64,000 nucleotides of DNA from Thuidium tamariscinum (Eukaryota > Streptophyta > Bryopsida > Hypnales > Thuidiaceae), in NCBI GenBank assembly GCA_947034885.2, contig OX344754.2, forward strand, positions 25,231,369 through 25,295,368, in the 5' to 3' direction. Positions 1-64,000 of this stretch are shown one piece after another. Below the pieces are notes generated by a model that was not told the DNA's origin, searched no databases, and was given only the letters and a program-made list of their open reading frames with translations. A program made the position numbers and the translations under genes. Position 1 is the stretch's first letter. Each line of letters opens with the position of its first letter.

Positions 1-244
1 TCTGATCCCACATTGTACAAGTGCCCTTACAATCTTCAATCTTCGATTGATTATCATCTGAATTTGGAAACATCAGCGCCACGCCAGGGTGCAGAACCTC
101 CTTAACATCAACCTTGAACCACGTCTCTGGAATTTCAGAGAAATGGAACTTGTGTTTGCCTGGGATATCGATAATCTTGCCCACAGCCACTTTCTGCCTA
201 GTCGCCCGCGGGTTGATGAGATAAACTTCGTTTCCGATCCGATA
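1..244 (-). CDS. DUF8039-like exon of a CACTA TnpA-like gene (partial)
   Basis: The minus strand reads as one open exon that runs off the window edge. A splice acceptor (TTTGTAG, AG at 246-245) precedes it. The translation has the pattern G-x-E-V-Y-L-I-N-P, VAVGKI, IPETWFKV, VxEVLHPG and a closing T-x-W-D, which resembles the DUF8039-type domain found near the C-terminus of plant En/Spm TnpA-like proteins. The preceding exon on the same strand is probably 960-1530/5523-6715, whose donor at 959-958 would splice to this acceptor. Assignment to DUF8039 is from pattern memory and is tentative; that it is an exon of the same gene is inference. Confidence 0.45.
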
Positions 245-903
245 CTACAAAGATGCCGATAACTCATTAGCGAGGAACAAAGCAAAATTCAGTCAAACAT
301 TCTACTGAATGGTAACTTCACAACTACTTCCCTATGACTTCCATGTAACTTTCACGTAACTCTCATCTGACTTGTGAATGACTGAAACACATTTAGTGAC
401 TGAGATTTCACTTCATTGGGAGGCAAGCATTTTACTATTGAACATATTGTGCACAAAATACCAAGTACGACCTTTCGCTCAATCTGCATTGGGAAAAACA
501 AGGCCCCATGCAACTTCTGAAGCCTCGAAATAAGTATAACGTCGTGAATTCATTAGTAACCCACCTTTATAAGCACGGGAGCTGAATTACACCAAATTGT
601 AGGAAAATGAAGAGGGCCACTCAACTGTAACTTTTAGACGACTACGCCGTGACTTCTACGTCACTCACTGATGGTGTGACAAACCCCTAATTGACTGTAG
701 AGTGACTAAAACTACACTACACAATGACTTTGTGAAATAGAAAAAGCATTCTGGGCTTTAGGGAATAATAAGCGCACCTGCTTCGTGGATGCTGCGGTCC
801 CTTTTTTTTCTGTCCCTCCAACTGCCCTGGGCTTGGCCTCCCGTTTCTGCCCCTTGCCCTACACAAAATGCACATCAACAGAATATCAGATACGAAGATC
901 AAT
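245..903 (-). other. Probable intron with TGACT-rich repeats
   Basis: No convincing coding sequence on either strand. The stretches around 290-420 and 625-735 are dense in degenerate words such as atgactt, gtgacta, gtaactt and their spacing variants. The same words recur in introns and spacers throughout 1-18340. Read with its neighbours this is the intron between the phosphatase-like exon and the DUF8039-like exon. Confidence 0.4.
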
Positions 904-964
904 GGAAGGTGAGGGGACGCATGCATGCGTGCAACCCAATGGAGGGTGTGTCCCCTCACCTTCC
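904..964. repeat. 15-16 bp perfect inverted repeat at a splice donor
   Basis: GGAAGGTGAGGGGAC at 904-918 is exactly complemented by GTCCCCTCACCTTCC at 950-964, with a 31-bp loop that itself contains the palindrome GCATGCATGC. On the minus strand the 950-964 arm contains the predicted donor AAG|GTGAGG of the phosphatase-like exon, so a transcript hairpin would bury it. Confidence 0.75.
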
Positions 965-1530
965 ACAATGTCCAAGAACTCATATGTATGTCCTCTTCGT
1001 CGTCTTTCCAGCATTTGGGACATGGATTCGTTGACAATTTGTGGATATTTGGAGCGGAAAGCTGCAACATCCCCGCATTGGTCAAAAGCCTCCAGTAACG
1101 GCCACAAGTACCGTTTCAAATATTCTTTGTCATCTGCCAAGTTGCACATCCACTTCACGTAGAAAGGGGTACTGATGATGACATTAGCATCTGGATTGCA
1201 CTCCACCCTACTTGCCTTACTATCTACAATTATTGTATTGGCTGCATTGAAATTGGGCCAAGTTGCATACACTGCCTCTAATTGTTTTCCCCACTTACTT
1301 GAGGTACCTTTTTCAGCATGGCTACTTTCACCATGTTCACTTGACCACGAAAATAGAGGGGCTGCTATGACACCCTTTAACCCCTTCAACATTGTAGGCA
1401 GCACGTCATCCATGTGTTCCCTACTGCCACTACCCCAGAATGCGACAATGAAACTTTGAAAGCAGCGAGTAAGGAACGATTTCAGCCAAGGACGGAAAAC
1501 TACTCTCCTGGAGGTAGTTCCTGTACTACT

Positions 1531-4500
1531 TGTCGTAGCACAAGGAAGCACAAATCCGTCTGTAGGTGTTAATTTGGCGTTAACACCGTTCAAATGACTC
1601 GTGTATCGTTCCCACAGGATTTTACGTAGATTCCTCAAGATATCCGGAATAACAGGATGCGGAAAACAACCCCAAGACAATAGTAACCGGATTCCTAATC
1701 GGAAACTTCCTCACAACATCCGCATTCCTTTAGATTGCCTTTCTCACCATTCATACATACTTTACCACTCTCAAAACAACCTCCAAACAAGGGGGAGTGC
1801 CCAAACTCTGTACCTTCCCCTATCCGGACTCACAGTATCCGACTGGGCGGATTAGGAACCGAAAGGAGTGCCCAAACTCTGTACCTCTTCCGGATCCGGT
1901 TTCCGGATCCAATCACTCAAGTAACAAATGAAGTTTAGCCTTTGTATTAGAGGGGTCCGTGGTTGGCATTTAGGAAGGATGCGTTGAATCCTACCCTCCT
2001 CAGGATTATAGTGAATGGAGTTCCACTAAAAGAAGAAAATAACAAAAGACATAAAAGAAATAGGCTGCAAGTTCCTCCTCACAACTAATCCGGATTGCAA
2101 TCCCAACTAGCAGGTCACTCAGGAAACCCCTACAAACCCCACATTACTACAATGACAGACTCACCCAAACTCAGTTCCTAAGGCTTAATCTAGGAGCCAG
2201 ATAACTAGGGGATCCTAACTGTCTGCACATCCCTCACTTCCGGTTATAGTAGGACCTCAACAACACGTCAATTGGCATGCGCCCACTCTCCTAGCAGAAC
2301 ACACCCAATCTAAGAGCGGCTTTCCCACACAGAAGCCTCCAAGTGACTGCAGCAGCTAGACTTCAATCCTAATACACCAGTAGCCTCAACCAAATCACTT
2401 CAATTTCCCGGAACCGGATTCAGACAAAGTCTGGGGGAGACACCTCATCCAAACACCTACAAACCCAGCTACCTCGCACTATCCAATGGTTCTAGCATTG
2501 CACGGCATACCAATCCAGAGTCGAGACTTATTCAGACCAACTCTTAGAAAGTAGAAATCTGGAAATCAGATTGCAAATGAAAGGAAAAACAGAAGTAGGA
2601 ACACCCGGGGCAACCAACTAACAGCCACCCCTAAATACCAACCCAAGGGAACCCTAAAAGCCCCAAGGGAACAAAATCAGAGGACAAGAGAATGCCAGGT
2701 GGCATTCCTTATCCACAAAAGTCACTTTCCTATCCACCCAACTGGACCCGAAAAAAGTGGATCTCAGATCCGAAAAATCCGGATCTGACTGACCAGGTGC
2801 ATTCTAAGTCAAAAGCACCTTGCTAACTGCTTCCTACCTACTGGAAAGGTAACTTTCCACCTTTTCCACTAAGTCTGCTCCTCAAAATTCTCTACCTACT
2901 CTACTTTCTATTCCTAACTACTTCTTCATCCGCTTTTTGGGGGAATCCGCATGCTTGGCGGCTCCCTTGCGTGCTGGCTGTTTCCTACTGGTGGAAACCT
3001 TTGCCGACGCAGCTGCTTTGCCCTTGGAAGGCGTGGCAGCAATCTTACCCTTCCCCGCAGATTTCGGAGGCGTGATTTTCGCCGGGTCTGACGGTTCCGG
3101 TTCCGGTTCCGATCCTGATCCTGATTCCGAATCTGACTCCTCTTCTTCGTGCTCGCTCTGCTCTGGGGACTCATCTTGGTCTGACTTCAGCTCAATGGGA
3201 CTCTCCCTCGCCCGCTTCGCTGTAGCCTTCCTCTTCATTGTGCTAGGAACCTTGGGAGATTTCTCGGATACCTTGCTCGGAGGCGTCTCTTGATCCTGGT
3301 CTTCCGCTTGGACTTGCTTTCGGATTTGGGATCCGGGTGTTGCCCCTTCTCCCACATCAAGATCAAGTCGGGAAGCTGCCTTGGGCGCCTGTGGAGTCTT
3401 CTCTTCCACTGAACCCTTGCCCTTGGATTTCCCAGAATCAAGTGGAGAACCCACTTTGAATTCAGGAACCGGGATTACACTTTCCTTACCCTGGCTGGAC
3501 TCCTTCCCCGTTTCCGGATCCGGATACAGCCCAGCCCCTTGCAAAGCCTCCCTGATCTCAAACAGAGTTCTCTCCATCCTCTCACCAAACTCCACTAACA
3601 CCTTCACCATCTTAGAAGCCACTGCCGGCCCTGCCTTATGCACTTCCTCATCAAATAATTTTGCCTTGTTAAGTACATCGCCCGGAATCTTAATAGAATC
3701 CCGGATCCGCTTGAGGATTGCTTGGGACTCACCCGACAGCCTCCTAGACTCTTCTGACTTCTTCTCCAACTGACATTGGAGCTCCCTAACCTGAGTGGAC
3801 AATTCCGCAATCCGGCTTTCCCACTTCCCAATATCCTGATTTTTGAGAAGTTCCTCTATTCTCTCACACAAAACAGAGGGACTGATGTTTCCCAGCAGTC
3901 TACATGCCTTCCGGACTTCCTCTCTTTCCCCACTCTGATCCTTTCGGATCCTCTCCAAATCCGCAATAACAATTCCTAACGGATCCTCCTTCCTATCACT
4001 CGGCCAGACCGGATCCTCTTTCACTTCCTCAACCTCTGGCTCCTTTCCCTTCCTTGAAATAGGAACCTTCTCTTGCTTTCTCTCCTTCTCTGAAGATCCT
4101 GGTCCTTTTGAACCTTCCTTTCCCTCTCTCTCTTCCTCACTTTCCGATTCCGGGGGAGGACTGATGTCAAACTTCAGCATCACTGAAGCGGACTTGTACA
4201 TAGTGGCCTCTCTGTCCCTTAGCAAATCAAGAGAGTGATATAGATGGAAGAGAAAAGGACTGAGGATAGTGGGTTTAGACTTTCCGGCCAAGGTTACTAA
4301 CTTTCCTACATGATCCCGGATTACCATTCCCCAACTAACCTTTCGGTCCCCAGATAATGCCCCAAAGATCGTGTTGGCTATCGTGGTTGTAATCCGGGTT
4401 GGCCTTTCCGGATACAGAATCGGAGTTAGGAATTCAAGCACTCTCCTATCCCTCTTGCTTGCACATTCCGCGACTGTATACCCGTCCTTAGGATGCGGTG

Positions 4501-5522
4501 GTTTGGAGAACTTACCCTTCAAGAACTTGTCCGTCCTTGAGGCTCCTCCTTCTCCCTCCTTAGGAAACCCATACGCCTTCCTCCACAGCTCTGCTGTCCA
4601 CCGGTTAGGAAGCGCCCTAACAGTCCGGTTCCACTCACTGGACTGATCCTCCATCACCTCCCGGACCATGTCTTCGTCTTTGAGGTTCCATGGGCGCTGC
4701 AGCAACCCTAGGCAGCCAATCTGGGTCAGGTCCTCCTCCAAATAAGCGCGCTCCTTGGCATCCTTGGGCACTCCCGGAGTTACGGACTTTAGGTTCACGA
4801 AAACCGGATCCTCTGCTTCCTTGGACTTCCCCATCTCTCACTCAGATAGGCGCTCAAGGTTCCAAGACGGATTATCTCACCACAAAACCCTCAAAACGCA
4901 ACCAGCGCTCAAAGAACCACGAGGTGCTCACTCAAAACCCTCTTACTTCAAGTCGGCCATGCGCCCTTCCGCGATACAGGAACCGGAAACTCTGTAGCCC
5001 TAAAAGACTCAAACTCCCGCACTTGCAACACAAAAGAGCTCTCAAAAACACACTCAAGAAACACCAAACTGAATCGTCACCAAATGAGAGTGACGACCCC
5101 TCCATCAGCCATGACCCCTGGAATCCCAGAACTAGCCGTTTAACTGACAGTTCCGTGATTTCCGGATGTCCCACCGTTAGGGTTTCATCTAATTTCTCCC
5201 GGCGGCGCCGTCTTTGCCGGTTAGGGTTCCGTTGGCTCCTGGACAACTGGTGGTGGCTTTAGGATGACACCTGGACCCTTCCACGATCCTAGGGCTGAAC
5301 CCCAGATCCTCAATCCGGTTCCGGATTTTCCGGTTAGGTAAGGGTTTCTACTTCCCTTTCTTAACCTAATTATCCCAATTGGATGTCTCCAACTTCCACC
5401 TCTTCCTAATCTTACTAACTTTCCCTATTCTTGACCAAAGAATCGAAAAATTTCTCTAAGATTAGCTTCCTTATTCCTAATTCTATACTAAATATTAAAA
5501 ACCTGCATTCTAGGTTCCCACA
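1531..5522 (-). mobile_element. LTR-like element copy 1 (3992 bp, TSD CTACT)
   Basis: Ends are TG..CA (TGTCGTAGCACAAGG at the left, CTAGGTTCCCACA at the right) and both flanks carry CTACT (1526-1530 and 5523-5527). Element orientation, from its ORF, is minus. No copy of either end is visible inside the element, so no internal pair of LTRs was found; it behaves like a very long solo LTR or an LTR-less relative. It encodes one protein (2918-4834). Copy 2 (12309-14463) has the same ends at high identity; copies 3 and 4 belong to a related subfamily. Confidence 0.8.
2918..4834 (-). CDS. LTR-like element protein, 638 aa, intact
   Basis: This is the only large ORF of copy 1. The N-terminal half (about 1-230) is globular, with conserved stretches shared with the proteins of copies 3 and 4: GCLGL, a W-rich region, KFSKPPHPKDGY, RPTRITTTIANTIFGAL, GDRKVSWG and LFHLYHSL. 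The middle has a coiled coil (around 290-430, heptad-like E/L/R runs, LFDEEVHKAG). The C-terminal 200 residues are highly charged, with acidic Asp/Glu/Ser runs followed by a Lys/Arg-rich tail ending KKRMKK that could bind nucleic acid or act as a nuclear signal. No reverse transcriptase, protease, integrase or zinc knuckle is visible. A gag- or Athila-ORF1-like protein is possible, but that is only inference. Confidence 0.75.
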   Translation of the reverse strand: MGKSKEAEDPVFVNLKSVTPGVPKDAKERAYLEEDLTQIGCLGLLQRPWNLKDEDMVREVMEDQSSEWNRTVRALPNRWTAELWRKAYGFPKEGEGGASRTDKFLKGKFSKPPHPKDGYTVAECASKRDRRVLEFLTPILYPERPTRITTTIANTIFGALSGDRKVSWGMVIRDHVGKLVTLAGKSKPTILSPFLFHLYHSLDLLRDREATMYKSASVMLKFDISPPPESESEEEREGKEGSKGPGSSEKERKQEKVPISRKGKEPEVEEVKEDPVWPSDRKEDPLGIVIADLERIRKDQSGEREEVRKACRLLGNISPSVLCERIEELLKNQDIGKWESRIAELSTQVRELQCQLEKKSEESRRLSGESQAILKRIRDSIKIPGDVLNKAKLFDEEVHKAGPAVASKMVKVLVEFGERMERTLFEIREALQGAGLYPDPETGKESSQGKESVIPVPEFKVGSPLDSGKSKGKGSVEEKTPQAPKAASRLDLDVGEGATPGSQIRKQVQAEDQDQETPPSKVSEKSPKVPSTMKRKATAKRARESPIELKSDQDESPEQSEHEEEESDSESGSGSEPEPEPSDPAKITPPKSAGKGKIAATPSKGKAAASAKVSTSRKQPARKGAAKHADSPKKRMKK

Positions 5523-6715
5523 CTACTACGGATTCGTGGGTTTGGATTTCCCTCACAAAGCATACTGCAATCTAGCAAGGTCCCATGTACATTGAAAATC
5601 ACTAATTTGGTAGGACCCCATTCACGCAATCCAGTTAAGTGGTCGGGAACACCAGAAGGTCTCACCTCACTGGACGTCTGTTGGCAAACGCCGTGTAGGG
5701 AAAGTACCTTCTGTGGTGACTTAAGAGGTTTCTTGGTCTTCTTCGTTGAGGGCTCCGATGCAACTGCTGTCGTCTCCTTTGACTTACACGCCTCAGGCAC
5801 TAGATTAGGTGCCGACTCTTCCAATGTGGGCTCCGGAAGTCTCACGGCCTGCCCCTCTCCAGGCTCCCCAAGGCTACCTTGAACATCACTGTTTCCCGCT
5901 GAAGGACCCCCGCTGTTGGGCATGAAGTGGCCGTCATCAAAATCCACTCCGTCTTCATCTCGCGCGTCCTCGTGTACAGAAACCACGTCTTCCTCACCTG
6001 CAGTGGTCCGCTCTTCCACAAAGAGCTGCTCGGGCGTCTTCGGTGTCTTCGTTTCTTCTGTAGCCGGTACAGTAGCGCCTACGATTGGCGCCACCTTATT
6101 CACTGCCACCTCCGCAGTGGACTCTTTCGGAACCACTGGAACGGATTCCTTGGCACCGCACGGGTTGGATTCCCTCGACGTCTCCCTCGACACCCTTGGG
6201 AGCGGATCTCTTGCAATGTCGGCGTCGGCTTTCGAGAGAATGAGCGCAGGTACTTCTACGTCACTCACAATGGGCGCTATAGTGGGGCCGACAAGCGTGA
6301 GAGGGGTCAATTCTGAATCGGATTCAGATAACGTGATGGATCGGGACTTCACTAAGAACTGGGCATCACGCTTCTTCACTGCCCCAACACCCACATTCTT
6401 CTTTGCTTTTGCATTTGGGGCAACGGTCCCTTCCTTGGCCTTCAGTTTAGTCTTCGGCTTCGGCATGATCCCGATTGCGTCAACTTTGGGCAAGTCCCCT
6501 GACTGCCGATTCTCCAGCGCTGACTGGCCTATAGAAGGGCTGCCTTCCTCGCGCTGCTTTGACGTGCCCACATAAGAAGTAAACATTGAGCGCAAATCCT
6601 CTATTGCTGCCGCGGTGACTTTGGAATTTGCTACAAACTCGCCAAGGCGCACATCTACGTCCTGCTTCCATGATTCCATAACTGCCCATTGGGAAGCGTC
6701 AACCGCCTCCACCAT

Positions 6716-7429
6716 CTATTCACATATACACATAGAAAACAAAGACCACAGTCATGGGGTTCGGTATTACAGGCGCCATAAATTTTGAAATACAAAATCG
6801 TAGATAAATTGGGCTTCTTCCCACCTTGCCACAGTGAAACTACCGTGTCCAGTAGAAAACACTTGGTGGACACAATGTGACTGAAAAATGACTTAAATTA
6901 CACTACATCATGACTTCATCTCCACTTAATTATGACTTTATTTTCACTAAAGAATGACTTCAACGTGACCAAAATATGACTGATCTTTAACTTTATCGTG
7001 ACTACAATCTCTTAAAACAATACTAAAACTGGACTCTACGATGACTACAAAGTGACTTTATGGAACTGAAGTTCCACTACGTAGGATTCTTCGCCAAGCC
7101 TCACCTCGTATACATTACCACTGCTATAATTTCTAAAAGCACTACCATTGTGCCAACAGCCCTTCATGTGGCCCACGGAAGTCATGTTGTAAGCTCCCCC
7201 TCAAGAACAAGAACAGACTTCCTCACCCTATAGAGTGCAGAGAGCCAGAGACTACCAACCATACTGCCATATTGGTAAGCAGAAGTAAAAACACTCACAA
7301 CATGTCCTCACTGACAGACAAACACTGAAGGCACTGTAACATTTCTCATTCACCACAAAACTAAGAAGGTTTAGCAAGTGGAAATTCACTAAGGCAAATG
7401 GAAAAAAAGTTGGCTTCACATTTACATTG
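6716..7429. other. Intron/spacer with TGACT-rich repeats
   Basis: No coding signal. The part from about 6870 to 7075 is the densest run of the TGACT-type motif in the window: about a dozen TGACT words, mostly followed by A/T-rich spacers. It is interpreted as intron sequence of the TnpA-like gene. Confidence 0.4.
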
Positions 7430-7503
7430 CTTGTGAATTCAGAGCCTCCGCTTCCACGCCTAGCCTTTGCGAGTTCTGTAATTCCAGCACTTGTTTCCCC
7501 TCC
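7430..7503 (-). CDS. Possible small exon of the TnpA-like gene
   Basis: A good acceptor (CTGTCCAG, AG at 505-504 of 7500s) lies 155 bp downstream of the Transposase_24-like exon's donor. The open reading that follows is short (about 25 codons) and its 3' limit is unclear; a GTAAAT donor near 7430 is one candidate. It has no recognisable domain and is included only because a splice junction is needed here to reach the next exon at 6715. Confidence 0.3.
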
Positions 7504-7657
7504 CTGGACAGGTCAGAAAAGAAATTGAAAACAATAGTTCATATGTGTGATATGACCCCACTACAAAACATTTGGCATGCTGTTGGATAACGGAATGGAA
7601 AACAGGCTCTAGGGGAAACAGCTCATTGTACATCAGTTGTGGAAAACAAAGACTTAC

Positions 7658-8541
7658 CGCCACAGATTCCCTTCCGGCCTTCCCTTTCCTCCCTACTAGC
7701 GTGTAATTCTTCACGCTCTTCCGTGCCTTAGCCATTTTCTGCGCCTTCAACTTCTGAGCATCAGTATTCCAGTAGTCTTTGAGGCGATCCCACTCTACTC
7801 CGTCAATGTGAATGGGAGCTTTGTCAATGCCTTTCTGAAGGCATTTTAAGTAATGGGATTTCAAACGAGATCTCTCAGCCTTCATATACCTCATCACAGA
7901 GGTTCGAAAACCTAACATGCTCAACGGATTCCCAAGGTACTCAAACTCATTATCCAGGGCTGCTCTAAGTTTCTTCAATGTATGTGGCTGGTGCTTCTTC
8001 CAAGACACCACACTCATGTCAAGGCATTTGGGAACCAAATCTCGGAGTGCTTCATCCCAAGCATTTTTTCCTTCACAGCCACCGTCCACCTCCCCGCCCT
8101 CCAGTACAAAGACACGATTTGGCTTCGTTCCAGATGAAGCACGTTGACGACTCCCAAAGTCATACTCGTTTTTCCTCTTTCGCCGGGAGAAGCGATCTTC
8201 ACTGTCTTGCGATCCAATACCTGCACAATGTAAGACTTGCCCTGGAGCTTGACTAGGCCACGCCCCTGCCAAGGGTGCTGGAGGGTTCACGGTCCAAGGA
8301 ACTACTGCCTGCTGAGATTGACTAGAGACATAATGCCCCGGGATCCAATGCAATGCGGGTTGCCCATATGCGCCATCAGTTTGGGGAGGAGGCGGGAGGG
8401 GAGGCGCTTTCTGTGCAGCCTTCGTTGGCGATGCCTCCACAACGATTGTCTTCTTCCGCTTGGTCCTGCGGTCTACAAGAGGCTCTTCCTTCTCTAGCGA
8501 CACATCCTCGTCTGATGAATCAAACACAGCATGCTCAAAGT
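7658..8541 (-). CDS. Transposase_24 (Ptta/En/Spm TnpA-like) exon
   Basis: The exon is bounded by acceptor TGTGTAG (AG at 8543-8542) and donor GCG|GTAAGT (7657-7656). The first 170 residues are Pro/Ser-rich and acidic with a basic RRTKRKK stretch, a likely nuclear signal. The second half carries the hallmark of plant Transposase_24: LKKLRAALDNEFEYLG, then IDGVEWDRLKDYW followed by a Lys/Arg run (QKMAKARKSVKN) and a GRKGKAGRE end. In En/Spm elements TnpA-type proteins bind subterminal repeats and work with the TNP2 transposase, which is encoded divergently at about 15100-19020. The frame is intact. Confidence 0.65.
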
Positions 8542-8712
8542 CTACACATGCAGCATTGCATGTATGCGAACATTTAGCTCATGGGATGCTGCTCTAGTAC
8601 TCGTGTATGTTTAATTTGCCAAAGACATTGTATACAAGTGAAAAACAAAGGCAGTGGAACAACAAATTACTCTAAACCCTAATCCCAAAATAAAAAGCGT
8701 GGTGCCAAGTAC

Positions 8713-9049
8713 CTGCGGCAGGTGGCTCTGAGCTGCATTGCCGCGCAAGATGGTTACAAGCAATTAGCAGATTCATCATACCTGTGGCGATGGCCTCGTC
8801 ATCGGACTTCGTTGCCTCCGACGAAGAATCATGCGCACTGCTCATGGTGTGGTCCTCTCCTCGTTTGTCTCCGGCCTGCTCTCCTTCGCGCGCCTGCCTC
8901 GCGATCTGTCCTTGAAGGCCTCGCCGCCTGGAGCTCCTCTGCACAGGTCCCGAGTCCTTCTTCGCACGATCGGAAGTCCGAGGGGGGTTTTCTTCCGCTA
9001 GTTTCTTGTCCCTACGCCGCCACACTCCCACTAAACAACGGATCTGCAC
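8713..9049 (-). CDS. First exon of the TnpA-like gene (start uncertain)
   Basis: The minus frame ends at a clean donor (GCAG|GTACTT, GT at 8712-8711) and joins the next exon at 8541. It is rich in Arg/Lys/Glu/Ser with an acidic Ser stretch. Two Met codons are possible, at 9049 and one inside near 8845 (MSSAHDSS); which is used cannot be decided from sequence. No domain is recognised. Confidence 0.4.
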
Positions 9050-11990
9050 CTCTCACGCTAAGAACATGAAGATGCACTGATCTCAAATGACAAGCACAAC
9101 AGTCATGGCGCATCAAGGTGCACGGAAGGCGCGACAATCGAGACCAAGTGAAAAGAGAACAATGCCTAGGGTTTCCCACTTCAGTAAGCTGAAGGAGCCG
9201 CTTACGCACACGCATCCTACGTGGCTGGTAGTAATTATAGTCCGTTTCTGACCCACCACTTCTACACGACTTGTAGCAGACTCCTATGCGACTTCAAAAT
9301 GACTCAAACTGAGTTAAGATCCAGATTGGAGACATTCCATATGACTTAAATGTAACTACAAAAAGACTATGGAAATGTGCCTTGTACTGAAGGGCCTAAT
9401 GCACTACGTTCCACAAGAAAAACCCTAGGCTGGCGCCGCCTTTGCATCTCGGGATTCGTGCCTCCCTCATCTGAGTTAGGCAACGGCTAAGCATGCAAGC
9501 GCTCCACAGTCACAACAGTCTTTCATGACTTCTGAGACTTTCTCGACCTCAAGAGCACTGGAGCGAGTGTACATGCACCTCTCCCATTGGAAGCATCAAT
9601 CAATTGGCCATTGAGGCTCAATGGCTAAGCAGAGGACAACTAACTACACTTAAAGGCGATCGAGTGTATCACTTACAAGACCGCACGCGCCGCCAAAGAG
9701 GGCTCCAACGCCTTCTACACTTCAGCGACATTCTGGTCCCTCCAGAGCTCGTACGCACATTTTTCTGGAGGCGGACTCTCCATCGCCTCATCCATCGAAG
9801 TCGGTAAGTGCACTCTCCACCGGAGACCTCTGACTTGCTTGATAATCGTAACACAAGTTCGTCCAATTACAACGTGTACACAATGCTAGTCCACACTCAA
9901 TTCCGCGGCGCCTTGCGTACAAGCGCCGTCGAGCTGGACAGGGAGCTGGGTCCGGCACTCTCTTCAGTTCGACGCGCACATTGAGATGGAAATGAGAAAG
10001 TTCCAGGGGTGGAAGATGTTCTAGTTAGGTGCACGCAGCTAGTCTAAGGCGTGATGATGGGCAGCGGATTTGGCGGCTAGCAATAAATTCAAGGATTGTG
10101 CAATTACTGTGAGACATGTCATGGACTAGACAATGTGGGGTAGGCATGATCTTCACTTGATTTTTGTTTTAGTGCAACTGTTGAAGCCCAAATGATTGTC
10201 AAGATCTGGCTTCATTACGCAATAATTAATCTACCTAAACCCCTAATCATTTTCTTAGAGTCGATACCTGAACGCACATGTACTGTTTGTGGTTGGACTT
10301 CATGATACAGGACGTCTTCAAGCACTGCCACTAACCTCTTCCTAATAGCAGTCATGAAGGAGTTGGTAGTCATCAAACGTGACTAAGATGTGACTACTAA
10401 TAGTCATTTAATAGTTTGAGTATCTATGTAATGACTTAAAAATAACTTCCTCCAGTGACGGAGTAGTTCGGAGCTAGGTGGATGCTAGATTTAGGGTTCC
10501 TTTGTTATTATCCATAGTCAAACCCACACCTACTATTTGACATTCTCATTTGTCCAAGGAGATGTATGTTTTTTTGTAGACTTCGAATTTCTAGCATTTT
10601 TGGCAGTGAACTTCGTAATGAACCGAAGACCTCATTCTGTTTAGGCCAGAACTGCCAAGTTCATTTTTGCTAACAAATAACTCTACAACTCCCTTTTTTT
10701 TTTTGCGCTTTGAGAACAAAGCGCATAGCACACTCATTTTCAGGGTAAAAAGTTCCATATAGTTAGTCATCATGATTTAGGGAGGTGAAAGTGTTTTCCA
10801 AATTATAGCACATTGTTTTACAACTCCCTTTTTTATTTTTGCGCTTTGAGAACAAAGCGCATAGTACACTCATTTTCAGGGTTGCTTGAGAAATGAAACA
10901 TCTCGCGAATCCCAGGAAGTGTATAGGGGAAATTTTCTTAATTGTGGGAATCTCCTCACCCTAAACCCTTAGCATTGCATGTATTCGTCACTGAGTCTAT
11001 TCTCTTCGTAGTCTTACAAGCACGAGAACCTGCACTGAATGACTAGTCAGTGACTAGTCATAGTCATTTAGTAGTTACAGACTTACCGTTCACTAAAAAT
11101 GACTTGAGTTTAACTCTTCTCAGTGAGACCCTAAACCTTGAGTCATTGCACTGTGGAGATTGTGCTTAGTACATTCTACCTGAGCCTGTCATGCTACCCT
11201 AAACCGATATCCTAATGTTTTGCTAATGCATTGAAATGGGATGTATTGCAGATTAGAAGAAGATCTGTCTAGAGAAGAGGCACACCTGTTGGAAATCTTT
11301 CCATACCAAAAGGGATGATATAGCATATTGTATGTACTAACAAGTTCGTGCCATTCAAAAACCGCCTTTTTCCCTATGCTTTGTTGGTTTGTTGGTTTTT
11401 CCAAGTGTTTCTGGAGTATTTGTAAGTGAACTTCCTCTACATTTCATGATTTGTAGATTGCATTGGTTGGAACACCTTCCTTTTCAACCGTAAATAAGTA
11501 AATTTTGTTTACTGAATTGCCATTCCAATAGTTCTAGAAGCCTTCATTTTGTTCGTTCCAAAGTCCCTATATATTAAACAAGAGCAAATGCAAGAGTACT
11601 TGAAAATGACTACAAGTTCACAATGACTGAAACGTGACTCTTACGAAGTCATGCTCTGTGCTCAGGAATGACTAGTTCCCAACTCTAAGGAAGTCACGTC
11701 CAGTGAAAAATGACTAGAAAATGACTTCTCTGAAGTCATGTTTGATATCTACGAATGCATTTCGCGAAGTCTTCATTACGTCTGCATGGCATGCAGTAGC
11801 ACAGGAGGAGTGAAATTTAATGCTTCACGCATCATGCGACTGAGGACAAGGTACAATTCGACTCAAAAAAGGCGGAGAAGTTGTACTCGAAGTTACTTCC
11901 AGTGACGCACTGAGGTATTCCGCAAGCTTGCTTAGTAACTACCGTCAAACGTGGCATGCATGGAAAGAGCTGCATTGTATCCTGAGACGA
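9050..11990. other. Non-coding spacer between divergent CACTA genes
   Basis: No convincing gene on either strand. TGACT-type repeats occur near 9250-9370, 10370-10450, 11040-11120 and 11600-11770. The only other structure seen is the duplicated hairpin at 10686-10882. Short ORFs here overlap on both strands and have no domain. Confidence 0.45.
10686..10882. repeat. 62-bp direct repeat carrying a perfect hairpin, two copies
   Basis: Copies at 10686-10747 and 10821-10882 share a C-rich/T-tract start, the hairpin GCGCTTTG-AGAA-CAAAGCGC (10705-10724 and 10841-10860) and the tail CACTCATTTTCAGGG. They differ at only a few positions. Stem 8 bp, loop 4 nt. Confidence 0.85.
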
Positions 11991-12308
11991 TCGGATCTCT
12001 TTCATTTGAAAATGCCTAAGCACAGAGTTTTGAAAGTTGCACCATTGGTTCGTCGTAAGAGGCGTAGAATTGTCGAGTCTGATTCTGATGAAGAGGTACA
12101 TAAGCGTGACAAAGGAGCTGCACATAGGATGTACAGTCCAGCAACGATGTCAGCGAATTCTCCCTAGACGCAAAGTGCTATGGATGAAGGAAAAGAAACG
12201 TCTGTAGTACTAAGGCGCACCTATTCCAATGAAGCACATGTGTTGCCTCATAGTTCTTCATCCATGAATCCGGAGCTGGAACAACGCTTTGAAGCGTGGT
12301 TGGCGTTG

Positions 12309-14463
12309 TGTCGTAGCACAAGGAAGCACAAATCCGTCTGTAGGTGTTAATTTGGCGTTAACACCGTTCAAATGACTCGTGTATCGTTCCCACAGGATTT
12401 TACGTAGATTCCTCAAGATATCCGGAATAACAGGATGCGGAAAACAACCCCAAGACAACAGTAACCGGATTCCTAACCGGAAACTTCCTCACAACATCCG
12501 CATTCCTTTAGATTGCCTTTCTCACCATTCATACATACTTTACCACTCTCACAACAACCTCCAAACAGGGGGGAGTGCCCAAACTCTGTACCTTCCCCTA
12601 TCTGGACTCATAGTATCCGACTGGGCGGATTAGGAACCGAAAGGAGTGCCCAAACTCTGTACCTCTTCCGGATCCGGTTTCCGGATCCAATCACTCAAGT
12701 AACAAATGAAGTTTAGCCTCTGTATTAGAGGGGTCCGCGGTTGGCATTTAGGAAGGATGCGTTGAATCCTACCCTCCTCAGGATTATAGTGAATGGAGTT
12801 CCACTAAAAGAGAAAAATAACAAAAGACATAAAAGAAATAGGCTGCAAGTTCCTCCTCACAACTAATCCGGATTGCAATCCCAACTAGTAGGTCACTCAG
12901 GAAACCCCTACAAACCCCACATTACTACAATGACAGACTCACCCAAACTCAGTTCCTAAGGCTTAATCTAGGAGCCAGATAACTAGGGGATCCTAACTGT
13001 CTGCACATCCCTCACTTCTGGTTATAGTAGGACCTCAACAACACGTCAATTGGCATGCACCCACTCTCTTAGCAGAACACACCCAATCTAAGAGCGGCTT
13101 TCCCACACAGAAGCCTCCAAGTGACTGCAGCAGCTAGACTTCAATCCTAATACACCAGTAGCCTCAACCAAATCACTTCAATTTCCCGGAACCGGATTCA
13201 GACAAAGTCTGGGGGAGACACCTCATCCAAACACCTGCAAACCCAGCTACCTCGCACTATCCAATGGTTCTAGCATTGCACGGCATACCAATCCAGAGTC
13301 GAGACTTGTTCAGACCAACTCTTAGAAAGTAGAAATCTGGAAATCAGATTGCAAATGAAAGGAAAAACAGAAGTAGGAACACCCGGGGCAACCAACTAAC
13401 AGCCACCCCTAAATACCAACCCAAGGGAACCCTAAAAGCCCCAAGGGAACAAAATCAGAGGACAAGGGAATGCCAGGTGGCATTCCTTATCCACAAAAGT
13501 CACTTTCCTATCCACCCAACTGGACCCGAAAAAAGTGGATCTCAGATCCGAAAAATCCGGATCTGACTGACTAGGTGCATTCTAAGTCAAAAGCACCTTG
13601 CTAACTGCTTCCTACCTACTGGAAAGGTAACTTTCCACCTTTTCCACTAAGTCTGCTCCTCAAAATTCTCTACCTACTCTACTTTCTATTCCTAACTACT
13701 TCTTCATCCGCTTTTTGGGGGAATCCGCATGCTTGGCGGCTCCCTTGCGTGCTGGCTGTTTCCTACTGGTGGAAACCTTTGCCGACGCAGCTGCTTTGCC
13801 CTTGGAAGGCGTGGCAGCAATCTTACCCTTCCCCGCAGATTTCGGAGGCGTGATTTCCGCCGGCTCTGACAGTTGCGGTTCCGGTTCCGATCCTGATCCG
13901 GATTCCGAATCCGACTCCTCTTCTTCGTGCTCGCTCTGCTCTGGGGACTCATCTTGGTCTAACTTCAGCTCAATGGGACTCTCCCTCGCCCGCTTCGCTG
14001 TAGCTTTCCTCTTCATTGTGCTAGGAACCTTGGGAGACTTCTCGGATACCTTGCTCGGAGGCGTCTCTTGATCCTGGTCTTCCGCTTGGACTTGCTTCCG
14101 GATTTGGGATCCGGGTGTTGCCCCTTCTCCCACATCAAGATCAAGTCGAGAAGTTGCCTTCGGCGCCTGTGGAGTCTTCTCTTCCACTGAACCCTTGCCC
14201 TTGGATGACATCTGGACCCGTCCACGATCCTAGGGTTGAACCTCAGATCCTCAATCCGGTTCCGGATTTTCCGGTTAGGTAAGGGTTTCTACTTCCCTTT
14301 CTTAACCTAATTATCCCAATTGGATGTCTCCAATTTCCACCTCTTCCTAATCTTACTAATTTTCCCTATTCTTGACCAAAGAATCGAAAAATTTATCTAA
14401 GATTAGCTTCCTTATTCCTAATTCTATACTAAATATTAAAAACCTGTATTCTAGGTTCCCACA
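12309..14463 (-). mobile_element. LTR-like element copy 2 (2155 bp, internally deleted, TSD CGTTG)
   Basis: Same terminal sequences as copy 1 (TGTCGTAGCACAAGG..TTCTAGGTTCCCACA), flanked by CGTTG at 12304-12308 and 14464-14468. It is nearly identical to copy 1 over the shared parts but lacks the block corresponding to about 3430-5262 of copy 1. The junction at 14203-14206 shows GGAT shared by both sides, consistent with a microhomology deletion. The element lies opposite in orientation to the exon it interrupts. Confidence 0.85.
13696..14206 (-). pseudogene. C-terminal remnant of the LTR-like element protein
   Basis: About 170 codons corresponding to the charged C-terminal tail of the copy 1 protein, with the same acidic run and KKRMKK end. 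The globular N-terminal half and the coiled coil are gone with the internal deletion. A few substitutions in the acidic stretch separate it from copy 1. Confidence 0.8.
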
Positions 14464-14630
14464 CGTTGGCATTAGGGCAGAGTTCCCCGCTAGTACAAGT
14501 TGATGGGATTCATGGGAATGCATCCATTGAACGAACAGTCACAGTAGCTCCCACAGTTGTGTGGCAAAATGCATCAAACGCCTCTAGTAGTTCTAGAGGG
14601 GCCACTACCTCTAAACCACATAAAACTTGA

Positions 14631-15099
14631 GCGTCAGAATTGGTTCAACATCTGAGTACTTGGATCTGAGTACTTGTTCATGTTGGTGTATGATCACATT
14701 TCTCCTACTATGAAATGGACTTTTTTAGAATCTGGATTTCTAATTTATGACTATGTTTTTTGAGTAATAGCCATTCCTTCACTGTCTTCTATGTACGTAG
14801 TAATTGTGGTCGCAAACCAATTTCCCCCTAAAAATACATGTCAAGTGCAGGCCTCTAAGACGTTGAAATAGATTCGGGTAGAAATGTACAAATCATGTGG
14901 GTGGCTGAAATTGTGTGTGCGTTGTCAACACTCCTCGTTTGACATTCAGTCATTAACGCGTGCAGTATTGTCGTTTTGCAGTCATTTAACAGTTGAAGAA
15001 GTCATTTTCGAGTGGTTCTACAGTAACTTCAGACATTAATGAGTCACCTTTTTCTTCAATCAGTCATTGAGGGCTTCCGCATTGTCCAGTCACGCACGG
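14631..15099. other. Non-coding spacer upstream of TNP2
   Basis: AT-rich, with TGACT/AGTCATT words around 14940-15075 again. A possible acceptor (CATTGTCCAG, ending at 15091) precedes the TNP2 reading frame. Confidence 0.35.
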
Positions 15100-18000
15100 A
15101 CCCAACTCCGCCTAGAAGACTCCTTAATCTCGGGAGAGATGATACCAGGTAGACTCCCCCTCTCGGACAGTGAAAGAGAGCGCCTACGGGACGACCGGTT
15201 GTGGACGAGAGAGTTGTAGAGGGCTACCGAACTGAATGTGAGAAAACTGCATTGCCCATGCACCAACTGTCGGGGTCGTAAGAAGTTGTTTTTACGGAAC
15301 GTTCGGGAGCATTTGATCCGCTATGGGAGACATCCAGATTGTAGAATGTGGAGAGGTCCAGAGGCACGAGACTTGTTAGACGAGGAGTAGGAGCAGCAAT
15401 TTTGGGGACCGACGGAACCAGAACTAGTGGATGTGGATGCCACGGTTGATACTCGTGGAATGCTTGACCAAGCTTTAGAACCAGCCGAAGATCCTACATT
15501 TGCAATGGAGCGACTCCAGGAAGAAGTTAGAGACAGTTTTGCCGTAGCTGATTCTATCCATGAAGAGTCCATGGAAGCGGGATGTGGTGACACAGCCGAG
15601 GAGGTTGAATGCTGTGATGAGGAACATCCTCTCGACGTGGACACAGGCAATGGCGACGGTGAGCCCCGTTTTGATGCTCAGGTACTGGAGGAGTCACTAC
15701 GCCCTTTGTACGACGGTGCTAGGAGCAGCAAGCTTGCCGCGACAGTATTACTGATGAACTTGTGTAGTGTGCACGGCGTTACCAACCAGTGTGCCAATGA
15801 ACTTTTTAGCATATTGCATTCTCATCTCCTACCTGAAACCAATTCCTTGCCAAGAACGTACCATGCAGCCAAATCTCTTACTGGAAAGTTGGGTTTGACA
15901 TATAATACCATCCATGCTTGTGAGCACGGTTGTGTCCTTTTTCGTGGACCCCATGAGGATGCCCTACGCTGCCCTAAATGTGGTGGTCGAAGGTATAGAG
16001 ACGAGGAGCGGAAGTGCTTCCCACTAAAAGTACTTCGTCACTTTCCAATCATTCCACGACTCCAGCGGTTGTTCATGAGTCCTAGTATCTCAAAATTGAT
16101 GGTATGGCATGCACAGAATCGAAGCAACCGCGAAGGTGGAGATGGCCTAGTCAGACACCCGTGCGACTCCAAAGCGTGGCAACATTTCGAGGAGAATGTG
16201 GATCCTTCTTTTGCAGGAGATGCCCGTAATGTTCACTTTGCGTTGGCAGCAGACGGAGTCAATCCTTACAAGCAGAACCGGTCCTCATAGTCCACTTGGC
16301 CTGTAGTATTGTTGAATTACAACTTGCCTCCATGGTTGAGCACGAAGAAGTTCTTTATTATGTTGGCTCTCTTGATTCCGGGGAGAGAATCAGTGACATC
16401 TGATGTTTTTGACGTGTATCTTGAACCCCTCGTGGAGGAGTTGTTGGAGTTGTGGACGGGGGTTGCAGCCCATGATGTGTCGAAAGATGTAGGCTCCAGG
16501 TCTTTCCAATTGCGAGCCATGTTGTTGTGGACAATCCACGACTTCCCCGGTTATGGCATTGTAGGAGGTTTCGCCCATCAAGGATATGCAGCGTGTCCAT
16601 GGTGTGGTGAGGACTTAGGTGCTGAGCATTCTACGGAGTTGGGTAAGCAAACATACGGTGGAACCCGACGTTGGCTCCCTGAAGATCATCCTCTCCGGTC
16701 TGAGAACATGAAGAAGCACTTCGACGGAAAGATGGAAAACCGACCTAAACCACGCACAGTGACAGTGGAGGAGCAGATAAGGCATGCACTGGAGTGTGAG
16801 GCATGGAAGGCAGCTGGAAATAGAGATGGTTCTGCAGGGTACCCTTCCAAAATATATGGCCTAAAACGTCTGAGCATTCTTTTTCGCTTGCCGTATTGGA
16901 AGGTGAGTGACTGGTCTCAGATATGGTTCTGGAAAATGACTTTTGAATGACTATAATGTGACTTACAAGCCATTCTGAAGTGTCCACTAAGTTATAATGT
17001 AGATGGAGTTTGTCCAAAGTCATCACATACGACTTTTTCATTACTAGTATATGACTTACTGTCTTTGGATCCAGATATACTAACCCTGGAGGTGGTGTTT
17101 TACTTGTCAGGCATTACTCATTCGGTACACACTGGATCTAATGCACTGCGAACTGAACCTGGCTAAGAACTTCCTCAAAACGATAACAGGTAAGAAGGAT
17201 ACTGTGAAAGTGAGAAGGGATTTGTAGAGGCGGAACGTGAGGCCACACTTGTGGTTGACCCCACATCCACGGAGAGCAGGGAAGATGGTGAAGCCTCGTG
17301 CATCGTATGTCTTGATAGCTGATGAGTTCGAGAAGTTTGTCAAGTGCATTGAGGCATTAAAAACACCCAGTGGATATTCATCTGACCTTAGCAAGTGCAT
17401 GCGCAAGAAGAATTTTGGAGGCTTGAAGTCCCACGACTATCATGTGCTAATGCAACAAGTCATGCCTCTCGCTCTTCGTGGGCTGATGCAACCTGGACCT
17501 CGTATGGCTGTCATGAGAATGTGCAAGGTCTTCCGCCGCCTTTGCACAAAGGTGTATAACCCCGCTGACTTTTCCTCTCTTGAAGCAGATGTGGCTGAGA
17601 GCATGGCATTGTTGGAGATTGAATTCCCGCCATCCTTTTTTGATATCATGACGCATCTTCCCTACCACCTTGCAAAGGAGTTGGACTTGTGTGGCCCTGT
17701 TAGTGCAAGGTGGATGTATCCAGTGGAAAGGTACATGAAGGTCTTGAAGAATCATGTCCGTAACATGGCCCGACCCGAGGCTTGTATGGCAGAGGGCTAC
17801 TTGAAAGACGAGTGCATTGGATTCATTACAGAGTACCTCCATAGATTTGAGGCCACTGAGAGACGCGTATGGGATGAAGATGAAGAGTATGGGGATGCAG
17901 AGGAAGTATTGCAAGGGGCAGGCCGGCCATATGTCATGAGTCCAGAATTGAGAGACATAGCCCACCAATACGTGCTCTCCAATGCATCTGCAATGCAAAA

Positions 18001-19020
18001 CTTGGTTGCGTAAGTTCTGTCTTTAAGCATTTGTGTTTTTAGAAGCCTTTGAAAAGAATATGAAAACTAGACACCTCTTCACTGTCTTTCTGGATCTTGT
18101 ACTCCACGACGTCTTTGCAGTAGTTCAGAAGACACCATAAAGTCATTTTTGAGTTGTGCCTAGAAAAAGTAACTTGTAAATGACTTATTTGTCACTAGGG
18201 GAAGTAACATGAAAGTGACAATGCTGTAACGACTGCCTGCATTTTGCTACAAATCCAAAGACAAGGACTCTCTTCAGTGAATGTTTTGCAAAAATTACTC
18301 CACACATTCCTGAGAAGCTTATGGAATTTGTACTTTCAGGCAATGGACGACAGAAAGTGAAGCGAATCCAAATATTCCGACATTAGCAAATTGGATTCAG
18401 AAGATTGTCACGAATTCCGAGTTGGATTTGGGTAAGGCGGAGGACATGGACCTGTTCCTATTGAGCAAGAAGCCAGCTCAAAGAGCCACTCGCTATGCAC
18501 GCATAATTGCTTTTGGTAACCATTTCAGAGTGGAAGATGACAGTACCATACACTTAGTGAGTTACAACAGCGGTGTAGCTTCTATTTTTCAACAACGTAC
18601 GGGAGTAGCTGAGGAATCAAATGTCAACTACGTGGGAGTCTTGAAGGACATACTAGAGTTGGATTACGGTGCACTCACGACTAAGATCATTTTATTGCGA
18701 TGCGAGTGGGTGAAAAGCCAAGACAATCGAGGTAATCAAACTTATACCAAAGACGAGTCGGGATTCCTCGTGGTAAACTTCCGTCACAAATTGTCTCGCA
18801 TGGCAGACCCGTTCATCTTTCCAAGTCAGGCCACCCAAGTATTTTTCTCAGATGCCATAGGTAGACCAGGATGGAAAGTGGTGTTACACAAACAAGCTAG
18901 AGCAAGACGTGAGGTTGTAGAGACGGCGGATGCATTCATTAGTACAACAGTAGAGACTGAAGGACTAAGAGCTCCACAGAGGATGCCAAGTCCTCCACCG
19001 ATAGCTAACCTAGTAGGAGC
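15100..19020 (+). pseudogene. tnp2: CACTA (En/Spm) TNP2 transposase, three exons, truncated
   Basis: Exon 1 runs to 16902 (donor AAG|GTGAGT), exon 2 17111-18009 (acceptor TTGTCAG, donor GC|GTAAGT), exon 3 18340-19020 (acceptor CTTTCAG). The order is the usual one for TNP2. First comes a transposase-associated zinc-binding start (CPCTNCRG, then REHLIRYG). The tnp2 core follows (CPKCGGRRY, STWPVVLLNYNLPPWL, LLIPGRES, CPWCGEDLG, LDLMHCELNLAKN). DUF4218 covers the end of exon 2 (HLPYHLAKELDLCGPVSARW, MYPVERYMK), and DUF4216 lies in exon 3 (NYVGVLKDILELDYG, ADPFIFPSQATQVFF). Four in-frame stops are all TAG: 15217, 15388, 16288, 17225. The 3' end is cut by the hAT terminus at 19021. The protein would cleave and join DNA in the nucleus; this copy is dead unless suppressed. 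Confidence 0.85.
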
Positions 19021-19555
19021 CAGGGTTGTCTATCCCGACGTGACGTGGGCTTTTCCCGTCGGGATGTCATGACGCGGCAGGACGCGTCAGAGGCCGTCCC
19101 GAATGCTGACGGCGTCGTCGACAGCGCGGATGAAGTCCGTCGACATCGCGCAGACGGCCTGTCGGCCGCCTCGACGACTAGCCGTCGCGTGGACGGACAG
19201 AGCGTCCGCGGCTTTAGGGTTTAGGCGCGACGGCCAGGCCGTCGCCTCGACAGTTTTCTGTTCAGCGGACGGTCACGGCGTCCAGAGTCCGTCCACGCAG
19301 CGGGGACGGCCAGAGCGTCCGCGGCTTGTGCACTTCGACGGGACGGCCAGGCCGTCGCCTCGACAGTTTTCCGTTCAGCGGACGGTCACGGCGTCCAGAG
19401 TCCGTCCACGCTGCGGGGACGGCCAGGCCGTCGTCTGGACAGCGGGACGTCCGCTGGACGGCCAGAGCGTCTGCGGGGACGGCCACAACGTCCCGTCCGC
19501 GGCTGTCCACAGTGCGCCAACGGACAGGCCGTCGACTGGACGACTGCTGCCAGGC
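19021..19555. mobile_element. hAT terminus (CAGGGTTG) with GC-rich GACGG/GTCCG subterminal array
   Basis: The TNP2 reading frame stops matching its family exactly at 19021, where CAGGGTTGTC begins. The next 530 bp are packed with GACGG, GTCCG, CCGTC and a repeated word set (GGACGGCCAG, GCGTCCGCGG), with two nearly identical 80-100 bp blocks around 19225-19410. The end resembles the inverted end at 39666-39673 (same CAGGGTTG and CACGTC/GGATGTC words). The 8 bp on the left (GTAGGAGC) would be the target duplication, but its partner was not found. Confidence 0.75.
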
Positions 19556-19563
19556 CTTCACAG

Positions 19564-19570
19564 TATATAG
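19564..19570 (+). promoter_or_regulatory. TATA box of the hAT transposase gene
   Basis: TATATAG lies directly after the GC-rich array and about 220 bp before the transposase ATG. A 5' UTR intron is likely between (donor GCA|GTAAGT near 19699, acceptor TTTGTGCAG near 19757). Confidence 0.5.
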
Positions 19571-19783
19571 CACAAGCCGTGTATTTGAAGGTCACTTTTC
19601 CTTGCTGATCTCTGCTCTTATGACCTGGTTGGCACACAGCCATTGCACTAGAGTGAAGTCCAAGAAGAGTGTGTGGGAGGAACACTTGCTGTGAAAGCAG
19701 TAAGTGTTATTTCCACATCACATCCAAACTGAATACCAACCTGTTTTGTTTGTGCAGTTTCAAGTGAAGAACCAGTGGGAGCA

Positions 19784-22700
19784 ATGGGAGGGGGGAGGAC
19801 ACAATGGAAACCCTGGTACAGGCTACAAGAGGATGGGAAAGTGGAATGCAAGTTCTGCAAAACGAAGATTAGTTACCGCAAGGATCGCTTGCTTTTCCAC
19901 TTGGGTTATAGACGAAATGACACCCTCCCCGGAGTGAGAATGTGCAACAAGGCCAGTGCAGCAGTGAAGGCTATGTTTTTCAATTGTGGGGGGAATGTTC
20001 CTACGGTCTCCGAAGACGAAGAGGAACATGATGTGGAAGTGACATCACCGTCATCGAATCCAACGAGGGTGGTACGTGATCAAGAATTACCCAATGCTTC
20101 AATCTCAATTAGTGGAGGGGGAGGAAATACTTTGGGCCAAAATTCTCAAGTTCGATCATCAGAGGCGCCTGTCCCTTCTTCGACCCATAGTCGACCGCTG
20201 AGGCAATTATCCGTACAAGAAGGGATGGACACATCCAAAAAGCAAGTACTAGACAAGAAGTGGGCAAAGTTTTTCTACGAAGCAAATATCCCATTCAATG
20301 TGGTGAGACACCCCGCTTTTGTGGATGCCGTGAAATCAACCTCCGAGTCCAGAGTTCTTTACAAACCTCCACCTTACAATGCCATACGTACGAAGCTCAT
20401 GACATCAACAAAGGAGGAAGTGGCTGCACTGGTAGCGGAGAAGACAAAGGGGCCTATCCACAAGTACGGTGTCACTATATGTTCTGACGGATGGGACAAT
20501 GTCAACCATCGGCCATTGATCAATGTAATGTTGTCGTGCACGAGTGGAGAAGTATTTTTGGGATCGGTGGACACTACAGGCGAAAGCAAAGACGCTGTTT
20601 ATGTGGCTAATCGCATGATCGATTACATTGACGCGGTGGGGGGATAGAATGTGGTGCAAGTTTGTACGGACAATGCGCCAAACATGCGTTTGGCTGGTAC
20701 TCAAATTACTCGCGAATTCCCTCACCTATATTTCCAAGGTTGTTCCGCGCATGCACTTGACCTTCTACTTGAAGATTGGGGCAAGCAACTTTGGGTGGTC
20801 AAAATGGTGAAGAAAGCAAAATCAATCGTGAAATTCATTCGCACGCATCACATGCCACTCGCCATTTTCCGACGACATTCTCCTAACCTCATGTTGAAGA
20901 ATCCCATTGAGACACGTTTTGCGACCATGTTCCTCATGATCGAGCGTTTGGCCGAGGTCAAGGAAGCCGTGGAATCTACAGTCCATGATCCGCAGTGGAA
21001 CGAATATGTGAGGTCCTCGAACGCTGCAATACACAATAAGGCAGAAAAGGTTCGACGTAGGGTTCGAAAGGACGAGTTCTGGAGGAGGTGTCTCAACTTT
21101 GTGCATATGGTAGAGCCTGTGTTGGTGGCTCTTCGAGAGTTTGATGGAAAACATCCGGTCATGGGCAAAGCATGGATCGTGATGAAGAAGCTAGAAAAGC
21201 ATGTTTTGGCTTTGAGGAATCGACCATTTTCATTGGAGGCAAATTATGCGGACCGTGTTGAATACGCGTTTTACGAACGATGGGATTTGATGAAGACTGA
21301 TTTGCACTACGCAGCTGCCCTGCTCAATCCATTCCTCCTTGATGAAATTATACTAATAGACGATAACGAGGCAAAGGAGGCCATTCTTAGAGTACTACGC
21401 AAATTGGCAGTTGGAGGGTTGGGATATGCAGCCGCTTTGTTTGAGTACCAATCCTTTCGAGACCGCCGAGGCATGTTCGCTGGACTTCCCGATGTGAATA
21501 CTTTGAATTTGGAGCCGCATGAATGGTGGGATCTTCTCGGAGCCGCTGCTCATACGCTTGCACCTATTGCAAGAAGGATCCTCGCACAAGTATGTTCCGC
21601 ATCATCATGCGAACGCAATTGGAGCATGTATTCATTTGTCCACAGCAAGTCTCGCAACAGATTGACATCTGAGCGTGCGGAGGAATTGGTTTACATTTAT
21701 ACCAATTCGAGGACTCTCAGGGAAAGGGGTGCGGCGGATGCAGCACGATGGTACACTGAGAACATGTTGTCCGAAGATTCCATGACAACCGAATCAGATG
21801 GCTTGGATCGTGGTTCGGTTATGTCAGACGCTAACAACGATGACTCAGACGACAATTCCAATGGCGATGATGATCCACCATTTCGGCCTTTGGGTGAAAG
21901 GCAAGAAAGGGGTCCCCTAATTGACGAGTCCGTATTTGACTTTGATGGCGCGGATAATGATGGAAATGACCACGGGGGAGATGAGGATGGAAATGACAAC
22001 GGGGGAAATGATGGCAGTCCGTCATGGATGCCACGTACATCGATTGCGGGGTCAAGTGGTGGAAATCAAAACGAAGGGGTTGAAGCCCCACCTTCGCCGG
22101 TTATAGGGCCGATTGAAGAAGAAATGCGTACCCGGAGACATGAACATGTCGTTGTGGTAGAAAGACAAGGCGAAGATGAGGTCGTTGCCACAGATCCCCG
22201 AGTGGCGCGGAACACTCGTAGCCACAGATCCCCCATTGGTGTCGAGATAGACTTTCGCACATTGCTTCGAGACACGATCGGCGTGCGACCACAAGCGCCT
22301 AGCTTGGATGATCCACCCGTCCAAATTTCAGCACGGCCTTCATCTTCTAGAGTCCGCCCCAACCAAGAAACTCCATCAGTCGGTACACGATTGGCCGGTC
22401 TCTTCCCAACTCTAAATATGACCGAGCGAAGGAATGCACCTCCATCCTCAGAACAACCCGTTGCACCGCCTACACGCACTACTAATCGACGCCCGCGGCC
22501 ACGTGAAGAAAGCCCTACCAATGAACGAGTAAGTAGAAGAACACGTAGAAGGCTAAGAAGGGAAGAAGCGGCGAGTATACCATTTCTCCGCGAAGGTCTT
22601 CTCCCTGGACCGACGGGGCCCAGTGTGGATACCGCTGGAGATGGAGTAGGAGGGCGAACAATCCGCAGATTGGCTTCTATAGTAGGTGAAGGCTCAGACA

Positions 22701-22918
22701 GCCTTGACAACTCACCAAGCGAAGTGGGTAGGGCAACGTCCAATCATGATGATGAATCCATGGGTCCTAGTATAGGTGAAGATGGTGAAGTTCCGGGAGA
22801 TAGTGATTATAGAGGGACTCGTAGAGGTCCTCCACTTGCACCTCAAGACAATCAAGCAACCACGCGAGAGGCTGCTGCAAGGAGCATGGCTCCTAATCGT
22901 ACACGTGCAAGACGTTGA
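19784..22918 (+). pseudogene. hAT-superfamily transposase (BED, DUF659, hAT C-terminal), one TAG
   Basis: A single frame of 1044 sense codons interrupted once by TAG at 20645-20647, between IDAVGG and NVVQVCTDNA. A BED-type zinc finger opens the protein (WYRLQEDGKVECKFC, then FHLGY). The DUF659/RNase H-like core follows, with the expected acidic residues in ICSDGWD and VCTDNAPN and a late glutamate in SSCERNWS. The hAT dimerisation domain is intact (WWDLLGAAAHTLAPIARRIL, ERNWSMYSF, NRLTSERAEELVY). The C-terminal 380 residues are an unusual Asp/Gly/Asn- and then Arg/Pro-rich tail not typical of the family. It would excise and insert elements with CAGGG-type ends and 8-bp duplications. ATG at 19784 was chosen as the first after the predicted acceptor. 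One substitution separates it from an open frame. Confidence 0.88.
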
Positions 22919-23303
22919 GAGCATCTAGGGAAAAAAATGTCTCCATGTCATCTTATGTAATATTGTGTAAGGCTGAATACCTTGCATGTGAAATTCGGCA
23001 TTAATTATAAATACTACACATGCTTCCTGTGCTCATGTAGGGCGCATGGGTAGAAATTTTTTATCTTCACATGTCACAAATTCTACAACGCAACAACGGA
23101 TCCATTTATGGATATTTGTCCCAAGAAATGGAAATATTTGCTTTGTCGTTTGCCATGTGTTCTATACTCTTAAATTTGGATTCATTCTTCGAAACTGGTT
23201 ACCTACATGCTTGGATATTTTGAGATCATTATGAATTTTGCCATGTACAAGAAAACAAATGTAATCTGGAATATGGAGAAAATGATTGAAAGTACTGAAT
23301 TAA
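22919..23303. other. Transposase 3' flank, no gene seen
   Basis: AT-rich sequence following the transposase stop, probably 3' UTR and terminator region. Nothing else is recognisable before the TTAA-flanked MITE at 23304. Confidence 0.5.
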
Positions 23304-24222
23304 CCCCTAAAGGACCAAGAGTCCCCTCGGGGAACTTTAAGAATTAGGGCAAGTACTTGTGACTTCAATTTTTAATGAATTTTATTGAAATTTTCACATA
23401 AGATAAAAAAACTGATTAGCTCCGTGGAAATATTCATTTTTTTTCAATTGGTGACCGGGAGCAAAAGTTATGCCATCATAAACATTATTTTTATGTTGCC
23501 GGGCAGAAAAAAAATCTACAGAAACTTCAAAATTAAAAAAATAATTTTTTTTTCTTATAGATTATATTTTTGTCTACAAGTAAAGCTTTGATTCATTCCA
23601 TTTGGATTAGTAATGTGAAAGTTATGAACAATCTTGTTTTTCGGGCAATCTAAGCATCTTCTTGAAAAAATAACTTCTAGGATTCATTTGTGAATGCAAT
23701 TTCCACAATTTAAAAAAAAAAATTGTTGGACAAGGTTGATTTTGTTTTCTAGAACAATCTCACCATTGGGATTATTGTGTTTCAATTCCATCTATGAGAT
23801 ATTTGCAATTTAGTTTTTCTTTCAATCTTGGACCTACATCTACTTGACAATTTTTTAAAGAATGACAAAAAGTCTTTATTTTGTGAATTTTTTTTCCTAA
23901 GCTCTTAGCTCAATTTCTCAATAAAAAAATTTTAATTCAAGGTCTGTAGTGCAAAAAGATTACATAAATGGAGGACAAAGTCATTTGAAGTTGCAAACTA
24001 GTGTTTAAGAAAACTTTGTTTTCCAACTTTGAATGCTCATATCTTCCTATCTATACAGTCAAACTTCATGAAATTTTCACCACATCATCTTAGTTAAGTA
24101 AAGTTCAAGATCCTATGGTTAGATTCTAAAAATTTAGTTTTTTTGTTTTTCATGGATGAATGGAACAAAAATGGCAGTTTTGAGTGGTTTTGGGTTGAAA
24201 AACGGCCGTGGTCCTTTAGGGG
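23304..24222. mobile_element. piggyBac-like MITE copy A (919 bp, TTAA-flanked)
   Basis: Begins CCCCTAAAGGACC and ends GGTCCTTTAGGGG, both directly flanked by TTAA (23300-23303 and 24223-24226). The interior is AT-rich and non-coding. In reverse orientation its right half matches copy D (57960-58883), including the shared words AGGATCTTG, GTGGTAAAAATTTCATGAA and TTGGAAGATAT. TTAA duplication with CCC-type ends is the piggyBac signature; assignment rests on that and on the multiple copies. Confidence 0.75.
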
Positions 24223-24438
24223 TTAACATGGCATTCAGTCCAAAATTTACGAAGGGACAGAACTACTCACAAATCCACTCACCGGAATCATACTCGAATG
24301 GAACAAAAAGATTTACATATATTTATTTCAAAAAGGAGTTAGTACAAAATTCAGTGACGCAAAGTTCGTGGACTATACTGTGGTAAAAGCAAGTACTAAG
24401 GTACGTCTACGATTACATTGCCACTAAAATACTATTCT

Positions 24439-26100
24439 CTAATCTTCATTCCTTGCTTGTTCTTGTAGAAGTGCTTGCTCCTTGCGGGCCTCGCGGTAGC
24501 AATCAACGGGTGGAGTCCAAAATAAGGGGGCGCCACTAATTCGTCCCACGGCGTACGTTACCGTGCGTCGTTGTAGTGGGTCCTCTTTGCACAATTCGCC
24601 CAATGTGGCTTGAAATGTACCAAACGCTGTATGGTCGGGAAGCATTTCCGTATTTTCGCGGTCTTTCTTCCATATCTTCTCCGCAAGCTTCCCAACAGCA
24701 TATCCGTCTGTATGTATACTAACACACGGTGCCCCATCTGCACGAGTGGGGGATACCGAAGTGCCCGCCTCTCCAGGAACATACATCAATTCAGGGGCCA
24801 CCCACCAACGTTTCTGACGTGTAGCCCGCATTTGGCTTGCACATTGAAACTGGTACAAAGAATGGGTTTCTTCATTGATACGACTAGCCATTCCCCAATC
24901 ACATAGCCCAATCCACACTGTTCGCCCATCATCATTCGGAAAATGCAACATGATGTTTTCTGGCGTGATGTCGTTGTGGAGCACCGAAGATTGTTGCACC
25001 GCATCCACGATGCAAATTAACGCCCATGCAAGCTCGGTGCGGTTTCTACGATAAGCCAAGAGTCTTTTGGCTTCTTGCATCGTCTGTGGAGTTGCATGGT
25101 AGGCAAGCTCCCCGATCTCAGCATAATCTCGGTTTTTTTGGTCCAATGCGAACATGGCTCCCAATGTTCCTCCATTCCACCATTGAGAATAACACTCCAT
25201 GGTCATGTCATTTATAGCAAAAAATTTTATGACCCCTGGATGATTACATGGACAAACCAAAGCCTCGATGGACAACTTCTCCCGCGACTTCTTCAATTGA
25301 TCCACATATAGGGCTGTCTTGCCCGCCAATTCCATCATGGGGGGAATGTGCCTTGAATTTTGGAGGCTCACTTTACGCACCCTCCCGTGCCCCCCTTGTT
25401 TGTTGTGGCCTGACAATGGAACCACCACCACTCCTCGTTCAAGAAATACCACTCCTCCCGCACCCGCTTGGCCTAGGGACAAGCTTTGGCTCTGCTGAAA
25501 CCATGGGGCAGAGCGGATATTGCTGGAAGACAGCGCTCGCATTGCGTCATGCCACCAATACACCTTTTTGTGCAACAAATGCAATGCTTGTTGCTTCGGC
25601 GCTACATCTCGTTTGAAGCCCTTTACCGATGCGGCGACTTGGGCGATGTTGAAAACACAAGTTTGCACTTGTTCGTCAAGCCAACGACGGAAGTGTTCCT
25701 TTGTGCGATCTTCAAGCCACTCATCCTCGCCCATTGTTGTCCAAAACATGTGGGTGAATTTTTTTTTAATTGTCTCCACCCCTTGCAATCCACGCGAGAC
25801 GTAGGTCGTATTCAATTGAGCAATCGTATATTGCTCCAAAAAATCCAATGCCACTTCCTGCACTTTCCTGGTCGCAGCCTTCCTTGGCCAGTCGTCTGTA
25901 TTCGTAGCCTTGTGCCTCCGCCTGCTCTTTTTTTTCTTGGCCCCCGAAGATTCTCCTCCAGCCGCACCACCGACCCCTTCTCCGGCCAATACTGCCTCTG
26001 ATACGCAGTCAATGGATTCTGGAGACTGCTCACCAACAGGATCTCCGATGCCTGAAAACCACTCATCAACCTTGCGCTTCGACGCACCTCGCCCGTCCAT
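24439..26100 (-). CDS. Protein-kinase-like cargo gene I, 553 aa, intact
   Basis: One open exon with two parts. The N-terminal 210 residues are basic then helical (a KKKKSRRRHK stretch followed by an FTHMFWTTMGEDEW region). The C-terminal 300 residues show the protein-kinase order: a Gly-rich segment (KQGGHGRVRKV), a candidate Lys (ELAGKTAL), a helix-C-like Glu (LSIEALV) before NHPGVIKF, a catalytic loop HNDITPENIML (HND in place of HRD; Asp and Asn kept), CDWG in place of DFG, and VAPE. It is convergent with the hAT transposase and its TATA (26302-26296) sits at the edge of the GC-rich array 26290-26900. A paralogue lies at 55960-57462. Substrate unknown. Activity is plausible because the key Asp residues remain. 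Confidence 0.8.
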   Translation of the reverse strand: MDGRGASKRKVDEWFSGIGDPVGEQSPESIDCVSEAVLAGEGVGGAAGGESSGAKKKKSRRRHKATNTDDWPRKAATRKVQEVALDFLEQYTIAQLNTTYVSRGLQGVETIKKKFTHMFWTTMGEDEWLEDRTKEHFRRWLDEQVQTCVFNIAQVAASVKGFKRDVAPKQQALHLLHKKVYWWHDAMRALSSSNIRSAPWFQQSQSLSLGQAGAGGVVFLERGVVVVPLSGHNKQGGHGRVRKVSLQNSRHIPPMMELAGKTALYVDQLKKSREKLSIEALVCPCNHPGVIKFFAINDMTMECYSQWWNGGTLGAMFALDQKNRDYAEIGELAYHATPQTMQEAKRLLAYRRNRTELAWALICIVDAVQQSSVLHNDITPENIMLHFPNDDGRTVWIGLCDWGMASRINEETHSLYQFQCASQMRATRQKRWWVAPELMYVPGEAGTSVSPTRADGAPCVSIHTDGYAVGKLAEKIWKKDRENTEMLPDHTAFGTFQATLGELCKEDPLQRRTVTYAVGRISGAPLFWTPPVDCYREARKEQALLQEQARNED

Positions 26101-26295
26101 TCTGAAAAAAAATATGCGATGGTAAAACCAAGGAATTAGGGTTCAATACTCACAAATGTGAAAACTATCCCCCCTTCCTCAGCCGAGCCTCCTCGCAAGC
26201 ACCCGCGCTCCCAAGCAAGGATTGCAACCAATCCAGGGCAAGAGAGCACCGTCAGAGCAGGAGAGACTCGTGCAGAGTGGGGGACCTGGCCCACC

Positions 26296-26302
26296 TTATA
26301 TA
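26296..26302 (-). promoter_or_regulatory. TATA box of kinase-like gene I
   Basis: Minus-strand TATATAA about 200 bp upstream of the ATG and immediately downstream of the GC-rich array, the same arrangement as at the hAT transposase. Confidence 0.5.
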
Positions 26303-26900
26303 GTCGTTGGCGAGCCGTCGCATGGACGGCCGATCCGTCCAAGGAACTCGAAAGCCGTTGAGGGGTGTCGGGAACTCCGAGACCGTCGAGGGGACGTGCT
26401 GAAGCCGTCGAGGGGAATGTCGAGGACGATGAGGCCGTCGACGGGACGCACCCATCCGTCCCGGGAATTTCGAAGCCGTCGTGGGGACCGTCGAGGAATT
26501 GCGAGACCGTCGAAGGGACGCGCTCGCCGTCCTCAGAATTGGGAAGCCGTCGAGGGGAATGTCGAGGACGATGAGGCCGTCGACGGGACGCACCCATCCG
26601 TCCCGGGAATTTCGAAGCCGTCGTGGGGACCGTCGAGGAATTGCGAGACCGTCGAAGGGACGCGCTCGCCGTCCTCAGAATTGGGAAGCCGTCGAGGGGA
26701 ATGTCGAGGACGATGAGGCCGTCGACGGGACGCACCCATCCGTCCCGGGAATTTCGAAGCCGTCCAGGAAACCGTCGAGGAACTGCGAGACCGTCGACAG
26801 GACGCACAAGCTGTCCTGGGAATTCGGGGGTCCGTCGTGGAACGAGGCCGTCCACGCGACCCCACAGGGCGTCCCGGGAATTCTGAACCATTAAGGGGAT
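26303..26900. repeat. GC-rich CCGTC array with 142-bp tandem repeats
   Basis: CCGTCGA/GACGG words recur every 10-20 bp. Within it a 142-bp unit starts at 26401, 26543 and 26685; the first two copies are virtually identical and the third diverges after about 80 bp. Long ORFs on both strands here are by-products of the repeat. No CAGGG-type hAT end was found on its outer side. Confidence 0.85.
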
Positions 26901-28344
26901 CGTCGGGGAAGCACAGGGCGGTGAAGATGCCAGCGAAGACTTAATGGCAAGCCTCGTGCAACTGAAATTCCTCTACAAGGTAATAAGGTAACAGGCCAGA
27001 AACCGCCCATCTAAGGGCTGACACTGAATTTTGAGAAGGTCAAAAACCCAGCCTAAAGCCCTTGCCCAACCGAAGGTTTTAGGATTTAGGGTTTAGGGTT
27101 TAGGGTTTAGGGTTTAAATTCCTTTTTACTTTTGCGTAAATGAGGGTAAAATGTCTAGTTTAGTAATTTAATAACTTAAGAAGTGCATTATAATTTGTAT
27201 TCGGTAATTGATCTTTATTTTCCTAGCGTCAATCTAATTTTGCAAATTTTGAAGTAATTAAAAGAAATAACATGAAATGATTAAACTTATTGGTTCTAGT
27301 CTAAACACATACCTCTTCGGTTGATGCGTATCCGTTCTCAGTTGTGTCGTCAAAAAGCTCTACTTCCTCCCTTTCCATCTAATTTCATTCTCCCCCGTAA
27401 ATTTAGGAAATAGGAGCTAATTTTAATAATTTAATCCGGCTTAATTAGCATTTGCTATTTGATGGTCACACTATAACTCCTTGAGGAACTTAAATCATTT
27501 CCGTACAATGACTTTGCCTAAATCTAATTCAAGCGTACATACATCTATTTTACAAAATGGGGTCACATAAAATGCCTAATTGAATTCTTCAACCCAATTA
27601 TATTGTTGTAACTTACTAGGAATCTAGGATGTTTTTTGGTATGAAAGATGTGCATATAGATGTTTCCTACATATCTCCTCTTTGCAAATTAATGCTAATT
27701 CATCACCAATGTTTTATAATCAATTATCATGCTAAACCATGAGTTTTGAATGAAACAATTCACCAAATACTGAATTTGACTTATGTGAAATCCACATTTG
27801 GTATGCTTGATTATATTATGCAAAATTTGTTTCAATGGCAGAATTGGATGATCCTAAACTTGTTGGTGGGTAGTGTGTAATGTACATGGCTAAAATTTTA
27901 CATTGCCTTCCAGTGCTTCATCTCATATCGAGAATGGCTGAAGTGATGGACCCTAAATTTTAGAAGTTGCCCTACGGATATGTAGGGATTTAAACTTCTC
28001 AATTTTAAATTCGGGAGCCATCCGACTAGGCATGTATTTTTTAGGAAATTAGATTAGTACTACATGTACATATTAGTATATTACTATATTGCATAATATT
28101 CTGGTCATGTAGTCATGTACTCTACTTATGAGTTATGAAACTATGAGTTATGAAAGTATAAGTGAATGGCGAGCACTAATTAGGAGTTTAGGACGGGGGC
28201 ACTGGCAAGCAAGACTCCGTTAGTGGGCACCAACCAATTTTCAGAATTCAGACTCTTCTGCGGAACCCTAAACCGCTCTAATCCTCTCTTTGCCGAAGTG
28301 TATGATAAACCCTAGAAGAAAGAGTTAGAATTCCGCAAGTGTGT
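26901..28344. other. AT-rich intergenic DNA, no gene seen
   Basis: Nothing coding on either strand. It contains the interstitial telomere-like run listed separately; otherwise unremarkable AT-rich sequence. Confidence 0.5.
27080..27116. repeat. Interstitial TTTAGGG telomere-type repeat
   Basis: About five consecutive TTTAGGG heptads, the plant telomere unit. A more degenerate CCCTAAA run lies near 50450-50480. Short runs like this occur inside plant chromosomes and do not imply a chromosome end. Confidence 0.85.
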
Positions 28345-28752
28345 TAATGGTTTGAACCAAAAATACACGTCAAAGGGTTAAAAAAGTTACCCCAAAAAAA
28401 TATAGAAAGGGTTTGGAAAGAAATTGTCGAGCCCTGTTCGAATAAAAAAAATGTGGAAATGGGTTGGAAAAAAATGTGTTAATGGTTCAATTAAAAAAAA
28501 TAGGGAAAAGGTTTGAATCCCCAAAATGGAAGTGGTGTGAATAAAGCAAAACGTTAATGGTTTCGGGTGTTGGGCAAAAATATATAGAAGGGATTTGGAC
28601 CAAAAAATGGGTTAATGGATCGACTAAAAAAATATGGAAATGATTCGGTTTGGAAAAAAATGTGGAAATGGTTTGAATAAAAAAAATGGGAATGGTTTGA
28701 ATAAAAAAAATGGGAAAGGTTTGAATAAAAAAAATGGGAATGGTTTGAATAA
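28345..28752. repeat. AT-rich minisatellite-like array (short)
   Basis: Repeats of the type TGGTTTGAATAAAAAAAATGG with AATGGTTCGA variants. It is the reverse complement of the larger array at 37770-39010 (CCATTTCCATATTTTTT / AACCATTAACACATTTTTT). Confidence 0.75.
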
Positions 28753-30262
28753 TAGACTTGGGGGTTCACCCCCTTTATCTTTTGGTAACCACGTGCGATA
28801 ATGGGGTATTTAATGGGGGGGTATTTATGTCCTTCTCATGTTTTTTTCCCTCCCTATTAGTAGAATAAAGCTACCGGAGTGTATTTTAGAGTACCCTATT
28901 TTCTTTTGTAAATTCTTTGAAGGACTATTTTTGAACACCCTATTTTTTTTCTACATTTCATAATTACAAAATATTGAGAAGATCAAAAACATTGTATACA
29001 AGGAAACATGTGAGCTTCAAGGATTTTGATGAACTAAGAACATGGTGAAACGCACAGCATATGCTATCTATATGCCACTAAAGAGTTTGAAAATCAAAAA
29101 TCAAAGCTACAACTATTTATATTTCACCATTTATAAGAAAACAAAGCACACAATAGAGAAATTAAACTATAGTATACAATCCTAATTAATGCAATATTTA
29201 AAACCAATTTAAAGGCACAAGAGCATATTCACATTCATTTATATAATAAGGAAAACTTAGGGAATTTAATAAGCCGATTGTGTTTAAAAACACAAGTATC
29301 AGTAAGTCTGCAAATCCATTCTAACATTTAAAATGAAGAAGTTCAAGGACCTCTTGCTCTCAAATCAACTATTATGGTAGGAAGCTCACACGGAGGTTAA
29401 TAAACTATGCAGGCTTTTTTATCTGCTTAATAGGACTATAGGAGGGTCTGATTTCTGAATTGGAAAGCTCATTGTGAGGAAACTAATTGTGGATTATATT
29501 GAAGCATGCTAAGATTTGATTTTTACTATATGAATGGATGGTTTTAGAGTTACAATGGATTCAATCGTAACTAAGTGTACTTATAGGTGTCTACTAATTT
29601 TATTCAAAATAAAAAATGGTTGTTAAACTACCTTCTTTCAAATGTGAAATTGTTTTGAAATAATGATTAATTGAAGAATTCATTTCAGATTTTGAAAGGG
29701 ACACATTTAGAAACCATTTCAAACCATTTTTTACATGTTGCATTACTAGTTTATTCACCAAACCAGATTCTTTTAGAAACTGTGCATGTATAGATTTTCA
29801 AGGCTTACTGATCACAAATAGGGTCCTATGACAAATTGTGTTTGAAAATTAATAATTAATTCAATTTTTCTTCCAAAAAATATGAAACAACTTGTATTAG
29901 ATTCCTCATCTATTTCTCCTTGACTGAAAAATAAACTAAAAATATTTTCATCTAAAGACATAAACGAAAAAGGCAAATCAACTCTTAATTTAAATAAGTG
30001 CAATCTTTGCCTCCTACCATGCATACATGGCTAACACACTTGTCACAATCATGAATCCCAAAAAAATTTAAAAAGAAATACAAGATCTGAATGAGTCACA
30101 CACTTGTCACAACCATGAATGAATCCCAAATTTTTTTAAAAAGAAATGCAAGCTGTGAATGTTAACTCACTGAGCTCCAATAAAAATTACAGTATACAGG
30201 TACTGCATTGGCAATCTTCACCAGTTCACCCACATTAAAATTCTGCTGTCTTACAGCTTATT
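28753..30262. other. AT-rich intergenic DNA with a short duplication
   Basis: No gene seen. An imperfect duplication of about 70 bp lies at 30037-30165 (ACTTGTCACAA..CATGAATCCCAAA..AAAAAGAAAT..CAAG). Otherwise nothing is recognised. Confidence 0.45.
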
Positions 30263-30340
30263 GCATCTCAACTGCCTAAATGAATACCAATTGCGTAATT
30301 GGATCTTGGCTGTCTAATTGGATTCCACCTGCCTAATTGA
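30263..30340. repeat. Short degenerate tandem, TGCCTAATTG type
   Basis: Four imperfect units of about 20 bp of the form CTGCCTAATTGAATTCCA directly precede the GC-rich array at 30357. Confidence 0.6.
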
Positions 30341-30356
30341 AATTCAGTATATATTG

Positions 30357-31150
30357 GGCCCACCTATTGGGCCCGTCTAGGACCTGGGCAGGCCGTCACG
30401 GGGACGGAGAGCGTCCAGAAAACCGTCCAGGAAGACGGGCCCGTCCAGGACCAGGGCAGGCCGTCACGGGGACGGAGGGCGTCCCTAAAACCGTCCAGGA
30501 AGACGGGCCTGTCGAGGACAGCCAGGGAGGACTGACCCCTCTATTGCCCCTTTTTTACCCTTGTAGAAAACCCTGGAATTTCTTTTATTTTTCACACAAA
30601 TTCTTTTTTGCAAATTCTGAATTCTTATTTGGAATCAGAGACCTTGATTTAGCTAGGGGACGTGTTGAAATCTAAAATTTAATCGGCACAAATTAGGGGG
30701 GAATTTTTTACATTTACCCTCCGGAGGGGCAATAGAGGGGTCAGTCCTCCCTGGCCGTCGAGGCCCTGGGCACGCCGTCACGGGGACGGAGGGCGTCCAG
30801 AAAACCGTCCAGCAACACGGGCCCGTTCAGGACCTGGGCAGGCTGTCCGCAACGAATTTGGCTGCGGGCCGGAGCGTCGACCTGTCCGGGCAGGCTGTCC
30901 ACAGCGGAACAGTGGCCGTCCAAGACCACGGGCAGGCCATCACGAAGAGCCATTTTTGGCCATCGAATTTGCAATTCGGCGGAGTAATTATGGATTTTCG
31001 AACTCATGAGTGTTTTCGAACTCGTTGACGGCGCCGGACCTGTGGACGGCCTCTGTGACGTCATCCCGAAGCCGTCGACGGCCTCTCGAACCTCCGTCGA
31101 CGCTCCCTGGACGCCCCAGCCGTCGATGGCCGTCCGCATCAACGGCTCCA
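30357..31150. repeat. GC-rich CCGTC/GTCC array upstream of RING gene II, split by a MITE
   Basis: The words GGGCAGGCCGTCACGGGGACGG and CGTCCAG recur in the part 30357-30518 and again in 30757-31150, interrupted only by the small MITE. It leads directly into the TATA box at 31215. Confidence 0.8.
30519..30756. mobile_element. Small hAT-type MITE (about 235 bp)
   Basis: Inverted termini of 28 bp: CAGGGAGGACTGACCCCTC at the left and its complement at the right (ending 30753), each continuing with GCAATAG. The flanks share GTCGAGG (30511-30517 and 30757-30763), a likely 8-bp duplication with one mismatch. The interior is AT-rich. A diverged sibling is at 52458-52694. Confidence 0.75.
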
Positions 31151-31214
31151 GGTGGTGCATGGCGATGTGATTAGACACAAATTAACACTCCTAACGAGGC
31201 TTGGTAATGGGGAG

Positions 31215-31221
31215 TATAAAT
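31215..31221 (+). promoter_or_regulatory. TATA box of RING gene II
   Basis: TATAAAT just downstream of the GC-rich array and about 205 bp upstream of the first in-frame ATG (31422). A 5' intron ending at the acceptor GTGTGCAG (31416) is likely. Confidence 0.5.
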
Positions 31222-32153
31222 CCCAAATTCAGCCACAATTAACCTTGCTTTCTCTCTTGAGTTGCTCTGTCCTAGCTTGAAAAAAGCTTTGCATTGCAAT
31301 TCGGGAGGAAGTCAAGCATTTGGCTATTGCTTTGCCACATTCCAGTTGCCCTCACGCAACAGGAGGCAGAGCATAGTCATCTGTACATACATACCGTGTT
31401 GTGGCATTGTGTGCAGGTACTATGGCCTTAAACCCTGGAGAGATGGTACTACATGTAGAGAACCCCCCCATGGCAGAGAACCAGGAGGTGGTAATTGCTG
31501 GAAATCACCCCCCAGTGGTAGAAAACCAGGAGATGGTAACCCATGAAGGTGAACCCCCACACAGGAGGCGTCGTGGGAACAGGAGCACTGTAGACTGGGC
31601 GACTTTCAACACTGGAGAAGTTTTGGCCGGGCACGGGTGGGAACAGGCGCTTGAGCCATGGACCCGCACCACATGTCAGAGATACGTGGACTGGGCCCAC
31701 ATCAACCGCCATTTTCCACGGGAGAGAAATGAGACGCAAGTGCGATCTGGCGTTGCATTGATCAAGTATTGCGTACACCCAACGTTCAAGAAGCGGTTGA
31801 CCGAGGTGGCATTGGCACTTTGGGGGACCCTGTGGCAAGACATATTTTTGATCTTTCCATTTAAAGTCAGTATGGAGCGGAAAGTGGAAAATTTAGCAAC
31901 CGGATTTGTTCAGGGAATGGGTAAGATCCAGAAGTAGTACCAGATAATGTTGTAGAGACCGGTGGCAGAATAATTCCGGTTTATTACGACGGAATACCGG
32001 AACGGAAAAATTCCGGACCCTACAGAACGGATTCTATCCGGATTCAGTCCCAGAACGGAACGGATGATTTCCGGACTTGGACCGATCGGATGAGAACGGG
32101 AACGGATGATCAGGAACGGAAGACCGGATCCATTTCTGGAAACTATATAAGGC

Positions 32154-32161
32154 CTGACATT
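32154..32161 (+). promoter_or_regulatory. TATA box inside LTR-like copy 3
   Basis: TATATAAG within a block conserved between copies 3 and 4 (GGAAACTATATAAGGCC), 320 bp from the element start and 340 bp before its ORF. This is where an LTR U3 promoter would sit. Confidence 0.6.
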
Positions 32162-32501
32162 TTCAGTTGGCCCATTTGCTCTCAGGCGCTTCGTTGTGTG
32201 TTTTTCAACCCTCAGCGTTTTCCGCCTTTTCTGTGAGTTGGTTTTCCGCGCGTGTTTGGTGGCGCAATTTTCTGTGACGCGGCTGTCAGTATTAGCAGCG
32301 GGTGTTTTGTCAGAGCGGGCAGTTGTCAGCGGCGCGGGTTTCAGACTGTGCGCTGAGACGCTGGTGTGTGGAGAGGAGTGTGTGTGTGTATGTGCAGGTG
32401 GTTATTACGGGCGGATTACTTTTGTAGTTGTGTTGTGAGTGTGTGTGAGGAACGGGACGTGCGGCTAGGAGAGCAGTGAGGTAGTTTCCCGGATAGTTGC
32501 C

Positions 32502-34184
32502 ATGCCGCAGCTACGCCGGAAGAGAACCGAGTCCACTACACCCCCACCCTCAGGGATAAAGCTGAAGAAAGTAGTTCCGCTCATCCCTTCCACAGAGCCG
32601 AAGAAAAGCAACTTGATGGCGGACTTAACCGCAATGGGGTGTCTAGGGTTAGCAGAGATACCCTGGGGTTTCAAGGAGGAGCGGATGGTGAAGGAGCTGA
32701 AGGGCAAGGTGTCGAATCAGTTCGACAACACGGCGCGGGGAATGCCGCACAAATGGACGGAGGCGCACTGGAGGGCCGTATACGGGTTCAAACACCAGGG
32801 GCACGGACCGGCCGGGAGGAAGGTAGACTTCCTCCAAAACAAGTTCAGTGGCACCCCTCACCCGAAGGACGGATACCGGATCATGGACTGCAACGAAGAC
32901 AGGCATAGGCGCCTGTTGAAGTTTCTGCTTCCGGTCCTTCATCCGGAGAAACCAACCCGGATCACGATCGGCCTGGCCAACACCATTTTCGGTGCGCTGA
33001 TCGGAGACCGGAAAGTGGACTGGGGCCGGATCATACAGGACCTGATCACCCGGTTACTGAAGAACCTCGGAGGGAGTAGGGCAACTCCGATCTCCCCCTA
33101 CCTCTTCCACCTCTACCACCATCTACAGCTCCTTTCGGATACGGAAGAGAAGACGTGGCACACCCAGAAGATAGTCTTGACGTACGGGGAGACGTCAACG
33201 GATGATGAGGAGAGCTCCGAGTCCGAGACAGAGCGGGAGGACTCGGATAAGGGAGAGGAACCGGAAGTTCCGCTCGTGAAGCGGCAGAAGACCACACCGC
33301 CGAACACGAGGGGATCTCCTCCGGTCCGACACAATCCGGAAACGGAAGGCAGAGCGGGACCATCCGAACCGGGTCAGGCCGAACCAGCAGCAGAGGAAAC
33401 GGATCCCAGTGATCCGTTCGTGCAACTGACGGAAATCCTGTGCAACATCCGAGCGGATTGGGAGGTCAAGCGGATCGTCTTGGAGAACATCGTGGAGATG
33501 GTCAATGGCAAACCGGATCATACTCTCCCGACCGTGGTAGGGAATTGCATCGCCTCGCCTGTGGATCTCGCCAAGATGGAGGAGGAAAACCGGAAACTTC
33601 AGGAGGAAGTTGACGGTTTGAAGGCGGAGCTCCTTGTTCTCAGGGACAACGAGGCCGCTACCAAGGAAATGGCGGCGGAAACCGTCAAATTGGCGGAGCA
33701 CGTGAAGGCAACATTCGGGGAACCCGAATTGGCTGTCATCCGGGCTCAACTGTTTGACGAAGAGGTGCACAAGGAGAAGAAACTATCCGGAAGCCGGATA
33801 GTCCGGATTCTGTCCGACTTCTCCGAAAAGGTGGAGACGACTTTGGTGAAGGTTCGGGAGGCGGCCGAACGGATGGAAGACTGTAGCCGGAGACTGACGG
33901 AAATTCCGGTCAGACTCTCCGATCTGTCTCTACCGGATATTTCCGAAGGGTTGCCTCAGAGACCAGGGAAGGACAGGACGCCGCAATCCAAGAAGTCAGG
34001 GCGAGCGTCAACGGGCAACCGGGAGGCGGCAATTCAGTTGTCGGAGTCTCCTGCGAGTCCGGTTACTGGAGCTCCGGTTGCAACAGACGGAGAACGGAAT
34101 CGGAACCTCACCGAGGTCTTCGAGCAGATCAGTAGGGCGGAAAGCCCGACTATAGGATCTAGGGTAGCAGAGCCGGATACGTAG
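32502..34184 (+). CDS. LTR-like element protein, 560 aa, intact
   Basis: The open frame begins MPQLRRKR. The first 215 residues match the copy 1 protein at many positions (MGCLGLAEIPW, NKFSGTPHPKDGY, KPTRITIGLANTIFGAL, GDRKVDWGRII, YLFHLYH). The middle is acidic and Pro-rich, followed by a coiled coil (EENRKLQEEVDGLKAELL) and a LFDEEVHKEKK segment also seen in copy 1. No RT, protease, integrase or RNase H motif is visible. The conserved start across two diverged subfamilies and four copies suggests selection on the protein. A gag-like structural role is inference. Confidence 0.75.
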   Translation: MPQLRRKRTESTTPPPSGIKLKKVVPLIPSTEPKKSNLMADLTAMGCLGLAEIPWGFKEERMVKELKGKVSNQFDNTARGMPHKWTEAHWRAVYGFKHQGHGPAGRKVDFLQNKFSGTPHPKDGYRIMDCNEDRHRRLLKFLLPVLHPEKPTRITIGLANTIFGALIGDRKVDWGRIIQDLITRLLKNLGGSRATPISPYLFHLYHHLQLLSDTEEKTWHTQKIVLTYGETSTDDEESSESETEREDSDKGEEPEVPLVKRQKTTPPNTRGSPPVRHNPETEGRAGPSEPGQAEPAAEETDPSDPFVQLTEILCNIRADWEVKRIVLENIVEMVNGKPDHTLPTVVGNCIASPVDLAKMEEENRKLQEEVDGLKAELLVLRDNEAATKEMAAETVKLAEHVKATFGEPELAVIRAQLFDEEVHKEKKLSGSRIVRILSDFSEKVETTLVKVREAAERMEDCSRRLTEIPVRLSDLSLPDISEGLPQRPGKDRTPQSKKSGRASTGNREAAIQLSESPASPVTGAPVATDGERNRNLTEVFEQISRAESPTIGSRVAEPDT

Positions 34185-37100
34185 GTATTAGGACTTTCCT
34201 GTTTTTGTAGTTTTTTTACTTAGGAACGGATCAGGAGGAAATCCGGTCCGGTTTAGGAACTTGGAGCGGGTTGGAATCCGTTCCGGTTCAGAAGTAGGTA
34301 GGAACGGATCCGCCGAGCGTTAATCGCGGCGGACTTGTATGGCGCTTTTTGCTTTTTTGCCCATTATTTAAGTCAGTCCCCTCGCGGTGGACTGGGAGTC
34401 TTTTCCTTTGCATTATCTTTGTGTATTTTATTCTCTCTTGCTTTGCGTGTGTATCTCCCGAGTTTGGCAGGGCGGCGTGACGCGGAGTTAGGAAGGCGCC
34501 AGTGGTTTTGCAGGCGACATTCTCCCTTTGGTGCTTATTTTCCGTGTCTGAGTATATGAGAACGGGTAGAGAAGAGTTGGGAGTGTAACTCTAGCGCCTC
34601 AGCGCTTCTAGGACTTAAGATTCCGGGTGAGAAAGCCGTTGTTAGGCTAGACGAGAGGGAGGGATTCCTTAATCGTGCTAGAGCTCCTGGGTGGGAAACC
34701 CAGTTGAGTGTCCGATCTCCTATGAGGTCTCACCGTCTTTGTGGCAAACGGAAGAGTTCTGGTTGACGTTGGAACGGACGGATACACTTGTAGCCACCTG
34801 GCTCCCTAGGAACGGAAAGTCGCGTCAAAGTCGTTGTAGTATGAGAAGATCGTACGGGGGATCTCTGTGTGACCTACAGTCCGGATCTTTGTCTGGATTG
34901 TTGTGAGGGATCAAACCGGATCTGAAGTAATTTTAGAATTAACGGGTAGAAAGTGGGTCTTCAGCCACTATAAGTCACGGAAGGAGCGGTGGGCCTACCG
35001 CTCACAAAATCAAGCGGCGACCCCTCTGATGGTAAAACAGAGGCAAAACCAAACCGGATTGAGGAACGGGTGTGGACGGATCATCCGGAACGGATTGGTC
35101 CGAAGAGGAAACCAGGGAGCGGAACTCGTTAGGGAGCGGATCCGTTGCAGTCTGACGGAACGGATAAAATCCGGGAAACCAGGAAAGTGAAGGAACAGAT
35201 CCGTTCCGGACCAAATTGCTAGAATATCAGTTTTTGAACGGGATAACGGGTTGTCGTCTCGGGTTATTTGTGTATTTCCGGTTCTAGATCTAGAACTGGA
35301 TTATAGAGTTTTGGGAGCTGTCCTATCTTAATCGCTTAACTAAGCCAGATACTTCACAGAATCTCGCGGGTTCGATCTTTAGAGTCACTTAGTTATACTC
35401 TACAGTGATTTTTGTGAGTATAACAGGGAATTTACTTACCTTGTGTTGCGACAGACCCTCTCGAAGAAGGATGGGACCCTCGCATTGTGTCAAATGGCGT
35501 ATGCGGAGGGTTTTTTGGGCAAGGACGTGGATTGGAACACGTATCCGGCTAAACAACGGGGCGGCCGTTTCCCTACTAAAAGCCGTAGAATTCCACCAAA
35601 TCCTGAAGTGCAATTGGAAGGCGAAGGAGTGGCTGGGGCACAAGGGGACGAAGCGGCGGCCGCGGACCCCATGGAGGTCGACAATGCACCTCAAGGCGCC
35701 AACGAACAAAATCCGGTGGCTCCCGAATTGGAGGCGCCCATTGCCGGTCCAAGCGAGCCTATGCCACTCGCCATTCACCCAATTCCCCCGTCCATGACAA
35801 TTAATGAAGTATTTGGAGCAAATGGGGAATTAGAGGCATTACGTGCATTGGTGATTAAGCTGCGTGAGGATGGTGCAAAAGCTGAGCGAAGGCACGAGAT
35901 GGAGGTACAAGCCCACAACGCACAAGTGAAGGCTTTGGAGGAAACGAATGCTAAGTTACTAGCAAGTAACATTGACTTACTTGAACGTGAACGTCGCCAA
36001 AGTACGGATGGCACTCCACCATTGGATGAGGTCGTGGAGCGGGCCACATATGGTCTAATTGAGCCAGCTGACCCATTGACGGTGCGCCGGGTGCGGCCTC
36101 ATGGTATATTCCCAACACCACATTTTCGTGGTGAGAGTTCAAATGCGGCAACCCAATCAACAGATGCATTGGGCCAAGAGTTCATAAGCGTTGAGCGCGT
36201 GGCATATGATGCCCTTGTGGCACGAGCGGAGCGTGCAGAGGGCGAGTGCAATGAGGCCAAGGCCAACATGGAGACTGTATCAGCGGCTTTGGAGGGACTA
36301 CAGGACGAGTTGGCATTTGTAAATGCCATGAAGGATAGATTGTTGCAACAAACGTCAACTACGAGGGAGCAAAAGTTGCTTGCCATGAGCAACATGAGAT
36401 TGGCATGCACTTTGGCTATGAACGAGGTCGCACAACTGCAGCGTGAAGTCAGGAGAATAGCTGCAGAATTTAGAGATGGTAGCCAACGTTATTTTGGCTT
36501 GACATCGTGGGCCCGACTGGAGGATATGTTTCCAGTTACATTGCCCCAAAATCGCGATAATGCAAGCATTGATTGGGACGGGCATCCGCATCTAGACTTC
36601 CAATTCAACACCGCGAGATATCGATACGGGCCCGTGGATAGAGAAGGCAATGCCCCCTTACTGTGGCCCATAGTTCCCGAGTTTGTGAAGGATGGAACGA
36701 CGTGTACGATTTGCATGGAACCGTTTGGACCCGAAGGTGGATTTTGCCTTGGAACGTGTGGACATATGTACCACCCCGGATGTCTCATTCCGCACATGGT
36801 CACAAGAAAGCGGTGCGCACAATGCAAGGCTCCTTTGCACCGGCGGTTGTACGTCCAATTTGGGTTGGAGGATTACATGCCCCCACACTTCGAGTTGAAC
36901 GAAGAGAACTTGCCTGGCGATGAGAATAGAGGGAGTTGGGGTAATGACATGATATGGATGTGGAAGTGGGGCCATGACAGTAGACACCTCGCCGTGCGCA
37001 GCGTGCAAGACATTCCGTGGAACGATGATGCGGAGATTACGGAGGTGTGCAAGAAGCTGATTAGTGCGGGCGATCCAGGGCGGCGAGTATTTTTTGGCCA

Positions 37101-37413
37101 ACTTGCTGGTGGCCATTGGGACTTGGACCGACAAGAGTTCGTGCGCCAACCACATCCAGAGAATGTGGTTTTTGACTCCAGTGGAAATCCTATCGGAATA
37201 CTCCAAGACATGGATCATGAGGCACAAATGAGGTTCATCGAAGACACTACGTTCAATGAGGTGCAAATGTTGTCAACCATTTCTTCCTACTTGCACGATC
37301 GATATGATCGGACCGTAGTGGCTACGTTGAACAGTTTGCAATCTAGAGAAGGATTGCAAGATTTTTTGAGAAATAGTATAGGCAGAGGCATTGTAGAACC
37401 AGAACAAGGTTGA

Positions 37414-37769
37414 ATACCTTCTGGTGATGAGTTAGGCCATTAGACGGATGTATAGTATATTAGTATTGTAAATAGTATTTGGCTATGACGACCATTTACG
37501 AGCGTTTGTTGCTCATGTTGCAAAAGTACATTTTTTGGGCAATGAAGCATTTTCATTTTTCTCGTACAACTGTATTGTTTGTTAAACACTTAAACTGAAA
37601 ACTTAACCATGAACAAATGAAAAGAATACTCAATACGTTTGCTTGAAATGTATGTGCAACAAGTTCATTTAAATCCAATGCCATACTTTCACTTAAAGTA
37701 GATTTTGTAAGTTCACTTTTAAAAATTTCCAAAATTCTATTTTTTACATATGCCACAAGTATATATGCT
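37414..37769. other. 3' flank of RING gene II
   Basis: AT-rich sequence with no gene; probably 3' UTR and downstream DNA leading into the AT-rich array. Confidence 0.45.
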
Positions 37770-39010
37770 TTTGTTTTTGATTCCCACCATTTCGAATTTT
37801 TTTAATCAAACCATTAACCCAAGTTTTTCCCACCACATTTTTCCACATTTTTTTTTCCACATGTCAAACCATAACCATTTTTTTACCCTAACCCATTTCC
37901 ATTTGTTAGATTCAAACCCTTTCCATATTTTAGATTGAACCCATTTCCATATTTTTATTAGTCGAACCATGAACACATTTTTTTAAACCATTTCTATATT
38001 TTTTTGTCGTCCACATTTCAAACCATCAACGTTCTTTTTTATTCAAAGCATTCCCATTTTATTGATTCAAACTATTTCCAATTTGAGCCTTAACCATTAA
38101 GGCATTAACATTTTTTTTCCAAACCATTTCTAAATGTTTTTTATTCAACATTTCAAACCATTTCCATATTATTTTTAATCAAACCCTGAACACATTTTCT
38201 TTCCAACTTATTTCCATATTTTTTTTAGTCAAACCATTAACACATTTTTTTTCACGACCCTTTCTATAAGTTTTTTTCCAACCTTTCAAACCATTGCCTT
38301 TTTTTTTATTCAACCCATTTCCATATATTTTTTTTATTCGAAGCATTTTCATATATTTTTTAGTCGAAACATGAACACATTTTTTTTCCAAACCATTTCT
38401 ATATTTTTTTGTATTCAACATTTCAAATTATTAACTTTTTTTTAATTCAAAGCATTTCCTTTTTCTTTTTCTTTGATTCAAACCATTTCCATATTTTTTT
38501 TAGTTGAACCATTAACCCATCTTTTTTCCAAACCATTTCTATATTTTTCTTTCTAACACCCTATACCATTACCGTTTTTCTTTACTCAAAACTTGGCCAT
38601 TTTTTTACCCTAAACCATTTCCATATTTATTCTAGTCAAACAATTAACACATTTTTTCTCCAAACCATTTCTAAATTTGTTTTTCCAACATTTCAACCCA
38701 TTTCCATATTTCTTTTAGTCAAACCCTAATCACATTTTTTTCCCAACCCATTTCCAAATTTTTTTGGTCGAGCCATTAACACATTTTTTTCCAAACCCTT
38801 TCTATATTTTTTTTTCATTCAACGTTTCAAACCATTAACGTTTTTTTTATTCAAACCATTTCCATAATTTTTTTATTCGAACAATTAACACATTTTTTTT
38901 TCAAAACCAGTTTTACATTTTTTTTTATTCACAATTCCAAACCATTAACGTTATTTTCATTCAAACCATTTCCTTTTTTTTGATTCAAACCACCAAAACC
39001 TTTTTTTTAA
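37770..39010. repeat. AT-rich minisatellite-like array (about 1.2 kb)
   Basis: Dozens of degenerate units of roughly 35-40 bp built from AAACCATTTCCATATTTTTT, AACCATTAACACATTTTTT and ATTCAACATTTCAAACC. Unit order is irregular. Its complement occurs at 28345-28752. Confidence 0.85.
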
Positions 39011-39169
39011 ATACAAAATATATATTATATTTAGACTATGGAAGGCCTAAAATACAAAACCATGGGAAATTATTTTTTGAGAGATGGTTAAACCTCATAG
39101 ACTAATGAGAAAATTTTGATTGCGAATATGAACTCAGACTTTTAAGTCTTACAAATAAAGAGTTCCAGT

Positions 39170-39673
39170 CCACGGAGCCCAGGCCGTCCATCCTGACCGT
39201 CGACGGCACGGCCAGGCCGTCCATCGAACCCAGGCCGTCCATCGAACCCAGGCCGTCCAACCTTCCTCTCAATCCAAGCCGTCCTTCCCAAGCGTAGACC
39301 GTACCCAGACCGTCGATCTGGAGGCGTCCGTCCAGGCCGTCCACTGGACGTCCTGTCCATCGGGGCCGTCCATACCCCGCGAGCGGGGCCGTCCCCTAAA
39401 ACCGTCCACCGGATCCGGACCGTCCGCAGAACCCAGAGTGTCCATCCAAGCCGTCCAGTCAGCCAGGACCGTCCATCGGAACTGTCCACCGAGCACGTCC
39501 TTCCAGGCCGTCCACGGAGGTCGTCCGTGAGGGCGTCCACGACCGCTGTCACGATTTTTCATCCTTTGTCGCAGATTCTGTCGTGAATTTCATCCTGACG
39601 GACGCTCGGCTCCCCGTCACGTCAGCGGACGGACATCCTAACGGACGGACGTGACGCGACGGAAGCAACCCTG
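39170..39673. mobile_element. hAT terminus (inverted CAACCCTG) with GC-rich array
   Basis: A dense CCGTCCA/GGCCGTCC array ends with GACGTGACGCGACGG then AAGCAACCCTG at 39673. Read outward-in it begins CAGGGTTG and shares CGTCACGTC and GGATGTC words with the end at 19021. The following DNA (CCACTAGC...) is the interior of another gene's reading frame, so this is an insertion boundary. The opposite end with the same 8-bp flank was not found. Confidence 0.7.
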
Positions 39674-40484
39674 CCACTAGCCTACTCTGCGTTGCAGGCC
39701 TACTGCTTGATGCCCTCGAAGTATGCCGATGACCAGTTGATTCCGTATTCGGAGTTATTTGTGAAGCCACAACGACCACTTCTTCCGGTGCGGTGCATGA
39801 ATCTTCTTGCGTAGAACACGGCGTGCCCCTATTATTTAAAACATTGCTTGTGGACATAGGCATGTCGTTGCCATCCGTTCCGTCCGCAACAGGTCTTTTT
39901 GGAAACAACCCATTGCAATTAACAAATAAGGATTTTGTTCTGGATGTCAACTGCGAGCACAAGCCGACGCCCCTATCACCCTGTCCCATAGGGCCTTCGT
40001 CAAGGTTGTCTTGTCGAACATATTTTTGGGTTTGGGTGTCGTGTATGACATCCAACGTCGCGTGTCACGGTGACAACTTGTTACGAAGGGCGTCCCACCT
40101 CGTCGCAAAAGTCCATTTTCAGCAGCTCAAAAAAATGAAAATCCTACTATTACTATGACCCTAAATGAAGAATGTAATATGTATTCATAAAATTGAAACA
40201 CTTAATTGAAACCCAACTTATATATGTCAAAATTTTTAATTTCTAATGATTTATTTTTAAGTCAACTTGATTTTTAGTCAATGAGACGTCACGAGGGCTC
40301 TACTAGACGTTGCGTGACGTCTGTCTGTCGCGATGTCGCAATGTCCGGCAGAACAACCCTGGCCTTCGTATCCCAAGTGGCTCAACATACGGCTAGTTTT
40401 TCGGGCAAACACACACTTGCAAGCCTTGCATTGTATTTTGTTCGTTTCCGGAATCATGTACCAAGTGGTGAAGTCTTTGCTCAT
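39674..40484 (-). pseudogene. BED-like zinc finger gene fragment cut by a hAT end
   Basis: A first exon near 40484-40280 encodes TTWYMIPETNKIQCKAC followed by RMLSHLGYEG, the same W..C-x2-C..H-LGY layout as the BED finger of the hAT transposase at 19784. A second exon at roughly 40135-39674 reads WTFATRWDALRNKLSP, has an in-frame TGA, then a polar region (DTQTQKYVRQ) and is terminated by the hAT array. Intron limits are not certain. It is probably the 5' part of another hAT-like transposase or accessory DNA-binding protein. Confidence 0.45.
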
Positions 40485-40771
40485 ATTGAATTCTTTTTCC
40501 CTTCAATTGTAATTGGTAACGTTAGCACTATGTTGTAAAAGTCCACAATCAAATAAGCACTCAGTGCAAAAAGCCTTCAAAATGAAAGCCCCCCCTTCCA
40601 CCAAACTATGCATTACCAAGCAAGGGACACAAATAAATTTGCAGCGCCTAGCCCTTGGAAATCTTAGTGTTCAATTCATCAGGAGTGCTTACAAATGACT
40701 TCTCTTAGTCTACTTATTGTAAACTGAGCGCAGCTGACCATTGGGGCGGACAGTCAAATACTCGTTGCAAC
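40485..40771. other. Promoter-side flank of the BED gene and start of a GC-rich array
   Basis: No gene. From 40738 (GGGGCGGACAG) a GC-rich array begins that is interrupted by LTR-like copy 4 and resumes at 44397. Confidence 0.4.
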
Positions 40772-41093
40772 TGTGGCAAGGCATATTTTTTATTTTTTCC
40801 TCTAAGCATGTTTTGGGAACGGAAGTCAGGAACTTAGCAACCGGAATTTCTCATGGAACGGGTAAAATCCTGCAATAGTACCGGATAATTTTGTAGTGAC
40901 CGGTCACGGAATAAATCCGGTCCATGATAACGGAAGTCCGGATCGGAAAGGATTCCGGACCCTTTCCGGAGAGGAACGGATTCTATCCGGATTCAATTCT
41001 TGATCCGGACCGGACCTTTTCCGGACTTGGACCGATCGGATAGGAACGGGAACGGGTGATCAGGACCAGAAGACCGGATCCATTTCGGGAAAC

Positions 41094-41101
41094 TATATAA
41101 G
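41094..41101 (+). promoter_or_regulatory. TATA box inside LTR-like copy 4
   Basis: TATATAAG in the same position and context as in copy 3. Confidence 0.6.
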
Positions 41102-41450
41102 GCCTGACATTTTCAGTTGGCCCATTTGCTCTCAAGCGCCTCGTTGTGTGTTTTTTAACCCTCAGCGTTTTTTGCCTTTTCTGTGAGTTTGTCTTTTTGC
41201 GCGTGTTTGGTGGCGCGACTCTCTGTGGCGCGGCTGTCAGTGTTTGCGGCTGGTGTTAGTCAGAGCAGGCAGTTGTCAGCGGCGCGGGTTTCAGACTGTA
41301 GGCTGAGACGCTGGTGTGCGCGGGAGGACTGTGTGTGTTCTGTGCAGGTGGTTATTACGGGCGGATTGTGTTTGTGTTTGTGTTGTGAGTGTGTGAGGAA
41401 CGGGACGTGCGGCTAGGAGAGAAGTGAGGTAGTGTTTCCGGATAGTTGCC

Positions 41451-43130
41451 ATGCCGCAGCTACGCCGGAAGAGGAACGAGTCCACCACACCCCCACCCCC
41501 AGGAGTACGCCTGAAGAAAGTAGTTCCGCTCATCCCTTCTACAGAGCCGGAGAGAGGTAATCTGATGGCCGACCTGACCACTATGGGGTGCCTAGGGTTA
41601 GCAGAGATACCTTGGGGGTTCAAGGAGGAGAAGATGGTGAAGGAACTGATGGGGAAGGTGTCGAATCAGTTCGACAACACGGAGCGGGGAGTAGCGCACA
41701 AATGGACGGAAGAGCACTAGAGGACCGTGTACGGATTCAAGCACCAGGGGCACGGACCGGCCGGGAGGAAGGTAGACTTCCTCCAAAACAAGTTTAGTGG
41801 CACCCCTCACCCGAAGGACGGATACCGGATCATGGACTGCAACGAAGACAGGCATAGGCGCCTGTTGAAGTTTCTGCTTCCGGTCCTTCATCCGGAGAAA
41901 CCAACCCGGATCACGATCGACCTGGCCAACACCATTTTCGGTGCGCTGATCGGAGACCGGAAAGTAGACTGGGGCCGGATCATCCATGAGCTAGTCGGCC
42001 GGTTACTAAGAAACCTTACAGGGAGCAGGGCGACCCCGATCTCTCCCTACCTCTTCCACCTCTATCACAGCTTACAGCTCCTCACGGATACGGAGGAAAA
42101 GACTTGGCGTGCTCAGGAGATAGTCCTGAAGTACAGAGAGTCGGAAACGGATGACGAGGAGACCCCCTCCGATTCCGACTCAGAAGAGGAGGACAAAGAT
42201 GAGGAACCGGAAGCTCCTCCCGTGAAGCGGCATAAATCAACACCGCCGAACACGAGAGGATCACCTCCGGTCCGACGGAATCCGGCCACGGAGGACAGAC
42301 CGGGACCGTCAGAGCCGGGGCCATCCGAACCGGCACCGAAGGCGAAGGGCCCTAAGGATCCGTTCGACAAATTGACGAAGATCCTGTGTGACATCCGGGC
42401 AGATTGGGAGATCAAACGGATTACCCTAGAATCTATCGCGGCTATAGTTAATGGCCAACCGGATAGAGATCTTCCAGGCGTAGTGGGGAATTGCATCACC
42501 TCCCCCACGGATCTCGCCAAGTTGGAGGCGGACAACCGGAAACTTCAGGATGAAGTTGACGGTTTGAAGGCGGAGCTCCTCGTTCTCAGGGACAACGAGG
42601 CCGCTACCAAGGAGATGGCGGCGGAGACCGTCAAATTGGCGGAGCACGTGAAGGCGACATTCGGGGAACCCGGATCGGCAGTCATCAGGGCTCGCCTGTT
42701 TGACGAGGAGGTGCACAAGGAGAAGAAACTATCCGGAAGCCGGATAGCTCGGATCCTTACCGACTTCTCCGATCGGGTGGAGGCAACTCTGGTGCAAGTT
42801 TGGGAGGCAGCCGACCGGATGGAAGACTGCAGCCGGAGGCTAACGGAAATTCCGGTCAGACTCTCCGATCTGTCTCTACCGGATATTTCCGAAGGGTTGC
42901 CTCAGAGGCGAGGGAAGGACAGGACGCCGCAATCCAAGAAGTCGGGGCGAGCGTCAACGGGTAACCGGGAGGCGGCAATTCAGTTGTCGGAGTCTCCTGC
43001 GAGTCCGGATATTGGAGCTCCGGTTGCAATAGACGGGGAACGGAATCGGAACCTCACCGAGGTCTTCGAGCAGATCAGCAGGGCGGAAAGCCCGACTATA
43101 GGATCTTGGGTAGCAGGGCCGGATACGTAG
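41451..43130 (+). pseudogene. LTR-like element protein with one TAG
   Basis: Same 560-residue protein as copy 3, interrupted only by TAG at 41718-41720 where copy 3 has TGG (Trp in HWRAVYGF). Most other differences are substitutions concentrated in the acidic linker. It is a recent copy disabled by a single G-to-A change. Confidence 0.85.
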
Positions 43131-44396
43131 GTGTTAGATTTTCCTGTTTTTGTAGTTTTTAACTTAGGAACGGATCAGGAGGAAATCCGGTCCGGTTTAG
43201 GAACTTGGAGCGGGTTGGAATTCGTTCCGGTTCAGAAGTAGGTAGGAACGGATCTGCCGAGCGTTAATCGCGGCGGACTTGTATGGCGCTTTTTGCTTTT
43301 TGCTGATTATTTAAGTCAGTTCCCTCACGGTGGACTGGGAGTCTTTTCCTTTGCATTATCTTTGTGTATTTTATTCTCTCTTGCTTTGCGCGTGTATCTC
43401 CCGAGTTTGGCAGGGCGGCGTGACGCGGAGTTAGGAAGGCGCAAGTGGTTTTGCAGGCGACATTCTCCCTTTGGTGTTTATTTTCCGTATCTGAGTATAT
43501 GAGAACGGGTAGAGAAGAGTTGGGAGTGTAATTCTAGTGCCTCAACGCTTCTAGGACTTAAGATTCCGGGTGAGAAAGCTGTTGTTAGGCTAGACGAGAG
43601 GGAGGGATTCCTTAATCGTGCTAGAGCTCCTGGGTGGGAAACCCAGTTGAGTGTCCGATCTCTTGTGAGGTCTCACCGTCTTTGTGGCAAACGGAAGAGT
43701 TCTGGTTGACGTTGGAACGGACGGATACACTTGTAGCCACCTGGCTCCCCAGGAACGGAAAGTAGTGTCAAAGTCGTTGTAGTATGAGAAGATCGTACGG
43801 GGGATCTCTATGTGACCTACAGTCCGGATCTTTGTCTGGAATGTTGTGAGGGATCAAACCGGATCTGAAGTAATTTTAGAATTAACAGGTAGAAAGTGGG
43901 TCTTCCGCCACTATAAGTCACGGAAGGAGCGGTGGGCCTACCGCTCACAAAATCAAGCGGCGACCCCTCTGATGGTAAAACAGAGGCAAAGCTAAACCGG
44001 ATTGAGGAACGGGTGTGGACGGATCATCCGGAACGGATTGATCCAGAGAGGAAACAAGGAGCGGAATCCGTTAGAGAGCGGATTCGTGGCAGTCTGACGG
44101 AACGGATAAATTCCGGAAAGCCGGAAGAGTCAAGGAGCGGATCCTTTCCGGGCCATATTGTTAGAAAACCGGTTTTGAACAGGATAATGGGTTGTTGTGT
44201 TCGGGTCGTTTTGGTGTTTCCGGTTCTAGATCTAGAAACCGGGTTGTAGAGTTTCAGGGCTATCCTATCTTAATCGTTTAACTAAGCCAGATACTTCACA
44301 GAATCTCGTGGGTTCGATCTTTAGAGTCACTTAGTTATACTCTACAGTGATTTTTTGTGAGTATAATGGGGAATTTACTTACCCTGTGTTGCGACA

Positions 44397-44540
44397 GCAA
44401 CAGTCGCTGAATCGAAGCGGACGCCCAATTCGGTCGGGGCGGATGGCCAGTTCGGTCGGGGGCGGACGGCCAGTTCGGTCGGGGCGGACGGCCTAGTCGG
44501 TCGGGGCGGACGGCGACTTTGGTCCAGGCGGACTGACCGT
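44397..44540. repeat. GC-rich array (GGTCGGGGCGGAC units)
   Basis: At least five tandem copies of a unit close to GGCCAGTTCGGTCGGGGCGGAC (about 20-22 bp). It is the continuation of the array that starts at 40738 once copy 4 is removed. Confidence 0.8.
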
Positions 44541-45530
44541 GCATAAACATATACAGAAGGTCTACTTCATTTACGAATTCTTGCTGTCACATGGAAAAAA
44601 AAATCCCCTGCTGCTGCCATCTTTGACGCCCTCCCTAGGGCTCAAAAATTATTATTTTTACATTTAATTTTCTGCACAAGATCATCTCTATGTTAATAAC
44701 ACATGCGTCAAAATTCAAGGCCAAAAGATTTGCCCAGAAAAAGATGTTTCAAAATCTACGTACATGTGTGGTTGTGACTAAAATTCCAATGCTACCAACT
44801 TTGACACCCTCCCAAAGAAGCAAAGATTGAGAAATAAAAATTTGGCCATGAAATTCTTGGCATGAGATCATCTCTATGTTGATAATATGTATGCCAAATT
44901 TCAAGTTCTAAGGATTTGTTCATAGAAAGCAACTTCAAATCTACCAACGGAAGTAGTTCTTAGAAATTATTTCACAACTATACATGTTTATTGAAAATAA
45001 TATTTTATTGAAAACACCTTTAGTGTTTATCCATAAATATCCAAGGCCTATTTTGAGCTTCGACGAATTTGTTCAAATTTAACAAACAACAAACATTTTT
45101 ATAAGTTCTATATTTCTTTTTTTGCATGGTAACCGTGCCAATTGAAACTAGGCATATTAGAGATCATATACAAGAACAAAACAAATCAAAATCAATTAAG
45201 AATTCAAAGATTATAATAGGCAATCATAATTTCTTACATCCAATACCATGCCTCTAATACCATACATTCCACATCAAAAAGTATTGTGCATAGTGAATAC
45301 GTACATTGACTAATTGATACATACATAAATAGATAGATAAATGAATAGATAGATAAATAATTCCATATATATGTTCATATTAAAAACTGATAATAACTCA
45401 AAGCATATTCCGTGCACGTTTACCTAGTATTGCTCTATCCTTCTAAAATACACATCACCATCTAACCATCCATAGTCCATACAATACGATGGTTCAATCA
45501 AAAACTCTTATAAGACGTATAGGTCCATGT
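44541..45530. other. AT-rich 3' flank of RING gene III
   Basis: No gene on either strand. It includes a weakly duplicated motif (GAGATCATCTCTATGTTGATAA-like) near 44680 and 44870. Confidence 0.4.
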
Positions 45531-48500
45531 CTACTTTGTTTTACTACTACTACCCTCTCCCGAAGCACGAGACGATTCATCTTTAGTACGTCGAGCTGCA
45601 CTTCTTAGACTTTCTCGACGAGCTTGGGCCTTAGGGCTTTCAGGGCCAGCTAGCCGTGCGGATTTGTTAGTCCGCTCAACTATTTTGAATGCTTCTACCG
45701 TGTCCACTGTATAATCATCATCATCTTCCAACTTCCGTTTCTTCTCTCTTTTGGGAGTCAAATCCACAGACCTCAACTTCAAGGCTGACAAAGTAGACTG
45801 CAATCGAAGTAAGACCTCCTCTACCACTTTGTTGGCCACTTCAAATGAGAATTCATTCAATGACTTTTCGGTCGTACATCCTTCGAATAGAAGTGTCCTC
45901 CACTGCTTTATGATTTCCCCAACCCGCCGGTCAAACGCCTCCACCACCTCCACCATTGGTTCGCTTGTGTTCCATTCCGCATCTATGTCCACGGAAGCAC
46001 GATATTCGGCAGCTTCTTCCAGCTTTGACAACAACAAGGCCCGACCTATCAAACCGTGGTCGTATGCCGCATATTGTTCCTTGAATTCTTCTGAATCCTC
46101 CACGGCAACCCATTCTCCATCTTCCGTTTTCTCCACGTGCTTCTCTGGAAACCAGAAGAACTTTTTACGTTGCACGCTCCAATGCCCCCCCATGTTGCGA
46201 CAAAACAATTCACGACCCTCATCATCGTCAATTGAACGGGCACGTATTTCCACCTCGTTCGTTTGGGTCATCCAATTGAAAGCATCCACTGGACCACGGA
46301 CGTCATCGTACAATGCATGCCTCCGTTCTGTTGGGTTCCATTGTAGAGGTTTTCCCCAATGCTTATAATTCACAAATTCGTATGGCCCTTGGTTCAATGG
46401 AAGGGTCCACCTGTTGTATTCCTGGCCGGGGGGCATAACATCCAAGAGTCCAAACAATTCATAAAACCTAGGACTCAAAGGAGAACGACATTCGGCACAA
46501 ACCGAGCTAAACATTGATGCTTGAATGATGCACCGCACGTGAAAAGTGTGGCCACAATGGCCCAAGGTTATGGCTCCTTCAGGTCCAAAACTGTATTGGC
46601 AAATTGTACAAATACCATCCAACATTTTATGACCTGCATCAAAATTATGCATAACACGCTTCTCCTTGTTGTTGATGTGTGCTGAAAGCGTTTGGTAAGG
46701 GACCCATCCTTCCTCTACTTCCAAGGCCCAATTGATATTTCCACCCTCCGTTTTCTTTGTGTGGTTCAAGCGCTCCATCATAGCATCTGTGTTTCCCCAA
46801 CATGTGATTGAAGCACTCTCAATTGGATGGCGATCCACCTCGCTCTCGAACTTCTTGAAATGTTTCTCGACGGCATTGCATTCATCGTTACCCTTCAATG
46901 CAATTGTACGAAGCTTATTCATTTCTCGAGTTGCTAATAAGGGTGGGTCTTGAAGTTTTTGTACCCATCCCAACCAACGAGACTCCGATCCGCTCCTAGG
47001 CAAATATTCATCCATGGCCTGCACTCGTATCATTTGATCCAACTTGGACTGAAGAAGGGCTTTTTCGGCATTGGACTGGTCCAATTCTTTTTGCAAGTCA
47101 AGCCAACTTTTACGGCCAATCGGCAAAGTTTGTTGGTCTGGCTCGACATGAGCTTTGCCCTTGTCCATTGGAAGAGAGAGTTGATCGCTACCTTGAGTCC
47201 CTTGACTTGGCTCAATACATTTCAATGATTCCTCCATCCTTTGCATCCTTTCCTTGAGTTTATGTTCTTCTCGTTCACTGTTGAGCGCAACCTTCAACCG
47301 TATAATTTCTCTTTCACTTTCTTTTAGCTCCTCCCTCAATTGAGTGTGACTTTCCTCACAATGAATCGCGGACGTGAGAATTGGTAACATTTGATCGGTG
47401 AAGTGCAGGAAAGCTGTCGCACCGCTCAATAGTGTAGGAGCTAGGGACGCTAATTCATCGGCAAACGCACCAACCCTTGGAGCCAATTCATCTATCCACG
47501 TGGCAGTTCTTGTCAATGCCAGAGCGGCATGTGGAAAGTCAGCGGGTTGATATACTTTCTTCGGTGGAGTACTGCTTTCCGGCTCGTTTTGCTGAGTCCG
47601 TCGCTCAAATGGAAACAAACGTTCTTCGACTGTCTTCCACTTGATACTAAGGTCAAGCAAGCCTTCCAAATGCGGAATCTGTGGCATTGCAACAAGATTC
47701 TTGAAGCTAGTCGAGTCTAAACTTGACAAATGTGGATACTTTTTTATAAACTCATATGTATCCACTGTTACATTGGTGGAAGCAACATTGGGTTCTTGCA
47801 CATTTGTTCTTGACAGGTCCTCTTGAATGATTGGAGTACACAATGGGCTCTCCGATGTTGGCAACTGTGGATTTGGAGTTGCATATCCCAAACTATCTAA
47901 AACACCGCTGTCTACATATTGTCCAATTGTGACATTGGCCCCGGCAACCTCTTCGTTCGTGGGGTCCGTCTTTGGAGGAGACGAGCCACCATTTTTGTTG
48001 ACGAGGTCTTCCCGGTTGGGAGATTTGTTTTGGTCATTCACATGAACCTTAGAAACGTTCATAACGTTGGATGTTGTCTCCCTCGAATCCAATTGCGGTT
48101 TCGCACATGCGCTTGCTGAGGCCACCGTTGTAGGCGTTGTTGGATTCTGTAAGATTGGTTGTACCCTCTGCGCCGTCTGCGGCCACGAATCGGGAATATC
48201 CTTTTGATTTTGCTGCAGGAGTAGAAGATTCTTCTTTGTTGTTGGGAACATGCTCCAATCCACCTTGCGTTTCAATCTCAGTTCTGCATACACCATGGAC
48301 ACCAAGCTGTAGTTGATGTACCCTTTAGACATTGGTTTAGGGCCAAACATGGCCCCCCACACCTCTGTCGCTCAATGGACAAAGTGCGGGTCAATGCAAC
48401 TGTGTGGTTTACAATTGAAATCCGCAGTCTGGCGTGCGTGTGCATCTCGAGGCCACAACTTGTTGATGTGGTACATTTTAACGTACTGCTTACATAGTTT

Positions 48501-48671
48501 GGAGGTCTAATAATCTGCGGTCTCATTTTCCCAACCGCTCTCTGCTATGATGTTCGGATCGTCCAAAATTTCATAGTGTAGTCCATGTGTAGTCCCCTTC
48601 ACTTTATTTCGCTTTTTCTGGTCACCTCCTGAATTCATCCCATCAGTACCTGCACCGCTGTCTGTAGCCAT
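45531..48671 (-). pseudogene. RING-H2 coiled-coil gene III, two in-frame stops
   Basis: A single frame of 1047 codons from ATG at 48671 to the stop at 45531, interrupted by TAG (48507-48509) and TGA (48372-48374). The N-terminal 140 residues match genes II and IV (SGWENE, TSKLCKQYV, YHINKLWP, FVH, RKVDW). Both stops fall at positions where the paralogues suggest Trp (VWTATTC) and Arg (HRYDE), each one transition away. After a polar linker come long coiled coils (around 400-560). RING-H2 follows near 46480-46620 with CTIC..C-G-H-x2-H-x2-C..CAEC, then a region with NMGGHWSVQ. The tail is basic/acidic with KREKKRKLEDD. A ubiquitin-ligase role is likely by family. Promoter at the GC array 48900-49160. 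Confidence 0.75.
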
Positions 48672-48910
48672 GATAGAGAATCCAAATTTACAAGCCCTTG
48701 GAAACCTTCAATTTTGTGAACCGGAGGGTATGAAACGTGTCTTCGTAATACAATCGGTCAAAGCTTCGACGTGAAAAAGTAATGACCCCTTCTCTCCGCC
48801 AAGTAGGAGCAACTAGCACTACGCACTCACACGTGGCAATAAGCAGCACATCCGACTTGGGTCACTTCGTGAGGAGAGAAGAAGTGAAGGAAAATGAAGG
48901 GGCCGTCCGA
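48672..48910. other. 5' flank of RING gene III
   Basis: Leader region between the TATA at 48911-48918 and the ATG at 48671. No other feature seen. Confidence 0.4.
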
Positions 48911-48918
48911 CCATATAC
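48911..48918 (-). promoter_or_regulatory. TATA box of RING gene III
   Basis: Minus-strand GTATATGG at the inner edge of the GC-rich array, about 240 bp upstream of the ATG. Confidence 0.45.
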
Positions 48919-49160
48919 CCGTCCGCCGCCAGACCTAGACAGGTCCGGCACCGGACCAGCGGACGGCCAATGCGGACCGTCACCGGATGGCGCGTCCGCC
49001 CGTCCGGCGAACGCTGGGCGGTCGGCCGCCCCGCCGACCATGCGGACATGCGATGGGCGTCCGCTGTGCCGACCGCCCAGCGTCCGCCCTTCGGACCTTC
49101 CCGTCCGCCTTGACGACCGACTGGGCGTCCGACAAAGGCGTCCGCCTTGCCGATCACTCA
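48919..49160. repeat. GC-rich GTCCG array upstream of RING gene III
   Basis: CGTCCG, GGACCG and GGCGTCCG words repeat throughout. No CAGGG-type end is seen on the outer side; from 49160 the sequence becomes AT-rich. Confidence 0.75.
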
Positions 49161-49271
49161 GATTTAGAAGTCCAAACTGAACCTAGGATTCGAGAAGTGA
49201 AAAGTCCACATTGGATTCCACAAGTCCAAACTGAACATTGGGTTCTCCAGAAGTCATATTTAAAGCTTGAG

Positions 49272-50280
49272 CCCTTAAAGGACCGTCAATATACTTTCAC
49301 CAAAACTCCAAAGCACTCCAATTGCCTCCAAAAACTGCCATTTCAAATACAAGTACAAAAATCTTTGGAAAACAACTTTTTTTGACATATCTCATCGTAG
49401 GATATTGTATTATATAGCATCAAAAGCATGTGGTAAAAATTTCAAACATTTCCATTTTCCACCGAGTGGATTGGAAGATATAAGCATTCAAATTAACTGA
49501 AACCATTTTTTTTACCCTGCGAAAGCCAAAAAGCAAGGCAACTGCACTTCCCAAGCTCACATTTCTATGAAAAAATGACCTAAATGGTTGTGCTTCTTTG
49601 GATTTGTTTTCCTATAGAAGTTGGGCACATGCTTAAAAATTTTCAAATCATTTGGAATAGTACAACGTATAGGAAAAAAACAGTAAATACGTAGTAGTAG
49701 AGAATGATAAAACGCACTACATTATTTACAGTTGAAATATGGAATTGAAAATTCCCAATCCCAAATTTCCAATGGTTGCAAATTTGAAATGTTGTAATAA
49801 TGTATCTACATCCTACGATTTTATTTTCGTCCAAAAATATTAGAAGTTGGGTAAGATAAAGGATTTCAAAGTTTATTTTAGAGTAGGAAATCCAAAATTA
49901 CCCGGAAATAGAAAATCCACATCACTTTTGACTCATTCATCAAAATGGAATGATTCAAAACTTCACGCGTATCCAGAACTCTAGAAAATGAATTTTTGGA
50001 ATTCTTGTTTATGAAATAAGTGATTTTCTCTCATTTGCATGAAATGCCCTGTTACAAAAAAAAAGTAACATATTAGGCTATAACCTTTGACCGGTGTTTT
50101 CAAATGCCATGAAAATTTGTTGCATATGACAAATCTTCCTCGCCCCCACATTGGTCAATTGACTCAATTCCATTCGAATTTTAGCCTCAAATCTGGATAT
50201 CCCCGCTCGTAAGTACTAAGTAGTAGGTACCTACCCAAAATTTCTATACATCCCAAAAAAAAAGTGCGGGCTTTTAGGGG
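49272..50280. mobile_element. piggyBac-like MITE copy B (degenerate ends)
   Basis: Begins CCCTTAAAGGACCG and ends GGCTTTTAGGGG. Internal words match copies A and D (AACTGCCATTT, TGTGGTAAAAATTTC, GATTGGAAGATAT). The flanking TTAA is no longer intact on either side. Confidence 0.6.
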
Positions 50281-50979
50281 TAAAAATGGAAAGGGTTGGA
50301 AAAAGCATCCAATGTTCAATGTATTGTGTATGTGTGAAATTGAGTTTCATTCTGCACATTAAAATTTTTAAAGAAAGTAAGTCCTCAACCCTACACCCTA
50401 TCCGAATAGCATCGACGTCCACTTTGGTAGAGTGTAGACAAGCCCAAACCCTAAACCTTAAACCCTAGAACCTAAACCCTAGTTTCTTCATCATTTTTGC
50501 ATTATGGAAATATGGGGGTCATATAAAATAATAAATAGTGAAAAGAAATTGATGAATGATTCAAGGATCCAACACATTATTAATTTAAAAAATGTATGCA
50601 CCCTACTTTAATAGAGAAAACATATACTCTTTACATATTTCTAAATGCAAACCAGTAAGGCAGTAAGGGGTAAAATCATTTGAAGTACACTCCTTCATAT
50701 TTACATTCACTTAGATTGAAATGAAGGATTCTATAATTTTTCACATTTTGAAATCCTTTTTCAAGTATAATTGCATCATTTTCAAATTTCACTCATCCTC
50801 TAATGCAATCATGAATGTCACCATCTTCCAACTATAGAATTGTAGAAAGTATGGTGATACATTTATCTAATTTGTTTAGAAATTGTTATATTAGGCCCTT
50901 ACAAGTTACAACTTCAGAGTTCAGAATGTCTTGCAATAAAATATGGTTATGAAATATAAATCTCTCCCTTTATTGTTAA
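50281..50979. other. AT-rich spacer, no gene seen
   Basis: Contains a degenerate CCCTAAA telomere-like run near 50450-50480. Nothing else is recognisable. Confidence 0.45.
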
Positions 50980-51633
50980 CCCTTGAAGGACCAAGGCGAT
51001 TTTTTTATTACAAACCACTCAGAACTGTCATTTCTACTGCGTTCACTATAAGAAAACCAAGAAAATACTTTTCTTCGGATCTAACCTTAGGATCTTGTAC
51101 TTTACTTATCTAGGAAAAAGTAGCAAAAATATCAGATGACTTTGATCGCTACTCGTGGAATTTTTTGGAACTATGGAGCACGGAGAATGGACCTTCAATT
51201 AAAAGTTTTGAAGGAATTTGAAGAACTTGGATGGGAGTTGAAAGTCTAAGACAAAAATTTCAAGAAAAATAGGCTTGATTTTCATTATTCAAAAAATGGT
51301 TAAGTACAAGTAAGTCCAAGATTGAAAGAAAAACTAAATCATTAATAGCTCTAACATGGGATTGAAACACAATAATCTCAATGGTGACATTGTTCTAGTT
51401 TTTTCAACCCCCCGTCCCTTATTTTCAATATTTTGAGTTCATTGGATCATAGATGTTGTTATTGGAAATCAATTGTGAAAGAAATTACATTCCATGGAAG
51501 TTAATCAATTTTTTTATCTTCTGAAGAAGATCTTAAAAACTAAAAACGAGGATCGAATTTGAAATTTCAGCCCGCAGGTACTACCACAAATCCCATGTTT
51601 CTCCACAAGGGCCAAAAGTGAATGATCCTTTAG
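50980..51633. mobile_element. piggyBac-like MITE copy C (partial)
   Basis: Starts CCCTTGAAGGACCAAGG after TTAA (50976-50979) and continues with the family words AACTGTCATTTCT and TAGGATCTTGTA. The right end is only approximate (GATCCTTTAGG near 51625). It is shorter than copies A and D, so probably internally deleted. Confidence 0.55.
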
Positions 51634-52457
51634 GATTCCAACTTTCAATTGGAATTTCATTAAATTTGAATATTCCTTTATCAATTGTCATAGAAGGTGT
51701 GTTACTATGTTTGGAACAATTTGAATCACCTGAATTTCAACAAATGATATTGACAATTTCCAATATTTAAGACTAGTATCATTATAATTTCCCAGAATTA
51801 CAAATTCTTCCAAAAGAATTTAATTTTTGTTGAAATTGGAAACGTACTACGGTAATATAAATCATTCCTCTCTATCAGGTCCTAAGGTGAATTTTGGATA
51901 CATATAATTTGAACATTGAAACCTAAAGTCATAGTTATTCCATGAAGTGTTCAAATTCCCCAAAATGCATGCAAATTGCAAAGAGAATCTAGCATTTATT
52001 TCTGATTTTCGAGAAGATTTAACATCAACTTGGCTGGTTTCGGAACCTAAACTAGTGTAAACTGCTTACTCAATGAATTTCAAGAATTCAAGTTTCGATG
52101 TAAGGTAGAAGCACCCATTATTTTCAGTGTATCCATAGTTTGACATTAGAGTTTCTTACAAAGTGTCCCCACTAGTACCTTGAAACTTTAGTTGTGCTTG
52201 GTGGGTTATGATTATTTTAGATTTTGGTGTGAGAATCTAGGCAGATTTACTAGGAGTGCTGATTTAGGTGCTCTACTAAGTCCTACTTTGAAAATTCACA
52301 GAAATTAGATGCCTCGTCCAAAAATTCTAATTTTTTTTTTTAAAATTCATGATTTTCAGTTGCCAATACTACAAAAATATTCTTTATAGGAAAAGGTGCC
52401 TCCAACTATGCTGAAACTGCTAACTAACTAACTTCGGCTGTACTGGGTGCTTCTACC
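51634..52457. other. AT-rich spacer, no gene seen
   Basis: No coding signal and no repeat recognised. Confidence 0.45.
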
Positions 52458-52694
52458 GATTTGGGTGGATTGGCCCCCTCGCTCGGCCTTACCATGTTTT
52501 ACCAGAGGTGCAATCAAAATAAAAAGCCCCCTAGTTTGGGCCGTGATCACCCCTACTTCCTTCACCCTTAGCTAATTTGTGGTCTTTGATCACAAATATG
52601 AATTCAAAATTTGCAAAAAGAAATTTGTGTGAAAAATAAAAAATTACAGCGTTTTACCCAAGTGGCTGAGCGAGGGGGTCAGTTCTCCCTGCCC
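52458..52694. mobile_element. Small hAT-type MITE (237 bp, TSD CTTCTACC)
   Basis: Flanked by the perfect 8-bp duplication CTTCTACC (52450-52457 and 52695-52702). The right terminus reads GAGGGGGTCAGTTCTCCCTG; the left is a degraded complement (GGCCCCCTCGCTCGGCC). The interior shares AAATTTGTGTGAAAAATAAA and related words with the MITE at 30519-30756. Confidence 0.75.
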
Positions 52695-52708
52695 CTTCTA
52701 CCTTAGGT

Positions 52709-53100
52709 CTTTGAGGGTTTCAAACCCCCCGCCCCTCCGTCCGCTCTTCCGTCGGTGCCCCGTCCGCCGCTCTTTGCCCTCGTCCGCCCGTCGGTGCCCC
52801 GTTCGCCCGTCGGTGCCCCCGTCTGCCTGTCCGCCCGTCCGCCCGTCGGTCCGTCCGTTCTGCATCCGCCCCCGACGGGCGCCGTCCGCGTCGTCCGTCC
52901 CTCGGTGAGTCCGCCCGATGTCCGTGCGATCCAACGGACGCCGATTTCGGTCCGCTGGATTGTGCCGTCCGCCTCTCGGCCGTCGGATGAGCATCTGGCC
53001 GTCCGCCTCGGTGGGGGGCGGACGGCTCAGCATAAGAAGCGGGGCGGACGGCTCATTTTGCCACAACCGTTTGTTTCCCTCCGGAGTGGACGATCCAGTG
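52709..53100. repeat. GC-rich CGTCCG array upstream of gene IV
   Basis: CCGTCGGTGCCCCG-type and CGTCCGCC words in tandem (about 52745-52880), then looser GTCCG/GGACGG to 53100. ORFs on both strands are by-products of composition. Confidence 0.8.
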
Positions 53101-53335
53101 CCTGATTTTAATCTGGGCTCTGCGCGCCCCTTCCGACGTTGTGTGCAAACGGTTGTGCTTCATTAATCATCACTAAAATGCTTCACGAACTTTAGTTGAA
53201 GTAATGATCAGGCTCTGAGGGACTACAACTTCATCTAAACTGCATCGCATTGGAACTTTGAAGCATTTTGATTTCTTATTGCTGGAATTAGTGTGAACGA
53301 AGTCATCAGTTGCTCTCATTTTAGTCAACGCCACC

Positions 53336-54412
53336 ATGCCTCGTGATGAAAACAAGAGAAACAAGGGGAAATCCCAAAGCATAAATTGGGATGATTGGAA
53401 TGATCCAATGTGTGTTGGTGAACCCGGATGGGAGAGTGAACCAAAGAAAGTTTGGACCGCCACTACGTGCAAGAAGTACGTGAAAATGACGCACATTGCC
53501 AAATTGTGGACATCGGACCGTGCAGCGCAACAAGTTCGCCGTTGGGAAGGGCAAACATCCACGTGTCTCAGTAGGCACTTTGTTCACCGATACGATGAAG
53601 TGACGTGTAATGCTGGTATACGTGACTCCAAACCAAATGTCATGAATTATACGAACATGGCCATAGTCTGGGCAGAGATTGTACTTCACAAAGATGTTGA
53701 TTGGCGCACAATATATAGAAAAGATGTGGCGACTCTCAATTGCAACGAAGTAGTCATTTATACGAGCTGGACTAATGCAAGCGATTGCATGCCCAAATGG
53801 TCCAATCGAGGGCAATTTGGATTTCCTGCAACAGTGATGCCGGATGCAGACGAGCCCGTCCCAGATGATGATGATGATGATATTGAAGAGGCTACTGCAC
53901 CCGTGGCCGGTGGAGAGAGGCATGAACGTAGAGAAGCTTGAGAGGACATTCAATACGAGCATGAAATGCGTGAGGCAATGCGGAGAAGCATAGAAGATCG
54001 TGGTCCACAATATGGTTACGATGGGTACTATGGACGTGAACGTGGTACACATGACCCACGAGGTGGACAAAGTCGTTCTCAAATCCTAGGAGGAAGCTCC
54101 GGAACCGCGCACAATGCTCCTTCTACCCAAGAAGGCTCCCAATACCATTCGAGGTCTAGTGGAGGTGGTTCATATGGAAATTATGGGCATCATGGAGGGT
54201 CTTACCATGGCCGTTCAAATGAAGGAGGCTCCTACTATGGAGATTCAGTTCCTCCTCCAACCTTTGGAGGGCCTCATTACGGGAACTATGGACAAAGAGG
54301 AGCGGGAAGCGGAGCAGGAGACATGTACGGTGGAGGACCATATATGGGGGTGTATGGATCTAGTTCTGTAGGCCATAGTCAGAGAGATGATACCGACTCA
54401 GATTCCGAGTGA
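53336..54412 (+). pseudogene. Gene IV: shared N-terminal module plus Gly/Tyr-rich tail, one TGA
   Basis: A frame of 358 codons from ATG 53336, with one TGA at 53939-53941 between RREA and EDIQYEHEM. The N-terminal 125 residues are the module of RING genes II and III: GEPGWESE, VWTATTCKKYVKMTHIAKLW, RHFVHRYDE, KPNVMNY, WAEIVLHKDVDW. An Asp-rich run and a charged helix follow, then 120 residues of low-complexity Gly/Tyr/Ser/His repeats ending DTDSDSE. There is no RING. Such tails often drive condensate formation or RNA binding, but that is inference. It may be a shortened relative or a separate partner of the RING proteins. Confidence 0.65.
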
Positions 54413-55127
54413 AGTACAACAAAAAGACTACACTCTTGTAGTGGCTAGTCCGCACTACGGTGTAATGATTGTAATCCACTGCCATGTACTGTAGGTGGTG
54501 GCAAGCATGGTATTGTAATGTTGGTGAGGGGTACTCACGAACCTATAAGTATTTATAAAAATACAAATTTTTGAAACGCGTGAGTACAATATTGGATCTA
54601 TGGATGGGACCTTTGACCTGTAGTATTAAAATTAACCAATGTGTAGCTATTGTTATTATTTAAATATGAATATTGCATCGGAATGTTTTCCCCTCTTTTC
54701 TAGTACTCCGGTTACAATGCCTCTTCGAACATATATTTGAAACATAGTTTTAACAACTTAGAATTGTGAAGTAGAATTTAATAAGCTAAAAACTTGATTG
54801 GGGTTATGCTTGTTATGCCTTTGAAACTAATATATTTTGATGACCCATTTTGAAAATTGTAAAAATTGTCAAGGCAATACTTGGTCATTTGGGGGTTAAA
54901 AGAAATAGAAGACTTACATGTTAGTTTATTTAAGTTTATGAGAATAAAATAAGAGAGGCCCTAATTCCTCATCCGTAGTCCAAAGAGGTGGAATGAAACT
55001 TTCACGTGTTTTTTTTCCCTATGTGATCTCTAGCATGTACATTTAGAATTTTTATAAGAATAAAATAAGAGAGGCCCTAATTTCTCATCCGTAGTCAAAA
55101 TTCAATGGCATTCCAATTTCTCCAATG
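54413..55127. other. AT-rich spacer with a duplicated 45-bp motif
   Basis: No gene. The sequence GAATAAAATAAGAGAGGCCC with its tail CTCATCCGTAGTC occurs twice, at 54943-54980 and 55057-55096. Confidence 0.5.
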
Positions 55128-55560
55128 GTTCTATGACATTCCAACCTCTCCATATTTTTTTTGGCCCCTTTTCACGTGAAATTTGAAATGAATAGGCCAT
55201 TTACAAAGTAGACCCAGAAATGGCTACGTGGCGTATTTTTTTAAATAAAATCAAAACTAGAGAATTTCAAATGTGGAATGGAAATTAGTCATAGAACACA
55301 AATGTTCTATGACATTCCAACCTCTCCATATTTTTTTTGGCCCCTTTTCACGTGAAATTTGAAATGAATAGGGCACTCAGCAAAAAACTCCAAATATTGC
55401 AATGTATCCTATTTTTTGGAATCTCACAAAAAATAGGCAATTTCAATTTCCAAATGGAAATTTGTCAAAGAACAGAAATGTTCTAAGAAATTTCAACCTC
55501 TCCATATTTTTTTGGCCCCTCTTCACGTGAAATTTCAAATGAAGGCCTTCTACAAAGTAG
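55128..55560. repeat. About 175-bp tandem repeat, three copies
   Basis: Units start near 55128, 55305 and 55479 with TTCTATGACATTCCAACC, then CTCCATATTTTTTTTGGCCCC and TTCACGTGAAATTTGAAATG. The third copy breaks off at ACAAAGTAGACC (55560), where a GC-rich array starts. Confidence 0.8.
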
Positions 55561-55770
55561 ACCGTTGGATTAGGCGGACGGCACCCGCCCGATCATGGTC
55601 GTCCGTCGGATTGATCGGACGGCGGACTTCCCGTCCGCCCGATCGGACGGGCGGACGGACTGATGCCGTCCGACGAGGCGGACGCATATCTGTCCGCCCG
55701 TCCGCGGCCGCCCGATCGCGCGGACAGCGCCTCGTCGGGTCGTCCGCACAGGTGAGGGCGTTCGCCAGGG
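55561..55770. repeat. GC-rich GGACGG/GTCCG array upstream of kinase-like gene V
   Basis: Dense GCGGACGG, CGTCCGCCCG and GATCGGACGG words. It begins abruptly inside the third 175-bp repeat, which looks like an insertion edge, but no CAGGG end is visible there. Confidence 0.8.
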
Positions 55771-55778
55771 TATAAGAG
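55771..55778 (+). promoter_or_regulatory. TATA box of kinase-like gene V
   Basis: TATAAGAG at the downstream edge of the GC-rich array, about 190 bp before the ATG. Confidence 0.5.
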
Positions 55779-55959
55779 GGGCGGTCGGGGCCGTTCGCCC
55801 TCACTCTTGTTTTCTCTCTTGCATTTTGCAAGCGTGGAGTGGAAAGCTTGGTGGCTTAAGTTCTTAAGTCTCCATTGGTTCCCCTCCTAGGGAAAGCAAG
55901 GGTGACATTATTGGGGACCCCTTGTTGCTTTTTTTCGAAGTTTTGACGTGATTTTTATC

Positions 55960-57462
55960 ATGATGGGACGAACAAAGAAGGCAGGTAAAAGGAAACTGGA
56001 GGAGGTGGCAGGTCCATCTAAAGAGGAGGTAAAAGCAAACAAGCCCTCTGAAGCATTGAATAATATGCTGATTAAAGTGATCGTGGACTTCTACAAATCG
56101 GAGAGCACGATGTCCTTGCAAATGAAGTATGTTTGCTACAATGAGGACTGTCCTAAAAAATTCAAGGACGACATGTGGTGACGGCTTATGGATGCGGTTT
56201 CTGTTCCACAATGGCACAGTGAGATGGATAAGACTGGCTTTGAGCCGTTTTTGAAAAATAAGGTGCATGACGCGTTGTGGAATGCGAAGGACATCTTAAC
56301 GAAGTATGGGAAGCATCACCGTGAACATGATGCTGCATTTCAGCAAGTCATTCTAAGGGCTGAATTGTTTGTCGACCGATGTGCTCCATTTGCGTCTGCC
56401 AGGAACAGACGAGGATCTATGGGTTGGTGGAAAACCAATGATGGAATGGTTGAATTGACGGAAGGCAGGAAGCATCTAATAGCACTTCCAGACACGGCGA
56501 CCGTGATTAATTGTGATGATGTCGTGACCAAAGGCGGGTACGCAACAATTCGGAGGGTGCAAATTCGGGGATGCCGTGAAATACCTGAGTATTGGGAGTT
56601 TGCAGCAAAGCTATCTAATGTACAGCAGACGCTACCTCATCTTGCGAAGGCGGAACACCAAAACGAGTCCATGGCAGTGCGGATTGGCCATCCCGGAGTG
56701 ATACGGTTTCATGCAATTCATGCAAGGAGGAATGAAGGATATGCATATTGGTGGAATGGCGGGACCTTGCGGAAGATGATGCATTTGGATAGAACTTATC
56801 CAGACAACATACGTATGCACTTGCAATATAGCTCGCCAACGGATGCGGATGTCATTGCCGCAGATCATCTTGCACGATTTCGGAAGAAACGTACGGAACT
56901 AGCATGGGCGTTGTTGCATATCATGCATGCGGTGCACGATGTAGGATATTTGCACAATGATATCTCACTGGACAACATTATGTTGCACTTCCCCGCGGAC
57001 GAGTCGCGCGTGTACATTGGAGTGTGCGATTGGGGCATGACTTCGTACGTTACAGAACCACCGAAGTCATTGTACGTGTTCACATCCAAAGAAGAGATGG
57101 ATGCTACTTTGCAAAACCGTTGGTGGGTGACCCCGAAGATTGCATATTTGCACGAAAAAGACAAAAATGTGCAAGTAATTCCAAGTTTATCCATTGCAAC
57201 GGAGGAGTATGCAGTGTGCAAAATAGCCATGGCAATTAACAGGGATTGCATGTTTGAGGAGTACCACAAGTTGAACATGGAAACGCCAAGCATGAGCAAA
57301 TTTGATCACCAAGCCTTGGCAATTTCATTTCGTGCGTACTTGGAGCGCCCTTGCAAAGACGGCCCGGAGAATGCAGGCGGTTTGGCACGCATCATCAATC
57401 GTTGGACCAGTACTTTCAACTGGCCTATTCCCAATGAACACTTTCGGCGTTCGTATGAATAG
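55960..57462 (+). pseudogene. Protein-kinase-like cargo gene V, one TGA
   Basis: A frame of 500 codons from ATG 55960 with one TGA (56179-56181, after KDDMW). It is a paralogue of the gene at 24439-26100. The basic N-terminus (GRTKKAGKRK) and the helical region are shared. In the kinase part are GGYATIRRV, a candidate Lys in WEFAAKL, Glu in ESMAVRI before GHPGVIRF, YLHNDISLDNIML (HND loop; Asp and Asn kept) and CDWG. The APE position reads TPK, unlike APE in gene I. It sits behind the same type of GC-rich array plus TATA. The nonsense codon could be read as damage of CGA or TGG. Confidence 0.75.
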
Positions 57463-57959
57463 ATCGGCATAGTATAGTAGCATACGTAAGTATAGAATGA
57501 TATGTAGTCTATGTTATAGAGAGAATGTACACGTGCGGCATATATAATACGTAGTATATATACGGAGCACCAATGTATGGCAACCCAAATGAAATCTATT
57601 ATATTTTTTGAATTACTGAAAGCATTTGAAAATTCCAGCTATTAATGTTTATGATCTTTGATACTTGATAGGCAAACGTATTCATGGGGGGGGAATGAGA
57701 TCAATAGTATTTATTTTTGGTAGATGTTGTTGTGCACATAGATACTTGATAAGGTTGTGTAACAATTTGCATGATGTATAAGGTCTAAGTAGTAAGTAAG
57801 GTAGAAGTACCTATTAGCGTCCTCACTTGCAATCTGAGTATGTTAGGGTGAACTTCAAGAGAGTTTTATATTTTTCAGAGGTGTACAAACGTTTCACAAA
57901 TGAAATTCAAATGACAAAATTCTTTTTGCGGAGCTCTGAGAAATTTATGGCAATTTTAA
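57463..57959. other. 3' flank of kinase-like gene V
   Basis: AT-rich, no gene seen. Confidence 0.45.
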
Positions 57960-58883
57960 CCCCTAAGTTCCCAAGGCATTTTCTGGCTTTGAAACCACTG
58001 AAAACTGCCATTTCTGCTGCAATCACTCAAGAAACCTAAAAGAACTTTTTCCTTACAATCTAACCGTAGGATCTTGTAATTCACTTGTCTCAAATCATGT
58101 GGTAAAAATTTCATGAAGTTTGACCGTACGGATTGGAAGATATTAGCATTTGAAGTTGAAAAAGAAAGTTTTTTTCAACTGCGGCCTGCAATTTCAGGTG
58201 ACTTTGATGGCCATTTGTGGATTTTCTTTGCACTACACACCATAAGGTTAAAATTTTTTATCTTGAACATTTGAGTTGAGAGTTGTAGAAAAAAATTTCA
58301 GAATGTCAAAACTTCATTTGCACATATAAAAAAATTGTTAAGTAGAAGTAGGTCCAAAGTTGAACAAAATACTAAATTGTTAATAGCCTTTAGATGGAAT
58401 AAAAAAAATCATAATCCCAATGGTGGGATTTTTCTTGAAAACAAATTTAACCTTTTCAAAAAAAAAAATTGAAAAAAATTGAAAATTGCATTCAAAAATG
58501 AATTCTATAAGTTGTTTTTTGAAGAAGATGCTTAAATTGCCCGAAAAACAAGATTGTCCATCACTTTTTCATTATTAGTCCAAATAGGATGAATCAAAGC
58601 TTCAAATGTAGACAAAAACATAATCTTTCAGAAAAAAAAATTGAAAAAAAAAAAAATTCATTTTTTTGTGTTTTTTTTTTCTGCCCGCCGAACTACTTTT
58701 TTGACTTAAGATGGCAAAACTTCTGCTCCCGAGCACCGACTGAAAAAAAAATTATATTTTTAGAAAGCTGATGTGATTTTCTATCTTCAAAAAAAGTTTC
58801 AAAAAATTATGTCAAAATTTCAGGTCACACGAGCCTGCCCGAAATCCCAAGTGTCCCCCGAGGGGACTTTGGGCATTTAGGGG
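57960..58883. mobile_element. piggyBac-like MITE copy D (924 bp, TTAA-flanked)
   Basis: Begins CCCCTAAGTTCCCAAGG and ends GGGCATTTAGGGG, flanked by TTAA (57956-57959 and 58884-58887). The interior matches copy A in opposite orientation. A further start of the same kind (TTAACCCCAAAAGGAC, 58936) suggests an adjoining, decayed fifth copy. Confidence 0.75.
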
Positions 58884-60089
58884 TTAAATAAAATCATGAC
58901 ATGGACAGATCATGATTCAAAATTCGAAAATGCCATTAACCCCAAAAGGACTGGTGCCCGAAATGCACTTCAAAATACTAAAAACTTGTCCCAAAAGGAA
59001 TGTCAAAAATCAAAATCTTCATGATTAAATTTTTTTTAAGAAAACCAACTTGTTGATCTTTTTGTTAACTTGTTCAAGTAATAGGGTACATTGTTCCAAA
59101 ATTTTATTGTGAATTTCCCCACCAATTAATATTTGCAACTAAAAAGATGACTAAAATTTCGCTCAAAATCATTTGAATTTCCTCATAGTGATATAAAATT
59201 CATAGTTTCAAGTAATAAAAATATAAGATTGATGTTTGAACAAAATAAGATATGCTTATTTTAGCTTAAGGATGATATTTGACCAAATGGAATAGAAACT
59301 ATGAATTTTATCGATATAAAATTTATATTTTGGTTTCAATTGATTTTGTGCCGATTTTTAATTGAAACAAAAATAACCAAATCAATTGAAACAAAAATTT
59401 GATTGAAACAATAGTTGATTATCAATTGAACCAAAAATGGAAGCAATTGATTTTGAGAAAAATTCTAATCGTTATCATTTTTTTACAAAATTAAAAATAA
59501 ATATAGGAAAACTAGCAGAAAAAATCCGAAATACTTTCAATTTCTTCCAAAGGTACAAGTATAAATGGAGATCACTATATATAATTCTCAATTTGCCTTT
59601 AAAAAATTTTGAACCAAAAACTACAATAACAAAGACCTCAAAGTCAAATTTGGCTATTAAAGAAAATTAAATTTTTGATTTTATACATTATCAAGAAAAA
59701 TTCTATTGTAAAATTCTACTTTCTACATATTCTATTTTTCTACAAATTGCTTGATGAAAACTACATATTATTGTAATAATTTTAAAGTAAAAAGTTAAGA
59801 AAATTATATCAATTATACTATATATTGGAATAGTTTGAAATTTTGAATGTTAAATGGAAAACTGAATATTGCAATTGAAATTAAGGATTGATCTTAAAAC
59901 GAATAAATATGAATGAAAAAGACAATGTATTGTGTTTGACGGATTTCAACACATAGAACTTGCAATTGCAATAAATTTTTCAATTCTTGGAATTTTTCAA
60001 AATTTTAAGTTCAAATAAAAAGAAAAGTTTTCAAGCTTCATTTTCTTATTTTAAGTTAAATACCAAAATGGCTATATTGAAAGTTAGAA
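58884..60089. other. Very AT-rich spacer with a 15-bp inverted repeat
   Basis: No gene. AAAATTCATAGTTTC (59195-59209) is complemented by GAAACTATGAATTTT (59295-59309), a possible small MITE of about 115 bp. AATTGAAACAAAAAT-like words repeat near 59330-59440. A decayed piggyBac-like MITE may begin at 58940. Confidence 0.45.
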
Positions 60090-60377
60090 TCACGGACGCG
60101 TGGCAGACGCGGTCGGTCGGAGCGGACGGGATTGCTTTCGTAGCGAACGCCGGCGGTCGGGGCGGACGGGCGGTCGGACGGGACCTCCAACGCCGCGGTC
60201 GGGGCGGACGGGAGGTCGGACGGGACCTCCGACGCCGGTTGCCGGGGCGGCCGTCCGCCTCTATATTTTATCGGGCGCACTAAATTCGGAAATTCAAATG
60301 TCACAGGACGTCCGCGGGGTGCCGGATGCTGGATGTCCGGACGCAGACGCCGACGCCCGGACGTCCACACAGCCCTG
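60090..60377. mobile_element. hAT terminus (inverted CAGCCCTG) with GC-rich array
   Basis: GGTCGGGGCGGACGGG and GGTCGGACGGGACCTCC repeats lead to ACGTCCACACAGCCCTG at 60377. The next base starts a sequence (CTCTGGACTTGGGCTGG...) that matches 62811 onward, where no insertion is present. So the element end is fixed by comparison with an unoccupied copy of the target. Likely 8-bp target: CTCTGGAC. Confidence 0.75.
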
Positions 60378-60600
60378 CTCTGGACTTGGGCTGGACCCTG
60401 GTTTTTGACTCCTCATACAATGCTAATTGGTTGAGTGGGCACTAATTGCTCCTAGTTTAGGTGAGGACTTACTTACTAAGTTGTTGGAAGCTAAACGTTG
60501 GGTTAATTTCCAAAGTGTTGGAAACTAAACGTTGTTGCTATTGTGAAGGGACTTGCATTTGACACCTCGTTAAGACTTAAGGGGTCCAAAGCTTCGCCGT
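60378..60600. repeat. Direct repeat partner of 62811-63045
   Basis: The sequence from CTCTGGACTTGGGCTGG to AAAGCTTCGCCGT is shared with 62811-63045, with small indels. It ends at the same word (CGCCGT) as the edge of the inverted-repeat arm. Confidence 0.8.
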
Positions 60601-60666
60601 GAGGATGTATTTTTGACACTTGACTAAGACTTTTAATGGCCTAGAGACTTGAGAGGGCCATAGCTT

Positions 60667-60925
60667 CGCCGTCCCTATGGGACCTAATTAAATACCGTGA
60701 CTAAGAGAAGAGGGAGAAGAGAGTGTCTAATTGCTTTGACCCTTAGGGGGTTCAAAGCTTCGCCATCCCTATGGGACCTAATTAAATACCGTGACTAAGA
60801 GAAGAGGGAGAAGAGAGTGTCTAATTGCTTTGACCCTTAGGGGGTTCAAAGCTTCGCCGTCCCTATGGGACCTAATTAAATACCGTGACTAAGGGAAGAG
60901 GGAGAAGAGAGTGTCTTCCTATGTA
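60667..60925. repeat. 94-bp tandem repeat, about 2.7 copies
   Basis: Units start at 60671, 60765 and 60859 (TCCCTATGGGACCTAATT ... AGAGAAGAGGGAGAAGAG ... GGGGGTTCAAAGCTTCGCC). The copies differ at only a few bases. Confidence 0.9.
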
Positions 60926-61787
60926 CCAAGGCTAAGTATTTAGAGGAGGGTCAACGCTCCGTCGTCCCTCATGGGACTAGCTTAGCTTTACACACAAGAA
61001 GAAGGGGGGAGGAGGTAGGCACAAATTACAAGCATACTCTCTAAGTCACCTCCCAAGTCAACCCTCGGTTCCTCACTAGTCTCTCCCACAACACCTTTCA
61101 ATAGTAACACAACACAATGAGTAAACCAAGTGTAGATTGCAATAAATTTCAACAACTTGGAGGGGTCTCAAGTCCCCAAGTGCACACAATACTTACCAAA
61201 GGTGTAAAAACCCAAAAAGACCATCAAAGGCTCCCTTGGCATCAAAAGCTAAAGGAAATCTCGCATAACCCGGGCCCAATAGTCCTCCTCCCTTAAATGG
61301 GTAGGAGTTGAGAGAGAGAGAATGAGAGGAGAATGCCACCCCTTTTATATCCAAAAGGGAGCAACACCCCCCCTTAATCTACTAAGAATAACTAGATGAG
61401 GGAAATTAGGAGGTCCGTACATGTTTACCCTTCCCAAATCTAATTATCCACCTAAAATCTACACAATTTGAATTAAGAAATTCAAATCTTACCTAACCTC
61501 ACAAGAACTTGCAAAACCGTCAAATTTACCTTCCCCAAAATCTACAAGTTCTCACATGGGAGAAGTTCCCATGTGTTCCCACCTACTTAATTTGAAATTA
61601 CTTACACCAAAGCACATGAGCCACCTCCACTAACTTTTTGAGGTGGTACTTGCTCCCACATGTGCCCGAAGTTCCCCACACGTTCCCTACGCGTTCCCCA
61701 CGGCTACTGGGGCCCAAACTCCCCAAAAATGCATTGGGGGGCCTAAAACCCCCATTTCTTCTCCATGTGCTGTCCCCAAAAGGCTAA
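60926..61787. other. Non-coding repeat-family DNA
   Basis: No gene seen. It carries further TTCGCCGTCC/GGGACTAGC-like words related to the tandem repeat, then AT-rich sequence with AAGTTCCCACATGT-type words. It is probably part of the same unclassified element as the inverted-repeat arms. Confidence 0.4.
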
Positions 61788-62744
61788 CTTTTGGAGTTTA
61801 GCTCCAAATGGCAAACGGATTGCGCCATTGGCTCCGGAAGGCCATAATTAGTCTAAGAGGAATCCCTTATCCCTCAATCTATGTCCAAATTCTCGAGGAA
61901 TCTTAGCGTAAGCTGGGATCCAAGTTGGGGTAAATTCCCAACTTTTGGAGTTTAGCAATTTTGGACCCCAAACCTTTTCCAATCTTCCAAGTAGGTGCAA
62001 GGGGGTAGGAATAGATCCAAAATAGGCTCCGTTCCGATGTCGTATGGCCCCCGTACGCCGGTCAACCGCCGCCTTCGTCATTTAATTTGTCAGTTGGGGA
62101 GGAATGTCGCCGATTCGGGATCTTCTGACTATCGTTTCGTCTTGAATCTTGGGGAAGCGCTCCGTTGGTGTGAGACCGCCTTGCCGGATTTTTAGTGGGA
62201 TTTTACCGCACTTTGGGATATTCTTTCGAATTCCCACCCAAAGTCCACCGCGGTTGACCGTCTGGGAAAATATCCAACCAATGTCGGAAAATTTCCAAAC
62301 TTTAGAGGGGACCACCCATGGGATCCCCCCCCCTCAGATGCAAATCTGCATCCCCACTACGTGCTCCTAGAATTAGGAAATTGCCGGTACCTGCATTTCA
62401 AGGTTAGTATTTTATCCGTATTCTCTTCGATGCTATGGGGAGTGGGGGATTCCTCCTAGATCCCCCCATGAGGACTTCCTAGCCTAGACAGGGCCTTTTT
62501 AGGCTTCTTACCCTAATTCTGCACATCTCCATCAATTTGGCGTCTATTTAGCTAAGACCGGGCCCGTTTTGGATGTAAACTATCCTAAATCCCACCTAAT
62601 GACCAAATGCCACATTGGTATGTGTAATGCCAATACTGGTTTAATGCCCTTTTGTGGGTGTTATGAGCCTAAATACGCCTTAGTTTATGTATAAATTCGA
62701 AAAAAGAACCCGTGAGTCCCTAGTGACGAATCGGGGACTCACAC
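61788..62744 (+). repeat. Left arm of large inverted repeat
   Basis: Positions p and 125788-p are complementary over at least 957 bp, with only scattered differences (for example TCCCTAGTGACG against TCTTTGGTGACG). The arms have ORFs that mirror each other but no recognisable protein. Confidence 0.9.
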
Positions 62745-63043
62745 TCTGGTCTAGGGCTGGCTCCGAAATGGGGCTGGCTCTGGACTGGGCTGGCTCTGGA
62801 CTTGGGCTGGCTCTGGACTTGGGCTGGACCCTGGCTTTTGACACCTAATGTAATGCTAAAGTGTATTCTAAGTGGTTGGGTGGGCACTAGTTGCTCTTAA
62901 ACTATGTGAGGACTTGCTTACTAAGTTGTTGGAAGCTAAATGTTGGGTTAATTTCCAAGGTGTTGGAAACATAACGTTGTTGCTATTGTGAAGGGACTTG
63001 CATTTGATACCCCGCTAAGACTTAGGGGGTTCAAAGCTTCGCC
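62745..63043. repeat. Spacer of the inverted repeat with a 17-bp tandem
   Basis: The spacer opens with about four units of GGCTGGCTCTGGACTTG (62756-62828) and continues as the direct-repeat partner of 60378-60600. Confidence 0.8.
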
Positions 63044-64000
63044 GTGTGAGTCCCCGATTCGTCACCAAAGACTCACGGGTTCTTTTTTCGAATTTATACG
63101 TAAACTAAGGCATATTTAGGCTCATAACACCCACAAAAGGGCATTAAACCGGTATTGGCATTACACATATCAATGTGCCATTTGGTCATTAGGTGGGATT
63201 TAGGATAGTTTACATCCAAAACGGGCCCGGTCTTAGCTAAATAGACGCCAAATTGATGGAGATGTGCAGAATTAGGGTAAGAAGCCTAAAAAGGCCCTGT
63301 CTAGGCTAGGAAGTCCTCATGGGGGGATCTAGGAGGAATCCCCCACTCCCCATAGCATCGAAGAGAATACGGATAAAATACTAACCTTGAAATGCAGGTA
63401 CCGGCAATTTCCTAATTCTAGGAGCACGTAGTGGGGATGCAGATTTGCATCTGAGGGGGGGGGATCCCATGGGTGGTCCCCTCTAAAGTTTGGAAATTTT
63501 CCGACATTGGTTGGATATTTTCCCAGACGGTCAACCGCGGTGGACTTTGGGTGGGAATTCGAAAGAATATCCCAAAGTGCGGTAAAATCCCACTAAAAAT
63601 CCGGCAAGGCGGTCTCACACCAACGGAGCGCTTCCCCAAGATTCAAGACGAAACGATAGTCAGAAGATCCCGAATCGGCGACATTCCTCCCCAACTGACA
63701 AATTAAATGACGAAGGCGGCGGTTGACCGGCGTACGGGGGCCATACGACATCGGAACGGAGCCTATTTTGGATCTATTCCTACCCCCTTGCACCTACTTG
63801 GAAGATTGGAAAAGGTTTGGGGTCCAAAATTGCTAAACTCCAAAAGTTGGGAATTTACCCCAACTTGGATCCCAGCTTACGCTAAGATTCCTCGAGAATT
63901 TGGACATAGATTGAGGGATAAGGGATTCCTCTTAGACTAATTATGGCCTTCCGGAGCCAATGGCGCAATCCGTTTGCCATTTGGAGCTAAACTCCAAAAG
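63044..64000 (-). repeat. Right arm of large inverted repeat, open at window edge
   Basis: Reverse complement of 61788-62744. The pairing holds to the last base of the window, so the true arm is longer than what is seen here. Confidence 0.9.

Follow-up and report, generated by a model that had tools for sequence, protein, structure and literature searches.

The hAT elements described so far are typically a few kb in length and hold a single gene. Ac-type elements carry subterminal repeats. Among other DNA transposons, MuDR and the MULEs have ORFs additional to the transposase (PMC6446971), and the VANDAL elements, which are MULEs of Arabidopsis, have several genes, VANC anti-silencing proteins, and words that form tandem arrays in the non-coding parts, with sets that differ by subfamily (PMC5735166). 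Pack-TYPE transposons, which include Pack-hAT, are non-autonomous and hold gene fragments (PMC8903248). A literature search, covering mostly papers outside subscription, found no hAT element described as carrying both a kinase and a RING gene.

Here, a stretch of 64,000 nucleotides from Thuidium tamariscinum (the window) was analysed, and two types of hAT element, called element 1 and element 2, were found in it. Element 1 resembles plant hAT elements (Ac/Ds, Tam3 and the DUF659 type) in its DUF659 and dimerisation domains, CAGGG ends, 8-bp duplications and subterminal word clusters, but it is ~17 kb long and also encodes a kinase and a RING protein, with a word array and a TATA-like box for each of the two genes. 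The elements here also resemble VANDAL in having several genes, word arrays in non-coding parts near the genes, and subfamily-specific word sets (two dialects). On the other hand, the transposase is of the hAT and not the MULE type, the GC-rich words occupy the termini as well, and the partners, kinase and RING protein, are new; no MULE domain and no VANC-like protein was recognised in the element genes by a Pfam scan. The extra ORFs are shared with MuDR and the MULEs, while the superfamily and the accessory proteins differ. As in Pack-hAT, hAT ends enclose non-transposase genes. However, Pack-TYPE elements have no transposase, whereas nine copies of element 1 keep hAT sequence (judged from short samples), and full-length copies represent both kinase and RING.

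Element 1 and its copies in the host genome

The features of element 1 in the window are as follows.

19021..39673, plus strand: element 1, hAT; left end CAGGGTTG, right end CAACCCTG; unmatched flanks and a 3.6-kb insert in this copy
19784..22918, plus strand: hAT1 transposase with DUF659 and hAT dimerisation domain; in-frame stop TAG at 20645-20647 in this copy
24439..26100, minus strand: kin1 protein kinase, 553 aa, open frame in the window
31422..31830, plus strand: N-terminal part of ring1, broken by an insertion
31831..35453, no strand: LTR-retrotransposon-like insert within ring1, with TG...CA ends, 5-bp duplication GACCC and a gag-like ORF
35459..37413, plus strand: C-terminal part of ring1, RING-H2

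The gene order is hAT transposase (+), kinase (-) and RING-H2 (+), each behind its own GACGG-word array. The host genome (363 Mb) was searched for copies. It was found that kin1 has at least 78 full-length copies scored, distributed on all eleven large contigs (17-54 Mb), and that the RING part of ring1 has at least 68 copies scored; in both cases the identity is 98-100% and the window's own copy is included. The multi-copy nature of the two genes was one of the points that the first-pass annotation had proposed to check. Kinase and RING form divergent pairs with a spacing of 5.26-5.75 kb for 56 of the 78 kinase copies listed. Among the listed copies, a RING partner is absent for 19 of 78 kinases and a kinase partner for 9 of 68 RING copies, and solo copies of either gene outside such elements are possible. 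As a side observation, CACTA domains and TTTAGGG runs indicate a plant-type genome.

Twelve other copies of element 1, chosen among kinase-RING pairs with regular spacing, were tried for their ends. Both ends were recovered in nine of them, which are 16.8-17.1 kb in size (20,653 bp in the window). The ends are short CAGGG-type terminal inverted repeats of the hAT kind (CAGGGTTG / CAACCCTG), the right end being CAACCCTA in one of the nine copies. All nine have a perfect 8-bp target duplication, as is characteristic of the hAT superfamily, and hAT sequence is present at the expected place in all of them (3 + 6 copies, samples of 120-350 bp). The nine target duplications differ from one another, which speaks against the copies being segmental duplications with shared flanks. 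These results show that one pair of ends encloses all three genes, and that the genes entered the nine checked sites as a unit, each time with an 8-bp target duplication. The repeated linkage of kinase and RING genes to one hAT terminal architecture, proposed from the window alone, is therefore supported for element 1, and the predicted combination of paired ends and 8-bp duplications encloses the transposase sequence as well. The window's own copy lacks the duplication: no matching 8-mers were found beside 19021 and 39673 (GTAGGAGC / CCACTAGC) in the window or in the 60 kb surrounding it. Since the flanks at the two positions do not match, the window's copy is rearranged.

Element 2 and the two dialects of word arrays

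Next to element 1 lies element 2, at ~40.5-60.4 kb, with a hAT2 remnant, RING, Gly/Tyr and kinase genes and an array dialect that differs from that of element 1.

39674..40484, minus strand: hAT2 transposase remnant; both the right end of element 1 and a hAT MITE cut into it
40001-40361: hAT MITE in hAT2, with perfect 8-bp duplication GCCTTCGT
45531..48671, minus strand: ring2, encoding a RING-H2 protein, with two in-frame stops close to the N-terminus
53336..54412, plus strand: Gly/Tyr-rich gene, N-terminal domain also present in ring1 and ring2; one in-frame stop
55960..57462, plus strand: kin2 kinase, ~30% identical to kin1; one in-frame stop
60370..60377, minus strand: right end of element 2, CAGCCCTG, flank CTCTGGAC

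In the BED region, hAT2 is 44% identical to hAT1 across 32 residues. Like kin1, kin2 is multi-copy (71 rows at 83-100% identity genome-wide, including the window's), and a further kinase set, 59-60% identical to kin2, has 25 near-uniform copies in the genome. A left end of element 2 was looked for and not found. The three hAT ends first recognised by their letters are all real junctions: 19021 and 39673 recur in the nine copies described above, while 60377 adjoins repeat DNA that realigns at 62810, and an end like that of element 2 lies 3' of kin2 in both of the two other copies checked.

The words GACGG, CCGTC, GTCCG and CGGAC occur 370 times, compared with 172 on average across 30 dinucleotide shuffles, and the densest 150 bp holds 21 words, compared with at most 7 in the shuffles. 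Twelve word clusters were reduced to nine arrays by dropping 40936-41027, which lies within a transposon insert, and by merging three pieces at 30373-31137. The heptamer GACGGCC occurs 36 times in the array pieces (2.5 expected) and in nine of ten pieces. The arrays, none of which is assigned a strand, are listed below.

19056..19534: A1, dialect I, left subterminal array, upstream of hAT1
26249..26853: A2, dialect I, upstream of kin1
30373..31137: A3, dialect I, upstream of ring1; a small inverted-repeat insert divides it at ~30517-30759
39184..39663: A4, dialect I, gene-less, right subterminal array of element 1
44418..44534: A5, dialect II, likely the upstream array of hAT2
48903..49145: A6, dialect II, upstream of ring2
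52737..53052: A7, dialect II, upstream of the Gly/Tyr gene
55575..55747: A8, dialect II, upstream of kin2
60093..60363: A9, dialect II, gene-less, right subterminal array of element 2

A5 is separated from hAT2 by a second copy of the LTR-like insert (40772-44396, duplication GCAAC), and a fragment near 40745 represents the array edge nearest hAT2. The ATG lies ~150-285 bp from the array edge in hAT1, kin1, ring1, ring2, the Gly/Tyr gene, kin2 and the hAT2 remnant. Thus, the genes do start near the arrays, as was first noted, but they are seven rather than six, the hAT2 remnant (40484 to 39674, minus strand) having been missed. The TATA-like boxes at or near the array edge were seen again by eye in the same five genes (hAT1, kin1, ring1, ring2 and kin2); in the TATA-like position, the Gly/Tyr gene shows only CATAAGAA and hAT2 only ACAATAA. 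In the window's copy, a single kind of GGACGGCC-word array is present at the two ends and at the genes of element 1, and a TATA-like box stands close to the array edge.

The two dialects were defined from the arrays of this one window, and their division coincides exactly with that between element 1 and element 2: this split ranks first of 126 for k = 5, 6 and 7 and second for k = 4, and its statistic is 0.134, compared with at most 0.039 in 200 shuffles (trees were also built). The hAT, kinase and RING gene kinds recur in both dialect groups, the kinases sharing only ~30% identity. Element 2 thus appears to be a diverged element with the same plan as element 1 and another word dialect, and the occurrence of this plan in two diverged element types suggests that the arrangement is old and has been kept. 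It might be supposed instead that 19021-60377 is a single giant composite element, and not two nested or adjacent ones, since strong arrays, in the window and the 60 kb around it, are limited to 19.0-60.4 kb and outer ends stand at 19021 and 60377. However, element 1 ends at 39673 in the nine 17-kb copies, which already contradicts this idea; the dialects and the end letters differ on either side, and the flank at 19021 does not match that at 60377. A single composite element is therefore extremely improbable.

Do the arrays belong to the elements, or are they the ordinary promoter type of repeated genes in this genome, with no element-specific signal? In one of 17 sampled 10-kb stretches (L026, 5721-6454), an array of 41 words in two clusters lies ~240 bp upstream of a repeated gag-like ORF unrelated to the hAT genes. 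The arrays are accordingly not exclusive to hAT genes, and several transposon families of this genome may share them as a promoter style. Nevertheless, this was the only sampled stretch with a cluster of at least 10 words (two others have a 7-word cluster), and the 60 kb around the window has a single 6-word cluster. Moreover, A4 and A9 are gene-less and stand directly at element ends, and the dialects track element identity. An ordinary promoter type without any element-specific signal is thus rather unlikely.

One candidate for a shared element part was rejected. A 3' module common to both kinases (23300-24232 and 57950-58887, 74% identical) was dropped as evidence because the alignment shows an independent inverted-repeat element with TTAACCCCTAAAGG ends, of which two more partial copies lie at 49.3-51.4 kb.

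The encoded proteins and the passenger question

In hAT1, DUF659 and Dimer_Tnp_hAT exceed the curated Pfam cut-offs and a BED match is below its cut-off; a PDB sequence search with the second hAT ORF alone gave no match. The Pkinase profile scores above the cut-off in kin1 (35.5 versus 31.7 bits) and below it in kin2 (25.9 bits). A PDB sequence search with kin1 alone gave no match, while a profile of the two kinases gave weak matches to kinases (best E 0.003); the predicted structure of kin1 was discarded (pLDDT 33). For the RING profile, ring2 is above the cut-off (28.9 versus 27.3 bits) and ring1 just below (27.0 bits). The RING-H2 zinc ligands are present, by which the RING proteins are putative ubiquitin ligases. 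The N-terminal domain that the RING and Gly/Tyr proteins share, predicted with a pLDDT of 59, has no fold match with E <0.001, and it resembles the gag-like ORF in the LTR-like insert only weakly (probability 5%, E 0.007). Four scans of viral contigs found no relatives.

Host kinase and RING genes could have been taken up once by a hAT element in the manner of Pack-TYPE transposons and carried with no role in transposition. Plant DNA transposons, hAT included, do capture gene fragments (PMC8903248); stops are present in 27 of the 78 scored kin1 copies (absent in 51), and ring1, ring2, kin2 and the Gly/Tyr gene are broken in the window. However, the genes are long, and an array and a TATA-like box belong to each. 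Both diverged element types hold kinase and RING genes, and at ~30% identity kin1 and kin2 still agree in the kinase lysine and in the HND...N and DWG motifs. In addition, 60 of the 68 scored RING copies are stop-free, and ring1 has an open frame of 701-836 aa in the other 67 scored copies. Among four kin1 copies, all chosen without stops, pN/pS is 0.38 (P ~0.03 versus random placement of the same changes). It is thus unlikely that the two genes are mere passengers.

A multi-gene hAT transposon and its possible private regulon

Taken together, it is very probable that element 1 is a ~17-kb three-gene hAT that moves as a unit, with a putative private regulon and a kinase and RING protein of presumed accessory function, while element 2 appears to follow the same plan. 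Element 1 would be a hAT DNA transposon of the autonomous type, encoding a transposase, a protein kinase and a RING-H2 protein. The terminal arrays are probably subterminal binding sites of the transposase, and the words upstream may put the three genes under one DNA-binding protein made by the element, either through the hAT BED finger or as another product. Words shared in this way would constitute the private regulon. The kinase and the RING protein may aid the persistence of the element; the likeliest ways would be the modification or degradation of a host factor for silencing or repair, or an adjustment of how active the transposase is.

A wider reading can be put forward tentatively, at somewhat short of an even chance: the hAT lineage may be a multi-gene selfish system whose private code and element-made reader codiverge, whose kinase and ligase act on host silencing or repair, and whose branches include at least three kinase families (kin1, kin2 and the 25-copy set), with the Gly/Tyr gene in one of them.

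Descriptions of hAT elements generally present them as parasites with a single gene, which makes the kinase and RING cargo unusual. Since the two genes accompany the transposase in tens of young copies, they appear to be standard equipment of a selfish element. How signalling and degradation proteins help a transposon against its host is directly testable here, and the two dialects offer a second test system, beside VANDAL and VANC, for the evolution of transposon words and their reader. Host annotations may count the kinases and RING proteins of such elements as expansions of host gene families.

Kinase and RING genes carried by a mobile hAT element

As proposed in the first-pass annotation, a hAT transposon carrying kinase and RING genes was found in element 1, which spans 19021-39673 and holds hAT1 (+), kin1 (-) and ring1 (+). 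I sought the ends of 12 other copies, chosen among regularly spaced kinase-RING pairs. Both ends were recovered in nine of them, and the remaining three had a single end within the fetched stretch. For C6, the alignment with the window ends exactly at 39673. In all nine copies with both ends, the 8-bp sequences that flank the element on its left and right are identical.

Eight-bp duplications of the nine element 1 copies
GGCCTAAT, AAGCAAAG, ATGAAATG, TCGGGGCA, GCAGTCGC, TTCACAAG, GCACAAAT, ATGCTGAC, GTTGCGTT

The hAT target preference is nTnnnnAn, and the fit of these duplications is partial (T at position 2 in four of nine, A at position 7 in five of nine). The nine copies are 16.8-17.1 kb long, and hAT sequence lies at the expected place in each (samples of 120-350 bp; three plus six copies). 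The hAT, kinase and RING genes were inserted jointly between fixed ends with an 8-bp duplication. The suggested search for genes between paired ends with such duplications thus succeeded for element 1, and the kinase and RING genes are multi-copy. At least 78 full-length kin1 copies with 98-100% amino-acid identity occur on all eleven large contigs (78 scored of 634 first-look candidates), 51 of the 78 having no stop. The RING part of ring1 has at least 68 copies (68 scored of 755 candidates), 60 of them without a stop. Among the matches listed, a divergent RING copy lies within 60 kb of 59 of the 78 kinase copies, at 5.26-5.75 kb in 56 cases, and 19 kinase and nine RING copies are unpaired. 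The window's pair is 9.36 kb apart because of a 3.6-kb insert, an LTR-like sequence flanked by a 5-bp duplication, which splits ring1 here.

The flanks of the window's own copy differ (GTAGGAGC vs CCACTAGC), and neither the window nor its surroundings yielded a partner for either. Its left end lies inside a CACTA ORF, and the hAT2 gene is cut by its right end. The unmatched flanks would be accounted for by recombination between two copies, or they may reflect an assembly fault.

Word arrays and their two dialects

The word arrays of the window are real. GACGG, CCGTC, GTCCG and CGGAC occur 370 times, against a mean of 172 in 30 dinucleotide-preserving shuffles; no shuffle packed more than seven words into 150 bp, where the window reaches 21. 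The 12 clusters yield nine arrays, A1-A9, when one cluster inside a transposon insert is left out and three pieces split by a small insert are taken as one. Within array pieces, GACGGCC was found 36 times (2.5 expected) and in nine of ten pieces. The surrounding 60 kb has a single weak cluster of six words; when 17 stretches of 10 kb were sampled at round-number positions, clusters of at least six words turned up in three of them, and in one of the three a cluster reached at least ten. In that last stretch, L026, a strong array (5721-6454) precedes a minus-strand gag-like ORF by about 240 bp, an observation that speaks against arrays being a feature of hAT genes alone. No match to hAT, kinase or RING was found in this 10-kb stretch.

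The linkage of arrays to six genes, noted earlier, was confirmed and extended: seven arrays each precede an ATG by about 150-285 bp. TATA-like boxes are present at hAT1, kin1, ring1, ring2 and kin2, and only weak look-alikes at the Gly/Tyr gene and the hAT2 remnant. The gene-less A4 and A9 lie directly inside the hAT ends at 39673 and 60377, and A1, the array of hAT1, also adjoins an end (19021). The three hAT-like ends proposed at arrays held up, the 19021/39673 type recurring in nine other copies and the 60377 type at two kin2 copies.

Word profiles set A1-A4 apart from A5-A9. This split is the best of all 126 four-plus-five splits for words of five, six and seven letters and the second best for four; its statistic is 0.134, and none of 200 shuffles preserving the dinucleotides of each array exceeded 0.039. 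With arrays trimmed to 115 bp it ranked first in 100 of 100 trials (60 of 60 at each of two word lengths in a separate test), and at 80 bp it was mostly kept (58/60 and 56/60). Among the arrays, AGGCCGTC is present in A1-A4, with a single occurrence in A5, and GGCGGACG is confined to A5-A9. Since the dialect border coincides with the hAT end at 39673, I read the arrays as belonging to two elements that use separate codes: one with hAT1, kin1 and ring1, the other with the hAT2 remnant, ring2, the Gly/Tyr gene and kin2.

Element 2 and neighbouring repeats

For kin2, scoring of 98 among 647 candidates gave 101 rows; at least 71 matches, counting the window's own copy and some partial ones, have 83-100% identity. 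Among the matches listed, at least five further fragments have 93-97% identity. At least 25 relatives are 59-60% identical to kin2 with nearly uniform scores, 24 of 25 without stops (for example, G000:C7:28454907-28456193 on a genome contig); they therefore point to a third kinase family, possibly the youngest. Two other kin2 copies have an array at the expected place, followed by CAGCCCTG or CAACCCTG and then by DNA unlike the window; thus, the right end of element 2 is not private to the window copy. Neither a left end nor a target duplication could be assigned to it. The ring2, Gly/Tyr and hAT2 genes are placed in one unit with kin2 by dialect and position only.

Other repeats and fragments in and near the window
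40001-40361: hAT MITE of 361 bp in the hAT2 remnant, with a perfect 8-bp duplication, GCCTTCGT
L013:5125-5592 (fetched stretch, about 8.7 kb right of the element 2 end): fragment 41% identical to hAT1 residues 525-678, which span the hAT dimerisation region
31831-35453, 40772-44396: LTR-like elements (TG...CA, 5-bp duplications, gag-like ORF inside); no internal LTR pair was seen; ORFs related to theirs lie at 2921-4837 and, judged by eye, in L026
23300-24232, 57950-58887, 49331-49983, 50974-51398: four copies, two partial, of an inverted-repeat element about 0.9 kb long that has TTAACCCCTAAAGG at its ends; its TTAA borders make it piggyBac-like
61788-64000: large near-perfect inverted repeat (98.9-100%), centre about 62.9 kb, extending to the window edge; either a fold-back element or an assembly palindrome
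27074-27116, 50446-50482: short runs of TTTAGGG (plant-type telomere repeat) between element genes, possibly break-repair scars
1531-3428 / 12309-14206 and 5262-5523 / 14203-14464: duplicated block, 97-98% identical, the second copy without the middle part

Encoded proteins and a possible mechanism

hAT1 has a DUF659 and a hAT dimerisation domain, and kin1 scores above the Pkinase cut-off. Although kin1 and kin2 are only about 30% identical, both keep the kinase lysine and the HND...N and DWG motifs and are thus probably enzymes. The ring1 and ring2 proteins have in common the RING-H2 region and the sequence that follows, and they share with the Gly/Tyr protein an N-terminal domain that matches no Pfam family. 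Of the changes that distinguish four kin1 copies, 18 are silent and 24 are replacements (pN/pS 0.38); placing the same changes at random gave a mean of 30 replacements (P about 0.03 for the observed 24), a test biased by the choice of the three fetched copies among those without stops.

Accessory genes are already known in MULEs (PMC6446971), and Pack-TYPE elements are known to capture genes (PMC8903248). A literature search covering few subscription papers turned up no description of kinase and RING genes in a hAT element. From hAT biology, the hAT protein would act on the ends and subterminal words for cut-and-paste transposition. Arrays before every gene suggest that one element-made protein may control all genes in common; such control would resemble that which the element-made VANC has over VANDAL elements (PMC5735166). 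In the least certain step, the kinase and the RING protein may modify host defence or the transposase.
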